Positions 1 through 64,000 of a stretch of DNA of 64,000 nt are shown here, one piece after another. The position numbers were made by a program, and so were the translations under genes. Each line of letters starts with the position of its first letter. Positions within the stretch are counted from its first letter, which is position 1. The notes under the pieces are model-generated. The model searched no databases. It saw nothing but the letters and a program-made list of their open reading frames with translations, and was not told the origin of the DNA. The stretch comes from Pseudooceanicola sp. HF7 (GTDB taxonomy: Bacteria; Pseudomonadota; Alphaproteobacteria; Rhodobacterales; Rhodobacteraceae), in assembly GCF_011806405.1 (NCBI RefSeq), contig NZ_JAATOW010000011.1, positions 1-64,000 of the forward strand, read 5' to 3'.

Positions 1-2457
1 GTCGCGGTTGTCCGTTGTGAAGGCGTTCTGGTGGTCGCTCTCATATCTTCGCTCTCCCCCTTTGATCCTGTCCCCGATCCCGCCGTCATGCATGGCATCC
101 CTGGCGTTCAGGATCAGGTTCAGCAGGGCGTTTTCCAGTTCCCCGACGTCGCAGAAGACGAACAACTCCGTGTCGATATCCGGCAGATCCAGGGTGATCG
201 CTTCCGTGATCGCGGAGCGGGCCAGGATGCCCAGCTCCTTGAAGCTGTCGCCGACGTTCACGGGCCGGGGGTCCTGCGGCGTCTCACGGGAGAAGGCAAG
301 CAGGCGGTGGGTCAGGTTGCGCCCCGCGCCCACCGCGGTGACGATTCGTTCCAGCACCTCGGGGGCGGCGTCCGGCCCGCGCATCTGCCCGATCTCCGCA
401 TTGAACAGGATGCTGCCAAGCACGTTGTTGAAATCATGCGCCAGCCCGCCCGTGAGCATCCCCAGAGAGGACAGGCGCTGCGACCGGTCAAGCTGCTGGC
501 GGTTCATCTCGTTCAGGTGGTCATCGTCGACGATCAGGATGGAGGCCAGGCCGCTTTCGGTCGCGCTGACCGTGTCCGAGGTCAGGCGCACATAGCGCGG
601 CGTTTGCGCGCTTTCGGTGCGGAACAGGCAAAGCTGCCCATGCACGGAGTCCTGGTCCGACATCTCCTGGATGTCATTTTCAGCAAAGTTCCAGACCTTG
701 CCGGACACGGGATCGATCAGTTCGGCATAGGCGGGCCACTGCGCCGGCCCCGTCGGATCCAGCCCAAGCAGGGCCCGCCCGCTGGGATTGGCGATGGCCA
801 GCGATCCATCCGTGCCGAAACCGAAGACCGCCTGGCTGGTGCCGGACAGTACCGCCGCCAGGCGCGAGTTGGAGGCCGCGGCGACCGCGTGCAGCCGCTC
901 GGCCGTCCTGCGGGCCCGCCAGTTCTGAATGATGAAGGCCGTGGCGCCCAGGCCAACAAGCGCGGCAAAACCATAGAGCATCCGCGTCACACGCTCGGGC
1001 GTCCAGAATTGCGGCGGCTCCAGCCAGCGCGCGGCGATCTGGCGGTATTGGCCAGAGCCAAGGAAACCCTGGATCACGACGTTAAGCCGTTCCTGCAAAT
1101 CGCCCAGGCCGGGGCGCATGGCGATGGCAAGCTCATTCTGGAACAGCGGCTCCGGCAGGCGGGCAAACTGGCCGCTGGTGCCGGCCTCTGTCACGTAATC
1201 CTCGAAGGTGCGCCGGGGAAAGATCACCGCATCGACGGTGCCGTCGCCCAGGGCGCTGGCGGCCTCTTCGATGCCGGCAACGGGCACGAGCTCCGTGCCA
1301 AGGGTCTGGCCGATCTTGTCAAACAGCGGAGAGCTGAAAAGCAGGCCGATCCTGTCGCTGTCCGGGTCCAGCTCCTTGCCTGCGTCCTCCGTGCGCACGA
1401 AGGTCACGTAATCGATGCTCTGGATCGGGCTGGTGAATTCCAGGAACTCCTCTTCCGCTTCGGTCACGCTGCGCGCGGGCAGCAGGTCAAAGGCGTCCAG
1501 GCGCGGCCCCCGGGTCCAGCTTTCCCGGCTGATGGCCACGAACCGCAGGTCGATATTGGCGCGTTCCGCGACCTCGCGGATGACGTCGATGGAAAAGCCG
1601 CTGAAGGTGCCGTCTTCTTCGACAAGCGAATAGGGTGGGAAATGCGTGACGCCGACGGTCAGCACATCCGGCACCGGGATGGCGGGCACCATGAACCACT
1701 TGCCGCGCAGGCTTTCCAGGGCGCCGTTGTCCTCAAGCCGGGTGACGGCCGCCTCGATCCGGGGAAGCAGATCGGCGTGCTCCTGCCTGAGCGCGACGAA
1801 GTGCTGGTTCTGCCGGATGGGCGGGAAGCTGGGCCGGATCAGGCTTTCCAGCCCGGTCTTGCGCAGGGTGCGCAGGCCAAGCGGTGACAGGGCGATGACA
1901 CCGTCCACTTCGCTGTTCAGCAGCTTGCCGAAGGCGGTGATCTGGTCGTCGAAAAGCACCATTTCCGTGCCATCCGGCGGCGTGATCCGGCTGGCGACCG
2001 TATCGCGCACCGCCCCGACGCGCGCGCCCTCGAACGTCCCGAAGCTCATGTCCTGCGGCGCGTCCTGGCGCAGGAAAAGCGTGAACTGCGTTTCGGCCAC
2101 GGGCCCGGCGAAAAGAACCTCAGGGCTGTCGAAGACCGCGCGGTTCACGCCGGCCAGCATGTCGGCGTCGCCGTCCCGGATCGCCTGGGTGGCCGCGACG
2201 GGCGAGGGGTATTCGACGAAGGTGACGTCGAATTCCGCCTCGTCGGCGATCATCCGGGCCAGGTCGATGAAGAAACTATGCGGCGTACCGTCCGGATCCG
2301 TAAAGCTGTAGCCGGCGCTTGCCGTCCAGGGCACGCGCACCATCGCCCGGTCGCCGTCCTGCGCCAGGGCTGCGGGCACCGCCCAAAGACAGGCCTGCAA
2401 CAGGGCGAGGGCCCAGCACCTCTTCAGGAACAAGCATCTGACGATACTCCGCTGCAA
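1..2457 (-). CDS. Sensor histidine kinase with two periplasmic solute-binding domains (3' part outside window)
   Basis: This is a membrane sensor kinase of the BvgS/EvgS-like type. After a signal peptide (residues 1-35, ending in ALA-Q) come two type 3 extracellular solute-binding domains (about 40-260 and 265-480). A membrane segment follows near 485-508, then a PAS-like segment (about 525-640). The dimerisation/phosphoacceptor box reads GLAHDFNN with His674, and the N box starts in ENALLNLILNARDAM. The reading frame runs off the left edge, so the rest of the ATPase domain and any receiver or HPt domain cannot be seen. An in-frame stop lies just upstream and no ATG precedes the secretion signal, so a TTG at 2455-2457 is the likely start, with GGAAAGG six bases before it. 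The ligand is unknown; amino-acid-like solutes are usual for this domain type. Confidence 0.85.
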   Translation of the reverse strand, partial: MQRSIVRCLFLKRCWALALLQACLWAVPAALAQDGDRAMVRVPWTASAGYSFTDPDGTPHSFFIDLARMIADEAEFDVTFVEYPSPVAATQAIRDGDADMLAGVNRAVFDSPEVLFAGPVAETQFTLFLRQDAPQDMSFGTFEGARVGAVRDTVASRITPPDGTEMVLFDDQITAFGKLLNSEVDGVIALSPLGLRTLRKTGLESLIRPSFPPIRQNQHFVALRQEHADLLPRIEAAVTRLEDNGALESLRGKWFMVPAIPVPDVLTVGVTHFPPYSLVEEDGTFSGFSIDVIREVAERANIDLRFVAISRESWTRGPRLDAFDLLPARSVTEAEEEFLEFTSPIQSIDYVTFVRTEDAGKELDPDSDRIGLLFSSPLFDKIGQTLGTELVPVAGIEEAASALGDGTVDAVIFPRRTFEDYVTEAGTSGQFARLPEPLFQNELAIAMRPGLGDLQERLNVVIQGFLGSGQYRQIAARWLEPPQFWTPERVTRMLYGFAALVGLGATAFIIQNWRARRTAERLHAVAAASNSRLAAVLSGTSQAVFGFGTDGSLAIANPSGRALLGLDPTGPAQWPAYAELIDPVSGKVWNFAENDIQEMSDQDSVHGQLCLFRTESAQTPRYVRLTSDTVSATESGLASILIVDDDHLNEMNRQQLDRSQRLSSLGMLTGGLAHDFNNVLGSILFNAEIGQMRGPDAAPEVLERIVTAVGAGRNLTHRLLAFSRETPQDPRPVNVGDSFKELGILARSAITEAITLDLPDIDTELFVFCDVGELENALLNLILNARDAMHDGGIGDRIKGGERRYESDHQNAFTTDNRD

Positions 2458-2757
2458 TCTGCGCCTTTCCCGGCTTTCTCAGCTCGATCCCCATGCCTGG
2501 GGCAAGTCTCCACCATGGCCCGTGGTCGGTGACCAAGGCGACCTTTGCCATACATCTGTTTTCATCGATACGCGTCCTTGGCGACAATGTCATGCCTCTT
2601 CCGGTTGCAAAGGCCGGGGCCGGAGGGGGCGGCACAGCGCGCGATGCCCGGGTCAGATCCGCGCCTTTGCGGGGCGCGCAGGCGGTCACCGGCAGGGCAG
2701 GCTGCGAAACCGGATGCAGAGAGCGGGCGTCAGGGCCGGGGCCGCGGCGCCGTCATC
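2458..2757. other. Intergenic region between sensor kinase and GFA protein
   Basis: About 300 bases between two minus-strand genes. The half next to the kinase is relatively AT-rich and probably carries its promoter. The rest is GC-rich with short inverted repeats and no convincing ORF or RNA gene. Confidence 0.4.
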
Positions 2758-3168
2758 CTAGCCGGGCAGACCTTCGATCTCGTTAAGAAAGGCCAGGCCC
2801 TCGTCCCACTCCGCGCGGCTGGCGCAGCAGATATGCGCCATGGGCCGGATGTCGATCCGGCTGTCGAGGGACCCTGCCGGAACCACCACAAGTCCAGTCT
2901 CCGCCTGGTAAAATGGCAGGGCAGAGCCGCATTCCCCGCAGAAACTCTTCACGTGCCGGGAGCCGGGAAGAGCGAATATCTTTGTGCTGGTCTCCCCTGC
3001 ATCCCAGGTCAGCCTTGCCCCTGAGGAAAACAGGTTCGCCGAATGGGCAGAGCCGCTGTCCTTGCGGCAGCGGCTGCAGTGACACAGGAAGAAGCTCTCA
3101 AAGGCGCCATGGATGGTGAACTTCACAGTGCCGCAAAGGCATTGCCCGGTGTGTTCCTGCGCGTCCAT
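2758..3168 (-). CDS. GFA/CENP-V family zinc-binding protein
   Basis: A 136-residue protein of the glutathione-dependent formaldehyde-activating (GFA) fold. The zinc ligands are visible: CLCG near residue 11, CHCSRC near 30-35 and CGECG near 77. Some members of the family bind S-hydroxymethylglutathione, but many have no known substrate, so a formaldehyde role is not shown here. The start was set at the ATG with AAAGGAGG four bases upstream; a longer in-frame extension (to 3225) lacks such a site and is not conserved-looking. It stands alone, divergent from the DUF1989 gene. Confidence 0.8.
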   Translation of the reverse strand: MDAQEHTGQCLCGTVKFTIHGAFESFFLCHCSRCRKDSGSAHSANLFSSGARLTWDAGETSTKIFALPGSRHVKSFCGECGSALPFYQAETGLVVVPAGSLDSRIDIRPMAHICCASRAEWDEGLAFLNEIEGLPG

Positions 3169-3473
3169 GCGACCTCCTTTCAACATGGGCCCGGATGGCC
3201 CGGGGACATGCCCGCGTCTTATCACTCGTCATCCGTGTGGGCGGCAAGCGTCAAAACGGCCCCACGAACCGGATCGCAAAGGGGTTCCAGCCATGCCCCT
3301 GCCGCGCCCCTCAGGCCCACCACCCGCGCGCCCCCGGTCAATCCGGCGCCCACCTCCTCCCTTCTTCTTGCCCGAAAACTCCCGCCGGAGGCATCCCGAC
3401 CCCAGTCCCAGGCGCAACGCCCTTGCATCTCTCCCCGCCAACGGCTTCCCTGCCCAAAAGACCGGAGGCCCCC
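3169..3473. other. Divergent intergenic region with a dispersed repeat copy
   Basis: This region separates the GFA and DUF1989 genes and must hold both promoters. It contains one copy (3361-3392) of a repeat beginning CTTCTTCTTGCC and ending in CTCCCGCCGGAGGC, seen again near 14128-14149 and 26351-26383. Confidence 0.5.
3361..3392 (+). repeat. Dispersed intergenic repeat, copy 1
   Basis: It starts CTTCTTCTTGCCC, then GAAAACTCCC, then GCCGGAGGC. It matches the copy at 26351-26383 almost base for base except for the central A-tract, and the inverted copy at 14128-14149 over the first 20 bases. No protein in this stretch is supported. Confidence 0.6.
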
Positions 3474-4316
3474 ATGAGCGAACCCACAGACGCCGCTGCC
3501 CGCCGCGCCATCCCGCCCGTCATCTGCTATCCCAATGACACCCTGCCGCGCCCGGACCTTGCGCTCTATCGCGCTGTGCTCGCCACGGCAGAGGTCACGG
3601 AAACAACGCTGGTGCCGCCCCGCGATGCCGCGACTTTCCGCGTGCCGGCCGGCCAGTTCTTTCGCATCTCCAGCGTGGAGGGCCCCCAGGTCGGCGACCT
3701 GAACCTCTGGAACGCCCATGACCTTTCAGAGCGTTTCTATTCCGGCAAGACCCGCGCCCTGCACGGCACCCATGTGACCACGGGCGAACGTCTCTGGTCG
3801 TCCTTTCCCTTCCTGCGCCCCATGGCCACGATCACCGAAGACAGCCTGGGCTGGTACGGGATCGATCCGCACGGCGGCTCCGTCCATGACGTGATCGGCA
3901 CGCGCTGCGATCCCTACACCGGCAACCTGCTGGCCGGCACGCAGTACCACCACTGCTGCCATTCCAACCTGACCCGCGCGCTGGCCCAGGCGCTGGGCCT
4001 CCCCGTGACAGAGGCCGAGGGTCATGTGCATGATGTGCTCAATGTCTTCATGTGCACCGGCTTCACCCGAGACACGGGCCAGTACTTCATGAAGGCCAGC
4101 CCGGTGCGCCCGGGCGACCATCTGACCTTCTTTGCAGAGATCGACCTGCTGGGCGCGCTCTCTGCCTGCCCGGGGGGCGATTGCAGTGCCGAGCATTCCT
4201 CGGACAGTGCCGCCTGCCATCCCCTGAAGGTAGAGCGGCTGACCCCGGACCCCGCCGCGCTGAAAGGCTGGCAGGGCCCGCAGGTCTCAAGCTACGATCG
4301 CAGCCACGGGCTCTAG
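3474..4316 (+). CDS. DUF1989 (urea carboxylase-associated) family protein
   Basis: A 280-residue cytosolic protein of the DUF1989 family. Some relatives sit beside urea carboxylase genes, but none is visible here, so the function is open. Family features include VPAGQFFRI near residue 55, GDLNLWN near 71, the segment DVIGTRCDPYTG near 140 and the Cys/His-rich HHCCHSN near 160, which may bind metal. The ATG at 3474 was chosen over in-frame upstream starts because homology begins shortly after it and GGAGG lies about five bases upstream. The stop overlaps the stop of the convergent aldo/keto reductase gene (CTAG at 4313-4316). Confidence 0.8.
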   Translation: MSEPTDAAARRAIPPVICYPNDTLPRPDLALYRAVLATAEVTETTLVPPRDAATFRVPAGQFFRISSVEGPQVGDLNLWNAHDLSERFYSGKTRALHGTHVTTGERLWSSFPFLRPMATITEDSLGWYGIDPHGGSVHDVIGTRCDPYTGNLLAGTQYHHCCHSNLTRALAQALGLPVTEAEGHVHDVLNVFMCTGFTRDTGQYFMKASPVRPGDHLTFFAEIDLLGALSACPGGDCSAEHSSDSAACHPLKVERLTPDPAALKGWQGPQVSSYDRSHGL

Positions 4317-5305
4317 CAATAGCGCTCGACGGCCACCAGCTGGCCATCGCCGTAGCGGTCGCCATGGGCAAAGCCCACGGGCAGCAGCCGGGCGATCTCT
4401 GCCCGGTCCTCGGGCGTCAGCTCGATGGTCGCGGCGTCCATCCATTCGCGCAGATGCGCGGCGGTGCGCGTCCCCGGGATCGGCACCAGGTGATCGCCCT
4501 GGTCCAGGATCCAGGCCAGCGCCGCCCCGGCGACGGTCCAGCCCTTGCCCTGCGCCCAGTCGCGGAAGCCATCGATGGCGGCAAGGTTGGCGGAATAGTT
4601 CGGCTCCATGAAGCGCGGGTTCTGGTTGCGGAAATCGCCGGGCCTCATGGTGCGCGGATCGACAGAGGTTTCCCCGAACATCCCCCGCGCCAGCGGAGAG
4701 AAGGCCACGAAGCTGACGCCCAGCCGTTCGCACAGCTGGGTCAGCCCCAGCTCCGGCTGGCGCGACCAGAGCGAATATTCGTTCTGCACCGCCGCGACCG
4801 GGTGCACCGCATGGGCGCGCGCCAGCGTGTAGGGCGCGATCTCGGACAGGCCGTAGCTTTTGGTCAGGCCGTCCTCGATCAGGCGGGCCATGGATTCGGC
4901 CAGTTCCTCGGGCGGGGTTTCGGGGTCATGGCGGTGGGCATAGAACAGGTCCACACTGTCCAGGCCCAGCCGTTCCAGCGATCCCTCGAGCTCTGCGCGC
5001 AGGTAATCGTAACTGTTGTCGATGCGCCGCGGCGGCCCGGGAATGATGGAGGCCTTGGTCGCGATCACCAGCCCCTCGGGGCGCTTGCCCTCAAGGAACC
5101 GCCCGATGATGCTTTCCGAAATGCCCATGCCGTAGATATTGGCCGTGTCCCAGAAGGTGATACCGGTCTCCAGCGCGGCGGCAAGCGTGTTGCGCGCGGT
5201 GTCTTCTTCCACCGGTCCGAACATGCCGGAAATCGACATGGCTCCGAAGCCAAGCTGGGGGATCTTCAGCCCGGTGCGGCCAAGTTCAACCTGTTTGAAT
5301 GTCAT
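4313..5305 (-). CDS. Aldo/keto reductase
   Basis: A 330-residue NADPH-dependent (alpha/beta)8-barrel oxidoreductase. The catalytic tetrad is visible: Asp and Tyr in WDTANIYG (near residue 55-60), Lys in IATKAS (near 83) and His in FYAHRHD (near 125). The C-terminal cofactor motif is VPIPGTR. Full length for the family. The substrate cannot be told. It begins within the deoD stop (ATGA overlap), so the two are translated together, although a functional link to purine salvage is not obvious. Confidence 0.88.
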
Positions 5306-6006
5306 GCGAAGGCGGCCTCCAGGGCGATTTCGACCATGTCGCCGAAGCTGCGTTCGCGCTCATCCGCGGGCAGGGCTTCATGGGTGATGAGGTGATCCGA
5401 GACGGTCAGCACGGCCAGCGCGCGGCAGCCGTAGCGGGCGGCCAGCGTGTAAAGCTCTGCCGCTTCCATTTCCACGCCCAGGATGCCGTGACGGGTCATC
5501 TGTTCGTTCAGGTCGGGGCGCTCGTCGTAAAAGACATCCGCCGAATAGATCCCCCCGGCATGGACGGGCGTGCCCTTGGCCGTGGCCGCCGCATGGGCCG
5601 CGGCCAGCAGGCCGTAGTCGGCACAGGGGGCAAAGTCGAATTCCTTGAAGATCCCGCGCGATGGCGTCGACATGGAAGAGGCGGTCATCGCCAGGATCAC
5701 GTCGCGCACGTTGACGCTTTCCTGCATCCCCCCGCAGGAGCCGATGCGGATCAGGGTCTTTGCGCCGTATTCGCGGATCAGCTCGTTCACGTAGATCGAC
5801 AGGGAGGGCATCCCCATGCCGGAGCCATGGATCGTCACGCGGTGGCCCTTCCAGATGCCGGTATAGCCCAGCATCCCGCGCACCTCGTTCACCAGCTCGA
5901 CATCCTCAAGAAAGGTCTCTGCGGCCCAGCGGGCGCGGTAGGGGTCCCCGGGCAGCAGCACGGTCTCGGCGATCTGGCCGGGTTCGGCCCCGATATGAAT
6001 GGTCAT
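5302..6006 (-). CDS. deoD: Purine nucleoside phosphorylase, DeoD type
   Basis: Cytosolic hexameric phosphorylase that cleaves purine (deoxy)ribonucleosides with phosphate to the free base and (deoxy)ribose-1-phosphate. At 234 residues it matches the family length. Recognisable parts: His4 in the N-terminal THIGA-like start, the phosphate site LPGDPYRA (about 18-25), RIGSCGG (near 87), the nucleoside-binding VEMEAAE (about 178-184) and the catalytic Asp in VSDH (near 204). It overlaps the downstream aldo/keto reductase by four bases. The free bases made here could feed the xanthine dehydrogenase encoded at about 29-33 kb. Confidence 0.95.
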
Positions 6007-6122
6007 TGAATGGCCTCTTGGTCAGGATTTGCCGTGCAGAGTAAGCGGTTTACCGGCAGGGGCAAGGGAGGGCGCCTCACGAAAGCGGATCGCAGGGCGC
6101 GCAGGAGAGTGAAGGGGCCGCC

Positions 6123-7136
6123 TCAGGGCACGTAGAAGCCGCCATAGCCCAGCCGGCGGCGCGGCGCGGGCACGGTGACGGCGGCCTCCGTATCGCGGCC
6201 ATGGGGGCGATAAACCTGGTGGCGGCGGGTCGCTTCGTATTGTGAGCGCCCGCAATCCAGCCGCTCCAGCCGGGTGTCGCCCTCCACGATGTCGCAATCG
6301 CGCGAGGGGCGCAGCGGGCCCACCACCTGCTGGCCCTGGGGCGCGGGGGGGACAAGCTGCTGGCGGTATTCCAGCTCTAGGCGCGGGGTCAGCGGCTCGC
6401 CCGGGGTATAGCGCCCGGTCAGATCGGCGCTGAGCGCGGATCCCTCGGGCAAGCCCCGGGTCATCTCTCCGGTCACGGAAAAGGTGCCGATGCCGCGCGC
6501 CGCGCGATAGGTGCTGGCGGGGTAATGAAAGACTGAAAGCCGCGTGCCATAGGTCAGCCCGGCGCGCGGGCTGCGGGTCAGGGCGATGTAGCTGTCCATG
6601 CCCCGCCGGGGCACCCAGCCATCCAGTCCGAACCGCGGCGCGGTGTAATCGGCAAAGGGCAGGTACAGGTTCGAGCCGAAGACAAGGTTGCCCTGTCCCA
6701 TCCCGTAGCCAGAGGCGCTTTCGTATTCCACGCCCAGCGTGGCCTGGCTCATGATCTGGTGAGAGATCGGCTGCTGGCCGAAATCCAGATAGGCATTCAC
6801 CCCGATGATCATGCTGTCGCTGACCGCCTGCCGCCAGGCCTGCCCGAGGGAGACAGAGATATCCCGCTGGGAGTCATTGCCCGCATAGCCCAGCGTGAGG
6901 TGGGTGAACCCTTGCCCCATGCCCAGCCCACCCAGGCGGCGTTGCCCCTGCGGCGCCAGCAGGTTCAGCGTCAGGCTGCTCCAGTCGCGTTGAATGTTCA
7001 GCACCGAGCTGCCGCTCGGAGCGTAGGAGATGGCGCGGGGCCGCAACAAGGTCGTCTCTGATCCCGCAAAAGCGGGCAAAGCCAGGACGAGCGATGCAAG
7101 GCAGCCGGCCATGAGGGGGAGGAACCTGGGCCGCAT
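6123..7136 (-). CDS. Inverse-autotransporter-like outer-membrane beta-barrel protein
   Basis: A 337-residue secreted protein with a signal peptide (MRPRFLPLMAG..., cleaved near AFAG). Repeated short amphipathic strands follow, resembling the beta-domain of inverse autotransporters (intimin/invasin): GVNAYLDFG followed by LGVEYES is typical. There is no long passenger. After the barrel (to about residue 265) comes a short Arg/Pro-rich tail that contains DCDIVEG and two cysteines. It may be a stand-alone barrel or a reduced member of the family. The ATG at 7136 puts the signal peptide first; the longer ORF (to 7232) adds non-secretory sequence. No clear ribosome-binding site is seen. Confidence 0.6.
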   Translation of the reverse strand: MRPRFLPLMAGCLASLVLALPAFAGSETTLLRPRAISYAPSGSSVLNIQRDWSSLTLNLLAPQGQRRLGGLGMGQGFTHLTLGYAGNDSQRDISVSLGQAWRQAVSDSMIIGVNAYLDFGQQPISHQIMSQATLGVEYESASGYGMGQGNLVFGSNLYLPFADYTAPRFGLDGWVPRRGMDSYIALTRSPRAGLTYGTRLSVFHYPASTYRAARGIGTFSVTGEMTRGLPEGSALSADLTGRYTPGEPLTPRLELEYRQQLVPPAPQGQQVVGPLRPSRDCDIVEGDTRLERLDCGRSQYEATRRHQVYRPHGRDTEAAVTVPAPRRRLGYGGFYVP

Positions 7137-7321
7137 GAAGCTTGAGATGGTGTGCGGCTGCGGAAACTCAAATGCTGCTCTGCAGCGCCGTAGCGGCACT
7201 GGCGGCAGATTGCTGAGGGCAGGCCAAACCATCGGCCAAAAGTTGCGCCTGGCTACCGGCTCGGGGCCCTTTAAGGGGCAGCCGAAAGCGGCTCAGGCGG
7301 AGCTGCCCGTTTTGACGCCGC

Positions 7322-7600
7322 TCAGCGCAGGATGCGGAAGTCGCTACAGTCCGGGGGGGCGGCCTTTTCGGACTGCACATCGCGGACCTCTGCGGCGCCG
7401 GGGCCGGTCCAGCAGGCATCGATCAGGCGCTGCACGTCGGCTTCCGGGCCGTGGATCAGCGCGGTGACAGAGCCATCGCCCTCGTTCTGGACCCACCCGG
7501 ACAGGCCGGCCTGCTGCGCCTGTCCGCGCGTCCAGGCGCGGTAGGCCACGCCCTGCACGCGGCCGGTCACGCGGATGTGGCGGCTGATCTTGCCAGTCAT
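7322..7600 (-). CDS. Acylphosphatase
   Basis: A small (92-residue) cytosolic hydrolase of acyl phosphates. The substrate-binding loop with its catalytic Arg reads GRVQGVAYRAW (near residues 13-23) and the catalytic Asn lies in GWVQNEGDGSV (near 35-45). The position usually Phe (VQGVxFR) is Tyr. The start was set at the ATG preceded by GGGAGG; an in-frame extension upstream (to 7633) is not supported. It lies just downstream of ecm in the same direction, separated by about 100 bases. Confidence 0.9.
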   Translation of the reverse strand: MTGKISRHIRVTGRVQGVAYRAWTRGQAQQAGLSGWVQNEGDGSVTALIHGPEADVQRLIDACWTGPGAAEVRDVQSEKAAPPDCSDFRILR

Positions 7601-7696
7601 GTCGGGCCTCCCATTGCCTGCTCCGGCGCGCATCCTAGCACGGGACGGGCGCTGGGCTCCATGGGATCGCGGGGATGACGCGGGGGCGGGGCGGGC

Positions 7697-9661
7697 TCAG
7701 GCCTCCACGGGGACCTTTTCGGCCAGCTCGATGACATCGCGCATGATGCGGTTCAGCTCGAAATCCTTGGGGGTGTAGATCGCCGTGACCCCCAGCTCCC
7801 TCAGGCGGGCCATGTCGCCTTCCGGGATGATGCCACCCAGGATGACGGGCAGGGCGATACCGTCGTCACGTAGCCGCTTCAGGACTTCTTCCACCAGCGG
7901 CAGGTGAGATCCCGACAGCACCGACAGCCCCAGCACATGGGCCTGCTGGTCGCGGGCCGAGGCGACGATCTCTTCCGGGGTCATGCGGATGCCGTCATAG
8001 GTGATGGCCATGCCGCAATCCCGCGCCCGGCAGGCGATCTGCTCTGCCCCGTTGGAATGCCCGTCCAGCCCCGGCTTGCCGATGACGAAGTTCAGCCGCC
8101 GCCCCAGCCGGTCGCTGACCGCATCGACCTGGGCGCGCAGCTCTTCCAGCCCCTCGGTCCGGTTGGACTGGCCGGCGGCAACGCCGGTGGGGCCGCGATA
8201 TTCGCCGTGCACCGCGCGCATGGTCGCGGCCCATTCGCCGGTGGTCGCCCCGGCCTTGGCCGCCGCGATGGAGGCGGGCATGATGTTCTCTCCGGCCTGG
8301 GCGGCGCGGCGCAGCTCTGCCAGGGCGTCCTTCAACGCGGCATCGTCGCGCTGGGCGCGCCAGGCCTCCAGACGCTCCAGCTGATCGGCCTCAACCGCAG
8401 GATCAACCGTCAGGATGCCGCCGTCCCCGCCCAGCAGCGGAGAGGGCTCTCCGGCCTGCCAGCGGTTCACGCCGACGACCACGGTTTCCCCGGCCTCGAT
8501 CCGGGCGACGCGCTCTGCGTTGGACTCCACCAGCCGCGCCTTCATGTAGGGGATCGCCCCGATGGCCCCGCCCATGGCATCCAGGTTGGCCAGCTCCGCC
8601 CGGGCGGAGTCCTTCAGCGCCGCCACCTTGGCCGCCACCGCCGGGTTGCCGTCAAACAGGTCGCCGTATTCCAGCAGGTCGGTCTCATAGGCCAGGATCT
8701 GCTGCATCCGCAGCGACCATTGCTGATCCCAGGGGCGGGGCAGGCCAAGCGCCTCGTTCCAGGCGGGCAGCTGCACCGCGCGGGCGCGGGCGTTCTTGGA
8801 CAGGGTGACCGCCAGCATCTCTATCAGGATGCGGGGCACGTTGTTTTCCGGCTGCTGCTCCGTCAGGCCGAGCGAGTTCACCTGGACCCCGTAGCGGAAG
8901 CGGCGGAACTTGGGATCCTCCACCCCGTAGCGCTCTTGGCAGATCTCGTCCCAGAGATCGACGAAGGCGCGCATCTTGCAGATTTCCGTCACGAAGCGGA
9001 TGCCGGCGTTGACGAAGAAGCTGATGCGGCCCACGACGCGCGGGAAATCTTCCTTCGGAACGCGGGGGCGCAGGGCGTCCAGCACAGCGATGCCGGTGGC
9101 CAGCGCATAGGACAGCTCCTGCTCCGGCGTCGCGCCGGCCTCCTGCAGGTGGTAGGAGCAGATGTTCATCGGGTTCCACCGGGGCACGTTGGTATAACAG
9201 TACTCTGCTACGTCGGCGATCATCTTCAGGCTGGGCTCCGGCGGGCAAATATAGGTGCCCCGGCTCAGGTATTCCTTGATCAGGTCGTTCTGCACCGTCC
9301 CCTGCAAGTCAGAGATATCCGCCCCCTGTTCCTCTGCCGCCGCGATGTAAAGCGCCAGCAGCCAGGGTGCCGTGGCGTTGATCGTCATGGAGGTATTCAT
9401 CTCTGCCAGCGGGATCTGGTCGAAGAGCGTGCGCATGTCCCCCAGGTGGCAGACCGGCACGCCGACCTTGCCGACCTCACCGCGCGCCAGCACGTGATCG
9501 CTGTCATAGCCCGTCTGCGTGGGCAGGTCGAAGGCCACGGAAAGCCCCGTCTGCCCCTTGGCCAGGTTGGACCTGTAGAGCGCGTTTGAGGCGGCGGCCG
9601 TCGAATGCCCGGAATAGGTCCGGAAAAGCCAGGGGCGGTCCCGCTGCGGAAGCTCTGTCAT
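7697..9661 (-). CDS. ecm: Ethylmalonyl-CoA mutase (coenzyme B12)
   Basis: Converts (2R)-ethylmalonyl-CoA to (2S)-methylsuccinyl-CoA in the ethylmalonyl-CoA pathway. The 654-residue chain has the mutase barrel at the N-terminus (YSGHSTA near 16, PTQTGYDSDH near 48) and a C-terminal B12-binding domain with the DxHxxG motif as DGHSNG near residue 525, then LGLSVLSGSH and LGGIIP. It was separated from methylmalonyl-CoA mutase by the single-chain length and the neighbouring ccr, whose product's epimer is its substrate. The ATG is the only plausible start. It is divergent from ccr across a 316-base control region. Confidence 0.93.
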   Translation of the reverse strand: MTELPQRDRPWLFRTYSGHSTAAASNALYRSNLAKGQTGLSVAFDLPTQTGYDSDHVLARGEVGKVGVPVCHLGDMRTLFDQIPLAEMNTSMTINATAPWLLALYIAAAEEQGADISDLQGTVQNDLIKEYLSRGTYICPPEPSLKMIADVAEYCYTNVPRWNPMNICSYHLQEAGATPEQELSYALATGIAVLDALRPRVPKEDFPRVVGRISFFVNAGIRFVTEICKMRAFVDLWDEICQERYGVEDPKFRRFRYGVQVNSLGLTEQQPENNVPRILIEMLAVTLSKNARARAVQLPAWNEALGLPRPWDQQWSLRMQQILAYETDLLEYGDLFDGNPAVAAKVAALKDSARAELANLDAMGGAIGAIPYMKARLVESNAERVARIEAGETVVVGVNRWQAGEPSPLLGGDGGILTVDPAVEADQLERLEAWRAQRDDAALKDALAELRRAAQAGENIMPASIAAAKAGATTGEWAATMRAVHGEYRGPTGVAAGQSNRTEGLEELRAQVDAVSDRLGRRLNFVIGKPGLDGHSNGAEQIACRARDCGMAITYDGIRMTPEEIVASARDQQAHVLGLSVLSGSHLPLVEEVLKRLRDDGIALPVILGGIIPEGDMARLRELGVTAIYTPKDFELNRIMRDVIELAEKVPVEA

Positions 9662-9977
9662 GGGGATCCTCGTTGAAACGAAATTACCATTAGGAATTCC
9701 TACAAGAAAGAAAATGCCTCTGTCAATTCGCTGCGACGCGGCGGTGACCCTAAGGGAGGGCGCGCTGCGCCAGCGCCGCCACCTGCCTGGCGCAGGGCAG
9801 GGGGATTTCCGAACGGAATCAAGTAAACAAGGGAAACACTGCCAGATGATCGCATTCTGTGAGACATAAAATTACTCAAGATGGTAAAAATAAGTTGCAA
9901 AGTTACTGCGCGAAACGTATCTCAAACCCAGCAGCCGCGATTCTGCATTGCGGCAATGGGAGCAACAGGAGGAGTTC
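9662..9977. promoter_or_regulatory. Divergent control region between ecm and ccr
   Basis: An unusually AT-rich spacer between two genes of one pathway. It holds a perfect 12-base palindrome TAGGAATTCCTA (9691-9702), about 30 bases upstream of the ecm start. At 9892-9904, about 75 bases before ccr, is AAGTTGCAAAGTT (reverse AACTTTGCAACTT). No ORF is supported. Confidence 0.55.
9892..9904 (-). promoter_or_regulatory. Candidate short-chain-acyl-CoA regulator (RamB/PccR-like) site
   Basis: The minus strand reads AACTTTGCAACTT. Regulators of the RamB/PccR (ScfR) family recognise TTTGCAAA-like sequences and control acetate and propionate metabolism, so the sequence and place fit. This is inference from a short motif. 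Confidence 0.35.
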
Positions 9978-11264
9978 ATGGCTTTGGATAGGCAGCAGGG
10001 GATCGCCCCCTACGAAGCGCCCGAAAAGGACCTTTACGAGGTGGGGGAACTGCCCCCGCTCGGCTATGTGCCCAAGAAGATGTACGCCTGGGCCATCCGT
10101 CGCGAACGCCACGGAGAGCCGGAAAGCTCCTTCCAGCAAGAGGTAGTGGATACGCCCGTGCTCGACAGCCATGAGGTTCTCGTGCTCGTGATGGCCGCCG
10201 GGGTGAACTACAACGGCATCTGGGCCGGGCTTGGCCAGCCGATCTCTCCCTTTGACGGACACGGCGCGCCCTATCACATCGCGGGCTCCGATGCCTCGGG
10301 TGTGATCTGGGCCGTGGGCTCCAGCGTGAAGAACTGGAAAGTGGGCGATGAGGTCGTGATCCACTGCAATCAGGACGATGGCGATGACGAGGAATGCAAC
10401 GGCGGCGACCCGATGTATTCCCCCAGCCAGCGGATCTGGGGCTATGAGACGCCGGATGGCTCTTTCGCGCAGTTCACCCGCGTCCAGGCCCAGCAGCTCA
10501 TGCCGCGCCCCAGGCACCTGACCTGGGAAGAAAGTGCCTGCTACACGCTGACCCTGGCCACCGCCTACCGGATGCTTTTCGGGCACCACCCGCATGAGCT
10601 CAAGCCCGGCCAGAACGTGCTGGTCTGGGGCGCCTCCGGGGGGCTGGGCAGCTTTGCCATCCAGCTGATCAACGCGGCGGGCGGCAATGCGATCGGCGTG
10701 ATCTCGGAAGAGGACAAGCGCGATTTCGTCATGAGCCTGGGCGCCAAGGGCGTCATCAACCGCAAGGAGTTCAACTGCTGGGGCCAGCTTCCCACGGTCA
10801 ACACGCCCGAATACGCGGATTGGTTCAAGGAAGTGCGCAAGTTCGGCAAGGCCATCTGGGACATCACCGGCAAGGGCAACAACGTGGACATCGTCTTCGA
10901 ACATCCGGGCGAGGCGACCTTCCCGGTCTCCACCTTCGTGTGCAAGAAGGGCGGCATGGTGGTGATCTGCGCCGGGACCTCCGGGTTCAACTGCACTTTC
11001 GACGTGCGCTATCTCTGGATGCACCAGAAGCGCGTGCAGGGCAGCCACTTTGCCCATCTCAAGCAGGCCTCGGCGGCGAACAAGCTGATGATCGAACGCC
11101 GGATCGACCCCTGCATGTCAGAGGTCTTCCCCTGGGAAGAGATCCCGCGCGCCCATACCAAGATGCTGCGCAACCAGCACAAGCCCGGCAACATGGCCGT
11201 GCTGGTCCAGGCCCCGCGCACGGGTCTGCGCACGGTCGAAGACGTGCTAGAGGCGCGCTCCTGA
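9978..11264 (+). CDS. ccr: Crotonyl-CoA carboxylase/reductase
   Basis: NADPH-dependent reductive carboxylation of crotonyl-CoA to (2S)-ethylmalonyl-CoA, the key step of the ethylmalonyl-CoA pathway. A medium-chain dehydrogenase/reductase fold of 428 residues. The N-terminal substrate domain has GVNYNGIW (near 75-82). The Rossmann motif is WGASGGLGSFA (near 215), and the conserved GSHFAHLK follows near 355. The start was set at the ATG with AGGAGG five bases before it. Downstream is a hairpin (11290-11317). It is divergent from ecm, and the two enzymes act in succession with an epimerase encoded elsewhere. Confidence 0.95.
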   Translation: MALDRQQGIAPYEAPEKDLYEVGELPPLGYVPKKMYAWAIRRERHGEPESSFQQEVVDTPVLDSHEVLVLVMAAGVNYNGIWAGLGQPISPFDGHGAPYHIAGSDASGVIWAVGSSVKNWKVGDEVVIHCNQDDGDDEECNGGDPMYSPSQRIWGYETPDGSFAQFTRVQAQQLMPRPRHLTWEESACYTLTLATAYRMLFGHHPHELKPGQNVLVWGASGGLGSFAIQLINAAGGNAIGVISEEDKRDFVMSLGAKGVINRKEFNCWGQLPTVNTPEYADWFKEVRKFGKAIWDITGKGNNVDIVFEHPGEATFPVSTFVCKKGGMVVICAGTSGFNCTFDVRYLWMHQKRVQGSHFAHLKQASAANKLMIERRIDPCMSEVFPWEEIPRAHTKMLRNQHKPGNMAVLVQAPRTGLRTVEDVLEARS

Positions 11265-11289
11265 GCGGGCCCAGGGCGGGACGGTTTGA

Positions 11290-11317
11290 AGATCCTAACG
11301 ATTTGTTAGGGGGATCT
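11290..11317 (+). terminator. Hairpin downstream of ccr
   Basis: The arms AGAT and CCTAAC pair with GTTAGG and ATCT around the loop GATTT, with a three-G bulge. It lies 25 bases past the ccr stop. There is no T-tract, so it may be a weak terminator or an mRNA-stabilising structure. Confidence 0.4.
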
Positions 11318-11492
11318 CTGCCACAGTAACGGATGAGTCGGGGGACTCCGGATATCGTCAGGGGGCCTGGGCCCCGGCCGGGCAGGCTGCTGCCCGGTGG
11401 GTCAGGCCCATCTGGCGGATCCGAAGGGGATCGGTTCACGACCGATGGCGGCACCTCTGTGCCGTTGCGGTCTGACAAGGTGGAGAGAGATC

Positions 11493-11768
11493 ATGCGCGT
11501 TCAGCAAGGATACCAGACGGAACCAAGCCCGCCGCCCTTTCCCAGGGTGGCGCGCGATCAATGGATGGTCGACGTGATCGCCGACCTGCAGGAGGCCGCG
11601 AAGGAACGCGGCATGATGCGGCTGGTGGATGAACTGGCGGTCTGTACGCGGATCACCCAGGAAGAGATCTATCGCAAGCGCATGGAAGCCCTTGCGCCGC
11701 GCCGCACCGTTCAGGAGGCAGATCGCTACTATCCCTCCAGCCCGCCCGCGGGCTACCGGCGCAACTGA
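11493..11768 (+). CDS. Small hypothetical protein, paralogue of the 12129-12392 product
   Basis: A 91-residue protein of unknown function. After a Pro-rich start it has a helical core with W-M-V-D-V-I-x-D-L and ERGM (residues about 20-45), closing with a Tyr/Pro-rich tail. The core aligns with the product of the next small gene (W-M-I-D-V-L-x-D-L and DRGL), so the two are probably paralogues. The ATG at 11493 follows GGAGAGAGA, a fair ribosome-binding site; a longer ORF upstream runs through GC-rich hairpins and is not believed. No domain is recognised. Confidence 0.65.
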   Translation: MRVQQGYQTEPSPPPFPRVARDQWMVDVIADLQEAAKERGMMRLVDELAVCTRITQEEIYRKRMEALAPRRTVQEADRYYPSSPPAGYRRN

Positions 11769-12128
11769 CCGCGCCACGCAAGGCCCGCGCGGCCCCACTG
11801 GCCGCGCCCGCCCTCAGGATCATTTGCCGGGATCACCGGGGTAGAGGATCACGGGCGCAAAAATCATGGGCGCAAGTGTCAACGGGGCGGAGATAACAGG
11901 GACAAAGCCGCGCTTGTCGCGGCTCAACGCCGTGTTCGCGCCCGTTAAATCCCTTTCCCAAATCCCCTCTGACACCCCTTGCCGTAGGCGCAAGCAGCCC
12001 CGCCATGGCTTGCCGGGGGCGCGGCGCCTTGCGGGCCGGAAGGCGCCTGACGTGGCGAAAAGATAGAAATCAAATGCAACCTATGGTTTATTTCGCATGT
12101 GTCTTTTGTGATTTGAAATCAGTAACGA
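11769..12128. other. Intergenic region between two paralogous small genes
   Basis: About 360 bases. It holds two near-identical 13-mers 16 bases apart (ATCACGGGCGCAA and ATCATGGGCGCAA near 11849-11878) and a small hairpin around GCCGCGCTTGTCGCGGC (11911-11927). It becomes AT-rich in the last 60 bases, where the promoter of the next gene probably lies. Confidence 0.4.
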
Positions 12129-12392
12129 GTGGATGGGGCCGAAGGAATGGTGCGGCAAGGCGACCTCTGGATGATCGACGTGCTGACCGATCTTCTGCGC
12201 GTCGCGCAGGACAGGGGCCTGGACAACATGGCGGCACAGATCGTCACGACGATCCAGGTTGGCCGGCAGGAAATCCAGCAGCAGGCCCAGGACAAGGGCG
12301 AAACGGCAGGGGCAGGGGCGCAGGATGACCATGCCTCGGCCCGGGGCAGCCGCCGGATCACGGGCGATGGCAACGACGGGGATGCGGGCTGA
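12129..12392 (+). CDS. Small hypothetical protein, paralogue of the 11493-11768 product
   Basis: An 87-residue protein with a GTG start here, or the in-frame ATG at 12147. Neither has a strong ribosome-binding site. The core (residues 8-55) contains LWMIDVLTDLLRVAQDRG, related to the product of the preceding small gene. The C-terminal third is low-complexity Gly/Asp/Ala. The function is unknown. It lies 138 bases before the RecD-like helicase gene and in the same direction. Confidence 0.55.
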   Translation: MDGAEGMVRQGDLWMIDVLTDLLRVAQDRGLDNMAAQIVTTIQVGRQEIQQQAQDKGETAGAGAQDDHASARGSRRITGDGNDGDAG

Positions 12393-12530
12393 GCCTTCGC
12401 CGGGGGGCTAGGCGGGCCGTGACGCCGCGCGCGCGGGTGCCCCCACAAGACGCGGTTTCCATGCGATTTCCCGGTGCCTGACGCCCGCCCCCCGCTGGTG
12501 CTTTTGCCCGCCAGGCTGTAGCGTCGCGCC

Positions 12531-14069
12531 ATGACGCTCCCCGCCCTTACCTTCTCTGATGACCAGGCCGAAGCCTATGACCGCATCGCCGAGGCGCTGC
12601 GCGGTGCCGGCATCGATCTGGAGGCCGGCACGACCCAACCCGCGCAAGAGGGCCGCTCCCGCGTGATGGCCGTGATCGGCAAGGCGGGGTCGGGCAAGAC
12701 GCTGCTGCTCTCGGCCCTGGCCGAGGCCGCCGAGGCCGCCGGCCTGGCGCTGGTGACCGGCGATTACGAGCCCAAGCGCGCCAAGGAAGCCCGCAGCATC
12801 GCCATCCTGGCGCCCACGAACAAGGCGGCCTCTGTCCTGCGGCTGCGCGGGGTGCCCGCGACCACGATTCACCGCATCCTCTATACGCCGGTCTATGACC
12901 CGGAATACGAGAAGATCGCGGAGTGGCTGGAAGGCCGGGGCGACAAGCCAGAGATCGAGGGGCTGACCGAAGAGGCGCTGGACCGCGCCCGGCTCAGCTA
13001 TGAAAGCCACCGCTCGGTGCCAGCGGCGCTGGCCATGGCGGGGCTGCGGGGCTCGGATTTCATCACCGGCTGGAAACGGCGCGACGATCCGCTGGACCTG
13101 GGCTTCGTGGACGAGGCCTCGATGCTGGATGAAAAGCAACTCGATGACCTGAAAGAGATCTTTCCCAACCTGGTGCTTTTCGGGGATCCGGCGCAGCTGG
13201 CCCCGGTGGGGCAATCCGGCGAGATGGTGTTCGAGAAGCTGCCGGAACCCGCCCGGCTTGAGCTAAGCCGCATTCACCGCCAGGACGCGGGCAACCCGAT
13301 CCTGGACCTGGCCCATGCCCTGGCCGATCCGCTGGTGGATTTCTATCGGTTCGAACGCATGGTCGAAGAGGCCGCGCAGCGCGATGACCGCGTGGTCTGG
13401 GCCAGCCGGGTCGAGGCGGAGCTGATGGCGCGCTCGCCCGTGCTGGTCTGGCGCAACGCGACCCGGATCCGGCTGATCCATGCCTTCCGCAACGCCTACG
13501 GCGCGCCGGAAGATGCGCTGCTGCCCGGAGAGCCGCTGATCTGCGACGGCATCGAACTGCCGCTCAAGCACCGCAAGAAGCGGCTGGACCTGGAGGCACG
13601 CGGGCTGATCAAGGGCGCGCAGGTGATCTACCTGGGCCCCGGCCAGCGCGCGGGGTTCTCCCGCCTGCACGTGGTGGGGGCAGAGAACCCGCAGGTGTCC
13701 GCGGCCTCCATCGTGAAGATCGAGAAACCGGGCGAGGAAGAGCCCTTTATCCCCTATGCGGCGCGCATGGGGGCGACCTTCCTGCACGGGGCGGCGGTGA
13801 CGATCCACAAGGCGCAGGGCAGCCAGTGGGGCGATGTGCAGGTCTTTGCGCCGGATATCTACGCGGCTTTCCGCGCCGGGCGGAACGAGGCCGGGCAACC
13901 GCTGTGGAAGCGGTTGGCCTATGTCGCGATCACGCGGGCAGAGCAGCGTCTGCTCTGGGTGACGCGGGCGATGCTGAAGAAGCCCGATGATGCGCTTGGG
14001 GTGGAGGATCTGCGCGCCCAGCGGGTTGCCGCGCCGCTAGAGCTGTCCGCCCAGGTCGAGGGCGAGTAG
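12531..14069 (+). CDS. ATP-dependent RecD-like (superfamily 1) DNA helicase
   Basis: A 512-residue helicase. It shows Walker A GKAGSGKT (about 51-58), a motif Ia-like APTNKAA, Walker B as FVDEAS (near 195), GDPAQLAPV (motif III region, about 222), the SH3-like/2B insertion, and near the C-terminus HKAQGSQW and VAITRAEQRL (motifs V-VI). It is much shorter than RecD2 and lacks RecB/RecC partners nearby, so it resembles the Dda/RecD-like single-subunit helicases. The role is probably DNA repair or recombination, unproven. The ATG at 12531 follows a weak ribosome-binding site. Confidence 0.85.
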   Translation: MTLPALTFSDDQAEAYDRIAEALRGAGIDLEAGTTQPAQEGRSRVMAVIGKAGSGKTLLLSALAEAAEAAGLALVTGDYEPKRAKEARSIAILAPTNKAASVLRLRGVPATTIHRILYTPVYDPEYEKIAEWLEGRGDKPEIEGLTEEALDRARLSYESHRSVPAALAMAGLRGSDFITGWKRRDDPLDLGFVDEASMLDEKQLDDLKEIFPNLVLFGDPAQLAPVGQSGEMVFEKLPEPARLELSRIHRQDAGNPILDLAHALADPLVDFYRFERMVEEAAQRDDRVVWASRVEAELMARSPVLVWRNATRIRLIHAFRNAYGAPEDALLPGEPLICDGIELPLKHRKKRLDLEARGLIKGAQVIYLGPGQRAGFSRLHVVGAENPQVSAASIVKIEKPGEEEPFIPYAARMGATFLHGAAVTIHKAQGSQWGDVQVFAPDIYAAFRAGRNEAGQPLWKRLAYVAITRAEQRLLWVTRAMLKKPDDALGVEDLRAQRVAAPLELSAQVEGE

Positions 14070-14149
14070 GGGGGCTTTGCCCCCCACGCTTTCGGCCCCC
14101 TCGATGGGGGCCGAAAGCGTTCCCCCCAGAGTTTTTCGGCAAGAAGAAG
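14069..14149. repeat. Composite palindromic element between convergent genes
   Basis: It begins on the last base of the helicase stop codon. It combines GGGGGGCTTTGCCCCCC (14069-14085), a perfect 15-bp inverted repeat with loop TCGAT (14086-14120), and an inverted copy of the dispersed repeat seen at 3361 and 26351 (14128-14149, ending GGCAAGAAGAAG). It sits between two gene 3' ends and probably ends transcription from both sides. Confidence 0.6.
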
Positions 14150-14215
14150 ACAGGGGGCGGTGCCCGGACGGCGGCGGGCGCGTGTCGTGGTCCCGGATGG
14201 TGGTCGGGGCCGGGC

Positions 14216-15196
14216 TCAGATCGTCTGGCGTTTGAGCATCGGGCGGTAGAGCAGCACCATGGCGCTTGCGCTGGCCAGCAGCGCCAGGCCGCCCAGGCCC
14301 TGTTGGGCCAGGGAATGGCCGGGGCTGCCGACCTCTGCCGTCAGCAGGAAGATCATGAAGCTGTCCATGCCAAGGGCGGCGGTGCGGGGATTGCAGCGCA
14401 GCCAGGCCAGGGCGCCGAAGAAGGCCGCCGTGAGGGCCAGCATCACGGTCATGTCGGTGCCGGTGGCGCTTAGCAGGGCGCGATAGGCCAGGCCGGTGGC
14501 CAGGCCGATGGTGACACCGGGCAGCAGGTATTTCACCAGCGGGCGGGGATCCGGGATCGTGCCGACCAGGATGGCGTAGATGCAGATTGCCAGGCCCGCA
14601 GAGACGGCGACAGGCCCGCCGAAGATCTCTGCCAGGAGCATGGCGCCCATGGCACCGAGGCCGGCGATCATCCCGCGGGGCAGGGTCTTTTGGCGGCCGT
14701 GATCGATGCGCAGCGGCATCCGCGTGCCCCGCGGGCCGGTGAAGGCCACGGTGGCCAGGGTCACGGCGATCACGCCGATCAGCGTGCACCAGACCCGGTC
14801 CACGGCCAGCACCACGGGATCGGACTGGAAGGCGACGGCCGGCAGCAACACCACGGCCACGGTCATGGCCGCCAAGGTCGCGCCGTAGGAATAGACCGTG
14901 CCGATCCAGAAGCTGAGCGCGGTGAAGCCGCCCACCAGCAGGCCCAGGGCAATGACGTGGAAGGCCACGCTGTCGCTGGTCAGCAGGACGCCAAGGCCCA
15001 GGGCCGCGCCCACCAGCGTGCCCAGCACCCGCAGCACGCCGCGGATCAGCAGGTCCTGCCGGTAGGGCTGGACCACGACCCAGACGGGCATGGCGGCCCA
15101 GAAGGGATGGCTGAGCCCCAGGGCCATTGCCAGGGAGAGCGCGCCGAAGGCGGCGACGAAAAGCTGGAGGGCCTTGAAATGGGGCGTATCGGTCAT
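14216..15196 (-). CDS. FUSC family membrane protein (putative aromatic-acid or small-molecule exporter)
   Basis: A 326-residue inner-membrane protein with about eight to ten hydrophobic segments in two halves. The half-way cytoplasmic loop is short (residues about 175-190: PLRIDHGRQKTLPRG). The pattern FWAAMPVWVVVQP near residue 30 is typical of the FUSC (fusaric-acid-resistance/AaeB-like) superfamily. The substrate is unknown. The ATG at 15196 follows AGGA; an extension of 23 codons upstream is possible but lacks support. Confidence 0.75.
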   Translation of the reverse strand: MTDTPHFKALQLFVAAFGALSLAMALGLSHPFWAAMPVWVVVQPYRQDLLIRGVLRVLGTLVGAALGLGVLLTSDSVAFHVIALGLLVGGFTALSFWIGTVYSYGATLAAMTVAVVLLPAVAFQSDPVVLAVDRVWCTLIGVIAVTLATVAFTGPRGTRMPLRIDHGRQKTLPRGMIAGLGAMGAMLLAEIFGGPVAVSAGLAICIYAILVGTIPDPRPLVKYLLPGVTIGLATGLAYRALLSATGTDMTVMLALTAAFFGALAWLRCNPRTAALGMDSFMIFLLTAEVGSPGHSLAQQGLGGLALLASASAMVLLYRPMLKRQTI

Positions 15197-15337
15197 GCCG
15201 GTCCTGTTGATCTGACTTCGGAAGACCCGGGCTGTACACCCGGTGGCTTCTCGAAGGCAAATCAACCCCGGCCTGACGCCTGCGCATGGCTGGGCCCGCG
15301 CGGTGCGGATCCGGCGTGGCGCCTGGTGCCTGGTGGC

Positions 15338-16213
15338 TTAGCGGGTGGGGACGGGCGTGTCGCCGCGGTAATCGTAGAAGCCGCGCCCGGACTTGCGGCC
15401 CAGCCAGCCGGCCTCCACGTATTTGGTCAGCAGCGGGCAGGGGCGGTACTTGGTATCGGCCAGCCCTTCGTGCAGCACGTTCATGATCGCCAGGCAGGTG
15501 TCCAGCCCGATGAAATCGGCCAGCTCCAGCGGGCCCATCGGGTGATTGGCGCCCAGCTTCATCGCCTCGTCGATGGAGCGTACGTTGCCGACGCCTTCGT
15601 AGAGCGTGTAGACGGCCTCATTGATCATCGGCATCAGGATGCGGTTGACGATGAAGGCGGGGAAATCCTCGGCGCTGGCGGCGGTCTTGCCGATGGTCTC
15701 CACCACCTTGAGGCAGGCCTTGTAGGTGGGTTCATCCGTGGCGATGCCGCGGATCAGCTCCACCAGCTGCATCACCGGCACGGGGTTCATGAAGTGGAAG
15801 CCCATGAACTTTTCCGGCCGGTCCGTGCGGCTGGCCAGGCGCGTGATGGAGATGGAAGAGGTATTGGAGGTCAGGATCGTTTCCGGCTTCAGGTGCGGCA
15901 GCAGCTCGGCAAAGATGGCTTCCTTGACCGACTCGCGCTCCGTCGCGGCCTCGATCACCAGGTCGGTGGGGCCCAGGTCCGCCAGCGTCATGGTGGTGGA
16001 AATCCGCCCCATGGCGGCATCCTTTTCCACCTGGGTGATCTTTTCGCGGCTGACCTGCCGGTCGAGGTTGCGCGACACGAGGTCCAGCGCCTTGTCCAGC
16101 GCCTCCTGGCTGATGTCGTTGAGCAAGACGTCATAGCCGGAAAGCGCCAGCACATGGGCGATGCCATTGCCCATTTGTCCCGCGCCGATCACGCCGATCT
16201 TCCTGATGTCCAC
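15338..16213 (-). CDS. hbdA: 3-hydroxybutyryl-CoA dehydrogenase
   Basis: Oxidises or reduces 3-hydroxybutyryl-CoA/acetoacetyl-CoA with NAD(P), linking fatty-acid and polyhydroxybutyrate intermediates to crotonyl-CoA. A 291-residue single-domain-pair enzyme. It has the Rossmann motif GAGQMGNG (about 10-17), the SNTSS loop (near 115-119), the catalytic His in FHFMNPVP (near 138) and the C-terminal GRKSGRGFYDY. Its substrate and product lie next to the Ccr reaction, which fits a genome using the ethylmalonyl-CoA pathway. Confidence 0.93.
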   Translation of the reverse strand: MDIRKIGVIGAGQMGNGIAHVLALSGYDVLLNDISQEALDKALDLVSRNLDRQVSREKITQVEKDAAMGRISTTMTLADLGPTDLVIEAATERESVKEAIFAELLPHLKPETILTSNTSSISITRLASRTDRPEKFMGFHFMNPVPVMQLVELIRGIATDEPTYKACLKVVETIGKTAASAEDFPAFIVNRILMPMINEAVYTLYEGVGNVRSIDEAMKLGANHPMGPLELADFIGLDTCLAIMNVLHEGLADTKYRPCPLLTKYVEAGWLGRKSGRGFYDYRGDTPVPTR

Positions 16214-16381
16214 GCCGCTCTCCTTCGTCTGATGTCGCGCGCAATGTGGCCAAATGCGCTGGCCGCCGCAAGCCTTCGCTGCGCTGCCGCGTCGAATTCA
16301 CTAAATCTCCCGGCTTAGCCACTTGGCAAGATTTCTGCCTCATGACCGGGGCCCAGGGGTTTCGCACCAGGGGAGAGATCG

Positions 16382-17248
16382 ATGTCCATCATACAGCAGG
16401 GCCTGGGCGGGCTGGAGTATTTTCCCTGCCATTACGGGCAGAGCGCGCAGCTGTTTCGCGGGCCTACGCGCGCGCTTGAGGGGGAGTACATGGTCTTTCT
16501 CGGCGGGGATGAGACCTATGGTCGTTTCGTCGCACGGCCCTATCCCTGCATGGTGGAAGAGGATTCCGGCCTGCCGGCGGTGAACCTGGCGATTCCCAAT
16601 GCCGGGCCGGATGCCTGGCTGGCGGATCCCGATCTGCTGAAGGTGATCAATGGCGCGCGCGCCGTGGTGCTGCGCCTGCCCGGCGCGCGCAACATGTCCA
16701 ACCGCTATTACGCCGTCCACCCGCGCCGCAACGATCGCTTCCTGCAGGCCACCGGGCTGATGCGCGGCCTTTTTCCAGAGGTCGATTTCACTGCCTTCCA
16801 CTACACCGGCCACCTGCTGAGCAGCCTGCGCGAGCTGGATGGCGCGCGCTTTGCCACTCTGCGGGCAGAGCTTCAGGCGGCCTGGCTGTTGCGGATGCAG
16901 CTTCTGCTAGGGCGCATCGCGCCGCCGGTGATGCTGTTCTGGTTCGCCCGCCATGCCCCCGGTGTGCCGGGCGAAGAGGGCACACAAGCCGATGAACTGT
17001 CCGGCGATCCGGCCTTCGTGACCCAGGAGATGGTGGCGCGGCTGAGCGAGACCGCCGAAGGCCTGGCTTGCGCCGTGCCCAGTGCCGATCTTCTGGCCCT
17101 TGGCAGCCGGGGGATGTTCTTCACCGAGGCCCAGGCAGAGGCCGCCGCCCGCATGTTGCCGGTGGCCGCCCATGAGCTTGCCGCCGAAATGCTGGTGGGG
17201 CCCCTGACCGCCATGCTCAGCGAAAAGCGCCCCCGCCACCTGCGCTAG
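16382..17248 (+). CDS. DUF6473 family protein
   Basis: A 288-residue cytosolic protein of the Rhodobacteraceae family DUF6473. Family features are the N-terminal YFPCHYG, LFRGP and FLGGDETYGRF (residues 13-48) and PNAGPDAWL near 77. Members resemble SGNH-like hydrolase/sulfotransferase neighbours, but the function is not established. The ATG at 16382 follows GGGGAGAG. It is divergent from hbdA. Confidence 0.72.
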   Translation: MSIIQQGLGGLEYFPCHYGQSAQLFRGPTRALEGEYMVFLGGDETYGRFVARPYPCMVEEDSGLPAVNLAIPNAGPDAWLADPDLLKVINGARAVVLRLPGARNMSNRYYAVHPRRNDRFLQATGLMRGLFPEVDFTAFHYTGHLLSSLRELDGARFATLRAELQAAWLLRMQLLLGRIAPPVMLFWFARHAPGVPGEEGTQADELSGDPAFVTQEMVARLSETAEGLACAVPSADLLALGSRGMFFTEAQAEAAARMLPVAAHELAAEMLVGPLTAMLSEKRPRHLR

Positions 17249-17295
17249 GAGCGCCAAGGGAGGGGAGCGCAGGGGGGAGCTGCCTAAGGGGAGGG

Positions 17296-17339
17296 AGCAC
17301 CGGTGTCGCCGGGGGCAGGGCCCCCGCTCCGCCGGTGCT
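17296..17339. repeat. Nested palindrome with GGGGGC/GCCCCC core
   Basis: The outer arms AGCACCGG and CCGGTGCT enclose GGGGGC-AGG-GCCCCC. It lies between convergent ends (DUF6473 gene and etfA). The same GGGGGC/GCCCCC core recurs at 14069, 22814 and inside xdhB at 30099. Confidence 0.5.
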
Positions 17340-17366
17340 TGTCGCTTGCGCTCCCGCGCGAAACGC

Positions 17367-17392
17367 AAAAGGCCCGCCAGTCCTGGCGGGCC
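17367..17392 (-). terminator. Rho-independent terminator of etfBA
   Basis: A 9-bp perfect stem GGCCCGCCA/TGGCGGGCC with a four-base loop. On the minus strand it is followed by TTTTGCGTTT. It lies about 40 bases beyond the etfA stop. Confidence 0.85.
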
Positions 17393-17433
17393 TTCGCAAG
17401 ATCCGTGGGGTGGGGGTGACCCCACCTTGCACC

Positions 17434-18360
17434 TCAGAGCTTTTCGATCAGCTCTGGCACGGCTTCGAAGAGGTCGGCGACCAGGCCGAAATCGGCAACC
17501 TGGAAGATCGGCGCCTCTTCGTCCTTGTTGATCGCCACGATGACCTTGGAATCCTTCATCCCCGCAAGGTGCTGGATCGCACCGGAGATGCCGACGGCCA
17601 CGTAGAGATCCGGCGCCACGACCTTGCCGGTCTGACCGACCTGCCAGTCGTTCGGCGCAAAGCCCGAATCCACTGCCGCACGGGAGGCGCCGACAGCCGC
17701 CCCCAGCTTGTCCGCCAGCTTCTCGATCAGCGCGAAGTCCTCCTCGGAGCCAACGCCACGGCCACCCGACACCACGACCCCGGCAGAGGTCAGCTCGGGA
17801 CGGTCGCTTTCGGCCACCTTGTCCTCGACCCATTCCGACAGGCCGGGATCTTCGGCGGCAGAGACGGCCTCGACAGCGGCGGAGCCACCATCACCGGCGG
17901 CATCGAAGGTGGAGGTCCGGAAGGTGATGACCTTCTTGGGATCCATCGACTTGACGGTCTGCACGGCGTTGCCGGCATAGATCGGACGCTCGAAGGTATC
18001 GGCATCGACCACGGCGGTCACGTCGGACAGGATCATCACGTCCAGCAGGGCGGCGACGCGCGGCAGGATGTTCTTGGCATCCGTGGTCGCGGGGGCCACG
18101 ATGTGGTCGTAATCCGCGCCCAGCTTGGCCAGCAGGACCGACACCGGCTCTGCCAGGCGGTGGCCATACAGCGCATCCTCGGCGGTCAGCACCTTGGCGA
18201 CACCGGCGATCTTGGCGGCTTCACCGGCGGCATCGGCGACGGAGGCCCCGACGCAGAGCACATGCACATCGCCCAGCTTGGCGGCCGCGGTCACGGCCTT
18301 GGCGGTGGCATCCAGGGCCAGCACGCCGTCATTGATTTCGGCAAGCAGAAGAACAGCCAT
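17434..18360 (-). CDS. etfA: Electron transfer flavoprotein alpha subunit
   Basis: The FAD-binding subunit of ETF, which passes electrons from acyl-CoA and N-methyl-glycine dehydrogenases to ETF:quinone oxidoreductase. 308 residues. The C-terminal FAD domain shows SGGRGVGS (near 195), [13 protein letters not shown] (near 265) and [12 protein letters not shown] (near 284). The start ATG shares one base with the etfB stop (TAATG). A strong terminator follows. Confidence 0.96.
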
Positions 18361-19118
18361 TACACGAGCCCCTTCTCTTTGAGTTTTGCCACCAGCTCAT
18401 CGACAGAGCCGACCATCTCGCCAGCCTGGCGCGTCTCCGGCTCAGAGGTCTTGACGACCTGCAGGCGGGGCGCGGGATCGACGCCGTAATCGGCGGGCGT
18501 CTTCTCATCCAACGGCTTCTTCTTGGCCTTCATGATGTTGGGAAGCGACGCGTAGCGCGGTTCGTTCAGGCGCAGGTCGGCGGTGATGATCGCGGGCAGC
18601 TTGACCTTGATGGTCTGCAGGCCGCCGTCCACTTCGCGCGACACCACGGCACTTTCGCCATCCACGTCCAGCGTGTTGGCAAAGGTCGCCTGGGCGTAGC
18701 CCGTCAGCGCCGCCAGCATCTGGCCGGTTGCGTTCATGTCGTTGTCGATCGCCTGTTTCCCGGCAATGACCAGGCCCGGCTGTTCCTCGTCGATGATCCC
18801 CTTGAGGATCTTGGCGACGGCCAGCGGTTCGATGTCGTCATGCACGTCCTCGGCAGCCACGACCAGGATCGCACGGTCCGCGCCCATCGCCAGGGCGGTG
18901 CGCAGGGTCTCCTGGGCCTGTTTGACACCGATGGATACGGCGATGACCTCTTCGGCCTTGCCGGCTTCCTTCAGGCGGATCGCCTCTTCCACGGCAATCT
19001 CGTCGAAGGGGTTCATCGACATTTTCACGTTTGCAAGATCGACACCGCTGCCGTCCGCTTTCACGCGGACCTTCACGTTGTAGTCGATCACGCGTTTGAC
19101 AGGCACAAGTACCTTCAT
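18360..19118 (-). CDS. etfB: Electron transfer flavoprotein beta subunit
   Basis: The AMP-binding partner of EtfA, 252 residues. Hallmarks are the N-terminal [27 protein letters not shown] (near 37-52) and MGADRAILV (near 98). It is the first gene of the etfBA operon and divergent from the dimethylglycine-dehydrogenase-like gene, whose family donates electrons to ETF. The ATG is preceded by a GGAGTGACC-like site. Confidence 0.96.
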
Positions 19119-19495
19119 TGGCGGTCACTCCATCTGTTGCCGGTGACGCAGCGGATTCGACCCACCGCGTCCACTCACGGGGTTGATATAAGCTAGCTCC
19201 CGGGCATGACAGGCCAAAACAGACTTTCGATGGTCGCGCAACGTCACGTTTTCTTCCGCAGGGCAGAGTTAATTCCGCAATGCGGAATGATTTGGCTAAA
19301 ATCGGGCATATTTTGACCAGCGCGCCTGCGGATGTTGCGCGAATGGTCTCTCTGAAGAAAGGAAAATCGGCGAAGGTCGGTTTCGGCGTGGAATTGGTCG
19401 GCTGGACCCTGCGGAATTTGCCATGGCTGGTAAAGGTCATGCCAGACCCGGCCCACCGGGATCGTTCCAACGGCCTCCAACAGGAAAGGTGTGCC
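19119..19495. promoter_or_regulatory. Divergent control region between etfBA and the DMGDH-like gene
   Basis: A 377-base spacer. Its most striking element is the palindrome at 19272-19288. An in-frame ORF extension of the flavoprotein gene runs through the second half of the region but begins inside that palindrome and lacks conserved content, so it was not included. No other gene is seen. Confidence 0.5.
19272..19288. promoter_or_regulatory. 17-base palindrome, candidate operator
   Basis: ATTCCGCAATGCGGAAT is perfectly symmetric about its central base. Such spacing suits a dimeric regulator; Lrp/AsnC-type sites can look like this. A half-site TGCGGAATT recurs near 19410. The regulator is unknown. 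Confidence 0.45.
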
Positions 19496-21991
19496 ATGAA
19501 AACCCATGTCAAAGCTCTTGTCGTCGGCGGCGGCGCCGTCGGAACCTCCATCGCCTACCACCTTGCGCGTGCAGGCTGGCAGGACGTCATGCTGCTGGAA
19601 CGGGATGAGCTGACCTCAGGCTCCACCTGGCATGCCGCGGGCCTGCTGCCGCTCTTCAACATGAGCTACGCGACGACCCATATCCACAAGTACTCCGTCG
19701 ATTTCTACAAGACGCTCGAGGAAGAGACAGGCCTGAACGCCGGTTTCTCCGTGGTGGGCAACCTGCGCATGGCCCAGACCCAGGCGCGGATGGACGAATA
19801 CATGCTCTATGCCTCTACCGCAGAGACGGCGGGCGTGCCCTACGAATGGATGAGCCCCGCCCAGATCAAGGAGCGCTGGCCGCTGGTCAACATCGAGGGG
19901 TTGCAGGGCGCGATCTTCCACCCCACCGATGGCTACATCAACCCCGCGGACGTCACCATGGCCATGGCCAAGGGCGCGCGTCAGCGCGGCGTGACGATCG
20001 AACGCAAGTGGCAGGTCGATGCCTACCACTGGAACGGCGAAGCCTGGGAAGTCACCTGCACCAAGATGGGGGAGAAGGGCGGCAACCTGGTACCCTTGGA
20101 AGAGCAGGTCGTGATCACCGCGGAACACGTGGTCACCGCCACCGGCAACCACGCGCAGCGCACCGCGCGCCTTCTGGGCATCAAGACCCCCGCGATCCCC
20201 GTCGAACACCAGTTCATCGTCACCGAACCCGATCCCGCGCTGGTCGAATACCGCAAGAACGGCGGGGCAGAGCACCCTGTGCTGCGCGACGCCGATGCCA
20301 AGTGGTACGTCCGCGAGGAACGCGGAGGCTGGATCCTGGGCCCCTATGAGCTGAACGCGCCCTCGCGCTTCCGCTTCGGCGTGCCCGACAGCTTCCGCGC
20401 CGATCTCTTCCCGCTCGATCTGGAACGGATCGAGGAAGAGTACATGTCGATGATCCATCGTCTGCCGTCTTCCGAAACCGTCGGTCTGAAGGACGATTTC
20501 AACGGCCCGATCTGCTATACCCCGGATGGCAACCCGCTGGTCGGCCCCGCGCCGGGCCTGCGCAACATGTGGCTGGCCGAGGGCTTCTCCTTCGGGATCA
20601 CCGCTGCGGGCGGCACCGGCTATTACCTTGCGCAGATGATGGTGGAGGGCGAGGCAGAGATCGACATGGCCTCGCTCGATCCCAAGCGCTACGGCTCCTG
20701 GATGACCAACGACTACGCCGCGGCGAAGAACGAGGAATCCTACGAACACGTCTTCATCCTGCACCACCCGGACGAGGAACGCCCGGCGGCGCGCCCGCTG
20801 CGCACCTCTCCGGCCTATGACCGCCAGAAGGCGGCCGGGGCGCAGTTCGGCCATGTGAACGGCTGGGAACGCCCGAACTACTACGCCCCCGAAGGCTTCA
20901 ACGACCATGACGCGCGCAGTTTCCGCCGGGGCGGCTGGTGGCAATATGCCGTGGAAGAGGCCAGGGCGATCCGCGAAGGGGTCGGCCTGGTCGATGCCAC
21001 CGCCTTCACCAAGCACACGGTCAAGGGCAATGGCGCGACCGAGTTCCTGGACTGGTTCACCTGCAACAAGCTGCCCAAGGTGGGCCGCATCAACCTGACC
21101 TATGCGCTGACCGGCGCCGGCACCACGCGCACGGAATACACCATCGTGCGCAACGCCGAAGACAGCTATTACCTGGTCTCCGCCGGGGCCTGGACCGCCT
21201 ATGACCAGGATTACCTGCTGAAGTCGGCCGAGGATTTCATGGCGCGCACCGGCAAGCTGGTCATCGTGCAGGATGTCACCACCCAATGGGGCGTTTTCGC
21301 CGTGGCCGGGCCGAAATCCCGCGACCTGCTCAAGGGCCTGATCCGCGATGCGGACCCGGAAACGGCGCTGTCCAACAAGCGCTTCCCCTGGCTCTCCGCG
21401 CGCCAGATCGAACTGGGCATGGTGCCCGTGAAAGCCATCCGCGTGGCCTATACCGGGGAGCTGGGCTGGGAACTGCACCACCCGATGGAGATGCAGAACC
21501 ACCTCTGGGATGTGCTGATGAAGGCCGGTGAACCGCTGGGCCTGAAATTGGTCGGTGCCCGCGCCCAGAACTGGCTGCGCCAGGAGAAAAGCTACCGCGC
21601 CTTCGGCAATGAGCTTGGCCGCGATGCGACCCCTGCGGAAGCCGACCTGCCGCGCTTCATCGACCTCAGCAAGGAGTTCCACGGCAAGGAGGCCATGGAA
21701 GCCCTGGGCGTGCGCTCCAAATGCGTGACCCTGCTGATCGACGGCCCCGAAGACGCCGATCCCTGGGGCCGCGAGGCGCTCTATGACGGCGACACCAAGG
21801 TCGGACGCCTGACCTCCGGCGGGTACTCGGTGGCCTTCGGTAAGTCGATCGGCATGGGCTATGTCACGCCGGAGCTTGCGGTGCCCGGCACCCGGCTGAA
21901 GGTGAAGATGTTCGACCAGCTCTGGGATGCGGAGATCACGGAAGACAGCCCCTACGACCCCAAGAACGCCAATATCCGCGTGGATGGCTGA
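19496..21991 (+). CDS. Dimethylglycine/sarcosine dehydrogenase-like flavoprotein (DAO + GcvT domains)
   Basis: An 831-residue, two-part enzyme. The N-terminal FAD oxidoreductase domain starts with VVGGGAVGTS (near 9-18) and has STWHAAGL (His46 is the likely site of covalent FAD, as in DMGDH). The C-terminal half is a folate-binding GcvT domain (RTEYTIV near 548, TGELGWELH near 656). Relatives demethylate dimethylglycine or sarcosine, hand the one-carbon unit to tetrahydrofolate and the electrons to ETF. The adjacent etfBA supports this, but the exact substrate is not determined. The ATG at 19496 follows AGGAAAGG. Downstream is the 79-bp tandem repeat. Confidence 0.82.
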   Translation: MKTHVKALVVGGGAVGTSIAYHLARAGWQDVMLLERDELTSGSTWHAAGLLPLFNMSYATTHIHKYSVDFYKTLEEETGLNAGFSVVGNLRMAQTQARMDEYMLYASTAETAGVPYEWMSPAQIKERWPLVNIEGLQGAIFHPTDGYINPADVTMAMAKGARQRGVTIERKWQVDAYHWNGEAWEVTCTKMGEKGGNLVPLEEQVVITAEHVVTATGNHAQRTARLLGIKTPAIPVEHQFIVTEPDPALVEYRKNGGAEHPVLRDADAKWYVREERGGWILGPYELNAPSRFRFGVPDSFRADLFPLDLERIEEEYMSMIHRLPSSETVGLKDDFNGPICYTPDGNPLVGPAPGLRNMWLAEGFSFGITAAGGTGYYLAQMMVEGEAEIDMASLDPKRYGSWMTNDYAAAKNEESYEHVFILHHPDEERPAARPLRTSPAYDRQKAAGAQFGHVNGWERPNYYAPEGFNDHDARSFRRGGWWQYAVEEARAIREGVGLVDATAFTKHTVKGNGATEFLDWFTCNKLPKVGRINLTYALTGAGTTRTEYTIVRNAEDSYYLVSAGAWTAYDQDYLLKSAEDFMARTGKLVIVQDVTTQWGVFAVAGPKSRDLLKGLIRDADPETALSNKRFPWLSARQIELGMVPVKAIRVAYTGELGWELHHPMEMQNHLWDVLMKAGEPLGLKLVGARAQNWLRQEKSYRAFGNELGRDATPAEADLPRFIDLSKEFHGKEAMEALGVRSKCVTLLIDGPEDADPWGREALYDGDTKVGRLTSGGYSVAFGKSIGMGYVTPELAVPGTRLKVKMFDQLWDAEITEDSPYDPKNANIRVDG

Positions 21992-21996
21992 GCAAA

Positions 21997-22224
21997 CGCA
22001 CCGGGCCGTAAGGCCCGGCGACCCCTCCGGGGGAGGGGTCGGTTTGCGAACGGGCGGAGCCCCGGCAAAGAAAGGCGCACCGGGCCGTAAGGCCCGGCGA
22101 CCCCTCCGGGGGAGGGGTCGGTTTGCGAACGGGCGGAGCCCCGGCCAGGAAAGGCGCACCGTGCCCGCCGGGCCCGGCGACCCCTCCGGGGGAGGGGTCG
22201 GTTTGCGAACGGGCGGAGCCCCGG
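21997..22224. repeat. Three tandem copies of a 79-bp palindrome-rich unit
   Basis: The units start at 21997, 22076 and 22155 with CGCACCG; the third stops after GAGCCCCGG. Copies 1 and 2 differ only in the last dozen bases, while copy 3 differs in the first palindrome. Each has two hairpins: CCGGGCC-GTAA-GGCCCGG and ACCCCTCC-GGG-GGAGGGGT. It begins five bases after the flavoprotein stop. Confidence 0.9.
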
Positions 22225-22351
22225 ACCAGCGATTTAGCGACGGCCTCCCACAGGCCCCGCGCCAGCCGCGTCCCGGATCGGTTCCGCAGCTTTCCGGGCC
22301 GTGCGCCGGGCGTTCGCACCGGCCACGCGACCCTCTCACATCGTGCAACCA

Positions 22352-22380
22352 TTGACATTCCCCCGTCGGGAGCCACAGAT
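22352..22380 (+). promoter_or_regulatory. Candidate housekeeping promoter
   Basis: TTGACA (22352-22357), 17 bases, then ACAGAT (22375-22380). The -35 is perfect and the -10 weak. It lies about 100 bases before the small membrane protein gene. Confidence 0.35.
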
Positions 22381-22483
22381 TCAAGGCCAAGCCACTCTTG
22401 ATGTTCGCCCGGAAAATCGCGGCGGCGCACTGAATTCTCAGTCCCGCCCGCCCTTGCCGAACATGATCAAAAGGAGCCATTCC

Positions 22484-22744
22484 ATGGAAGCGCAACTGAT
22501 CGCTCTCGTGATCCTCCTGCCTTTCGCCCTGGCCTTCATCTACGCGGGAATCCACGAATACCTGCGCTTCAAATCCGACGGCCGGGCCACCTATGGCCTA
22601 GTCTACGACGAAGACACGGGCACCACCCGCGTCACCGGCATCGCCGAGGACGAGGATGCCTATGATCCGGAAGAATTCGATCCCAACGACTTCCGAGATC
22701 CCGATATCCGCTATGACGACGACCCCGAGGAACCAAAGACCTGA
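22484..22744 (+). CDS. Small membrane-anchored acidic protein, unknown function
   Basis: An 86-residue protein with one N-terminal hydrophobic helix (residues 3-24) followed by a charged, strongly acidic cytoplasmic or periplasmic tail rich in Asp/Glu. The ATG at 22484 follows AAAGGAG eight bases upstream, a convincing site. An upstream in-frame extension is not supported. No family is recognised. It may be a single-gene unit between two repeat-rich regions. Confidence 0.65.
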   Translation: MEAQLIALVILLPFALAFIYAGIHEYLRFKSDGRATYGLVYDEDTGTTRVTGIAEDEDAYDPEEFDPNDFRDPDIRYDDDPEEPKT

Positions 22745-22972
22745 GGGGCGCGCGCCTTCGGCCCACCCCAAGCGGAGGAACGAAAGCGCGGGGCATCGAG
22801 CCCCGCTCTTTCGTGGGGGCAGGGCCCCCGGCACCCGGTGTCAGGCGAAGCGCGCCAGGGCAGGGGGCGCTGACCTTTCCGGATAACTCGATGGCCGGCC
22901 GGCCAGGAAAACCCCCGCGCCGCAGCGCAGGGATCACCTGCGCCCGGTTCGCGGCGAAGCCCCGCGCGCTCC

Positions 22973-23070
22973 GTTAACCACGGCAAATACCGACAAGAAT
23001 ACCGACGTGATACCGACGTCGTACCGACGCGATACAGACGTGGATTTCAGCCCCCATTTCCCTGTTAACC
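22973..23070 (+). repeat. Iteron-like element copy A (five TACCGAC-type heptamers)
   Basis: GTTAACC (22973), 8 bases, then TACCGAC at 22988, 23000, 23011 and 23022 and TACAGAC at 23033, with spacers of 5, 4, 4 and 4 bases. GTGG follows, then 20 bases and another GTTAACC (23064-23070). The same architecture occurs inverted at 41094-41192. Confidence 0.85.
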
Positions 23071-23145
23071 AAGGCCCCGGGGCTCGATTCGCACCCAAAG
23101 CGCCGCCCCGGACCCGCACGCAGCCGCAAGACCGCGTTAACCACA

Positions 23146-23178
23146 AGAAAACGCCGCGCCGGATTTCTCCGACGCGGC
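23146..23178 (-). terminator. Terminator of the xdh-ABC operon
   Basis: On the minus strand the stem GCCGCGTCGG/CCGGCGCGGC (one T-G pair) with a six-base loop is followed by GTTTTCTTG. It lies 26 bases past the BMP gene stop. Confidence 0.75.
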
Positions 23179-23203
23179 GCCCAGTCTTTCGTGACGGTCC
23201 GGC

Positions 23204-24301
23204 TTACTGCGGGATCTCGCCGTCCAGCCCTTCGACGTAGAAGTTCATGCCGGCCAGCGTGCCGTCATCGGCCACTTCACCCTCTGCCAGCCAGGGGGTG
23301 CCGTCCTGCTTGTTCAGCGGGCCGGTGAAGGGGTGGTATTCGCCTGCGGCGATCGCATCCTTCATCTCCAGCGCGGCGGCCTTCACGTCTTCCGGCACGA
23401 CCTCGGTGATCTCACCGATGCCGACCATGCCGGTGTTGATGCCTTCCCAGACCGAGTGGGATTCCCAAGTGCCATCCATGACCGCCTTCACGCGGGAGGT
23501 GTAGTAGGGCTCCCAGTTGTCGATGATGGAAGAGACACGGGGAGAGGGCGCATATTCCGCCATGTCGCCCGCCTGGCCAAAGCCGATCACGTCGCCCGCT
23601 GCCTGAGCGGCGGCCAAAGGTGCCGTGGAATCAGTGTGTTGCAGGATCACGTCCGCGCCCTGTTCGATCAGGGTCCGGGCCGCGTCCGCCTCTTTCGCCG
23701 GGTCCATCCAGGTGTAGAGCCAGATGACCTTGAACTCGACGTCGGGGTTCACCTTCTTGGCGTGGATATAGGCAGAGTTGATGCCGCGCACGACTTCCGG
23801 GATCGGCACGGAGGCGATGTAGCCGATCGTGTTGCTCTTGGTCATGGAGCCCGCGATGGTCCCCTGAACCGCGCGCCCCTCGTAGAAACGGGCGGAATAG
23901 GCGGCCATGTTCGGCGCGGTCTTGTAGCCGGTGGCATGTTCGAACTTCACGTCCGGGAACTTGCTTGCGACGTTCAGCGTGGGATCCATGTAGCCGAAGG
24001 AGGTGGAAAAGATGATATCCGCCCCGTTCAGCGCCATCTGGGTCATGGCACGTTCGGAATCCGGGCCCTCGGGCACGTTTTCCTGGTAGACCATCTCCAC
24101 CTTGTCGGCGCCGATCTCCTCGATCATCTTCAGCGCGCTCTCGTGGTGGTGCTGGGACCAGCCGCCATCGTTGATCGGGCCGACGTAGATGAAGCCCACC
24201 TTCGTCATGTCGTCCTGGGCCAGGGCCGCGCCGGTGGCCATGGCGGTCAGGCCAAGCGCCGTAGCGGCCCCGGCCAGGAAGGTTCTTTTCTTCATAAGCA
24301 T
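23204..24301 (-). CDS. BMP family ABC transporter substrate-binding protein
   Basis: A periplasmic receptor of the basic-membrane-protein (PnrA/Med) family, which binds purine nucleosides or nucleobases. 365 residues. A signal peptide (residues 1-29, ALA-Q cleavage, no lipobox Cys) is followed by VGFIYVGPINDGGW (near 34-47) and the sugar-binding-like fold. The ATG at 24301 was chosen for GGGGAG upstream. It is the last gene of a minus-strand operon with the transporter ATPase, two permeases and xdhABC, which points to a purine such as xanthine, hypoxanthine or a related compound. Confidence 0.88.
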   Translation of the reverse strand: MLMKKRTFLAGAATALGLTAMATGAALAQDDMTKVGFIYVGPINDGGWSQHHHESALKMIEEIGADKVEMVYQENVPEGPDSERAMTQMALNGADIIFSTSFGYMDPTLNVASKFPDVKFEHATGYKTAPNMAAYSARFYEGRAVQGTIAGSMTKSNTIGYIASVPIPEVVRGINSAYIHAKKVNPDVEFKVIWLYTWMDPAKEADAARTLIEQGADVILQHTDSTAPLAAAQAAGDVIGFGQAGDMAEYAPSPRVSSIIDNWEPYYTSRVKAVMDGTWESHSVWEGINTGMVGIGEITEVVPEDVKAAALEMKDAIAAGEYHPFTGPLNKQDGTPWLAEGEVADDGTLAGMNFYVEGLDGEIPQ

Positions 24302-24336
24302 TTGTGGTTGCTCCCCTTTTTTAAAGAATTCCTGCC

Positions 24337-25260
24337 CTATTGAGAGGCATGGAAAGAGCGGCCGAGCGAGGCTGGCGCCGCGCTGCGATCCGCAGACATG
24401 ATGACCAGCACGAGGATGGTGATCAGGTATGGCGACATTGAAAGATATTCGGCAGGCACCGCAATCCCCGCGGCCTGCAGGTTCAGCTGCAGCACGGTAA
24501 CGCCCCCGAACAGGTAGGCCCCCAGCAAGACGCGCCAGGGTTTCCAGCTGGCAAAGACCACCAGCGCCAGGGCGATCCAGCCCGCGCCGCCGGTCATGCC
24601 CTCGGTCCATTGCGGCACCCGAACAAGGCTGACATAGGCCCCGCCAAGACCCGCGCAGGCCCCGCCGAACAGGATTGCAAGAACGCGAATCCGAACGACC
24701 TTGTAGCCAAGCGCATGGGCTGCGGCATGGTTTTCCCCCACCGCGCGCAGGATCAGCCCGCCGCGAGTGAACTTCAGGAAGGCCCAGACTACGGCCACCA
24801 GGGCCAGGCCGAAGTAGACGACCAGGTCATGGCTGAACAGCACTGGTCCAAGCACGGGAATATCGGACAGCAGCGGGATATCCAGCTCCGGAGTGGGCGG
24901 CGGCTTGATCCCCACGTAGCCCTGTCCGATCAGCGACGACAGGCCCAGCCCGAAAAGCGTCAGCGCCAGCCCGCTTGCGACCTGGTTGGCCAGGGCAAAC
25001 TGGGTCAGCAGCGCAAACAGCAGAGACAGCCCCGCGCCCCCGGCCGCGGCGGCGATGAAGCCGATGGTCGGCGACCCGGTGGTCACGGCCGCGGCAAAGC
25101 CGCAGATGGCGCCGGTGATCATCATCCCCTCCACGCCAAGGTTAAGAACCCCCGCCTTCTCGACGATCAGCTCGCCCACGGCGGCGATCAGCACGGCCGT
25201 GGCCGCCACCATGAGAGAGGCCAGAAGAAGAACCGGATTGATCGCGGAAACATCCATCAC
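24337..25260 (-). CDS. ABC transporter permease (NupQ/YufQ-like)
   Basis: A 307-residue inner-membrane permease of the branched-chain-amino-acid/ribose permease family, of the kind paired with BMP receptors. About eight hydrophobic segments. The conserved LNLGVEGMMITGA lies near residues 36-48. It overlaps the preceding permease gene by four bases (ATGA-type), so the two are translationally coupled. It probably forms a heterodimeric channel with the other permease. Confidence 0.88.
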   Translation of the reverse strand: MMDVSAINPVLLLASLMVAATAVLIAAVGELIVEKAGVLNLGVEGMMITGAICGFAAAVTTGSPTIGFIAAAAGGAGLSLLFALLTQFALANQVASGLALTLFGLGLSSLIGQGYVGIKPPPTPELDIPLLSDIPVLGPVLFSHDLVVYFGLALVAVVWAFLKFTRGGLILRAVGENHAAAHALGYKVVRIRVLAILFGGACAGLGGAYVSLVRVPQWTEGMTGGAGWIALALVVFASWKPWRVLLGAYLFGGVTVLQLNLQAAGIAVPAEYLSMSPYLITILVLVIMSADRSAAPASLGRSFHASQ

Positions 25261-26339
25261 ACCGCCTCCCGCGCGACGAAGCGCACCCGGTAATTTGTAA
25301 GCATATCAACGGCCAGCAGGAAGAACAGCAGCATCCCCTGGAAGACCTGGATCGCGGCGCCCGGCAATTGCATCGTACTCTGCGCCGCTTCCCCGCCGAT
25401 GTAGGTCAGGGCCATCAGAAGCCCGGCCAGCACGATCCCGAAGGGATGCAGCCGGCCCAGGAAGGCCACGATGATCGCGGTGAACCCATAGCCCACGTTG
25501 AACCCGGTAGAGATCTGGCCCGAGGGGCCGGAAACCTCGAAAACCCCGGCAAGCCCGGCCAGCGCCCCGGCGGTGCCCATGCAGAACAGCACCAGCCGCG
25601 CCGGCTTGACGCCAGAGAACCGCGCGGCCCGCGGGGCCTCGCCGGTCAGGCGGATCTGGTAGCCCAGGATATGCCGGTTCATCATCACATAGGCCATGAT
25701 CGCGGCGATAAAGGCCGCCGCCACGCCCCAGTGCATCCCCGTATCGGCAATGATCTCTGCATTATGGGCCGATGCATATTGCTGCAGGTTGCGCGATCCG
25801 GGAAAGCCGAAGCCCTCCGGGTTCTTCATCAGCCCGAGCGCCATGGAGGCCAGGAACTGCTCGGCCACGTAGACCAGCATCAGGCTGACCAGGATCTCGT
25901 TTGTCCCGAACCGCACCTTCAGCAGGGCCGGGATCATCGCCCAGGCCCAGCCGCCAAGCGCGCCCGCGATGATCATGGCCGGGAAGATCCACCAGGCCTC
26001 GAGCGGGTAAAGCGCCAGGGCCACGCCGGCGCCGGTGATGGCGCCCATGATGTACTGCCCCTCGGCCCCGATGTTCCAGATCCCGGCCCGGAAGCCCAGG
26101 CTCAGACCAAGCGCGATCAGGATCAGCGGCCCGCCCTTCACCAGCAATTGCGGCCTGTAATAAAAGGAAAATTCCCCGAACAGCGGATCCCAGAAGATGG
26201 TCCTGATCGCGGCCACCGGATCCTTGCCCAGCAGCGCGAACAAAAGCCCGCCTGCCACCATTGTGATCAGCACCGCCAGCACCGGGGTGACATAACTCAG
26301 GGTCCGTGACGGCTGCGGCCGCTTCTCCAGCCTCAGCAT
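25257..26339 (-). CDS. ABC transporter permease (NupP/YufP-like)
   Basis: A 360-residue permease with about nine hydrophobic segments. The family segment WNIGAEGQYIMGA lies near residue 92, and GYGFTAIIVAFLGRLHP near 270. The start is the ATG at 26339; an upstream in-frame ATG at 26387 falls inside the dispersed repeat and is less likely. An 81-base gap with that repeat separates it from the ATPase gene, the only such break in the operon. Confidence 0.88.
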   Translation of the reverse strand: MLRLEKRPQPSRTLSYVTPVLAVLITMVAGGLLFALLGKDPVAAIRTIFWDPLFGEFSFYYRPQLLVKGGPLILIALGLSLGFRAGIWNIGAEGQYIMGAITGAGVALALYPLEAWWIFPAMIIAGALGGWAWAMIPALLKVRFGTNEILVSLMLVYVAEQFLASMALGLMKNPEGFGFPGSRNLQQYASAHNAEIIADTGMHWGVAAAFIAAIMAYVMMNRHILGYQIRLTGEAPRAARFSGVKPARLVLFCMGTAGALAGLAGVFEVSGPSGQISTGFNVGYGFTAIIVAFLGRLHPFGIVLAGLLMALTYIGGEAAQSTMQLPGAAIQVFQGMLLFFLLAVDMLTNYRVRFVAREAV

Positions 26340-26350
26340 TCCCGCGCCCC

Positions 26351-26383
26351 TTTCTTCTTGCCAAAAATACTCCCGCCGGAGGC
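26351..26383 (+). repeat. Dispersed intergenic repeat, copy 3
   Basis: It reads TTTCTTCTTGCC, then AAAAATACTCCC, then GCCGGAGGC. This is the fullest copy of the repeat also at 3361-3392 and (inverted) 14128-14149. It sits inside an operon, between the ATPase and permease genes. Confidence 0.6.
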
Positions 26384-26420
26384 GCATGTTCCAGTGGGCG
26401 ATCCCGCCCGGAATTGACGC

Positions 26421-27938
26421 TCAGACATGGGCCACCTCCATTCCATGGGCCCCGCCCATCATCAGCCCGATCTGCTCCATCGTCAGCCCCGTGGCCGGCA
26501 GGATCTCTGACAGCCGCCCCTCGTTGAGCGCGCCGAAATTGTCGGAGACCTCCATCAGCTCGTCCAGGTCCTGGCTGATCACCACCACCGCGGTGCCCCC
26601 CGCGGCCAGGTCCAGCAGGGCCTGGCGGATCGTGGCGGCGGCTGCGGCATCCACGCCCCAGGTGGGCTGGTTGACCACCAGCACTTCGGGCCGTTGCATC
26701 ACCTCGCGGCCAATGACGAACTTCTGCAGGTTGCCACCCGAAAGCGCGCGCGCCGCGGTTTCCGTTCCTGGCGTGCGCACGTCGAACCTCTCGATGATGC
26801 GCGCGGCAAAATCCCGTGCTTTCGACCACTTGAGGAACCCGTTGGCCATGAGCCCCTCGCGTTCCGCGCCAGTCAGAAGCGCGTTTTCCGTCAGGCTCAT
26901 GTCCGGCGCGGCGGCATGGCCCAGGCGCTCCTCGGGCGCCGTGAGCAGGCCCAGGCTGCGCCGCTGTCCGGGCCCCGCCGTGCCGATCTCGCGCCCGTCC
27001 AGAACCACCATGCCCGCCTTGCAGGTCAGCTCGCCCGAGAGGGCCGCCAGAAGCTCGTCCTGGCCGTTCCCGGCCACGCCTGCCAGGCCCAGCACCTCAC
27101 CGGCGCGGACCTCCAGCGTGATGTTCTTGAGCGACGTGCCGAACTGCCCCGGAGAGGCCACCGACAGGTCGTTCAGCGCCAGGCGCACCGCGCCGGGGGC
27201 CGCCGGGGTCCGTTCGGGGCGGTGCAGCTCCGATCCCACCATCATCTCAGCCATCTGCGCCGCAGTCACCTCGCGCGGGGTGCAGGTGCCGACCTTCCGG
27301 CCCAGGCGCAGGATCGTCGCCTCGTCGCAAAGCGAGCGGATTTCTTCAAGCTTGTGAGAGATATAGAGGATCGAGGTCCCCTCATCCTTCAGCTTGCGCA
27401 GCGTGGCAAACAGGATCTCCACCTCCTGCGGCGTTAGGACCGAGGTCGGCTCGTCCATGATCAGCAGCTTGGGATCCTGCAACAGGCAGCGCACGATTTC
27501 CACGCGCTGGCGTTCGCCCGCGCTCAGGTCGCCCACCAGTTTCCAGGGGTCCAGCGGCAGCCCGTATTGTTCCGAAACCGTGCGGATCCGCTCTGCCAGC
27601 TCATTGGTCTTGGGCGGTTCGGCCATGCCCAGGGCCACGTTTTCCGCCACGTTGAGCGCATCGAACAGGCTGAAGTGCTGGAACACCATCGCCACGCCGC
27701 GCGCGCGGGCCTCCTGGGGCTGGCCTGGCGCATAGGCGCTGCCGCCCAGGACCATCTCTCCCTGGTCGGGCTTCACCAGCCCGTAGATCATCTTGACCAG
27801 CGTGGATTTTCCCGCGCCGTTCTCGCCCAGCAGCGCGTGCACCTCGCCCGGCTGGATGTCGAAGGAGACGTCGTCATTGGCCACGACGCCCGGATAGGCC
27901 TTTGTCAGGCCCCTGATTGAAAGGAGTGGTCCCGTCAC
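26421..27938 (-). CDS. ABC transporter ATPase with two nucleotide-binding domains (NupO-like)
   Basis: A 505-residue tandem ATPase of the ribose/purine-nucleoside importer type. The first domain has Walker A GENGAGKST (near 37-45) and signature LSAGERQR (near 143). The second has a degenerate Walker A (GNGQDEL) and LSGGNLQK (near 400), as is usual in this family. It starts with GTG and overlaps the xdhC stop by four bases (GTGA), which ties the importer to xanthine dehydrogenase. Confidence 0.92.
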   Translation of the reverse strand: MTGPLLSIRGLTKAYPGVVANDDVSFDIQPGEVHALLGENGAGKSTLVKMIYGLVKPDQGEMVLGGSAYAPGQPQEARARGVAMVFQHFSLFDALNVAENVALGMAEPPKTNELAERIRTVSEQYGLPLDPWKLVGDLSAGERQRVEIVRCLLQDPKLLIMDEPTSVLTPQEVEILFATLRKLKDEGTSILYISHKLEEIRSLCDEATILRLGRKVGTCTPREVTAAQMAEMMVGSELHRPERTPAAPGAVRLALNDLSVASPGQFGTSLKNITLEVRAGEVLGLAGVAGNGQDELLAALSGELTCKAGMVVLDGREIGTAGPGQRRSLGLLTAPEERLGHAAAPDMSLTENALLTGAEREGLMANGFLKWSKARDFAARIIERFDVRTPGTETAARALSGGNLQKFVIGREVMQRPEVLVVNQPTWGVDAAAAATIRQALLDLAAGGTAVVVISQDLDELMEVSDNFGALNEGRLSEILPATGLTMEQIGLMMGGAHGMEVAHV

Positions 27939-28867
27939 GCTTTTCGTTCCCCAAGGGCGTCTTGCCGCGCCATCTGTCCAAGTATCTCAGCCGCGACGCC
28001 CACGGCAATCTCCTGCGGATGTTTCCCAAGGGCAGGATCGCCGATGGGACATTGGATGCTCGCAATACGAGCAGGATCATGGCCCATCTCCGCAAGCCGC
28101 CTGCGGAAGCGCACCCATTTGCTGGCAGAGCCGATCAGCCCGCAGCGTGCGAACCCCCGGCTGAGCAGCGCATCGCAAAGCGCAAGGTCCAGGCTGTGGC
28201 TATAGGTCAGGATCAGGTGCTCTGCGGTGACAGGCGCATGTGCCGCCAGCAGGGCAGGCTCTGCCGCGGGCAGGGCGGTCACCCCCTCGGGCAGGACCGG
28301 CGGAAAGCGGTCCTGCTGCGTATCGATCCAGGTGATCGCGAGCCCGGGCAGGGGGGCCAGGACCGCGGCAATCGCCCGGCCCACGTGGCCCGCGCCCCAG
28401 ATCCAGATCTCCCTTTCGGCCCGCAGGACCGGTTCCGCGACCCAACCGCCGCCCACCAGGATCCCCGGCAACTCGCCCGCGGCCCGCGCACGGGCCAGCA
28501 AGCGCTTGATGGCAAAGGGCATCTGGCCACCACCCGGCAGCGGGCGGGCGATCACCTGGCCCTCTGCCGCCGCCAGCCGCTCCGCATCCCAGGCCTCGTA
28601 CAGCAGGGTCACGGCCCCGCCGCAGCACTGGCCCAGGTCCGGGCCAAGCGCGCGTTTCTCCAGCAGGTCTGCATCCAGCGCGCGGGCGCGCCGGATCGCT
28701 TCATGTTCCAGCGTGCCGCCACCGATGGTGCCGACCAGGAAGTCCGGGCCGACGATCATCGCCGTCCCCGCCTCTCGCGGGACAGAGCCGAGGGTGTCGG
28801 TCACCAGCACGCGCACCACGCGCGGCGCGCGCTCAAGCGCGCGCTCTATGGCGCGGCGGTCAAACAC
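27935..28867 (-). CDS. xdhC: Xanthine dehydrogenase accessory protein XdhC
   Basis: Binds molybdenum cofactor, helps its sulfuration and delivers it to XdhB. 310 residues. The N-terminal XdhC/CoxI motif SVPREAGTAMIV lies near 28-39 and GTIGGGTLEHEA near 48-59. The C-terminal Rossmann part has WIWGAGHVGRA (near 157) and IGSASKWVRFRR (near 250). The GTG start at 28867 overlaps the xdhB stop by eight bases. The longer ORF upstream on this strand overlaps xdhB and is spurious. Confidence 0.9.
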   Translation of the reverse strand: MFDRRAIERALERAPRVVRVLVTDTLGSVPREAGTAMIVGPDFLVGTIGGGTLEHEAIRRARALDADLLEKRALGPDLGQCCGGAVTLLYEAWDAERLAAAEGQVIARPLPGGGQMPFAIKRLLARARAAGELPGILVGGGWVAEPVLRAEREIWIWGAGHVGRAIAAVLAPLPGLAITWIDTQQDRFPPVLPEGVTALPAAEPALLAAHAPVTAEHLILTYSHSLDLALCDALLSRGFARCGLIGSASKWVRFRRRLAEMGHDPARIASIQCPIGDPALGKHPQEIAVGVAAEILGQMARQDALGERKA

Positions 28868-31313
28868 CCCGCACCCGGTCGATCGCCGCCAGGACCCGCT
28901 CCGGCGTCGCCGGGGCATCAAGATCGGGGTAGCTCTCGCCATAGGCCGAGACTGCATCGGACAGCGCCAGCAGGGCGGAAATCCCCAGCATGAAGGGCGG
29001 CTCCCCCACGGCCTTGGAGCGATAGATCGTGGCAGCCGGGTTCGGCTCATCCCAGAGCGCGACGTTGAAGATCTTCGGCCGATCCGAGCAGGCCGGGATC
29101 TTGTAGGTCGAGGGCGCATGGGTCCGCAGCCGCCCCTTGTCGTCCCAGACCAGCTCTTCCGTGGTCAGCCAGCCGGCGCCCTGCACATAGGCGCCCTCCA
29201 CCTGGCCGATATCCAGCGCCGGGTTCAGGCTGTTGCCGGCATCATGCAGCATGTCCGCCCGCAGGATCCGGTATTCCCCGGTCAGCCGGTCCACGACCAC
29301 TTCCGTCAGGGCCGCGCCATGGGCGAAATAGAAGAAGGCCTTGCCCTGTCCCTTCATCCGATCCCAGCTCAGGTCCGGCGTCTTGTAATGGCCGGTGGCC
29401 GACAGGCTGACCTGGTTCTGGTAGGCAAGCTGCGCCGCCTCTGCAAAGCTCAGCCGGTTGGAGCCAGCCAGGACATCGCCCCCCTCAAAGATCACTTCCT
29501 CGGTGCGCACCTGGTGCAGCTCTGCCACCACGCCGGCGATCCGGTCCCGCAGCGTGTCGCAGGCCGCCTTCACCGCCATCCCGTTCAGATCCGCCCCGGA
29601 AGAGGCTGCCGTGGCCGAAGTATTGGGCACCTTGGCGGTATCGGTCGCGGTGATCTTCACCATTTCCAGCGGGATGCCGAACCGGCTGGCGGCCACCTGC
29701 GCGACCTTCTGGAACAGGCCCTGGCCCATCTCCGTCCCGCCGTGGTTCAGGTGAACGGAGCCATCCTGGTAGACATGCACCAGCGCCCCCGCCTGGTTGA
29801 GGTGCGAGAGCGTGAAGGAAATCCCGAACTTCACCGGAGAGAAGCCAAGCCCGCGCTTCAAAACGGAATTCGTCGCATTCCATTTCGCGATCTCGGCCTT
29901 GCGGGCGGCGTAGTCGCTGCTCTCCAGCAGCCGCTCGGTCAGACGGCCAAGGCAGAAATCCACCACCGGCATCCCGTAAGGCGTGGTCTGCACACCCGGC
30001 GGGGCTTTCACGGGCTCGCCTTCTACCGCGACGGCGCCGCGGCTTTGCGGCTCATCCTTCACCTTGCCGGACATACTCCGGGGGGGCGTCGAAGACGCGG
30101 GGGCAGAGCCCCCTTCGCCGCTCTCCGTCTCTGAACCGGCCTTCTGGAAATCGCCCTTCTCGAAATCGGCGTAGTAGTTCACGCGTCGCAGCTCGACAGG
30201 GTCCATCCCCAGCTCATGGGCCAGGTGATCCACCACCCGCTCGATCCCGACCACCCCCTGGGGGCCGCCGAAGCCGCGATAGGCCGTGGCCGAGCACATG
30301 TTGGTACGCAGCCGGTGGCTTTCGATGCGGATGTGCTCCATCAGGTAAGCGTTGTCCGAATGCAGCATGGCGCGATCCGCCACCGCCAGGCTCAGGTCCT
30401 GGGTCCAGCCACAGCGGGTGTATTGCTTGAAATCGATGCCGTGGATGCGCCCGGTTTCGTCGTAGCCGACCTTGTAATCGATGCGGAAATCATGGCGCTT
30501 GCCGGTGATCTGCATGTCGTCGTCGCGGTCATAGCGCATCTTGCAGGGGCGCCCGGTGACGCGGGCCATCACCGCGCAGGCCACGGCCAGCGGGTTGCCC
30601 TGGCTTTCCTTACCGCCGAAGCCGCCGCCCATGCGCCGGCTTTCCACCCGCACGGCGTTCATCGGCAGGCCAAGCGCCTCGGCCACCTTGTGCTGGATCT
30701 CCGTCGGGTGCTGGGTCGAGGCATTGACCAGCATGTCGCCGCCCTCCTGCGGCGAGGCAAGAGAGGCCTGGCCTTCCAGGTAGAAATGCTCCTGCCCGCC
30801 CATCTCGATCCGGCCCGACAGGGTCATCGGGGCGGCGTTGATGGCCTTTGCCGCATCGCCCTTGGTCCAGACCAGCGGCGGATGTTCGATGTAGCTTTCA
30901 GCCTCCAAAGCCTCGTCAACGGTCAGGATCGGGGTCTCTTCGGCCACCTCGATCACCGCCTGGCGGGCCGCGAAACGGGCCGCGTGGTGGCTGGTGGCCG
31001 CGACGACAAAGATCGGCTGGCCAACGAAATTCAGGCTGCCGGTAGAGAGCAGCGGTTCGTCGTGCACCGGGGCAGAGGCCGTGTCATTGGCGAAGGGCAG
31101 GTCCTCTGCCACCATGACCCGGACCACGCCGGGCGCGGCCTTGACGGCGGAAAGATCCAGGCTTTTCAATGTGCCACGCGCAATGGGCGAGGTGCCGAAG
31201 GCCAGGTGCAGGCAGTTCGCCGGGGTCGGGATGTCGTCGAGGTAGCGCGCCTCTCCCGTCACGTGAAGGGGAGCTGCGTCATGGGGCAGGGGCTTGCGCA
31301 CGGTTTCGTTCAT
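28860..31313 (-). CDS. xdhB: Xanthine dehydrogenase molybdopterin-binding subunit
   Basis: The large subunit that hydroxylates hypoxanthine and xanthine to urate. 817 residues. The molybdopterin and active-site motifs are GGGFGGKES (Glu near 235), SATAYRGFGGPQG (catalytic Arg near 345), HGGTEMGQG (near 530) and VGEPP with the catalytic Glu near 770. It is about 40 residues longer than the well-known R. capsulatus protein. The extra length is a Ser/Gly/Pro-rich segment at about residues 393-440, whose DNA looks like an intergenic repeat. It overlaps xdhA by four bases. Confidence 0.94.
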   Translation of the reverse strand: MNETVRKPLPHDAAPLHVTGEARYLDDIPTPANCLHLAFGTSPIARGTLKSLDLSAVKAAPGVVRVMVAEDLPFANDTASAPVHDEPLLSTGSLNFVGQPIFVVAATSHHAARFAARQAVIEVAEETPILTVDEALEAESYIEHPPLVWTKGDAAKAINAAPMTLSGRIEMGGQEHFYLEGQASLASPQEGGDMLVNASTQHPTEIQHKVAEALGLPMNAVRVESRRMGGGFGGKESQGNPLAVACAVMARVTGRPCKMRYDRDDDMQITGKRHDFRIDYKVGYDETGRIHGIDFKQYTRCGWTQDLSLAVADRAMLHSDNAYLMEHIRIESHRLRTNMCSATAYRGFGGPQGVVGIERVVDHLAHELGMDPVELRRVNYYADFEKGDFQKAGSETESGEGGSAPASSTPPRSMSGKVKDEPQSRGAVAVEGEPVKAPPGVQTTPYGMPVVDFCLGRLTERLLESSDYAARKAEIAKWNATNSVLKRGLGFSPVKFGISFTLSHLNQAGALVHVYQDGSVHLNHGGTEMGQGLFQKVAQVAASRFGIPLEMVKITATDTAKVPNTSATAASSGADLNGMAVKAACDTLRDRIAGVVAELHQVRTEEVIFEGGDVLAGSNRLSFAEAAQLAYQNQVSLSATGHYKTPDLSWDRMKGQGKAFFYFAHGAALTEVVVDRLTGEYRILRADMLHDAGNSLNPALDIGQVEGAYVQGAGWLTTEELVWDDKGRLRTHAPSTYKIPACSDRPKIFNVALWDEPNPAATIYRSKAVGEPPFMLGISALLALSDAVSAYGESYPDLDAPATPERVLAAIDRVRGV
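30062..30113. repeat. Intergenic-type repeat embedded in xdhB
   Basis: It contains CCTTGCCGGACATACTCC (compare CTTGCCAAAAATACTCCC at 26357), CGTC-GAA-GACG (30087-30097) and GGGGGC-AGA-GCCCCC (30099-30113). The reading frame stays open through it and encodes low-complexity residues about 401-418. Confidence 0.5.
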
Positions 31314-32677
31314 GCCGAGACCTCCGCGATATTCGTGGCCTGGCCCAGATCGGCCAGCAGGTAGCGTTCAAGCATGTTGCGGGCGGCCTTCAGGCGATAG
31401 TCAGCCGTGGCGCGCATGTCCGTCAATGGCTGGAAATCCTTAGCCCAGGCCGGGGCGGCCTTGGCCAGGATGCTTTCGTCCCAGGGCTGGCCGGTGATCG
31501 CGGCCTCCACGGCCGTGGCGCGTTTCGGGGTGCCAGCCATGCCGCCAAAGGCGATGCGGGCGCTGGCCACGCGGCCCTCTTCCACGGTGATGCTGAAGCA
31601 GCCGCAGACGGCCGAGATATCCTGATCGGCACGCTTGGAGAGCTTGTAACAGGCCAGCCGGTCCGGCTGACGCGGGATCGAGATCGCCTCGACAAATTCG
31701 CCCTTCGCGCGGTCCTGCTTGCCGTAGTCCAGGAAGAAATCCTGCAAATCCAATGTCCTGCGGTTGTCCGCGTGGCGCAGGTGCAGCTGTGCGCCAAGGG
31801 CGATGAGGGCCGGCGGGCTGTCCCCGATCGGCGAGCCATTGGCGATATTGCCGCCCACGGTTGCGGCGTTGCGGATTTGGACAGAGGCAAAGCGGCGCAG
31901 CATGGCGCCGAACCCGGGGTGCAGCGGCTCGATCACCGGCAGGAGCTCTGAAAAGGTGACCATGGCGCCGATGCGGATCTCTTCCTCTGTCACCTCGATC
32001 TGCTTGAGATCGGCGCAGCGGTTGAGAAAGGCCACCTGGCCCAGGTCCCGCATGCCCTTGGTTACGTCCAGCCCCAGGTCGGTCGCGCCGGCAACCAGCC
32101 TGGCGTCGGGATTCGCGGCGTACCAGCTTGCCAGCTCATCTGAAGACTTCGGCTGAAAGGCTATGTTTTCAGCCTCTTCCGGCATGCGGAAGGTCTTTGG
32201 CAGGTGATCCGGCACCGGCTGTGCCATGGCAGATTCCGCCGCGCGGATGATCGGGGCGTAGCCGGTGCAACGGCAGAGGTTGCCGGCCAGCGTCAGGTCG
32301 TGATCCGCTTCCCCGGTGATCTGGGCCGTGGCCATCGACATGACGAAACCGGGGGTGCAGAACCCGCATTGGGACCCGTGCTGATCCACCATGGCCTGCT
32401 GCACGGGATGCAGCGCGCCATCGGGCAGTTTCAGCCCTTCGACCGTGGTCACGGATTTGCCCTGAAGCTGGGGCAGGAAGAGAATGCAGGCGTTCAGCGC
32501 CTTCGGCCCGGTCTCATCGGTCACCATGACGGTGCAGGCGCCGCAATCGCCTTCGTTGCAGCCTTCCTTGGTGCCGGTCAGCCCCTGTTCGATCCGTAGC
32601 CAGTCAAGAAGCGTGGTGGTGGGTGCGACTTCCGTCACATCCACGCGGTCTCCGTTCAGTTGAAAGGAGAGTGTCAT
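31310..32677 (-). CDS. xdhA: Xanthine dehydrogenase iron-sulfur/FAD subunit
   Basis: The small subunit carrying electrons from the Mo centre to NAD+. 455 residues. The plant-type [2Fe-2S] motif CNEGDCGACT lies near 40-49, the second cluster as CGFCTPG (near 105) and CRCTGY (near 140). The FAD domain has TVGGNIANGSPIGDSPP (near 280-296). The ATG at 32677 is taken as the start; an in-frame GTG five codons earlier (32692) is possible. It is the first gene of the xdhABC-ABC importer operon. Confidence 0.94.
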   Translation of the reverse strand: MTLSFQLNGDRVDVTEVAPTTTLLDWLRIEQGLTGTKEGCNEGDCGACTVMVTDETGPKALNACILFLPQLQGKSVTTVEGLKLPDGALHPVQQAMVDQHGSQCGFCTPGFVMSMATAQITGEADHDLTLAGNLCRCTGYAPIIRAAESAMAQPVPDHLPKTFRMPEEAENIAFQPKSSDELASWYAANPDARLVAGATDLGLDVTKGMRDLGQVAFLNRCADLKQIEVTEEEIRIGAMVTFSELLPVIEPLHPGFGAMLRRFASVQIRNAATVGGNIANGSPIGDSPPALIALGAQLHLRHADNRRTLDLQDFFLDYGKQDRAKGEFVEAISIPRQPDRLACYKLSKRADQDISAVCGCFSITVEEGRVASARIAFGGMAGTPKRATAVEAAITGQPWDESILAKAAPAWAKDFQPLTDMRATADYRLKAARNMLERYLLADLGQATNIAEVSA

Positions 32678-32831
32678 GTAGCTATCATCCACCGCGTTAC
32701 CCTAGTGCCATCCATGCCCCCCCGATGCGGTAGAAGGGAGGCGGCAAATCAGTCCGGCCCATCAAAGGGAACAGGTCTGCTGCTTGCAAGAAAAATTACG
32801 GCGAGTTTTTAATCTGACCTCGCGAAACTGC

Positions 32832-33638
32832 TCAATCCTTAAGCGATGCGGCCAGGGTGGCCAGTTGGTCCGTGGCCTTGCCCCATCCCTCCTGGAAACC
32901 CATTTCCTCATGCCGCGCACGGGCTTCGGGTGAAGAATGCAGCAGCCGCGCGGTGTAGCGCGTGCCGTCGCCTTCCGGCGCAAAATTCAGCATGCCGGTC
33001 ATGAAGGGGCTGTCACCGGGGCGATACCCGCCTGACAGCGCATCGGTAAAGCTGAAGGCGCTGCCGGGATCGGCGATCAGGACGCAGCCTTCGGAGGCGA
33101 TTTCCGTGCCGTCCGGCAGGCGCATCCGGGTGAAGAAGGCGCCACCGGGGCGCGGCTCTATCCGGGCTTCGACGGTTTCGACCGGGGCGGGGGTGAACCA
33201 GCGTTTCAGCAAACCGGCCTCTGCCCAGCATCGCCAGACAGTCATCGGAGAGGCCGGGATGAGGCGGGTCAGGATCAGGTCGCGGCTTTCGTCCACTTCG
33301 GGCTCCTTTGTGTCCGGGGCCGGGGCCGGCGGGTCGGGGTCATCGGATGGCATGTCATAGGGGCGCAGGCGGCTTTGCTGGGTGTTGAGCCAGTCGCGGA
33401 CCGGGTCCAGCGACAGGCGGTTCATGCGGCAGAACCTTTGGCGCCCTTCCTTCCAGCTGGTGATCAGCCCGGCGCGTTCCAGCGCATCCACGTGCTTGAG
33501 GAAAGAGGGCAGGGCCATGTCGTGCGGGCCGGCGAGTTCCTTGATCGCGGCAGGGCCGCGCGTCAGCCGTTCCACCACCGCCCGGCGGGTCGGGTCGGAC
33601 AGGACGGAAAGCAGCTGTGACAGATCATGGTTAGCCAT
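32832..33638 (-). CDS. ArsR family regulator fused to SRPBCC (AHSA1) domain
   Basis: A 268-residue fusion. The winged-helix ArsR domain (residues 1-95: LSDPTRRAVVERL, the recognition helix near LPSFLKHVDAL, then GLITSWKEGRQRF) lacks the Cys pairs of metal sensors. A Pro/Asp-rich linker (about 96-118) leads to an SRPBCC domain (about 119-268: RLIPASPMTVWRCW, GYRPGDSPFMTGML). Such fusions are thought to be one-component sensors of a hydrophobic ligand. Palindromes at the start codon and about 95 bases upstream suggest autoregulation. Confidence 0.88.
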   Translation of the reverse strand: MANHDLSQLLSVLSDPTRRAVVERLTRGPAAIKELAGPHDMALPSFLKHVDALERAGLITSWKEGRQRFCRMNRLSLDPVRDWLNTQQSRLRPYDMPSDDPDPPAPAPDTKEPEVDESRDLILTRLIPASPMTVWRCWAEAGLLKRWFTPAPVETVEARIEPRPGGAFFTRMRLPDGTEIASEGCVLIADPGSAFSFTDALSGGYRPGDSPFMTGMLNFAPEGDGTRYTARLLHSSPEARARHEEMGFQEGWGKATDQLATLAASLKD

Positions 33639-33647
33639 TGAGCTAAC
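33630..33647. promoter_or_regulatory. Candidate operator at the ArsR-SRPBCC start codon
   Basis: GTTAGCCATTGAGCTAAC has perfect GTTAGC/GCTAAC arms around six bases. It covers the start codon of the ArsR gene (33636-33638) and fits a dimeric winged-helix regulator. Confidence 0.5.
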
Positions 33648-33728
33648 GATGCCTCAAGCCGAAGTTTGCCGCAAGAAAAACTTAGCCCTGCGGGTAACAA
33701 AACGCGATTTCAGGGATTTACGCCATGC

Positions 33729-33744
33729 TTATCCAATGGGCTAA
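33729..33744. promoter_or_regulatory. Second candidate operator upstream of ArsR-SRPBCC gene
   Basis: TTATCCAATGGGCTAA resembles the operator at 33630-33647 (shared GCTAA and CCA/TTG core). It lies 57 bases before dnaE, between the two divergent genes. Confidence 0.4.
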
Positions 33745-33800
33745 CTAAATCACGCCCTCGGGATCTTGCTGCTTCCGGGGTCCGGGAATAGGCTCCGTTC

Positions 33801-36800
33801 ATGAGCACGCCCCCCCGATTCATCCACCTCCGCACCCATACCGAGTATTCACTTCTTGAAGGCGCCCTGCGGCTGAAGAAGCTGCCCGGCCTTTGCGCCG
33901 CGGCGGGGATGCCAGCGGTGGCTGTCACCGACACGAACAACATGTTCGCTGCGCTTGAATTTTCCGTTGCGGCTGCGGGCGCAGGTATCCAGCCGATCAT
34001 CGGCTGCCAGGTCGACCTGCAATGGCACCGCCCGGAACCGGGGGAAAAGCCCAAGCCGCCCGCGCCCATCGTCCTGCTGGCGCAAAGCGAGCGTGGCTAC
34101 GAGCACCTGATGGAGCTCAACACCTGCCTCTATGTCGCCCATCGTGGCGAACTGCCCCATGTCACTCTGGAAGAGCTTGAGGCCCATACCGAAGGGCTGA
34201 TCTGCCTGACCGGCGGTGCGCTTGGCCCGGTGGGGCAGCTTCTGCAGACCGGTCACAGGCCAGAGGCGCAGGCGCTGATGCAGCGCCTCTCGGCGGCCTT
34301 CCCGGATCGGCTTTACGTCGAATTGCAGCGCCATCCCGAAGACGACGGCCTGCCGGAAGCCGAAAAGCTGACCGAGCGCGGCTTCGTGGAAATGGCCTAT
34401 GCGATGGATCTGCCACTGGTGGCGACCAACGATGTCTATTTCCCGAAACCGGAGATGTACGAGGCCCACGACGCGCTGATCTGCATTGCGGACGGCGCTT
34501 ACGTGGACCAGCAGCAGCCGCGCCGCCGCCTGACGGCCCAGCATTACTTCAAGTCCCCGCAGGAGATGGCGACGCTGTTTGCCGACCTGCCGGAAGCCAT
34601 CGAAAACACGGTGGAGATCGCGCAGCGCTGTGCCTTCATGGCCTATCGCCGGGATCCGATCCTGCCGAAGTTCGCCGATGACGAGGTGGCAGAGCTGCGT
34701 CGCATGGCCAACGAGGGGCTGAAGGCACGGCTGGACGTGATCCCCCATGCGGTCAGCGTGGAAGATTACCAGAAACGGCTCGATTTCGAGCTGGGCATCA
34801 TCGAGGGGATGGGCTTCCCCGGCTACTTCCTGATCGTTGCCGACTTCATCCAGTGGGCCAAGGACCACGATATCCCGGTGGGGCCGGGGCGGGGCTCTGG
34901 TGCGGGCTCCCTGGTCGCCTATGCGCTGACCATCACCGACCTTGACCCGCTGCGCTATTCGCTGCTGTTCGAACGGTTCCTGAACCCGGAACGGGTCTCC
35001 ATGCCCGACTTCGACATCGACTTCTGCATGGATCGCCGCGAAGAGGTGATCCGCTACGTGCAGGAGAAATACGGGCGCGACAAGGTGGGGCAGATCATCA
35101 CCTTCGGTGCCCTGCTGTCCAAGGCCGCCGTGCGCGATATCGGGCGCGTCCTGCAGATGCCCTATGGCCAGGTGGACCGGCTGTCCAAGCTGATCCCGGT
35201 GGAGGGCGTGAAGCCCGTCTCCATCGAGAAGGCGCTGAAGGATGAACCCCGCCTTGCCGAAGAGGCCCGCAACGAAGAGGTTGTGGACCGGCTGCTGAAA
35301 TACGGCATGCAGGTGGAGGGGCTGTTGCGCAACGCCTCGACCCACGCGGCCGGCGTGGTGATCGGGGATCGGCCGCTCGACCGGCTGGTGCCGCTGTATC
35401 AGGATCCGCGGTCCGACATGCCCGCGACGCAGTTCAACATGAAATGGGTCGAGCAGGCCGGCCTGGTAAAGTTCGACTTCCTGGGTCTTAAGACCCTGAC
35501 GGTGATCCAGAACGCGATCGAGCAAATCCACGCCGGCGGGCGCGATCTGCATGTCGCCGCCGATGGCACCCAGCTTTATGAGCCGGCCCCCGGGGCGGAG
35601 AACCAGATCAACCTCATCCCGCTGGATGACGAAAGGACCTACAGGCTTTACGCCCGCGCCAAGACCGTCGCCGTGTTCCAGGTGGAATCCACCGGCATGA
35701 TGGACGCGCTGAAGCAGATGAAGCCGACCTGTATCGAGGACATCGTGGCCCTCGTGGCGCTTTACCGCCCCGGCCCTATGGAGAACATCCCGGTCTATTG
35801 CGAGGTCAAGAACGGCCAGCGCGAGATCACCTCGGTCCACGAAAGCATCGACCACATCCTGGCAGAGACCCAGGGCATCATCGTCTACCAGGAACAGGTG
35901 ATGCAGATTGCCCAGGTCATGGCGGGCTACTCGCTTGGCGGCGCTGACCTTTTGCGCCGGGCCATGGGTAAGAAGATCAAGGAGGCGATGGACGCCGAAC
36001 GCCCGAAATTCGAGAAGGGCGCGGCGGCCAACGGGGTCGACAAGAAGAAGGCCTCTGAGGTCTTCGACCTTCTGGAAAAATTCGCCAACTACGGCTTCAA
36101 CAAGTCCCACGCGGCGGCCTATGCGGTGGTTTCGTACCAGACCGCCTGGCTGAAGGCGAACCACCCGGTGGAGTTCATGGCCGGTGTCATGAACTGCGAT
36201 ATCCACCTGACGGACAAGCTGGGCATCTACTTCCAGGAAGTGAAGAAGGCGCTTGAGCTGCCCTATATCCCGCCCTGCGTGAACCGCTCTGACGCGAAGT
36301 TCAAGGTGGTGGACGGGGCCCTGGTCTATGCGCTTGGCGCGCTCAAGAACGTGGGCCTGGACGCGATGCGCCTGATCGAGGAGGGGCGCGACGGCAAGCC
36401 CTTTGCCACGCTCTACGATGTCGCGCGCAGGGTCGAGCTGAAGAAGGTCGGCAAGCGCCCGCTGGAGATGCTGGCGCGCGCCGGGGCCTTTGACGAGCTG
36501 GATCGCAACCGCCGCCGGGTCTTTGACAGCCTGGATGCGCTGGTGGCCTATTCGGCCGCGATCTGGGAACAGAAGTCCTCCAACCAGGTGAGCCTGTTCG
36601 GTGAGGCGGGCGATGACCTGCCAGAGCCGCGCCTGAGCCCGGTGAACGACTGGCTGCCCGCGGAACGGCTGGCAGAGGAATTCAAGGCCATCGGGTTCTA
36701 CCTGTCGGGCCACCCGCTGGACGATTACATGGGCGCGCTGCGGCGCAAGCAGGTCAAGACGCTGGACGAGGTCACCAAGCTGGCCGAGGGCGGCGCGTTG

Positions 36801-37307
36801 GTGGCCAAGCTGGCCGGTATCGTCACCGGCAAGCAGGAACGCAAATCGGCGCGCGGCAACCGCTTTGCCTTTGCGCAACTCTCTGATCCCACAGGGGCTT
36901 ACGAGGTCACGATCTTTTCCGACACGCTCGACCAATGCCGGGATTTCCTGGAGAACGGCGAAAAGGTCGTGCTGACGGTCGAGGCCACCATGGAAAGCGA
37001 CCAGCTACGCCTGCTGGCCCGGGGCATCGTCCCGATGGACGGGGTTGTGGCGGATGCCGGGGCCATCGGGCTGAAGATCTTCATGTCGGAGACAGAGGGC
37101 GTGGCGGCCGTTCAGGACGTTCTTCTGCGAGCCTCGGAAACCGTGCGGGGCGTGCAGAAGGGGCCGATCCACTTCTGCCTGGTGAACAGCACGCTGCCCG
37201 GTGGCGGCGAGGTGGAGATCAAGGCGAACGAAGGCTACCCGGTCACGCCCGAGATCAAGGGCGCGCTGAAAAGCCTACCTGGGATCCTGGCGGTCGAGGA
37301 AATCTGA
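33801..37307 (+). CDS. dnaE: DNA polymerase III alpha subunit
   Basis: The replicative polymerase catalytic subunit, DnaE1 type by length (1168 residues). The N-terminal PHP domain starts FIHLRTHTEYS. The catalytic aspartates are Asp403 and Asp405 in PDFDIDF and Asp559 in VKFDFLGL. The GPGRGSGAGSL segment (near 362) and the helix-hairpin-helix and OB-fold regions (about 980-1070) are all in place. The C-terminal tau-binding region ends the chain. The start ATG agrees with the conserved PHP beginning; GGCTCCGTTC upstream is a weak ribosome-binding site. Confidence 0.97.
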   Translation: MSTPPRFIHLRTHTEYSLLEGALRLKKLPGLCAAAGMPAVAVTDTNNMFAALEFSVAAAGAGIQPIIGCQVDLQWHRPEPGEKPKPPAPIVLLAQSERGYEHLMELNTCLYVAHRGELPHVTLEELEAHTEGLICLTGGALGPVGQLLQTGHRPEAQALMQRLSAAFPDRLYVELQRHPEDDGLPEAEKLTERGFVEMAYAMDLPLVATNDVYFPKPEMYEAHDALICIADGAYVDQQQPRRRLTAQHYFKSPQEMATLFADLPEAIENTVEIAQRCAFMAYRRDPILPKFADDEVAELRRMANEGLKARLDVIPHAVSVEDYQKRLDFELGIIEGMGFPGYFLIVADFIQWAKDHDIPVGPGRGSGAGSLVAYALTITDLDPLRYSLLFERFLNPERVSMPDFDIDFCMDRREEVIRYVQEKYGRDKVGQIITFGALLSKAAVRDIGRVLQMPYGQVDRLSKLIPVEGVKPVSIEKALKDEPRLAEEARNEEVVDRLLKYGMQVEGLLRNASTHAAGVVIGDRPLDRLVPLYQDPRSDMPATQFNMKWVEQAGLVKFDFLGLKTLTVIQNAIEQIHAGGRDLHVAADGTQLYEPAPGAENQINLIPLDDERTYRLYARAKTVAVFQVESTGMMDALKQMKPTCIEDIVALVALYRPGPMENIPVYCEVKNGQREITSVHESIDHILAETQGIIVYQEQVMQIAQVMAGYSLGGADLLRRAMGKKIKEAMDAERPKFEKGAAANGVDKKKASEVFDLLEKFANYGFNKSHAAAYAVVSYQTAWLKANHPVEFMAGVMNCDIHLTDKLGIYFQEVKKALELPYIPPCVNRSDAKFKVVDGALVYALGALKNVGLDAMRLIEEGRDGKPFATLYDVARRVELKKVGKRPLEMLARAGAFDELDRNRRRVFDSLDALVAYSAAIWEQKSSNQVSLFGEAGDDLPEPRLSPVNDWLPAERLAEEFKAIGFYLSGHPLDDYMGALRRKQVKTLDEVTKLAEGGALVAKLAGIVTGKQERKSARGNRFAFAQLSDPTGAYEVTIFSDTLDQCRDFLENGEKVVLTVEATMESDQLRLLARGIVPMDGVVADAGAIGLKIFMSETEGVAAVQDVLLRASETVRGVQKGPIHFCLVNSTLPGGGEVEIKANEGYPVTPEIKGALKSLPGILAVEEI

Positions 37308-37310
37308 GGA

Positions 37311-37505
37311 TCAGTAATGCGGGGGGCGTTCGTCGCCCAGGTAGACGGCATTGCCGGATTCCGCCTCGCGCGCGGCCTCGCGTTCCATCAGAAGCTGCAC
37401 CCGGCGGGTCAGCATCATGATCTCGCCCTGCTGACGGGCAACCGTTTCAGAGATCTCGTCGACGGTGCGCGTGAGATGGGCGATCTTTTCTTCCAGCTCC
37501 AGCAT
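37311..37505 (-). CDS. slyX: SlyX family protein
   Basis: A 64-residue coiled-coil protein of unknown function. The heptad-like start [19 protein letters not shown] and the C-terminal PPHY are typical of SlyX. It is convergent with dnaE, with three bases between the stops. The ATG at 37505 was chosen because the family begins here; the much longer ORF upstream is spurious. Confidence 0.88.
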
Positions 37506-37731
37506 GGGGAACCTCGTTCTGGCAGGGCTTCGGGTGGGGCGGCGGGATCCGCCCCGGTGCGTGCGGGCGTCACATATCACATGCAACGGGGATGTCTGCA
37601 GTTTCTGTCGCTGGGGCGCAGGATCGCGGGCCGGGCAGGGGGCGGGCCGAGGGCAAGACGCGGGCTGCGCTTGCCCCCCTCGGCCCCATGGGCTATGCCC
37701 CGGGCGCAATCCATATGGCAAGGATGAAGCG

Positions 37732-39216
37732 ATGGCCAAGGTGAAGAAAACGCCGCGCCCCAAGGCGGAGACCCCCAAGGGCTTCCGTGACTACTTTGGT
37801 GCGGAAGTGACGGAACGGACGGAGATGCTTGCGAAGATCGCCGCCGTCTACCATCGCTACGGTTTCGATGCCCTGGAAAGCTCTGCCGTGGAAACGGTGG
37901 AAGCGCTTGGCAAGTTCCTGCCCGATGTGGACCGCCCCAACGCCGGCGTCTTCGGCTGGCAGGAGGGCGAGGAAGAGGGCAAGGGCGACTGGCTGGCCCT
38001 GCGCTATGACCTGACCGCGCCGCTGGCGCGTGTCTACGCCCAGCACCGCAACGATCTGCCCACCCCCTACCGGCGCTATGCCATGGGGCCGGTCTGGCGC
38101 AATGAAAAGCCCGGTCCGGGGCGGTTCCGCCAGTTTTATCAATGCGATGCGGACACGGTCGGTGCCGCTTCGGTCGCGGCGGATGCAGAGATCTGCGCGA
38201 TGCTGTCGGACTGCCTGGAAGAGGTCGGGATCCCGCGCGGGGATTACATCATCCGGGTGAACAACCGGAAGGTCCTGAACGGCGTGCTGGAAGCCATGGG
38301 CGTGACGGATGAGGCCCAGCAGGCCGATGTCCTGCGCACCATCGACAAGTTCGACAAGGTCGGGGAAGAGGGCGTGCGCCAGCTTCTGGGCAAGGGGCGG
38401 CTGGATGCATCTGGCGCCTATATCGACGGTGTCGGGCTGGAAGAGACCCAGGCAGAGCCGGTTCTGGCCTTCCTGACCTCCAAGGGGTCGACGGCGGCGG
38501 ATACGCTGGCCAACCTGCGGGCGGCTGTCGGCAGTTCCGCCGTGGGCGCCGAGGGCGTGGATGAGCTTGAGCTGATCGCCAGCCTGCTGGAGGCCCAGGG
38601 CTATGGCCCCGACCGGATCGAGATCGACCCCAGCGTCGTGCGCGGCCTTGGCTATTACACCGGGCCGGTCTTCGAGGCCGAGCTGACCTTTGAAATCCTT
38701 GATGAAAAGGGCCGCAAGCGCCAGTTCGGCTCGGTTTCCGGCGGCGGGCGCTACGACGGGCTGGTCAAGCGCTTCACCGGGCAGGAAGTGCCCGCGACGG
38801 GTGTCTCCATCGGCGTTGACCGCCTGCTGGCGGCGCTGCGTGCCAAGGGCCGCATCGGCGGCAAGGCCGAGGGCCCCGTGGTGGTCACGGTCATGGATCG
38901 CGACCGCATGGCCGATTACCAGGGCATCGTGGCCGAACTGCGCGAAGCTGGTATCCGGGCAGAGGTCTACCTGGGCAACCCCAAGAACTTCGGTAACCAG
39001 TTGAAATACGCCGATAAACGCAACTCTCCCGTCGCGGTCATCGAAGGCGCGGAAGAGAAGGCGCGCGGCGTGGTTCAGGTCAAGGACCTGGTGCTGGGCG
39101 CCAAGATCGCCGAGAACGCGACGCTGGAAGAATGGAAAGACCGCCCCTCGCAATACGAGGTGCCGCGCGGTGAGCTTGTGGCGAAGATCCGGGAAATCCT
39201 TGCGGGGCAGGACTGA
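37732..39216 (+). CDS. hisS: Histidyl-tRNA synthetase
   Basis: Class II synthetase that charges tRNA-His. 494 residues, with motif 1 near KGFRDYFG and motif 2 as [19 protein letters not shown] (about 121-139). The His-specific motif is RGLGYYTG (near 303) and motif 3 is [13 protein letters not shown] (near 358). The C-terminal anticodon domain runs from about residue 380. The ATG at 37732 follows AAGGATG. It shares one base with hisZ (TGATGG), and hisS-hisZ-hisG form one operon. Confidence 0.96.
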
Positions 39217-40325
39217 TGGTCTATCGCAGCCCCGACAAGGCGCAGGTGAAAGCCTGTGCCGCCGCCCTGCGCACGCGGTTCGAATCCGCCGGCGCCCTGC
39301 CGGTGGAAGCGCCGGTGCTGGTCTCTTCCTCTGCGTTGCTGGACCTTTACGGAGAGGACCTGCGCGCGCGGGCCTATACCACCTCTGACACCCTGCGGGG
39401 CGAGCAGATGCTGCGCCCCGACTTCACCGTGCCGGTGGTGCAGATGCACATGGCCGAGGGCGCGGAACCGGCCCGCTATACCTATTCCGGCGAGGTTTTC
39501 CGCCGCCAGGAAGAGGATGAGGCGCGGGCCAATGAATACCTTCAGGTCGGCTTCGAGATCTTCGATGGCAGCGATCCCGCCGCTGCCGATGCAGAGGTCT
39601 TTGCCCGCATCCAGACCGCGATTTCTCCGTTGAACCTCAAGGCGATGACCGGGGATATCGGAATCCTGATGGCGGCGGTCGACGGGCTGCGGACCTCTGA
39701 CGTGCGCAAGGCCGCGCTGCGGCGGCATATCTGGCGTCCGAACCGCTTCAAGATCCTGCTGGATCGCTACGCGGGGCGCACGCCGGTGTCGCCTGCGCGG
39801 GTGGCCCTGCTGAAGGCAGAGGATCCCTTTGCGGGCGCTGCCCCTGAGATCGGCCTGCGGTCACGCCATGAGGTGGCCGCGCGCCTTGAGGTGCTGCGCC
39901 AGGACCTGGCCGAACCCGCGATCCCGGCCCGGGACGTGGACCTGATCGAGGCCATCCTGGATGTTCGCGCCACCCTGCCTAACGCCTTGGAACAATTGCG
40001 CGATATCGCCGTGGACCTGCCCGCGATCTCTGACGCGGTAGAGACCCTTGGCGCGCGGATCGAGGCCCTGGAGGGGCGCCGCGTGAACACCGCCGCGGTG
40101 GAGTTCGAGGCCGCCTACGGGCGCACGCACATGGAATATTACGACGGTTTCGTCTTCGGCTTCCTGGTGGAGCGCCGCCCGGACCTGCCGCCGTTGGCCA
40201 CCGGCGGACGTTATGACGCGCTGACACGGGTGCTGGGCGCGGCGCAGGGGCGGCCCGAGGGCATCCCGGCGGTGGGCGGGGTGATCCGCCCCGGAATGGT
40301 CGTGGAACTGGGAGGCTGGGCATGA
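39216..40325 (+). CDS. hisZ: ATP phosphoribosyltransferase regulatory subunit
   Basis: A HisRS-like, catalytically inactive paralogue required by short HisG for the first step of histidine synthesis. 369 residues. It keeps the class II fold (MLRPDFTVPVVQMHM near 62, RYTYSGEVFRRQEED near 87, TGGRYDAL near 330) but not the HisRS histidine motif. It overlaps hisS by one base and hisG by four, so the three are coupled. Confidence 0.93.
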   Translation: MVYRSPDKAQVKACAAALRTRFESAGALPVEAPVLVSSSALLDLYGEDLRARAYTTSDTLRGEQMLRPDFTVPVVQMHMAEGAEPARYTYSGEVFRRQEEDEARANEYLQVGFEIFDGSDPAAADAEVFARIQTAISPLNLKAMTGDIGILMAAVDGLRTSDVRKAALRRHIWRPNRFKILLDRYAGRTPVSPARVALLKAEDPFAGAAPEIGLRSRHEVAARLEVLRQDLAEPAIPARDVDLIEAILDVRATLPNALEQLRDIAVDLPAISDAVETLGARIEALEGRRVNTAAVEFEAAYGRTHMEYYDGFVFGFLVERRPDLPPLATGGRYDALTRVLGAAQGRPEGIPAVGGVIRPGMVVELGGWA

Positions 40326-41017
40326 GCGTGAAGCTGGGTGTGCCCTCCAAGGGCCGGTTGATGGAGAAGACTTTTGACTGGTTCGGCCAGCGGGGCGTGA
40401 CCCTGGGCCGGGCCGGGTCCGACCGGGAGTATGCCGGGAAAGTCGAGGGAATCGAAGGGGTTGAGCTGGTGCTGCTGAGCGCGGGCGAGATCCCCAGGGA
40501 GTTGAACGCAGGCCGGATCCACCTAGGCGTGACAGGCACCGACCTGGTGCGCGAGAAGCTGGGCCAATGGGAACAGCGGGTCGAGGAACTGGCAGAGCTG
40601 GGCTTTGGCCATGCCGACCTGATCCTGGCCGTCCCCGCCTTCTGGGTGGACGTGGAAAGCCTGGATGACCTGGACGCGGCCGCGGCGGCGTTCCGGGCCC
40701 GGCACGGGTTCCGGATGCGGATCGCGACGAAGTATCACCGGCTGGTGCGCGAGTACCTGAAGGAAAAAGATGTCGCGGATTATCAACTGGTTGACAGCCA
40801 GGGGGCTACCGAGGGCACGGTGAAGAACGAGACGGCAGAGGCCGTGGCGGACATCACCTCCACCGGAGAGACCCTGCGCGCCAACCACCTGAAGATCCTG
40901 CCGGACGGCACGATCCTGAAGAGCCAGGCGACGCTGTTCCGGTCGCGCTCTGCGCCGCTGTCGGACGAGGATCGGCTGGCGCTGGCCGCGCTGATCCGCC
41001 AGTTGGGCCTGGATTAA
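40322..41017 (+). CDS. hisG: ATP phosphoribosyltransferase, short form
   Basis: Catalyses ATP + PRPP to phosphoribosyl-ATP, the first committed step of histidine synthesis. 231 residues: the short form, which lacks the C-terminal regulatory domain and relies on HisZ, encoded next to it. Recognisable parts: GVPSKGRL (near 5-12), LSAGEIPREL (near 55), the PRPP loop DSQGATEGTVKNETAEAVADI (near 158-178). It ends the hisSZG operon. Confidence 0.95.
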   Translation: MSVKLGVPSKGRLMEKTFDWFGQRGVTLGRAGSDREYAGKVEGIEGVELVLLSAGEIPRELNAGRIHLGVTGTDLVREKLGQWEQRVEELAELGFGHADLILAVPAFWVDVESLDDLDAAAAAFRARHGFRMRIATKYHRLVREYLKEKDVADYQLVDSQGATEGTVKNETAEAVADITSTGETLRANHLKILPDGTILKSQATLFRSRSAPLSDEDRLALAALIRQLGLD

Positions 41018-41093
41018 CCCCCCTTGCCATAGGTTTACCGGGGCGTGCGTGCCTGTCGGTGCGCCCCGGCGCCCGACTCGGGGTCATGTCCCT

Positions 41094-41192
41094 GGTTAAC
41101 GGGGCAAATCCCGGCAAAACCCCACGTCTGTATTACGTCGGTATCGCGTCGGTATTACGTCGGTGCCCATGTCGGTATCTGGCCGGGTTAAC
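41094..41192 (-). repeat. Iteron-like element copy B (inverted)
   Basis: The minus strand reads GTTAACC (41192-41186), 8 bases, TACCGAC (41177), CACCGAC (41165), TACCGAC (41154 and 41143), TACAGAC (41132), with spacers 5, 4, 4 and 4. GTGG, 21 bases and GTTAACC (41100-41094) follow. It matches copy A at 22973-23070 in architecture. Another GTTAACC lies at 41212-41218 (plus strand). Confidence 0.85.
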
Positions 41193-41254
41193 GGGGCGTG
41201 CGGAGAGATGCGTTAACCTTTGGGTGACGGGACAACCTGCGGTCTGCCGGGCGC

Positions 41255-41662
41255 TCAGGGGATGTCGCTTTCCCCGTCCTGGGCTGCACGGGGGCCGCCC
41301 ATGCGGGTGGCCAGAAGCCGTGCGTAGCGGTCCGGATCGGCCTCTGCCAGGCGGTCGAGCGACTCTGCCGTGCGTTCTGCCAGTTTCGACAGCGCCACGG
41401 CCTTGCCGGCCCGGATCCGCAGGTGAAGGTCCTCCACCTCGGGCAGGGGGGTGCCCTGGTCCTGGGACAGGGTGCGCAGCGCGTCGATCACCACGCTCAG
41501 CTGGGTGCCGTAACTGGCGACCTCCGTATGGATATGCGCCTCTATGTCCGGCTGGCCGGCGATGTCATCGGAAAAGAGCCGGGGTTCGATCCGTTGCGTG
41601 ACATCGCCCGAAAATGGCGCCTTCCAGAGCGCGAAGAGCGTGGGCATGGGATTGGGAAACAT
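41255..41662 (-). CDS. Hypothetical protein, unknown function
   Basis: A 135-residue soluble protein, mostly helical, with a moderately acidic middle (IEAHIHTEVASYGTQLSVVID) and an Arg-rich helix near residues 100-118. The ATG at 41662 has CAGGAGG six bases upstream. No family is recognised, though proteins like it occur in Rhodobacteraceae. It lies between hisG and the DUF1489 gene with room for its own promoter. Confidence 0.6.
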   Translation of the reverse strand: MFPNPMPTLFALWKAPFSGDVTQRIEPRLFSDDIAGQPDIEAHIHTEVASYGTQLSVVIDALRTLSQDQGTPLPEVEDLHLRIRAGKAVALSKLAERTAESLDRLAEADPDRYARLLATRMGGPRAAQDGESDIP

Positions 41663-41874
41663 GGGCGGCCTCCTGTGGCTGCCCAAGTCAACCGGAGCTT
41701 GTGCGCCCCTGTCAATCTTGCCTGTGCCCGCAAGGGGCGCTGTGGGGGATTTCCCGGCGCAGGGCCGCTGGGGTGCCTCTGGCATGGTCGCAGGCCCCGG
41801 CGACAGGCGCGGGAGGCGCAGCCGACAACGGCGCTGGCCCCCTCGATGGGGGCAGGGGCGTCACCCCGGGTAGC

Positions 41875-42306
41875 TTAGATCACGCCGATTTCGGCCAGGG
41901 CGGCGTTCAGCTCTGGCGGCAGGTCGTCATCGCTGGCCCGCGCGGCGGTCAGATCGCGGGGCGCATCTTCGGGCTTGAGGTAGCGCCAGCCCTGGAAGGG
42001 GCGCTTCTGGCTGGGCGCAACGCGGTGCAGCTCAGGGTCCAGCACGATGGCGCAGCGGCGGACGCCGTCGCCCCGGTCGACCTCTTCCAGGGCCACGATC
42101 CGCTGGCGCGCCTGAATCTGTCCCTTGATCACCCAGAAGATGGATCCGCCGGCCAGAAGCTCTGCCTCTTTCTTCGGCCACATGCGGGTGACATGGCGGG
42201 GGCGGGCATCCCCGGTGCGGGCCAGGGCGGTTTGCTGCCAGGCTTCCAGGTCTTCCACGCTTTCAGTACCAACCGAGAGCTTCACGAGATGGACTGTGGG
42301 AGACAT
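41875..42306 (-). CDS. DUF1489 family protein
   Basis: A 143-residue cytosolic protein of DUF1489, widespread in alphaproteobacteria and of unknown function. Typical segments are VHLVKLSVGTESVEDL at the N-terminus, RMWPKKEAELLAGGSIFWVIKG (near 41-62) and PFQGWRYLKPEDAP (near 103-116). It is divergent from nrdJ across 266 bases. Confidence 0.8.
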   Translation of the reverse strand: MSPTVHLVKLSVGTESVEDLEAWQQTALARTGDARPRHVTRMWPKKEAELLAGGSIFWVIKGQIQARQRIVALEEVDRGDGVRRCAIVLDPELHRVAPSQKRPFQGWRYLKPEDAPRDLTAARASDDDLPPELNAALAEIGVI

Positions 42307-42342
42307 GCGGATAATTTCCTGTTAGACTTGGTACCGAGATCT

Positions 42343-42389
42343 GCGCGACAGAGTGTGTGGCAAAAGGAACGCAACACAAGATGTGGTGT
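42343..42389. promoter_or_regulatory. Candidate pair of NrdR boxes upstream of nrdJ
   Basis: The box ACACAAGATGTGGTGT (42374-42389) matches 13 of 16 positions of the NrdR consensus ACACWATATATWGTGT. A weaker partner at 42343-42358 (about 10 of 16) starts 31 bases earlier, the spacing typical of NrdR pairs. Confidence 0.45.
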
Positions 42390-42572
42390 CCTTTTCGCCC
42401 ATTGCACCCTGAAAGCAACTTGCCTAGGAAGATAGCCTGTCACACCGCCGCTGCAAGCCCATCCCGATCACCTGTCCATTAGGACAGCTGCGCTAGGGGG
42501 TGAAACCGTGGCGGTCCGCCGTTAGACTCCGCACGAGACACCGCACCAGCCCCTTCTGCCAAAGGAACACCG

Positions 42573-44864
42573 ATGACCCGTTTTGCCGCCCCGATTGCCG
42601 AACAAGTCTGGGATATGAAATACCGCCTCAAGGAGGCAGATGGGACCCCCGTCGACCGCTCTGTCGAGGATAGCTGGAGGCGAATCGCACGCGCCCTGGC
42701 CTCGGTCGAGGAGGACGCGGATCACTGGGAAAACGAGTTCTACGGCGCGCTGGAGGATTTCAAGTTCCTGCCCGCCGGGCGGATCACCGCCGGCGCCGGG
42801 ACCGGCCGCCGTGTGACCCTGTTCAACTGCTTCGTCATGGGCACGATCCCCGACAGCATGGCCGGCATCTTCGACATGCTGAAAGAGGCCGCGCTGACCA
42901 TGCAGCAGGGCGGGGGGATCGGCTATGATTTCTCCACCATCCGGCCGCGTGGCGCGGATGTGAAGGGCGTGGCGGCCGACGCCTCTGGTCCGCTCAGCTT
43001 CATGGATGTCTGGGACGCCATGTGCCGCACGATCATGTCCGCCGGTTCGCGCCGCGGCGCGATGATGGCGACCATGCGCTGCGATCACCCCGATATCGAG
43101 AAGTTCATCGAGGCAAAAAGCGATCCCGCCCGCCTGCGCATGTTCAACATGTCCGTGCTGGTCACCGATCCCTTCATGGAAGCGGTCAAGGCCGATGGCT
43201 CCTGGGATCTGGTCTTTGAAGGCAAGGTCTATCACACGCTGCCCGCGCGCGAGCTGTGGAACAAGATCATGCAGGCGACCTATGATTACGCCGAGCCGGG
43301 CGTGATCTTCATCGACCGCATCAACAAGGCCAACAACCTGAACTACTGTGAGACGATCGCGGCCACCAACCCCTGTGGCGAACAGCCCCTGCCGCCCTAT
43401 GGCGCCTGCCTGCTGGGGTCGGTCAACCTGGCGCGGCTGGTCACCGATCCTTTCGGAGAGGATGCGGAGCTGAACCTGGAGGCGCTGGACAAGCTGGTGC
43501 GCATGGCGATCCGCATGATGGACAATACCGTCGATGCTTCTGGCTTCCCGCTGGAAGCCCAGGCGCGCGAGGCCGAGGCCAAGCGCCGCATCGGCCTGGG
43601 CGTCACCGGGCTGGCAGACGCCCTGCTGATGCTGGGCCTGCGCTACGGCTCGGATGAGGCCGCCGAACAGACCGAAGCCTGGCTGCGGGCCATCGCGCGC
43701 AGCTCCTACCTGGCCTCTGTCGACCTGGCCAAGGAAAAGGGCGCCTTCCCGCTGTTCGACAAGGAGGCCTACCTCGCCTCCGGCACCATGCAGACCATGG
43801 ACGAGGACGTGCGCGAGGCCGTCGCCGAACACGGCATCCGCAATGCCCTGCTGACCTCCATCGCGCCCACGGGCACGATCAGCCTGTTCGCGGGCAACGT
43901 CAGCTCCGGCATCGAGCCGGTCTTTGCCTATGAATACACCCGCAAGGTGCTTCAGAAGGATGGCTCGCGCACCGAAGAGAAGGTCGTCGATTACGCGGTG
44001 AAGATGTGGAAGGACCTGAAGGGCGACGCGCCGCTTCCGGAGTACTTCGTCAACGCCCAGACCCTGGCCCCGCTGGAGCACGTCAAGATGCAGGCGGCGG
44101 CGCAGAAGTGGATCGACAGCTCCATCTCGAAGACGATCAACTGCCCCGAGGACATCAGCTTCGAGGACTTCAAGGAAGTCTACATGGAAGCCTGGGACAC
44201 GGGCTGCAAGGGCTGCACGACCTACCGCCCGAACGACATCACCGGGTCCGTCCTGTCGGTCGAGGAGACCAAGGAAGAGGCCAAGCCCGCGATGCCGGAA
44301 GAGGGCGGCGAGATCGTCTACATGGCCGATCCGCTGGACCGTCCGCAGGCGCTTGAGGGCAATACCTACAAGCTGAAATGGCCTGACAGCGAGCACGCGA
44401 TCTACATCACCATCAACGACATCGTCATCGGCGGTCATCGCCGGCCCTTCGAGGTCTTCATAAACTCCAAGAACATGGAGCATTACGCCTGGACCGTGGC
44501 GCTGACGCGGATGGTCTCGGCCGTGTTCCGGCGCGGGGGTGACGTGAGCTTCGTGGTGGAAGAGCTGAAGGCGGTCTTCGATCCGCGCGGTGGGGCCTGG
44601 ATCCAGGGCAAGTACATCCCGTCGATCCTGGCAGCCATCGGCGGCGTGATCGAGCGCCACATGGTGGCCACCGGCTTCATGGAAGGCGAGGGCCGCGGCC
44701 TGAAGGAGGACCCGGCGGCCAAGGTCGTGGGCCTGGAAGAAAGCGGCTCCGGCGGCACCGCCATGAACCGCGGCAAGGCCTGCCCGAGCTGTGGCCAGTA
44801 TTCCCTGCAGATGGTCGAAGGCTGCATGACCTGCACCAGCTGCGGACACAGCAAATGCGGGTGA
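42573..44864 (+). CDS. nrdJ: Adenosylcobalamin-dependent ribonucleoside-diphosphate reductase (class II)
   Basis: Makes deoxyribonucleotides with a B12-derived thiyl radical, with or without oxygen. 763 residues. Active-site residues are Cys86 in LFNCFVMG, the NPCGEQ motif with the radical Cys268, and the Cys in GACLLGSVNL (near 279). The C-terminus carries a Cys-rich tail (CPSCG, CMTCTSCGH) that shuttles reducing equivalents or binds zinc. Only the large subunit is needed, and no nrdB-like gene is near. Ecm in this window is also B12-dependent. No B12 riboswitch is seen upstream. Confidence 0.95.
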   Translation: MTRFAAPIAEQVWDMKYRLKEADGTPVDRSVEDSWRRIARALASVEEDADHWENEFYGALEDFKFLPAGRITAGAGTGRRVTLFNCFVMGTIPDSMAGIFDMLKEAALTMQQGGGIGYDFSTIRPRGADVKGVAADASGPLSFMDVWDAMCRTIMSAGSRRGAMMATMRCDHPDIEKFIEAKSDPARLRMFNMSVLVTDPFMEAVKADGSWDLVFEGKVYHTLPARELWNKIMQATYDYAEPGVIFIDRINKANNLNYCETIAATNPCGEQPLPPYGACLLGSVNLARLVTDPFGEDAELNLEALDKLVRMAIRMMDNTVDASGFPLEAQAREAEAKRRIGLGVTGLADALLMLGLRYGSDEAAEQTEAWLRAIARSSYLASVDLAKEKGAFPLFDKEAYLASGTMQTMDEDVREAVAEHGIRNALLTSIAPTGTISLFAGNVSSGIEPVFAYEYTRKVLQKDGSRTEEKVVDYAVKMWKDLKGDAPLPEYFVNAQTLAPLEHVKMQAAAQKWIDSSISKTINCPEDISFEDFKEVYMEAWDTGCKGCTTYRPNDITGSVLSVEETKEEAKPAMPEEGGEIVYMADPLDRPQALEGNTYKLKWPDSEHAIYITINDIVIGGHRRPFEVFINSKNMEHYAWTVALTRMVSAVFRRGGDVSFVVEELKAVFDPRGGAWIQGKYIPSILAAIGGVIERHMVATGFMEGEGRGLKEDPAAKVVGLEESGSGGTAMNRGKACPSCGQYSLQMVEGCMTCTSCGHSKCG

Positions 44865-45754
44865 GGGGGCTTAGGCTGTAGTAGTCAGAGAAAGCAGATG
44901 AATGCGCAAACGAAAGCATAAGTCTGCGCAAGGGGTGTCAAGGGTGAAACGTACCGCCTGGTGCCCCTGGGCTACTCTCTGAAGGACGGTGATAGAGGCG
45001 CCGGGGCAGACGCTCCGGCGCCTTTCGCGTATGAAGGGGATGCGCGGTTCGTGGCGTGAAGGTGCGGATCTTGCGGAGGGCCGTTGTGCTCTCCCTGTAT
45101 GAGCCTGGGCATGGTCCAGTGGGGGTGGCTTGCGATGGTGAGCCCCTGGACACGAGGTCGCTTGGAAACGGTGGGAACTCCGATGAAGACCATGAAGCCG
45201 ACGCATGCTGTCGCTACGATCCTCAGCCGATATCAGCGGCGGAGAAATTGACAGGTGCCCGTCACAGCAACAGATGTCTACGCCGACACCCTTGCTCGCG
45301 TCTGGGGAGACGACGTTGACATCGACCCGGTCGAACGGGGCCTCATCCATCAAAAGCGCCAGAAGGTGATTTCCGGCCGAAGACTGGTCATCCTTCTTGT
45401 CCGCCACCAGCGTGAGATCAGACCTGAGTGACGCCTCCAGGGGGCTTCCTGGGGTGCTGGGCTCAACACCAGCTACGAATACACGAAGCGTCATCGCTCT
45501 TGGGAGCGAATGGTCTGCTTCAAGGGGTCATAGTCACCGCTCACGTCCTGCGCTGCATGATGATCTGTCCTCGAAGGGCGGCGATCGGACGTTCGCTGAG
45601 CTTGAAAACCTGTGGCCGTCAGCCGCAAACATATCGAAAACATTTTTCTCAAAGCGGCCAGTTTGCGGACGGAGCTGACAGCTACTTCGCGCTGGACCTT
45701 TTTCACTGATATATTAGTGTCGATCACGGACATATGACTTAGAAAGAGTTAGAA
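44865..45754. other. Long non-coding or decayed region at the edge of the accessory block
   Basis: Nearly 900 bases without a supportable gene. The first 160 bases end in a strong plus-strand terminator and may encode a small RNA. Beyond 45060 the sequence is less GC-rich, with several overlapping short ORFs on both strands, none resembling a known family. A minus-strand stretch around 45200-45490 reads somewhat protein-like and may be a gene remnant. The last 80 bases are AT-rich and probably hold the promoter of the MscS gene. Confidence 0.45.
44996..45026 (+). terminator. Rho-independent terminator
   Basis: The stem AGGCGCCGG/CCGGCGCCT with the loop GGCAGACGCT is followed by TTCG. It is placed about 130 bases after the nrdJ stop. 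Confidence 0.75.
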
Positions 45755-47515
45755 ATGAGTGCTTTATCGCTGTCCCGGTTGCCCCCCCGATCTCTGAGAC
45801 AGTGGCTCTGGCAGCTTGTTCTTGTGATCATGGTTGGAGTGTGCTGCGCAGGTTTCGCGAATGCTCAATCAGTGCAGATTGGGTCGGAAGCCGAAGCCGA
45901 TATTCCGAGCGCCCCGACGAATTCGCCCCTGGCCCCGCTGCCGCTCGACAGCCCGCGCGCGGCGTTCGGCAGTTTTGAAGCCCTGTCTCAAAACGCGGTC
46001 GGCTCTATCCTGGAGGCAATCGATGTAGCCTCGAATAATGACGCCTTTTTCGACACCGCTGAGGTCAAAGCGCTCAAGGCCGCGGGAATGAGAGAACTGA
46101 TGGCGGCGGCGCAGACCCTAGATCTTTCCGACGTCGCGCCCGAAAGCCGCCGGACCGTCGGGCTGGATGCCGTTTTGCTCCTGAACGAGATACTGAAGCG
46201 CATCGATGTGCCCGATATCTCCGAGGTGCCGCTGAACGTTGAATCCGGGCCCAACAGTGACCAGCCGAGCTGGACCCTGCCAGGAACCGAGATCCGCATG
46301 GTCGGCTTGCCGGATGCCAACGGAAGCCTGCGCTACAAGTTTTCGTCGGACACCGTTGAGCGCTTGCCAGAGTTCTACGATCGCGTGCGTTATCTGCCTC
46401 AGCGGACTGGCAGCGAGATCGACTTTTACAGAACATTCACCCTCGGCCCGGGGCTTTCGGCCCCCATCGAGCTTTACAGCTACCTGACACGCCTGCCGCC
46501 CGCGTTCCTGCGCGACTACGCTGGACAGGCAGCCTGGCAGTGGCTGGCTTTCGGCAGCCTGACGCTCATTCTTTTCGGGGCGAGCGCGATCCTCCTCCTG
46601 CGGGTCTTCGGGCGTTCGGCAAGGGGCTCGCATTTGCCTCGCGCCATAGCGCTTCTGGTCGTCGTGCTTCTTCTGTGGGCCTATGAGTGGGTGAATGATG
46701 AGATGATCAATACGACCGGTCAGCTTCAGGCCGCGATCGAGGTGACTGTGCTTGTGCTGAAGGGGGCGACGCTGGCCTCTCTAGTCATACTGATCTTCAG
46801 TAGTCTGGCGCGGATGGTGCAGACCGTGCCCGGCAGCCGGCGCGCGGGTCTGGACGCAAGTCTTCTCAGGCTGGCGATACGCGTGGTAGGTATCATCCTG
46901 GCCGGGTTCATTCTTGCCACCGTCGCCACGCGGCTGGGCATGCCGCTCTACGGTGTCGTCGCCAGCCTTGGGGTTGGTGGTCTGGCATTGGCCCTTGCCG
47001 TCCGCCCCACTCTGGAGAACTTCATCGGCGGGTTGATCCTCTACGCGGACCGCCCTGTCGCAGTCGGTGAAATGTGCAAGTTCGGCGGGGTCCAGGGCAC
47101 CGTGGAAGCGATCGGTTTGCGATCGACAAAAATCCGCGCGATCGACCGGACCTTGATCACCGTGCAGAATTCCGACTTTGCCGAGATGTCGATCACCAAT
47201 TTCTCAAGGCGGGACGGCAATCAGCTTCAATTCGAATTCGACATGCGTCCCGATGCCGGCGGATCGCATTTGCTTCAGACGATCAACGAGGTCGCCGCGA
47301 AACTCCGCGACGATCATCGCATCCAGAAAGACAGCGTTCGTGTTCTGTTGCGCGAAATGCCAACGGATGCCCTGAGATTGGAAGTACAAGCACAGTCTCT
47401 GATTGCGAACTGGACGGATTTCCTCGACATGCGGCAAGAGCTTCTGCTCGCGCTGCGTGACATGCTGAAAAAGAGCAACGTCGTCCTGAACGACGGTGAC
47501 ATCGTGGAAAGCTGA
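45755..47515 (+). CDS. MscS family mechanosensitive channel with large periplasmic N-terminal region
   Basis: A 586-residue inner-membrane channel. A signal peptide (cleaved near NAQS, residue 38) is followed by about 220 residues of extracytoplasmic sequence, then hydrophobic segments (about 268-290, 295-315, 330-350, 372-395). The pore helix and channel core read VASLGVGGLALALAVRPTLENFIGGL (about 407-432). After this comes the MscS beta domain (VGEMCKFGGVQGTVEAIGLRSTKIR) and the cytoplasmic vestibule. It likely releases solutes on hypo-osmotic shock. The downstream antiporter gene starts 28 bases after its stop. Confidence 0.87.
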   Translation: MSALSLSRLPPRSLRQWLWQLVLVIMVGVCCAGFANAQSVQIGSEAEADIPSAPTNSPLAPLPLDSPRAAFGSFEALSQNAVGSILEAIDVASNNDAFFDTAEVKALKAAGMRELMAAAQTLDLSDVAPESRRTVGLDAVLLLNEILKRIDVPDISEVPLNVESGPNSDQPSWTLPGTEIRMVGLPDANGSLRYKFSSDTVERLPEFYDRVRYLPQRTGSEIDFYRTFTLGPGLSAPIELYSYLTRLPPAFLRDYAGQAAWQWLAFGSLTLILFGASAILLLRVFGRSARGSHLPRAIALLVVVLLLWAYEWVNDEMINTTGQLQAAIEVTVLVLKGATLASLVILIFSSLARMVQTVPGSRRAGLDASLLRLAIRVVGIILAGFILATVATRLGMPLYGVVASLGVGGLALALAVRPTLENFIGGLILYADRPVAVGEMCKFGGVQGTVEAIGLRSTKIRAIDRTLITVQNSDFAEMSITNFSRRDGNQLQFEFDMRPDAGGSHLLQTINEVAAKLRDDHRIQKDSVRVLLREMPTDALRLEVQAQSLIANWTDFLDMRQELLLALRDMLKKSNVVLNDGDIVES

Positions 47516-47543
47516 GCATATCGCAGTGCCAGAGGAGGCCCCC

Positions 47544-48695
47544 TTGTCAGCCACGCAGCCACCGCCCTCATCCAGCTCCGCCCCAAGTGCCCGACGCAGT
47601 CCCTGGGCGCAGGAGTGGTTTCTGGCCGTCACCCTGGCGACCGTTCTGGTCTTTGCCCTCTTCGACGAGGCCATCTCGCCGCTGGTACAGATGCCGTTCG
47701 GCCTCATCGGGATTCTTTCCGTGCTCTTCTTCGTCGTCATGGGCACGGCAATCGGGGTCGTGCGTCATGCAGAGGCCATAGCAGAGCGTCTGGGTGAGCC
47801 GTTCGGCACCCTTGTTCTGACGCTATCGATCACAGGGATCGAGGTCTGCAGCATCACCGCCGTGATGTTGCACGGTGAGAACAATCCCGATCTCGTTCGC
47901 GACACACTCTTCTCTGTGATTATGATCGTCCTCGGTGGGATGATCGGCACCGCGCTTTTGCTCGGCGCGCTCCGCTATAAGGAGCAGGAGTATAACTTGC
48001 AGGGCGCAAACGCCTATATCGGAGTCATCGTCCCGCTAGCGGTCTTCACGCTGATCCTGCCAGACGTCACCACCACGACCACCGGGCCGACCCTGTCGAC
48101 CATGCAGAAAGTCATGGTTGGCGCAATGTCGGCGGGCCTCTTCGTGGTGTTTCTGGCGCTACAGACCGGGCGCCACCGGGCGTACTTTTCGACGCCGGAA
48201 GAAAACCGAGAGAGCGGTGAGCATGGCGCATCGGACGACCAGTCTTCGCTTCTGCGCCACCTCCTTATGCTGATTGTCTACATTGTGCCCGTGGTCTACC
48301 TTGTGGAGAAGTTGGCGACTCCGATCGACTACGTGATCGAGACCCTACATGCGCCACAGGCATTAGGCGGCGTGATCATGGCCATCCTTGTCGCCACGCC
48401 CGAAGGGGTCGGCGGCGTCAAATCGGCACTTTCTAACCGCCTTCAGAGCTCAATCAACATCTTTCTCGGGTCTGTTCTGGCCACGATCGGTCTGACGGTG
48501 CCAGTGATGCTGGTCGTCGCAAGCATGCTCGGGCTGGATCTTAACCTCGGCCTTTCGCCGACACAGATGGTGCTTCTCATCACGATGCTGGCCGCCTGCA
48601 TCATTACATTCTCCAGTAGGCGAACAAACCTTATGCAAGGCGCTGTTCATCTGCTGCTATTCATGGCCTTCATCCTGTTGCTTTTTCAATCGTAA
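47544..48695 (+). CDS. Calcium:proton antiporter (CaCA/ChaA-like)
   Basis: A 383-residue inner-membrane exchanger with about eleven hydrophobic segments. The two alpha-repeat signatures are GEPFGTLVLTLSITGIEV (near 84-101) and ATPEGVGGVKSALSNRLQSS (near 285-305), as in ChaA proteins. It exports Ca2+ or Na+/K+ in exchange for protons. The start is inferred to be a TTG with AGAGGAGG five bases upstream; an in-frame GTG at 47526 is an alternative. It probably forms an operon with the MscS gene. Confidence 0.85.
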   Translation: MSATQPPPSSSSAPSARRSPWAQEWFLAVTLATVLVFALFDEAISPLVQMPFGLIGILSVLFFVVMGTAIGVVRHAEAIAERLGEPFGTLVLTLSITGIEVCSITAVMLHGENNPDLVRDTLFSVIMIVLGGMIGTALLLGALRYKEQEYNLQGANAYIGVIVPLAVFTLILPDVTTTTTGPTLSTMQKVMVGAMSAGLFVVFLALQTGRHRAYFSTPEENRESGEHGASDDQSSLLRHLLMLIVYIVPVVYLVEKLATPIDYVIETLHAPQALGGVIMAILVATPEGVGGVKSALSNRLQSSINIFLGSVLATIGLTVPVMLVVASMLGLDLNLGLSPTQMVLLITMLAACIITFSSRRTNLMQGAVHLLLFMAFILLLFQS

Positions 48696-49057
48696 TGCCA
48701 AAACGACGACCCTTCCATGAACTTACTTTTGGGACGGGGCTACTATATTTTCAGTGTCCGTTTATGGCAGCGTCAGCCCAAAGGCGGCACCGCTGATAGC
48801 GGCCCCGAAGCTGTCATTGCTTGGGCACGCCGGATGGCCGCTTAGTCCCGGATAGCAAACCTCCGACCGCAACTTGCAACCGGAAACTCGGCAAACGGTA
48901 GCTTTGGCTGGACGCGCTGCACCTGACTGGGCCGGAGTTAGAGGTCTACACTAAGCCGTTCTTAACGCCCAGCGACGCCCGGCGGCCCAGACTTTGCAAA
49001 GGGTGCTTTCTTCACAGTGCCGACCTTGGTGCGCGGCTTGGCATGCGGGTTTCAGTT
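48696..49057. other. Intergenic region left of the IS remnant
   Basis: About 360 bases, mixed composition. No ORF, RNA gene or clear repeat is recognised. It may include mobile-element debris. Confidence 0.35.
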
Positions 49058-50022
49058 GCTAGGCTCAAGACCCATAGCCAGTAGATGACGATAGCGGCGA
49101 GAGCGATGGCCGAGAGGAAGACCTTGGGGCACCTGTCGTATCGCGTGGCCACCCGCCGCCAGTCCTTGAGCCTGCCGAACATGATCTCGATCGCTGCCCG
49201 GCAGTGCATTGCGGAGCAATGTCACGAGAGGGGCGGTTGCGCCGCTTGTATCGGCGCTTGTCGTATTTCACCGGCGTCTTCCGTTGTTTCCGGCCGGGGA
49301 TGCAGGCGGGTATCCCCTTGTCTTGCAACGCTTCCCGAAACCAGTCGGCGTCGTAGCCGCGACCGCCGAGCAGCCAATCAACATCCGGCAGTCTGTCGCA
49401 AAGAGCCCGCGCACCGATGTAGTCGCTCACCTGCCCGGTAGTGACGAACAGGTTGAGTGGACGTCCCTGGATGTCGCAGATGGCGTGCAATTTCGTGTTC
49501 CGTTTCCTAATCCCTCAACCCCCTTGGTTCGTCCGGTCAGGCGACCGCGCCCCCCTTTTTGACACCCAGACTGGACGCCGTGCGGTGAGCCTTCAGGTAA
49601 TTGCGCAGGCTCACTCGAGCGCATGGCGTTCGCCTGCTCACGTCGATCATTACGGTCTTCTTCTGGCCGTGCTCGGCAACCAGTCCCGCCATCATCTTCG
49701 CGAAGATGCCCTGTTCGTGGCTTCTCTCGGACCGATGGCGTTCAGCCACTCACCTCCACCGCTTCGAACGATTGTAGAGCGTCTTGTGGGGGCCGTATGC
49801 GGCAGAGGCATCGCGCACCGCAAGCCGTTAGGATTTATGAAGATAATCCCACTCAACACGCGCCGATCATCAACGCGCGGCTTGCCATGGGACTTCGGGA
49901 ATTAGGGCCCTAGACGCGCCATCTGCGCATCGCTCAGCCAGAAGAGATCAGACATACTACCGCTCGATTTGCGTGCGGTGAATAATGCCCTTCGGCTCAA
50001 ATCAATGGGTCCTGAGCCTAGC
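49058..50022. mobile_element. Decayed IS5-family (IS427-like) insertion sequence
   Basis: About 965 bases bounded by inverted repeats: GCTAGGCTCAAGACCCAT (49058-49075) and ATGGGTCCTGAGCCTAGC (50005-50022), matching at 17 of 18 positions. A CTAG lies within each end, so a TA target duplication is possible. It carries one minus-strand transposase frame that is broken. Confidence 0.82.
49076..49955 (-). pseudogene. IS5/IS427-type transposase, disrupted by frameshifts and a stop
   Basis: The pieces in order are: MSDLFWLSDAQMARLGP then a stop; SHGKPRVDDRRVLSGIIF; MMAGLVAEHGQKKTVMID (49700-49650); KAHRTASSLGVKKGG; HAICDIQGRPLNLFVTTGQVSDYIGAR; GGRGYDADWFREAL; KRKTPVKYDKRRYKRRNR; and, in another frame, IEIMFGRLKDWRRVATRYDRCPKVFLSA with IVIYWL. 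The DDE catalytic regions are recognisable, but at least one internal stop and several frame changes make it inactive. Confidence 0.85.
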
Positions 50023-50154
50023 AGTCCGGGTCCTCTCAAGTTGGGCCGAAGTAGGGCTGGAACACTGACCTTTTAGCCCTATTGATTTAATTGCCAGCGC
50101 AATCATTTGCTGCCAATCTTCTCGCAGGAACGTTCAAAAACCGGAGATCCCGTT

Positions 50155-50421
50155 ATGCGCTGCCTGCCTTTTCTCGCTCTTCCTGTCGTGCTTTTCGCCT
50201 GCACCGAGGCCGAAACCGAAGCCCTGATCGAAGATCCGTCAGCCTTTTCCTGCCGGGAACGCGCTGTTGCCACGATGTCCGTGGGCTTCGAAGAGACGGT
50301 GGCTCGTCCGCTCAACACCGATATCTTCGGGACTCAGAACTACGAAGTCGGCGCGGCTGGCCAACGCTTCCGCTGCACCCTGAATTCCGACGGCAATATC
50401 ATCCTCTTCCGGCGCATCTGA
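50155..50421 (+). CDS. Small lipoprotein, unknown function
   Basis: An 88-residue exported protein. The signal peptide MRCLPFLALPVVLFAC ends in the lipobox LFAC, so Cys16 should be lipidated. The rest has two further cysteines (FSCRE and FRCTLN, near 31 and 75) that could form a disulfide, around a short beta-like domain. The ATG at 50155 has GGAGATC before it. Its position 43 bases before the MFS gene suggests shared transcription. Confidence 0.7.
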   Translation: MRCLPFLALPVVLFACTEAETEALIEDPSAFSCRERAVATMSVGFEETVARPLNTDIFGTQNYEVGAAGQRFRCTLNSDGNIILFRRI

Positions 50422-50464
50422 CGGTGCGTCCGGAGCCGTGTGTCGGCACAGCTGAAGATCGGAC

Positions 50465-51706
50465 ATGACAGAGCAACCTGCCCGGACCTCCAGTTCGAAC
50501 AAGGCGATACGGCGCGGCGCCTGGAGCGCGTTCGCCATCGTCTCCATCTTCTTCCTGTTCGAGTTCGTTGCACGGATTGAACCGTCGCTGGCATCTGGCG
50601 AAATCGCCGGTTGGTTTGGTCTGACCAATGGCGGTTTCGGCACGTTGTCGAGCGTATTCTTCTGGATCTATGCCCCGATGCAGCTTGTCGTAGGGCTGGT
50701 CCTGGATCGTTACGGGCCACGCCGGTTTGTCTTGCCCGCCATCGTGGTCTTGTCGGCGGGTGTCGCGCTCTTTGCCGCTACGTCGAACCTGTTCCTCGCA
50801 GGCCTCGGACGGTTCCTCACGGGCCTTGGCGCATCCTTCGCTTTCGTGAGCGCCTTGTACGTGGTGAACCACTGGTTCGCCCCATCTCGGTTTGCCGTGC
50901 TTTCCGGTGCTGTCAATGCAATCGGGATGCTGGGAACAGCGATCGGAGCTGTCGCGCTCACGGGCATCATCGAGGTCGTGGGGTGGCGCACCGTGTTCTT
51001 CGCCAGCGCCGCAGCCGGTGTCGTCCTGTTTCTTGCCGCGGTTTTCCTGTTGCAGGATGCAGAGGATCTGACAGCCGAAACCCTGCCTTTTTTGGCGCCA
51101 CTCAAGCGCGTCGTTCGGGAAAAGCGTGTGTGGTGGATCGCCATCCTCGGAGCGCTCTACTACATGCCGGTGAATGTCTTTGGGGGCCTCTGGGGCGAAG
51201 CCGAACTGACAACCGATCACAGGCTGACGGCCGTGAATGCAGAGACCGCGGTTTCCATGATTTTCTGGGGCATGGCGGTGGGTTCGATGGCGGCGGGGTG
51301 GGTGTCCGACCGTATCGGGCACCGAAAATGGATCGTCGCATCCAATGCCACCCTCGCGGCCGTTTTTTACAGCGTGGCCATCTACTCTGGAAGCGTATCG
51401 CCCGTCTTCATTTCAACGATGCTTTTCATGGGTGGCTTGATGGGCGGCGCTCAAATGCTCACCTTTGCAATGGTGAAAGAGGGGCAGGCAAAAGACGTTA
51501 GCGGAACCGTGATCGCCTTCACCAACATGATCGGCATTGGGGGAGCGCTGATCTTTCAGCCACTTACCGGAATGATAATCGACATGACCGGCGGCGTGTT
51601 CGGAATTGCGTTGTCGATGATCCCGCTCAGCCTGCTCGCCAGTTCGGCCATGGCACTGGCTCTGAAAGAAAAGAGACATCAAGATCATATGGATAAGACA
51701 GTATAA
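50465..51706 (+). CDS. MFS transporter
   Basis: A 413-residue inner-membrane protein with twelve predicted hydrophobic segments. The loop 2-3 motif reads LDRYGPRR (near 79) and the equivalent motif in the second half is SDRIGHRK (near 281). It is closest in feel to the organic-anion or nitrate-like MFS branch, but no substrate can be assigned. A short cytosolic N-terminus precedes the first helix. Downstream is a gene-poor gap of about 350 bases. Confidence 0.85.
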   Translation: MTEQPARTSSSNKAIRRGAWSAFAIVSIFFLFEFVARIEPSLASGEIAGWFGLTNGGFGTLSSVFFWIYAPMQLVVGLVLDRYGPRRFVLPAIVVLSAGVALFAATSNLFLAGLGRFLTGLGASFAFVSALYVVNHWFAPSRFAVLSGAVNAIGMLGTAIGAVALTGIIEVVGWRTVFFASAAAGVVLFLAAVFLLQDAEDLTAETLPFLAPLKRVVREKRVWWIAILGALYYMPVNVFGGLWGEAELTTDHRLTAVNAETAVSMIFWGMAVGSMAAGWVSDRIGHRKWIVASNATLAAVFYSVAIYSGSVSPVFISTMLFMGGLMGGAQMLTFAMVKEGQAKDVSGTVIAFTNMIGIGGALIFQPLTGMIIDMTGGVFGIALSMIPLSLLASSAMALALKEKRHQDHMDKTV

Positions 51707-52053
51707 TGAGCCCCCGCTTTTCTTCGCGCCACAGCATCTTAAGCGAGTGCGGCGAGCGGCGAGAATTTCAGCTGTCTCAACTAGTCCAAACCTCGGGTTT
51801 CGAGCGCTGAACAGTGATAAAAGCGATCTTTTCTGCAGGCACGAGTATACGGCTGGGTATCCAGCGCGGGATCAAGTTGTCTGTCCGTTCACCAAGCGCA
51901 AAGCAGACAACCATTATCGGTGCGACTCTCCACCGGCGGACCGTGCGCGAGAGCGCTGGACACAACAGCTGTCCCATCGCCCGAACGACCTAAGCTTGCG
52001 TGAAACCTGCAAGCTTCCAGACACTGTCTTCGCTGGGCCCAATCAGCTGTTCG
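51707..52053. other. Gene-poor spacer
   Basis: About 350 bases between convergent genes, AT-richer than the rest of the window. No supportable ORF, terminator or repeat is seen. Confidence 0.4.
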
Positions 52054-52464
52054 TCAGGATGTTGCAGACGCCATGCCCTCTGACAGCAGGTTCTTGGCGA
52101 CATCCATCGCCTCTGTGCGAGTGACTGCAATCCTCAACGGAAAGCCCCAGAACTTGGAGAAGACCGCGCCGAGAGTCTTGAAGGCCAGGCGCTTGGCGCC
52201 GCTCGGCTCAATCACGATCATCGCCAGCACTAGCGTCCGCAGCTCGGCCTTGTGCTTCTTCATCCAAAGCGTGGTGCGCTTCTTTTCCTCCTGGCTGTGG
52301 TCGTGGTCTTCCTCTTCTGTCGGAGCATTGTCGCTCAGGATCACGAAGGGGGCGCCGCGCTTCAGGCAAAGCTCCAACGCCGCGAAATCCGCGTCATGGT
52401 CGTGATCGGGCGCTTCGTCATAGCTCATCCAGACAAGCGGGAAGTTCGTGATATCCAAGGGCAT
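52054..52464 (-). CDS. Hypothetical protein (SpoIIAA/STAS-like fold possible)
   Basis: A 136-residue soluble protein with an Asp/His-rich stretch (DEAPDHDHDADF near 15-26) and an acidic/His motif (EEEDHDHSQEEKK near 45-57). The C-terminal half (LRTLVLAMIVIEPSGAKRLAFKTLGAVFSKFWGFPLRIAVT) resembles small single-domain proteins that follow an alpha/beta pattern, but no family is firmly recognised. The ATG at 52464 follows CAGGAGA seven bases upstream. It is divergent from the AraC gene, so the regulator may act on it. Confidence 0.65.
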   Translation of the reverse strand: MPLDITNFPLVWMSYDEAPDHDHDADFAALELCLKRGAPFVILSDNAPTEEEDHDHSQEEKKRTTLWMKKHKAELRTLVLAMIVIEPSGAKRLAFKTLGAVFSKFWGFPLRIAVTRTEAMDVAKNLLSEGMASATS

Positions 52465-52665
52465 GGGCCGTCTCCTGACGAGAATGGATGGCTTCAGGAC
52501 GGGCGAATGTGCCGCCACATGAAGATAAGCGCGACAGCCGAGGACGAGCATCGCCGGGTCGATCGCGCGCCTCACAGCAATAGGCCTGCCGGCGCATGGC
52601 GTCATTGCGCAATCCAGCCACAATATGTTTCAATCCGGCCTGATCTGATAAACCAGAGGTCTGAG

Positions 52666-53466
52666 ATGGATCTGGACGCCCGTCGTGAGTGGCTCGCCTA
52701 TGTCGATGAGATCCCGCGTGCGCTGGTGGCAGCCAATGCGGTCGCCACCCTTGACGCGCTGGAGCAATCGCCCCGGCATCACCATCAGAAGGCGCAACTG
52801 CTTTTTACGGTGCGTGGCGTCGTCAATTGCGAGGTCGATGGCGCAGTCTGGATCGTACCGCCACAATGCGCCGTGTGGATTCCCGCCGGGCTGCCGCATT
52901 CCGTTTTCGGCTCTGGCGAGGTGGAGTGCCTCTCTCTGTTCATTGATCCTCCCGAAGCCCCGAACCTGCCGAAAGACTGCTGCACGATCACGGTGTCGCG
53001 GTTTTTCCGTGAGTTGCTGATGCGGGCGAACGCTCTGCCGGACCTCTATGACGTCGACGGTCCGGATGGCCGGATCGTCTCCGTTCTCTTCGATGAGTTG
53101 GCTGCGGCGCCGGTCGAGGACCTCTGCCTGCCCATTCCTGGCGATCCGCGTCTGAAGAAGCTTACCGACCTGTTGATCGCGGCGCCTGCGGATCATGCGA
53201 GCGTCGCGGAGTGGGCGTCCCGTGTCGCGCTCAGCGAGCGCAGCCTGAGCCGTCTGTTGGCCGACGAGCTGGGCATGAGCTTCGGCCGTTGGCGCCGGCA
53301 GTTGCATATCGTGCTTGCCTTGCGGCGGCTGAGCGCTGGTCAGTCGGTTCAGACCGTCGCCATCGATCTTGGCTATGAAAGCGCCAGCAGTTTCGTGACC
53401 ATGTTTCGAAAGATGGTCGGCAAACCGCCAAGCCGCTATCTGCTTGAGCGAAGTCGTTTGCGATAG
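52666..53466 (+). CDS. AraC family transcriptional regulator
   Basis: A 266-residue regulator. The N-terminal cupin-like sensor domain has the pattern RHHHQKAQLLFTVRG (near 36-50) and PPQCAVWIPAGLPHSV (near 64-79). Two helix-turn-helix motifs follow near residues 184-204 (ASRVALSERSLSRLL) and 231-256 (VQTVAIDLGYESASSFVTMFRK), the second being the hallmark of the family. The effector is unknown; it is divergent from an unknown gene. The ATG at 52666 was chosen because the cupin domain starts soon after. Confidence 0.9.
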   Translation: MDLDARREWLAYVDEIPRALVAANAVATLDALEQSPRHHHQKAQLLFTVRGVVNCEVDGAVWIVPPQCAVWIPAGLPHSVFGSGEVECLSLFIDPPEAPNLPKDCCTITVSRFFRELLMRANALPDLYDVDGPDGRIVSVLFDELAAAPVEDLCLPIPGDPRLKKLTDLLIAAPADHASVAEWASRVALSERSLSRLLADELGMSFGRWRRQLHIVLALRRLSAGQSVQTVAIDLGYESASSFVTMFRKMVGKPPSRYLLERSRLR

Positions 53467-53640
53467 GGCGGGGCGATAGGACCTACCGAGTGTCGTCGGC
53501 AATCACGGCTTGGCATATGCTCCGGCCTGGCCCGCGCCCAGAAGATTGACGTTCGGGATACCATTTGAGAAGTCATGGGAACCGCGCGGCGTGAGATCCG
53601 TTAGGCAAATAGAAATTATTTCAAAACGAAAGTTCCTGTC

Positions 53641-55947
53641 ATGACCGATCATCCCTCGGAGCGCCCCGACGGCGAACACTCTGCCACCCGACAGGATCGC
53701 GAGACGCCGTTTTATGACCATGCGACCGGGGGCTGGGGCTCGCTCAGGAGCGTGGCGCATATCTTTTCCGAGAAGCCCTCGGCTGTGGCTTTGAAGATTC
53801 TTGGCGATCTGAATAAGCCCAGGGGGGTAATGTGCAGCTCCTGCGCCTGGGCCAAGCCGGCGGAACCGGCGACCTTCGAGTTCTGCGAAAACGGGGCGAA
53901 GGCGACGCTTTGGGAACTCGACCGCAAGAAGGTCGGCGCTGAGTTCATGGCCGATCATACGGTTTCCGAGCTGAAGACATGGCATGATCACGACCTCGAG
54001 TCCTCGGGCCGTCTGACCGAACCGATGCGCTATGATACGGCGCGGGACCGCTATGTTGCTGTCAGCTGGGAGGAGGCCTTTGCTGGGATCGGCAAGGCCC
54101 TGCGCGCCATGGATCCCAAGGAGGCGGTGTTTTACGCCTCGGGGCATGCGGGGCTGGAGGCATCGTTCCTCTATGCGCTCTTCGCCCGCGCCATGGGGCA
54201 TCAGAACCTGCCGCAATCCTCAAACATGTGTCACGAGACCACCTCGGTGAACCTCAAGACCTTCATCGGCACGCCCGTCGGCACCTGCACGCTGGAGGAT
54301 TTCGAACATTGCGATGCGATCTTCTTCTTCGGGCAGAACACCGGCACGAACAGCCCGCGCTTCCTGCACCAGTTGAAGGCGGCCGTGAAGCGCGGCTGTC
54401 GCATCGTGACGTTCAACCCGCTGCGCGAGCGCGGTCTGGTGGAATTCATCGATCCGCAGGACCCGCTCCAGATGGTGACGGGCAAGTCGACGCAGATCTC
54501 GGAACGCTACTACCAGGTTAGGCCCGGCGGCGACATCGCGGTGCTGGCGGGCTTGATGAAATGCGTACTGGCGGCCGAGGACTCCGCGCCCGGCACCGTG
54601 CTTGACCATGACTTCATCGCGGCCGAGACCGAGGGCTTTGACGAGACCGTTTCGGCGGTGTGCGCCGCGTCCTGGGAGGAGATCGAGCAGCAGTCCGGCC
54701 TGACCCGCGCGATGATCGAGGAGGCGGCCGATATCTACCTATCTGCGGACCGGGCCATCGGCATCTACGGGATGGGGCTGACCCAGCACGTGAACGGGTG
54801 GCTAAACCTCGGGATGCTGTGCAACCTTCTGATGATGCGCGGAAACATGGGCAAGAAAGGCGCGGGGATCTCGCCGGTAAGGGGCCATTCCAACGTGCAG
54901 GGGCAGCGCACCGTGGGCATCGGTGAGAAGTCCGCGCACATGCCTGCGGACAAGCTGCGCACCCTTTTCGGGATCGAGGCGCCGACCGAAAACGGCCTGA
55001 ACGCGGTTCACGCCTGCGAGGGCGTGTTGGACGGATCGGTCAAGGCGATGGTCTCTCTGGGGGGCAACCTCATCCGCGCGCTCCCCGACCGGCAGCGGAT
55101 GGAGGAGGCCTGGCCCTCCCTGCCTCTCACCGTGCATATCGCAACGAAGCTCAACCGCTCGCATCTGGTTCCGGGACAAGAGAGCTACCTGCTGCCATGT
55201 CTTGGACGTACCGACGAAGACATCCAGGCCTCCGGTCCGCAGGTGGTGACGATGGAGGATTCACTCTCTCACGTCTCGGCCTCCGTCGGGCAGGCAAAGC
55301 CGCCGTCGCAGCACGTTCTGTCGGAAACCGCCATTGTCGCGCGCTTGGCCCAGGCGACGCTCGACCCGAACCCCAAGCTCGACTGGGACGGCTGGGTTGA
55401 GAATTACGACCGCATTCGCGATCTGATCGCGGCCTGCTTCCCCGGTGACTTCGCCAATTTCAATGAACGCATGTTCGAGCCGGGTGGGCTTTATCGCGGC
55501 AACCCGGTGCGCGACCGCAAGTGGGAGACCGAAAGCGGCAAGGCGCAGTTCACCGCCCCCACGACGTTGTCGGCCCTGGGGCAGGCCCCGGGCGCGCGGC
55601 AGATGACGCTGATCACGTTGCGCTCCAACGATCAGTTCAACACGACGATCTACGGATACTCGGACCGGCTGCGCGGTCTTGAAGGGTGTCGCATGGTGCT
55701 GCTGATGAACCGTGACGAGATCGCCCGTCTTGGTTTCGAGGAAGGGCAGGTGGTGTCCCTGTCCTGCGCCATCGACGACGGGGTGGCGCGGCGTGTCGAC
55801 GGGCTGACGGTGACCCCCTATGACCTGCCGCCGGGCTGCGTGGCGGGCTATTACCCGGAACTCAATCCGCTTATCCCCTTGGCCTACCACGAGAAGAACT
55901 CCGCCACACCCGCCTATAAGGGCACGCCGGTAGAAGTGCTGTCCTGA
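53641..55947 (+). CDS. FdhF/YdeP family molybdopterin oxidoreductase
   Basis: A 768-residue cytosolic molybdopterin guanine dinucleotide enzyme resembling E. coli YdeP, linked there to acid resistance. The N-terminal cluster region reads MCSSCAWAKPAEP (near 64-76) and FEFCENGAKA (near 79-88). The MGD-binding parts are SSNMCHETTSVNL (near 193-205), FFGQNTGTN, VRGHSNVQGQRTVG (near 417-430) and the C-terminal LRSNDQFNTTIYG (near 661). The substrate is unknown. A formate dehydrogenase role would need other subunits, and none is near. No clear ribosome-binding site is seen before the ATG. Confidence 0.88.
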   Translation: MTDHPSERPDGEHSATRQDRETPFYDHATGGWGSLRSVAHIFSEKPSAVALKILGDLNKPRGVMCSSCAWAKPAEPATFEFCENGAKATLWELDRKKVGAEFMADHTVSELKTWHDHDLESSGRLTEPMRYDTARDRYVAVSWEEAFAGIGKALRAMDPKEAVFYASGHAGLEASFLYALFARAMGHQNLPQSSNMCHETTSVNLKTFIGTPVGTCTLEDFEHCDAIFFFGQNTGTNSPRFLHQLKAAVKRGCRIVTFNPLRERGLVEFIDPQDPLQMVTGKSTQISERYYQVRPGGDIAVLAGLMKCVLAAEDSAPGTVLDHDFIAAETEGFDETVSAVCAASWEEIEQQSGLTRAMIEEAADIYLSADRAIGIYGMGLTQHVNGWLNLGMLCNLLMMRGNMGKKGAGISPVRGHSNVQGQRTVGIGEKSAHMPADKLRTLFGIEAPTENGLNAVHACEGVLDGSVKAMVSLGGNLIRALPDRQRMEEAWPSLPLTVHIATKLNRSHLVPGQESYLLPCLGRTDEDIQASGPQVVTMEDSLSHVSASVGQAKPPSQHVLSETAIVARLAQATLDPNPKLDWDGWVENYDRIRDLIAACFPGDFANFNERMFEPGGLYRGNPVRDRKWETESGKAQFTAPTTLSALGQAPGARQMTLITLRSNDQFNTTIYGYSDRLRGLEGCRMVLLMNRDEIARLGFEEGQVVSLSCAIDDGVARRVDGLTVTPYDLPPGCVAGYYPELNPLIPLAYHEKNSATPAYKGTPVEVLS

Positions 55948-56288
55948 CGGCGCGAGGAACGGGAGCCGACGCCGGAGCAGGTATCCCAGGCGCTGGTGGT
56001 GACCGGCGCTGAAACCAGCGTGTCAGGCAGAGGGGGCGGGCTTGTCGATGTGTGTGGCCTCATCTTATCTGGAGGAAGATTCCTGCCCGGAACGGAGCTG
56101 GGCATGAGGGCGATCGGATCGACGTTTGCGGCCAATTGAGGTCGCGACCAACTTCAGTCAAACGTGATGGCATTCACGTGGAGAGGTTTGGAGATTTGTG
56201 AAGCCGTGCTGAGGCGTTCTGTCAATTGACGCTTTCAAGGAAACCGTGGCCCGGCGTTTCGGTGCGGCAATCGGAAACGTGGACACGG
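55948..56288. other. Intergenic region
   Basis: About 340 bases between convergent genes. It is GC-rich at first, then mixed. No gene or clear terminator was recognised. Confidence 0.4.
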
Positions 56289-57185
56289 TCAGGATCGTGT
56301 GGGCCTGACCACGCCGTAGTCGCCGCAGAGGTCCGCGAGGACTGCGTGCAGAAGGGCGATGATTTCCGCACGCGGCGCCGCGGTCCTTTCGACGATGCCG
56401 ATCTGGCGGGTCACCTGCGGAACGCCAAAGGCCAGGCGCATGATGTTCAGATCTTCGGGTTCCTGCAGGGCAACATGCGGCACGACCGAGATGCCCAGAC
56501 CTTGCCGCACGCCCGTGACGATCGATCCGATGGTGTCGATTTCGGCCACGTCATTGGTGACGACGCCCAGACGGGACAGCTCCGTATCGATCAGGTTGGC
56601 CAGCGGCACGGCGCTTCGGAAACGGATATAGGGCCGCGTGTTCAACAATTCGATCGGGTCGCTCGCTTCCATGCCGCGCGGCACGATCAGCCAAAGCGGT
56701 TCACGCAGGAAGGGGCTCCAGCGCAAGGTGCTGGGAATCCCGAGGTGTTCCGCGACGATAGCAGCGTCCAGCCGTCCGCCGGCCACGTCCGCGATAAGGT
56801 TCGAGGACAAGGAAACTCGCAAGCTTGGCTTAAGGTCCGGATAGCTACCGCGCATCTGCACCATGGCGCGCGGCAGCAGGTTCAGCGCGCTTGAGCGGAC
56901 AGACCCCAGCATCAACGTCCCGGCGATCTGGTCGCCGCGCAGGCTGGCCTTGGCATCCTCGGCGCGGCGCAGGATATCCCCGGCCATTTCAATGACCTGG
57001 AGCCCTTCCGGCGTGATCCGGGGCGGTCGCTTGGTGCGGTCGAAGATGGTCACGCGCAGCTCATCTTCCAGCGCGTGCACCTGCTGGCTGACGGCCGAGG
57101 GTGTCAGGCCGACAACGTCTGCCGCCTGGGCGAAGGTGCCGTGGGATTGAATGGCCAGAAGGGTCTTGAGTTGCCGCGTGTCCAT
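56289..57185 (-). CDS. LysR family transcriptional regulator
   Basis: A 298-residue regulator. The N-terminal winged HTH reads QLKTLLAIQSHGTFAQAADVVGLTPSAVSQQVHALEDEL (residues 4-42), followed by the usual effector-binding domain with RSSALNLLPRAMVQM (near 96) and LRVSLSSNLIADVAGGRLD. It is divergent from the hydroxyacid dehydrogenase gene with a 188-base gap. By the usual pattern it probably regulates the catabolic cluster to its right in response to the cluster's substrate. Confidence 0.92.
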   Translation of the reverse strand: MDTRQLKTLLAIQSHGTFAQAADVVGLTPSAVSQQVHALEDELRVTIFDRTKRPPRITPEGLQVIEMAGDILRRAEDAKASLRGDQIAGTLMLGSVRSSALNLLPRAMVQMRGSYPDLKPSLRVSLSSNLIADVAGGRLDAAIVAEHLGIPSTLRWSPFLREPLWLIVPRGMEASDPIELLNTRPYIRFRSAVPLANLIDTELSRLGVVTNDVAEIDTIGSIVTGVRQGLGISVVPHVALQEPEDLNIMRLAFGVPQVTRQIGIVERTAAPRAEIIALLHAVLADLCGDYGVVRPTRS

Positions 57186-57373
57186 GGTCTGATCCAGTTT
57201 TCCTAAATCTAATAACCAGAATTACGCGCTTTTGTGAAGCCATTCTTGGCGTTACGATATCCACCCAAGGAGGACACCCATAGCCGGTTCGGGAGACCGC
57301 TGTGGGCCAATTGAAAAACAGAGACACGAAATGGCGCGCCCCGAGGCTTCGGGACGCTATGGAGACATGTGCG

Positions 57374-58384
57374 ATGAGCAAGACAATCCTGGTAACGGGA
57401 CCCGACCTTGATCCGTCCGCCGCCCAGCTGGTGGCGGACCGCGGTTACCAGACGGTGCATACCCCGCCCTATGCCGACAGCGCGGTGATTTCCGACTATC
57501 TCCAGCAGACCGGCGCCGAGGGGATCGTATCGCGCATGGGCCGCCTGGACGCCGCCGTCATGGACGCGGCGCCGCAGCTCAAGGTGATTTCGAAGCACGG
57601 TGTCGGGGTTGATAATATCGACATCCAGGCCGCTGCCGATCGGGGCATCCCGGTGCTGGTCGCGACCGGAGCCAACGCCGTGTCCGTGGCCGAGCATGCC
57701 ATCGCGCTGCTGCTGGCGACGGTCAAGCGTATCCTGCCACTGGATGCTGGCCTGCGGGCCGGGCGGTGGGAAAAGCCGGGCTTTTCCGGGCATGAGATTG
57801 CCGATTCGACCATGGGCCTGATGGGCATGGGCGCGATTGCACAGGCGACGGGCCGCATGGCCAAGGGGCTGGGGCTGCACCTGCTGGGCTATGACCCATA
57901 TGCCCCCGACAATGCCTTTGAAGAGCTGGGCGTCACCCGCTGCGAGACGGTCGAGGACCTCTTGGCCGGCTCCGACATCCTGTCGCTGCATTGCCCGCTG
58001 ACCGAACAGACGCGCGGCCTTCTGAACGCCGAAAGTATCGCGAAGATGCCGAAAGGCGCCTACGTGATCAACACCGCCCGTGGCGGGCTGATCGACGAGG
58101 AGGCGCTGGTCGCCGCGATCCAGAGCGGACATCTTGCAGGCGCGGGCCTCGACACTTTCGCGGTCGAGCCGCCCGCCGCCGACCATCCGTTTTTCGCCGT
58201 GCCGGAAATCGTGCTGACCCCGCATATCGGCGGCGTCACCCGTCAGGCCGGGGCGCGTGTCGGCGTCGATGCGGTGCGCGGGATCTTCCAGATCCTGGAC
58301 GGCAAACCCGTCGCCCCCGAACGCATCATCAACCGAAAATTGCTGGCCGCCGCACAGTCCGAGCCGGCCAATATGGAGAAATGA
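57374..58384 (+). CDS. D-2-hydroxyacid dehydrogenase (phosphoglycerate dehydrogenase-like)
   Basis: A 336-residue NAD(P)-dependent oxidoreductase. It has VSKHGVGVDNID (near 74-85), a nucleotide-binding MGLMGMGAIAQATGRMA region (near 152), the catalytic Arg in NTARGGLIDEEAL (near 233), a Glu in FAVEPPAAD (near 263) and His in LTPHIGGVT (near 282). The substrate is a D-2-hydroxy acid that cannot be named. The first gene of the cluster; the start at 57374 follows GGAGAC, with two upstream in-frame starts (57302, 57359) less likely. It overlaps the start of the next gene. Confidence 0.9.
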   Translation: MSKTILVTGPDLDPSAAQLVADRGYQTVHTPPYADSAVISDYLQQTGAEGIVSRMGRLDAAVMDAAPQLKVISKHGVGVDNIDIQAAADRGIPVLVATGANAVSVAEHAIALLLATVKRILPLDAGLRAGRWEKPGFSGHEIADSTMGLMGMGAIAQATGRMAKGLGLHLLGYDPYAPDNAFEELGVTRCETVEDLLAGSDILSLHCPLTEQTRGLLNAESIAKMPKGAYVINTARGGLIDEEALVAAIQSGHLAGAGLDTFAVEPPAADHPFFAVPEIVLTPHIGGVTRQAGARVGVDAVRGIFQILDGKPVAPERIINRKLLAAAQSEPANMEK

Positions 58385-58386
58385 CC

Positions 58387-59067
58387 ATGACCACCGGGTT
58401 CCGTATCCTCAAACGCGACCGCGTCGCTGATCCTGAGATCGTCGCCGAGTTCGCCAAGCTGCCCGTCGCCAACGTCTCTGACAGCATGTCGCGCATGACC
58501 GCTGCCGGTTCGCGCCTGCGCCCGATGCACACATCCGGCGGCATGGCGGGCGTTGCGCTCACCGTAAAGGCGCGTCCCGGCGACAACCTGATGCTGCACG
58601 CGGCCATCGATCGGGCGGTGCCCGGCGACGTGATCGTCGTCGATGCGGGCGGGGCGCTGGACAACGCGCTTATGGGCGAGCTGATGCTGGCCTATGCGAT
58701 CAAGAAGGGCGTCGTCGGTTTCGTCATTGACGGCGCGATCCGCGACCTCGACAATTTCCGCGAAACCAACCTGCCCACCTGGGCGGCGGGCGTCACCCAT
58801 CGCGGCCCCTACAAGGACGGCCCCGGAGAGGTGAACGTGCCCATCGCAATCGACGGCATGGTGATCAACCCCGGCGATATCGTCATCGGCGACAGCGACG
58901 GTGTGCTCTGCGTGCCGATTGACGGAGCCGAGACGATCCTGAAAGCTACTCAGGACAAGTCTGCGAAAGAAATTAAACAAATGGCAGACATCGAAGCCGG
59001 CACAAACGACCGGACCTGGGTCGACCGCGCCCTGAAAGAGCGTGGCTGTGCCCTGCCCGAAGACTGA
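58387..59067 (+). CDS. RraA / 4-hydroxy-4-methyl-2-oxoglutarate aldolase-like protein
   Basis: A 226-residue protein of the RraA-like/HMG-aldolase family. The metal and substrate site reads GDVIVVDAGGALDNALMGELM (near 80-100), then VIDGAIRDLD (near 116-125). Relatives cleave or decarboxylate 4-hydroxy-2-oxo acids, while some (RraA) only bind RNase E. The setting with a TTT importer and oxidoreductase favours the enzyme role. The ATG at 58387 has GGAG eight bases before; the ATGA-overlapping ATG at 58381 is a close alternative. It is translated with the preceding gene. Confidence 0.85.
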   Translation: MTTGFRILKRDRVADPEIVAEFAKLPVANVSDSMSRMTAAGSRLRPMHTSGGMAGVALTVKARPGDNLMLHAAIDRAVPGDVIVVDAGGALDNALMGELMLAYAIKKGVVGFVIDGAIRDLDNFRETNLPTWAAGVTHRGPYKDGPGEVNVPIAIDGMVINPGDIVIGDSDGVLCVPIDGAETILKATQDKSAKEIKQMADIEAGTNDRTWVDRALKERGCALPED

Positions 59068-59094
59068 AATACCCGCATGAAACGGAGGAGTAAC

Positions 59095-60048
59095 ATGCTT
59101 AATATCTTCAAGAAAACCGCCATCGCAGGTGCGATGATCCTGTCCGCAGGGGCGGCGCTGGCCGAGTATCCCGAAAAGCCCATCCAGGTGATCGTCGGGT
59201 ATTCTGCCGGCGGCGGCACCGATGTCATGGCGCGCACCGCCGCGCCCTTCATCGAGAAGTACCTTGGCGACGGCGCAAGCCTTGTCGTCAAGAACATGCC
59301 CGGTGCCTCCGGCCAGATCGGCGTCACCGAGGCGGCCAATGCCGACCCGGATGGCTACACCCTGGGCACCTTCAACCTGCCGGGCATGATGGCGCGTACC
59401 ATCGACCGCGAGGCGGAGTACGACCGCGACAGCTTTACCTACCTGGCCAACGTGGTGAACGATCCCAACGTCATCGTGACCTCCAAGGCCAGCGGGCTGG
59501 ATACGCTGGACAAGCTTCTGGAAGAGGCCAAGGCCAATCCCCTGGCGATCACCGTCGGCATGTCGAGCCTGGGTGGCGATGACCACTTCGCGCTGATCAA
59601 GCTTGAGAAGGCGACCGATACGGAGTTCACCATCGTCCCGTTCAAGGGTTCTGCACCGGCACGTACCGCGCTGCTTGGCGGCCATGTCGCCATGGGTATC
59701 CTGAACATCTCGGAAGTGGCGGAATTCCAGGACCAGCTGAACGTCCTGGGCGTCGCCACCAATGAGCGTTCGCAATTCGCTCCCGACCTGCCGACCTTCA
59801 AGGAGCAGGGCCTTGACCTGGTGAACGGCTCCATGCGTGGCTTCATCGCGCCTGCCGGCCTGCCTGAAGACGTGCAAGCCAAGCTGATCGAGGCCTTCTC
59901 GCAGCTGTCTGACGATCAGGAATTCCTTGACGCCATGGCCGCGACCGCCAACCCGGTCGAAGTTGTGACCGGCGAGGAGTTCAAGCAGCTCACGTCCGAT
60001 CTCTATGACCTCGCCAACGGCGTGTGGCAAACCACGCCCTGGAACTGA
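59095..60048 (+). CDS. tctC: Tripartite tricarboxylate transporter substrate-binding protein
   Basis: Periplasmic receptor (Bug family) of the TctCBA importer. 317 residues with a signal peptide (residues 1-22, ALA-E cleavage). Family features are YPEKPIQVIVGYSAGGGTDVMAR (near 24-46), NMPGASGQIGVTEAANADPDGYTLG and MSSLGGDDHF. The ATG at 59095 has GGAGGAG five bases upstream. A hairpin follows at 60058-60087. A very similar protein is encoded at 63144, so this receptor is duplicated in the cluster. Confidence 0.93.
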   Translation: MLNIFKKTAIAGAMILSAGAALAEYPEKPIQVIVGYSAGGGTDVMARTAAPFIEKYLGDGASLVVKNMPGASGQIGVTEAANADPDGYTLGTFNLPGMMARTIDREAEYDRDSFTYLANVVNDPNVIVTSKASGLDTLDKLLEEAKANPLAITVGMSSLGGDDHFALIKLEKATDTEFTIVPFKGSAPARTALLGGHVAMGILNISEVAEFQDQLNVLGVATNERSQFAPDLPTFKEQGLDLVNGSMRGFIAPAGLPEDVQAKLIEAFSQLSDDQEFLDAMAATANPVEVVTGEEFKQLTSDLYDLANGVWQTTPWN

Positions 60049-60057
60049 GGCCAACAC

Positions 60058-60087
60058 GCGTGAGGGGGGAGTCTTCCTCCCTCACGC
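60058..60087 (+). terminator. Intercistronic hairpin between tctC and tctB
   Basis: GCGTGAGG and CCTCACGC pair around a G/C-rich loop with no T-tract. It could attenuate or stabilise tctC mRNA, which would fit the higher need for the receptor than for the membrane subunits. Confidence 0.5.
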
Positions 60088-60148
60088 TGCCCAGTCCCTG
60101 AGGGCATCGCCCCTCAGACATCTCATCCCTCATACCGAAGGCAATCTC

Positions 60149-60610
60149 ATGACCGAGAGCCGTAAATCCCGCCTGACAAGGCCCGAGACCCTGACTGCGG
60201 TCGGAATCATCTTGGTCGCTGCCGGGTTCCTTGTTCCCACCTATGATCTGCGCGCGATTTCCGCGCTGCTGCCTGCCGCCATGCTGATCGGCCTGATCGT
60301 GCTGTCGGTGATCCTGTTGCTTGCCGATCAGCGCAAGGCCAGCGCCGGCGAAGACGCCGAGCCCATGACCAAAGCGCCCAAGCGGGTGATTGGGGCCTTC
60401 CTGATGATCGTCAGCTACGCGCTAGCCTGCGATTTCGTCGGCTTCTACGTCAGCACCGCAATTACGATCCCGCTGGTCGCCTGGACCTTCGGCTATCGCA
60501 GCCCATTGGGCCTGCTGCTCGCGACCGTGATCGTCGTCGGCACCATCTGGGCGATCTTCGATTACGGGATGTCTCAGGACTTCCCCACTGGCCGTTTCTG
60601 GGGGCGTTGA
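60149..60610 (+). CDS. tctB: Tripartite tricarboxylate transporter small membrane subunit
   Basis: A 153-residue membrane protein with four hydrophobic segments (about 17-37, 44-61, 82-102, 112-140), the TctB pattern. The family is poorly conserved, so the assignment rests on size, topology and position between tctC and tctA. The ATG at 60149 follows GAAGGCAATCTC. It is close to tctA (three-base gap). Confidence 0.85.
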   Translation: MTESRKSRLTRPETLTAVGIILVAAGFLVPTYDLRAISALLPAAMLIGLIVLSVILLLADQRKASAGEDAEPMTKAPKRVIGAFLMIVSYALACDFVGFYVSTAITIPLVAWTFGYRSPLGLLLATVIVVGTIWAIFDYGMSQDFPTGRFWGR

Positions 60611-60613
60611 ACC

Positions 60614-62110
60614 ATGTATTCTGATCTTCTCCATGCCCTGCCGGATGTCTTCGCCTGGACGAACTTTGCTGCTGTCGTGATCGGCGTGATCGCGGGCATC
60701 GTCGTCGGCGCCATGCCGGGCCTCTCGGCCACCATGGCGATCTCCGTCCTTGTTCCCTTCACCTTCGGGCTTGAGCCGCTTGTTGCGCTTGGCCTGATGG
60801 CGGGCATCTATAACGGTGCGATGTACGGCGGCGCCATTCCCGCCGTGCTTCTGCGCATCCCCGGCACGCCTGCCGCCGTCGCCACCACCTTTGACGGCTA
60901 CCCGATGGCCCAGAAGGGCGAGGGCGGTTTCGCCCTGCAGGTCGCGGTCGTGTCCTCCTCCATCGGCGGTATCGCCTCGGCCTTTGCGCTGATGCTGCTG
61001 GCGCCGCCGCTGTCCAAGGTGACCCTGCTGTTCGGCCCGTCCGAGGTGTTCTGGGTTGCGGTCTTCGGCCTAGCCTCGATCATCTTCCTACTGGGCGGCA
61101 ACCCGATCAAAGGCCTGATCTCGGCCTGTTTCGGGGTCTTCGTGTCGGTGATCGGCTCTGACCCGATCTATGGCAACGACCGCTTCACCTTTGGCCAGCT
61201 CGAAATGCTCGACGGCATCAACATCGTGATCCTGCTGGTCGGCCTTTATGCGCTGCCGCCGGTGATCGACCTGCTGGAAACGCCGCTCAAGACCGATGGT
61301 GTCAACAGCTCCAAGCTGGGGACCGAGCCGATCTGGAAGGCGCTGCCGCGTATGAAGTACTGGAAGACCTGGCTGCGCGGCTCTCTCCTTGGTATCTGGA
61401 TCGGTATCCTGCCCGGCGCGGGCGGCTCCATGGCGGCCTTCATGTCCTACAACGAGGCGCGCCGCACCTCGAAGAACCCCGAGAAATGGGGCGAGGGCGA
61501 ACCCGAGGGCGTTGCCGCCGCCGAGGTCGCCAACAACGCCGACACCGCATCGGCGCTGATCCCCGCGCTGACGCTGGGCATCCCGGGCACCGCCGTTGCG
61601 GCGGTCATGCTGGGCGGCCTGCTGGTGCATGGCCTGCAACCGGGGCCGATGCTGTTCCGCGACAACCCGGACATCGTCTTCGGCTTCATGTGGCAGTTCC
61701 TGTTCGGCGCGATCCTTCTGGTACTGCTGGGCGGCTCGCTGGCAACCAACAGCTTCGCCCGCCTGCTGAACCTGCCGCGGCCGCTTCTGGGGTCGGTGAT
61801 CATCGTGCTCATGCTGATCGGCGTCTATTCGATCCATGGCCGCATGTTCGACGTCTACCTGATGCTTGGCTTCGGTGCGATCGGCTGGGTAATGGACAGG
61901 CTCAAGTTCCCGCTTCCCCCCGTCGTGCTGGGCCTGATCTTGGGCGGTTTCGCGGAAGAGAACCTGCGCCTTGCGCTGCGGATCGGACGCGGTGATCCGA
62001 TGGTGCTGTTCCAGAACACCACCAGCCTGATCCTCGTGGCGCTGACCGTCGCCGTGGTTGTCGGCCCGACGCTGAAGAAGCGTTTCATCGACAGCCGCAA
62101 GAAAGCGTGA
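60614..62110 (+). CDS. tctA: Tripartite tricarboxylate transporter large membrane subunit
   Basis: The 498-residue inner-membrane channel subunit with about eleven hydrophobic segments. Hallmarks are GAMPGLSATMAISVLVPFTF (near 32-51), IYNGAMYGGAIPAVLLRIPGTPAA (near 65-88) and a second-half repeat, GILPGAGGSMAAFMSYNEARR (near 261-281). With TctB and TctC it forms a secondary, proton-motive-force-driven importer for an organic acid. It overlaps the next gene by four bases. Confidence 0.95.
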   Translation: MYSDLLHALPDVFAWTNFAAVVIGVIAGIVVGAMPGLSATMAISVLVPFTFGLEPLVALGLMAGIYNGAMYGGAIPAVLLRIPGTPAAVATTFDGYPMAQKGEGGFALQVAVVSSSIGGIASAFALMLLAPPLSKVTLLFGPSEVFWVAVFGLASIIFLLGGNPIKGLISACFGVFVSVIGSDPIYGNDRFTFGQLEMLDGINIVILLVGLYALPPVIDLLETPLKTDGVNSSKLGTEPIWKALPRMKYWKTWLRGSLLGIWIGILPGAGGSMAAFMSYNEARRTSKNPEKWGEGEPEGVAAAEVANNADTASALIPALTLGIPGTAVAAVMLGGLLVHGLQPGPMLFRDNPDIVFGFMWQFLFGAILLVLLGGSLATNSFARLLNLPRPLLGSVIIVLMLIGVYSIHGRMFDVYLMLGFGAIGWVMDRLKFPLPPVVLGLILGGFAEENLRLALRIGRGDPMVLFQNTTSLILVALTVAVVVGPTLKKRFIDSRKKA

Positions 62111-63147
62111 TCGCGAGTCCGCATCATAAGGTCCGCGAGGATTGGCTGGCCCTGGGGCAGGAGGAGACTCTTGCCCCGGAGCAGCCGATCTTCGACTGCC
62201 ATCACCACCTCTGGGACCGGCCCGAAGGGTGCTACCGGGCCAAGGAGCTGATGGCGGATGTTGGCGCGGGCCATGACGTGCTGGCGAGCCTTTATGTTCA
62301 ATGCCGCACCGGCTATCGCGACCACGGCCCCGAAAGCTTGCGCCCGGTGGGCGAGGTCGAAACCGTGCTGGACTGGACGCGCGGGCAGGATCGGTTTCCG
62401 GCGGGCATCGTCGCCATGGCGGACCTGCAACTGGGCGACGCCGTGCGCCCGGTGCTCGACTCGCTGACCGAGGCGGGGCAGGGCAGGGTGGTCGGGATCC
62501 GCAACACCACCGCCTGGCACACAGATCCGGCCGTGCGCTCCAATCCCAACCCTCCTCCTGCTGGCCTTTTGCAGACAAGCGCCTTTATCGACGGCGCCCG
62601 GGCGCTGGCCACCTATGGTCTGACGCTCGACGTCTGGGCCTACCAGACGCAACTGGACGAGGTCCGCGCCCTGGCCGAGGCCGTGCCGGAGCTGACCGTC
62701 ATCGTCGACCACTGCGGCGGCCCGCTTGGCGTTGGCCCGCACGACCGCTTCGACACAGAGAATTTCCGCGCCTGGCGCGACGCGCTGGCCCCTGTCGCCG
62801 CGCTGCCCAACACGCGCATCAAGATCGGTGGCTTCGGCCTGGGCGTCTTTGGCTGGCGCTACGCAGACGCGGCGCTGCCACCGCATTCCGAGACACTGGC
62901 GCAGGATTGGCGCCCTTGGGTCGAGACATGTCTCGACCTCTTCGGGCCGAACCGCGCCATGTTCGAAAGCAACTTCCCCGTGGACAAGGGGCAGGTCGGC
63001 TATCGGACGCTGTGGAACGCTTTCAAGTGCCTTGCCGCTCGGCTGAGCCGGGGCGAACGCGATGACCTGTTCTGGCGCAGCGCGGCGCGGACCTACGGCA
63101 TCGGCGACCAGATTTTCGCACATGACACTGGGAGGATACCGTCATGA
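62107..63147 (+). CDS. Amidohydrolase family protein (2-pyrone-dicarboxylate lactonase-like)
   Basis: A 346-residue TIM-barrel metal-dependent hydrolase of the amidohydrolase_2 family. The metal motif is FDCHHHLWD (near 28-36). Further sites are VGIRNTTAW, IVDHCGGPLG (near 198-207) and the C-terminal catalytic Asp in FESNFPVDKG (near 286-295). It starts with GTG inside the tctA stop (GTGA) and overlaps the next gene by four bases, so it belongs to the operon. The family includes lactonases and decarboxylases of ring-cleavage products; the substrate is unknown. Confidence 0.85.
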   Translation: MIASPHHKVREDWLALGQEETLAPEQPIFDCHHHLWDRPEGCYRAKELMADVGAGHDVLASLYVQCRTGYRDHGPESLRPVGEVETVLDWTRGQDRFPAGIVAMADLQLGDAVRPVLDSLTEAGQGRVVGIRNTTAWHTDPAVRSNPNPPPAGLLQTSAFIDGARALATYGLTLDVWAYQTQLDEVRALAEAVPELTVIVDHCGGPLGVGPHDRFDTENFRAWRDALAPVAALPNTRIKIGGFGLGVFGWRYADAALPPHSETLAQDWRPWVETCLDLFGPNRAMFESNFPVDKGQVGYRTLWNAFKCLAARLSRGERDDLFWRSAARTYGIGDQIFAHDTGRIPS

Positions 63148-64000
63148 AAACACCCCTTACCGCGCTTGCGCTGGCCCTCACGGCCACCGCTGCATTCGCC
63201 GAATACCCCGACAAGCCGGTCGAGGTGGTCGTCGGCTATTCCGCCGGTGGCGGCACCGACGTGATGGCGCGCACCGTGGCGCAATTCCTTGAACAGGAAC
63301 TGGGCGATGGCGCATCCGTCGTGGTCAAGAACATGCCCGGCGCCGGTGGCCAGATCGGCTTTACCGAGGTTTCCGAGGCCGCGCCCGATGGCTACACGCT
63401 GGGCACCTTTAACCTGCCTGCGGCCCTTGCCCTGACCAAGGACCGCGCGGCGGATTACGATCTGGACAGCTTCACCTACCTCGCGAATTTCGTTGAAGAT
63501 CCGAACACGATCACCGTCGCCGCCACGTCCAAGTTCGAGACGCTGGGTGAGCTTCTGGACGCGGCGAAGGCTGATCCCGGCGCGATCACGCTGGGGCTGT
63601 CGAGCCTTGGCGGCAACGACCATTTCGCCGCCAACATGATGCAGGAGGCAAGCGGCGCGGAATTCACGCTGGTGCCGTTCAAGGGTGCATCGAACGCGCG
63701 CACCGCGATCATGGGGGGCCATGTGGCCGCAGGAACCATGACGCTGGGCCAGACCTCGAACTTCCCCGATGATCTGCGCGTGCTGGCGGTGCTGGCCGAC
63801 GAACGCTCTGCCTTCCGCCCGGATGTGCCGACCGCAAAGGAACTGGGCTATGACGTGCAGATGTCGTCCCTGCGCGGCATCGTCGCCCCCGCTGGGCTTG
63901 ACGAAGCGACGACAGAGCAGCTGCTTCGCGCGCTGAGCGCCGTCAACGAGAACCCCGACTTCCAGGCGATGATGGCCGAGCAGGGCAACCCGATCGCTTT
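63144..64000 (+). CDS. Second tripartite tricarboxylate transporter substrate-binding protein (cut at window edge)
   Basis: A Bug-family periplasmic receptor with signal peptide (residues 1-19, AFA-E), incomplete at the C-terminus. It is strikingly like the product of tctC at 59095: both have VGYSAGGGTDVMART, VVKNMPGA, GQIG, DGYTLGTFNLP and SSLGG-DHFA. The pair looks like a duplication around the transporter genes. It begins inside the stop codon of the amidohydrolase, with GGGAGG seven bases upstream. Confidence 0.92.
   Translation, partial: MKTPLTALALALTATAAFAEYPDKPVEVVVGYSAGGGTDVMARTVAQFLEQELGDGASVVVKNMPGAGGQIGFTEVSEAAPDGYTLGTFNLPAALALTKDRAADYDLDSFTYLANFVEDPNTITVAATSKFETLGELLDAAKADPGAITLGLSSLGGNDHFAANMMQEASGAEFTLVPFKGASNARTAIMGGHVAAGTMTLGQTSNFPDDLRVLAVLADERSAFRPDVPTAKELGYDVQMSSLRGIVAPAGLDEATTEQLLRALSAVNENPDFQAMMAEQGNPIA

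Follow-up and report, generated by a model that had tools for sequence, protein, structure and literature searches.

The window, by which we mean the whole 64,000-nucleotide stretch of Pseudooceanicola sp. HF7 DNA analysed here, carries two elements in opposite orientation, A and B, each lying in a non-coding gap flanked by convergent predicted genes (Table 1). A preliminary description had reported this intergenic location together with a fixed layout, and both hold on re-examination. In A, a GTTAACC motif is followed by 8 bases, five heptamers with spacers of 5, 4, 4 and 4 bases, GTGG, 20 bases and a second GTTAACC; B repeats this arrangement on the minus strand, with 21 bases between GTGG and the 3' GTTAACC and with one CACCGAC among its heptamers. 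The additional GTTAACC sites that had been noticed near each element are likewise present. All six copies of GTTAACC in the window lie at A or B, where chance predicts a mean of 1.53 and six were reached in 3 of 100 shuffles, and simulating the window 200 times with a first-order Markov model never gave three phased units. TTAACC recurs at offset 97-98 in 5 of the 22 arrays read in the HF7 genome.

Table 1. Elements A and B, their component motifs and the adjacent genes
Feature	Position	Strand	Remarks
Predicted gene left of A, 86 aa	22484..22744	+	No Pfam match; convergent with next gene
Element A, whole extent	22973..23142	+	Composite class
A, 5' flank motif GTTAACC	22973..22979	+	TTAAC at phased position 14 upstream of array
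Array A, five heptamers	22988..23039	+	TACCGAC x4 + TACAGAC; starts 22988, 23000, 23011, 23022, 23033
A, 3' flank motif GTTAACC	23064..23070	+
A, phased 3' motif CGATTCG	23085..23091	+	Fits YGAKTCG; GANTC start at offset 46 past last heptamer
A, third GTTAACC	23136..23142	+
Gene right of A	23204..24301	-	Bmp/PnrA-like ABC substrate-binding protein (PF02608)
Gene left of B	40322..41017	+	HisG (PF01634)
Element B, whole extent	41074..41192	-	Composite class
B, phased 3' motif CGAGTCG	41074..41080	-	Fits YGAKTCG; offset 46, as in A
B, 3' flank motif GTTAACC	41094..41100	-
Array B, five heptamers	41126..41177	-	TACCGAC, CACCGAC, TACCGAC, TACCGAC, TACAGAC; starts 41177, 41165, 41154, 41143, 41132
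B, 5' flank motif GTTAACC	41186..41192	-
Extra GTTAACC upstream of B	41212..41218	+	Inverted relative to B
ORF right of B	41255..41785	-	No Pfam match; gene caller start 41662

Phased arrays of an 11-bp unit and their genomic placement

A and B had been presented as a special pair, which was not borne out: both are members of a genome-wide set, the HF7 genome having two phased units at 73 or more places. The recurrence search that had been proposed as a check was run, and heptamer arrays recur across this genome and its relatives with the 11-bp spacing retained. The repeat unit is (T/C)ACCGAC-GYNA, 11 bp long, usually present three to five times per site in direct orientation, and unit number changes in 11-bp steps. 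Spacer bases had been noted to differ between the copies; the variation is in the middle two bases, and the spacers are not free, since the first base is mostly kept as G and the last as A. In 1.44 Mb from two relatives (0.8 Mb contiguous and 0.64 Mb chosen around arrays), the 70 TACCGAC pairs no more than 60 bp apart fall at 11 bp (54 pairs), 22 bp (14), 23 bp (1) and 34 bp (1) and nowhere else, and 200 permuted heptamers used as a control gave at most one pair at 11 bp. This spacing, in combination with the lineage-dependent retention or decay of arrays described below, supports the earlier suggestion of helical phasing and of selection on a protein-binding array. Arrays number roughly one to each 40 kb of the measured part of the P. 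spongiae genome, and the distances between arrays were not demonstrably regular (gap CV of 0.84 versus 0.98 at random, with 9% of random sets equally low).

Phased TTAAC (GTTAACC) adjoins 54 of 154 arrays, about a third, A and B among them, and a phased GANTC accompanies 39 of these 54 versus 4 of the 100 arrays without it; a TTAAC cluster 31 upstream (7 arrays) falls off the phased steps. The phased TTAAC resembles CtrA half-sites. Phased GANTC sites fit YGAKTCG in 32 of 43 cases, compared with 5.3% of 3658 background GANTC sites, and YGAKTCG is the GcrA/CcrM consensus (PMC7987155). Arrays of this composite class hold motifs like both CtrA half-sites and GcrA/CcrM sites in phase, but here the motifs are attached to an array and often lie outside promoters. 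Their presence suggests a possible coupling to the CtrA/GcrA/CcrM cell-cycle circuit. The preliminary reading, which our results support in part, had overlooked the phased YGAKTCG, the restriction of TTAAC to a minority of arrays, and the strand orientation considered below.

Arrays are mostly intergenic: in DNA that is 86% coding, 120 of the 131 array places fall outside predicted genes. Among gaps of 100-2000 bp, an array is present in 32 of the 113 that are convergent, 42 of the 364 that are tandem and 11 of the 227 that are divergent (p = 3e-9), such that divergent, promoter-type gaps are avoided and the 85 occupied gaps do not show the promoter placement of PhoB/OmpR operators. Surrounding genes lie mainly on the array's strand in 98 and on the opposite strand in 96 of 194 arrays. 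The boxes of PhoB/OmpR-type operators repeat directly, each 7 bp long and one every 11 bp, a spacing that the 7+4 layout of the arrays reproduces, while the phased TTAAC is CtrA-like and the phased YGAKTCG GcrA-like; the arrays could accordingly be operators of an OmpR/PhoB-type response regulator and form a regulon. We consider this improbable, however, as the arrays often sit in promoterless gaps, convergent ones being favoured, their orientation follows skew and not genes, and no theme unites the ten genes that neighbour shared sites. The preference for convergent gaps would also fit an RNA-level element near gene ends (a terminator, antiterminator or mRNA-protein site), a reading that we hold very unlikely given that an Rfam search of the window returned no match, that orientation is indifferent to the neighbouring genes and that the spacing is helical.

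The iteron-like layout could likewise denote plasmid or phage initiator iterons dispersed in the chromosome, for which we see only the slightest chance. Plasmid and phage records gave no convincing match, in a search that had no positive control and may carry a filter effect, and of 38 viral stretches matching the pattern only L225 and L237 look Rhodobacterales-like by GC and sequence; the other 36, with repeats such as TACCGACCAAG, look unrelated on these grounds and are taken as convergent. Iterons of 11 bp also occur in centromere arrays of the ParR/parC type, as in R1 parC, which have direct, helically phased units in sets as do the arrays here. The latter differ in existing as tens of dispersed chromosomal copies, and a Pfam scan of 14 immediate neighbours found no par genes.

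Array orientation and GC skew

Arrays from five sets, 194 in all, have TACCGAC on the C-rich strand in 179 cases; where skew exceeds 0.03 the count is 159 versus 4 on the opposite strand. In the HF7 genome the C-rich strand carries TACCGAC in 63 of 65 arrays, 24 of the 65 overlapping the set of 194. Summed over four sets, 441 of 486 heptamers within arrays lie on the C-rich strand versus 74 of 135 isolated heptamers, and we reject a composition artefact as the source of the bias because the isolated heptamers show so little of it. A caveat is that, if whole arrays arose from scratch, the skewed background alone would place an estimated 69-83% of them on the C-rich strand.

Replication direction was read from GC skew, and array orientation agrees well, though not perfectly, with whole replichores. 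Among the arrays listed for genome G337, 26 of 26 are '+' between 0.70 and 2.95 Mb and 5 '+' and 15 '-' lie elsewhere; outside this listing, a '-' array at 760,852 interrupts the '+' stretch. No origin was located for G337, whose dnaN lies within the same stretch. Among those listed for P. spongiae, 22 of 26 are '-' below 1.0 Mb, 39 of 50 are '+' from 1.0 to 3.1 Mb, and 7 '-' and 6 '+' lie beyond 3.1 Mb; the limits of the stretches in both genomes were set post hoc, after inspection of the arrays. At contig level in the HF7 genome, 32 of 53 same-contig pairs agree, which is not significant (p = 0.08). A local skew switch at arrays is clear in P. spongiae (p = 0.0004 for an evenly chosen set, p = 0.001 for a minority set); it is left out as evidence because G337 shows none (p = 1) and neither do the named 8-kb loci (p = 0.8). 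A universal site at the dnaA-dnaN origin was rejected, an array being found there only in G000, P. spongiae and G337 among 29 genomes with a dnaN match.

Distribution, inheritance and decay of array sites

Carriage is patchy across the family, with at least one match in 30 of 394 genomes and five or more in 20. Carriers within the genus include P. spongiae, P. antarcticus, G014 and HF7. Even among members of the genus most arrays occupy different positions: of 21 P. antarcticus arrays sampled, 5 have a flanking gene in common with any of the 63 sampled from HF7. Some sites are common to species, and sites decay in sister lineages without the system. Of 22 genomes in the genus, 4 have an intact array in the arfB gap, and remnants are recognisable by eye in G009, G002, G005 and G018; the non-carrier G009 resembles P. 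antarcticus at arfB. Degenerate arrays gave 12 matches in G018 and 5 in G009 versus 0-2 control matches per genome.

Dispersed intergenic copies are also characteristic of REP/BIME elements; REPs are palindromic and associated with RAYT transposases, and the arrays differ in being direct phased units of variable number. A REP- or MITE-like repeat, mobile but non-autonomous and copied into intergenic DNA, would explain the patchy carriage with dozens of copies and the positions that mostly differ between species, and its strand bias could come from a single-strand transposition enzyme that targets the lagging-strand template at forks. Species dialects point the same way: a (T/C)ACCG(TT/CC/TC)C unit precedes 25 of the 31 P. 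spongiae arrays and none of the 65 in HF7, and array copies within one genome are more alike than copies elsewhere, a likeness that copying could also produce. An imperfect 21-nt inverted pair (76%) closely frames the array of A. We nonetheless regard a mobile origin as rather unlikely. Of the four elements searched, B, L015 and L184 lack a closely framing pair; unit number changes by whole 11-bp steps; heptamers persist at positions common to species while the flanks differ; the G009 and G002 site has changed by substitutions and unit loss, without clean excision; and the dialect is also present at a shared site, arfB. Heptamer direct repeats of patchy distribution with an equally unassigned binder are known from Beggiatoaceae, where TAACTGA forms 169 sets in one genome; that heptamer is a different one, and the available part of the report does not mention replication orientation (MacGregor 2015, PMC4679880).

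A putative role in chromosome organisation

Because these arrays of some marine roseobacters are evenly phased, scattered along the chromosome and mostly face one way relative to replication, we propose that they are probable docking sites for a chromosome-managing protein. We give about an even chance to the reading that they serve as cooperative docking sites for a putative sequence-specific protein in replication-coupled chromosome organisation. Each site would present its usually three to five direct 11-bp units on one helix face, and each turn would most likely take up one monomer of the putative binder, the monomers lining up head to tail in a short polar oligomer. With GTCGGTA reading along the G-rich, by convention leading, strand, the sites could serve chromosome segregation, folding or fork-associated traffic as a reference mark, and about a third of them may be tied to the CtrA/GcrA/CcrM circuit through phased TTAAC and YGAKTCG. 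The arrays, their phasing, their placement and their orientation with GC skew are observed, as are a partial conservation of position and decay in some non-carriers, whereas the binder, its oligomer, the chromosomal role and the cell-cycle link are inferred. More tentatively, the arrays may belong to an undescribed chromosome-organisation system, in which a protein forms polymers on iteron arrays that are oriented with replication and lie every few tens of kb, with CcrM methylation and CtrA setting the timing, and which has been lost repeatedly in Rhodobacterales, its sites then decaying genome-wide. In accordance with the preliminary description, Rfam and the open-access papers searched yielded no account of these arrays. 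Plant AP2 proteins bind TACCGAC (the DRE), and AP2 was the sole family tested for a binding protein; it was rejected, with no AP2 protein in 20 carriers and one weak, below-cut-off match among 20 non-carriers, and no candidate was found.

Among the closest parallels to the proposed docking sites are KOPS, the FtsK-orienting polar sequences, and architecture-imparting sequences, which are G-rich on the leading strand, replichore-oriented and spread chromosome-wide. Both are single octamers, numerous in each genome and general in their hosts. The arrays share the orientation with replication, as seen in GC skew and less perfectly by whole replichore, the G-rich leading strand and the chromosome-wide spread, but they differ in being phased, intergenic, sparser and confined to few carrier genera, and their bias resides in arrays, not in a single short motif.

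Known oriented chromosomal marks are mostly short single motifs, and the arrays constitute a rarer and larger mark. Its presence in some species, and its loss or decay in close sisters, provides a natural on/off contrast that should allow the responsible protein to be found by gene-content comparison, and should permit a direct test of whether oriented sites organise, segregate or time the chromosome. If the phased motifs that resemble GcrA/CcrM and CtrA sites are true binding sites, they would link such marks to the alphaproteobacterial cell cycle.

Array anatomy and the composite class

The layouts that the preliminary description gave for the composite elements A and B agree exactly with a second reading of the window, and its phased heptamers (TACCGAC) proved to recur throughout G000, the genome that carries the window. 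When up to 2 mismatches are allowed, the whole genome contains 301 matches to TACCGAC-N4-TACCGAC against 52 for a reversed control; the exact pairs come down to 73 separate places, and 70 fetched loci yielded 65 distinct arrays. In 1.44 Mb from P. spongiae and G337, a carrier outside Pseudooceanicola (0.8 Mb contiguous, 0.64 Mb picked around arrays), heptamer pairs no more than 60 bp apart are spaced by 11 bp in 54 cases, by 22 in 14, and by 23 and 34 in one each, while 200 permuted-heptamer controls gave a maximum of 1 pair at 11.

Arrays of these direct 11-bp units hold 3 units in 67, 4 in 58, 5 in 28 and 7 in 1 of 154 cases; in an alternative count, those of P. spongiae often comprise a degenerate unit followed by 2 clean units. 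The middle unit, compared across 101 arrays of named genomes, reads, in per cent, T95 A99 C100 C99 G100 A100 C100 G84 T/C N A88. The spacer bases, which the preliminary description saw differ, are nearly free at two positions and constrained at the first and last. In the same 101 arrays the first unit starts with C in 63% and the last unit is less strict, with A as its fourth base in 10% and C as its last in 78%; the two ends of the array are therefore unlike. Direct, asymmetric heptamers spaced by a helical turn, in an array whose ends differ, are the substrate that a protein oligomerising head to tail along a single face of the DNA would require. PhoB-type winged helices share the 7+4 layout, and parC iterons resemble it. 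AP2, the sole family tested as an array binder, failed. When four elements were searched for inverted repeats, a pair flanked the array closely in A only (21 nt, 76%) and in none of the other three. At two pairs of similar loci (L138/L144 and L114/L163) the arrays differ in their units but keep the 11-bp register, which points to in-phase growth or shrinkage.

The GTTAACC frame, present at both A and B, did not hold as a universal feature: phased TTAAC, at positions set after the histogram was seen, accompanies 54 of the 154 arrays on at least one side and 27 on both. Its distances cluster at about 14, 26 and 38 upstream and 15, 26 and 37 downstream of arrays, with an off-step cluster at 31 upstream (7 arrays). 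GTTAACC can be read as a putative CtrA half-site. A third motif, GANTC, absent from the preliminary description, lies about 34 or 46 downstream and is phased in 39 of the 54 arrays with phased TTAAC versus 4 of the 100 without. YGAKTCG is matched by 32 of the 43 phased GANTC sites, against a background of 5.3% of 3658; PMC7987155 discusses YGAKTCG/K as the extended GANTC motif in the activation of CcrM-methylated promoters by GcrA. In a search of 60 relatives, GTTAACC-N2-20-CGATTCG occurred within the genus in G000 (9), in the further carrier G014 (3), in P. antarcticus (2) and in P. spongiae (1); G013 and G019 have a single occurrence each, with no array seen there, and outside the genus 6 genomes have 1 or 2 matches each.

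Coordinates of the elements and of neighbouring or related features
Feature	Sequence	Position	Strand	Phased GANTC (offset)
Element A, composite	window	22973..23142	+	CGATTCG (46)
Element B, composite	window	41074..41192	-	CGAGTCG (46)
REP-like palindromic repeat	window	22785-22832		
Second arfB-like match	G000:C3	50495-50584		
Further array	G337	760,852	-	

Distribution and placement among genes

With each species represented by a single genome, a scan gave at least 108 matching stretches; all 80 listed among them belong to what we take from their titles to be Rhodobacterales. Among 394 family genomes, nearly all from different genera, 30 have a match at up to 1 mismatch (5 or more in 20, maximum 280) and the other 364 lack any; with the reversed control, 2 genomes match. 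Within the genus, 4 of 22 genomes are carriers (G000, P. antarcticus, P. spongiae and G014). IMG/VR gave 38 matching stretches (L214-L251), and L225 and L237 alone among them look Rhodobacterales-like; the set is mainly made up of low-GC viral contigs with phased repeats such as TACCGACCAAG, some within predicted genes, and such repeats are apparently unrelated to the arrays. Plasmid and phage collections, searched without a positive control, gave no convincing array match.

With genes predicted by a simple codon-based caller, 120 of 131 array places lie outside genes, while 86% of the DNA is coding. Excluding G000, and counting gaps of 100-2000 bp, arrays occupy 32 of the 113 convergent gaps, 42 of the 364 tandem ones and 11 of the 227 divergent ones (p=3e-9); the G000 arrays first read are all intergenic (24/24; 4 convergent, 17 tandem, 3 divergent). 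This placement argues against a promoter regulon. A Pfam search of ten genes adjoining species-shared positions (two redoxins, LysR, RuvB, fructosamine kinase, RF3, a Hint protein, a pterin-binding enzyme and two without a match) found no common function. By eye, a REP-like repeat, palindromic and rich in GC (GGGGCATCGAGCCCC..TTTCGTGGGGGCA..GCCCCC), lies close to several G000 arrays, in the window and at L005, L006, L012 and L027.

Array strand and GC skew

Array strand is best predicted by local GC skew: the C-rich strand bears TACCGAC in 179 of 194 arrays (159 versus 4 at skew above 0.03), and most neighbouring genes share the array's strand in 98 cases and lie opposite it in 96. In G000, 63 of 65 arrays agree with skew, 24 of them overlapping the 194, and A and B face oppositely where the local skew switches accordingly. 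In four sets, array heptamers fall on the C-rich strand in 26/30, 79/83, 96/98 and 240/275 cases, and isolated heptamers in 36/58, 16/25, 6/7 and 16/45. Composition alone, with whole arrays arising from scratch, would place an estimated 69-83% there, so part of the bias may be background. Beyond 1 kb, P. spongiae skew is stronger 5' of arrays than 3' of them (-0.087 versus -0.029), and it steps about 1-2 kb past the array on the downstream side (G015 L169-L188, L312-L322, L325); no such asymmetry was found in G337.

Over whole chromosomes, GC skew served as a stand-in for replication direction. Among the P. spongiae arrays listed, minus and plus number 22 and 4 below 1.0 Mb, 11 and 39 between 1.0 and 3.1 Mb, and at least 7 and 6 farther along; in the first 3.1 Mb, 61 of 76 arrays fit the best two-point split, where 300 shuffles peak at 55. 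With the origin taken as dnaA at 3.05 Mb and the terminus as the opposite point, a strict set gives 18/8 versus 7/19 (p=0.005). For the 46 G337 arrays among the matches listed, plus holds in all 26 from the stretch at 0.70-2.95 Mb, whose limits were fixed post hoc, and minus in 15 of 20 elsewhere. A further array (see table) is minus inside this stretch, and local skew matches its strand; in the first 0.84 Mb, plus arrays amid minus ones sit where skew is reversed or flat, which is what inversion of segments together with their arrays would produce. The G337 dnaN falls within the plus stretch, which is not anchored to a placed origin. Contig-level orientation agreement in G000 was not significant.

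The dnaA-dnaN gap (loci L372, L366 and L388) holds an array of 7 units in G000, the longest of the 154, and of 3 units in P. spongiae and in G337; those of G000 and P. spongiae are composites. Relative to dnaN, the G337 array faces opposite to the other two, on the strand matching its own chromosome stretch. G017, G009, G016 (P. antarcticus) and G002 carry, besides the main dnaN, extra dnaN-like genes that are only distantly similar, with about 30-33% identity.

Inheritance, decay and dialects

A gene flanking a P. antarcticus array also flanks a G000 array in 5 of 21 sampled cases (63 sampled in G000), and in between-species pairs the shared gene lies on the same array side in 16 of 16, at 11 positions. 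Set against the dnaA-dnaN reversal in G337, this indicates that positions are part inherited, part turned over. Upstream of arfB, the intergenic gap was read in every one of the 22 genomes of the genus. It holds 3-5-unit arrays in the four carriers, a broken array in G009, whose gap is closely like that of P. antarcticus, fainter traces in G002, G005 and G018, and nothing recognisable in the remaining 14. Alignment of P. antarcticus, G009 and G002 there reveals substitutions and unit loss; clean excision was not seen. Directly downstream of arfB in G000 lies another, short arfB-like match that has a TAG inside it. When up to 3 mismatches are allowed across whole genomes, carriers give between 58 and 233 matches and two non-carriers exceed the control (0-2 per genome), G018 with 12 and G009 with 5; G005 and G006 (2 each) and G002 and G010 (1 each) stay within it.

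Each species has its own array dialect. In P. spongiae, 25 of 31 arrays follow a (T/C)ACCG(TT/CC/TC)C unit, versus 4 of 107 in the named set and none in G000 (0/65), P. antarcticus (0/21), G014 (0/8) or G337 (0/26); this P. spongiae dialect is seen at the shared arfB site as well. The unit G(T/C)GCGNN(G/C)CG precedes 34 of 65 arrays in G000, 2 of 107 in the named set and none in P. antarcticus, P. spongiae, G014 or G337. Such dialects fit sites tracking a changing binder, or within-genome copying. The pattern of loss and decay argues for a dispensable function, and the orientation of the arrays argues for a replication-linked task.
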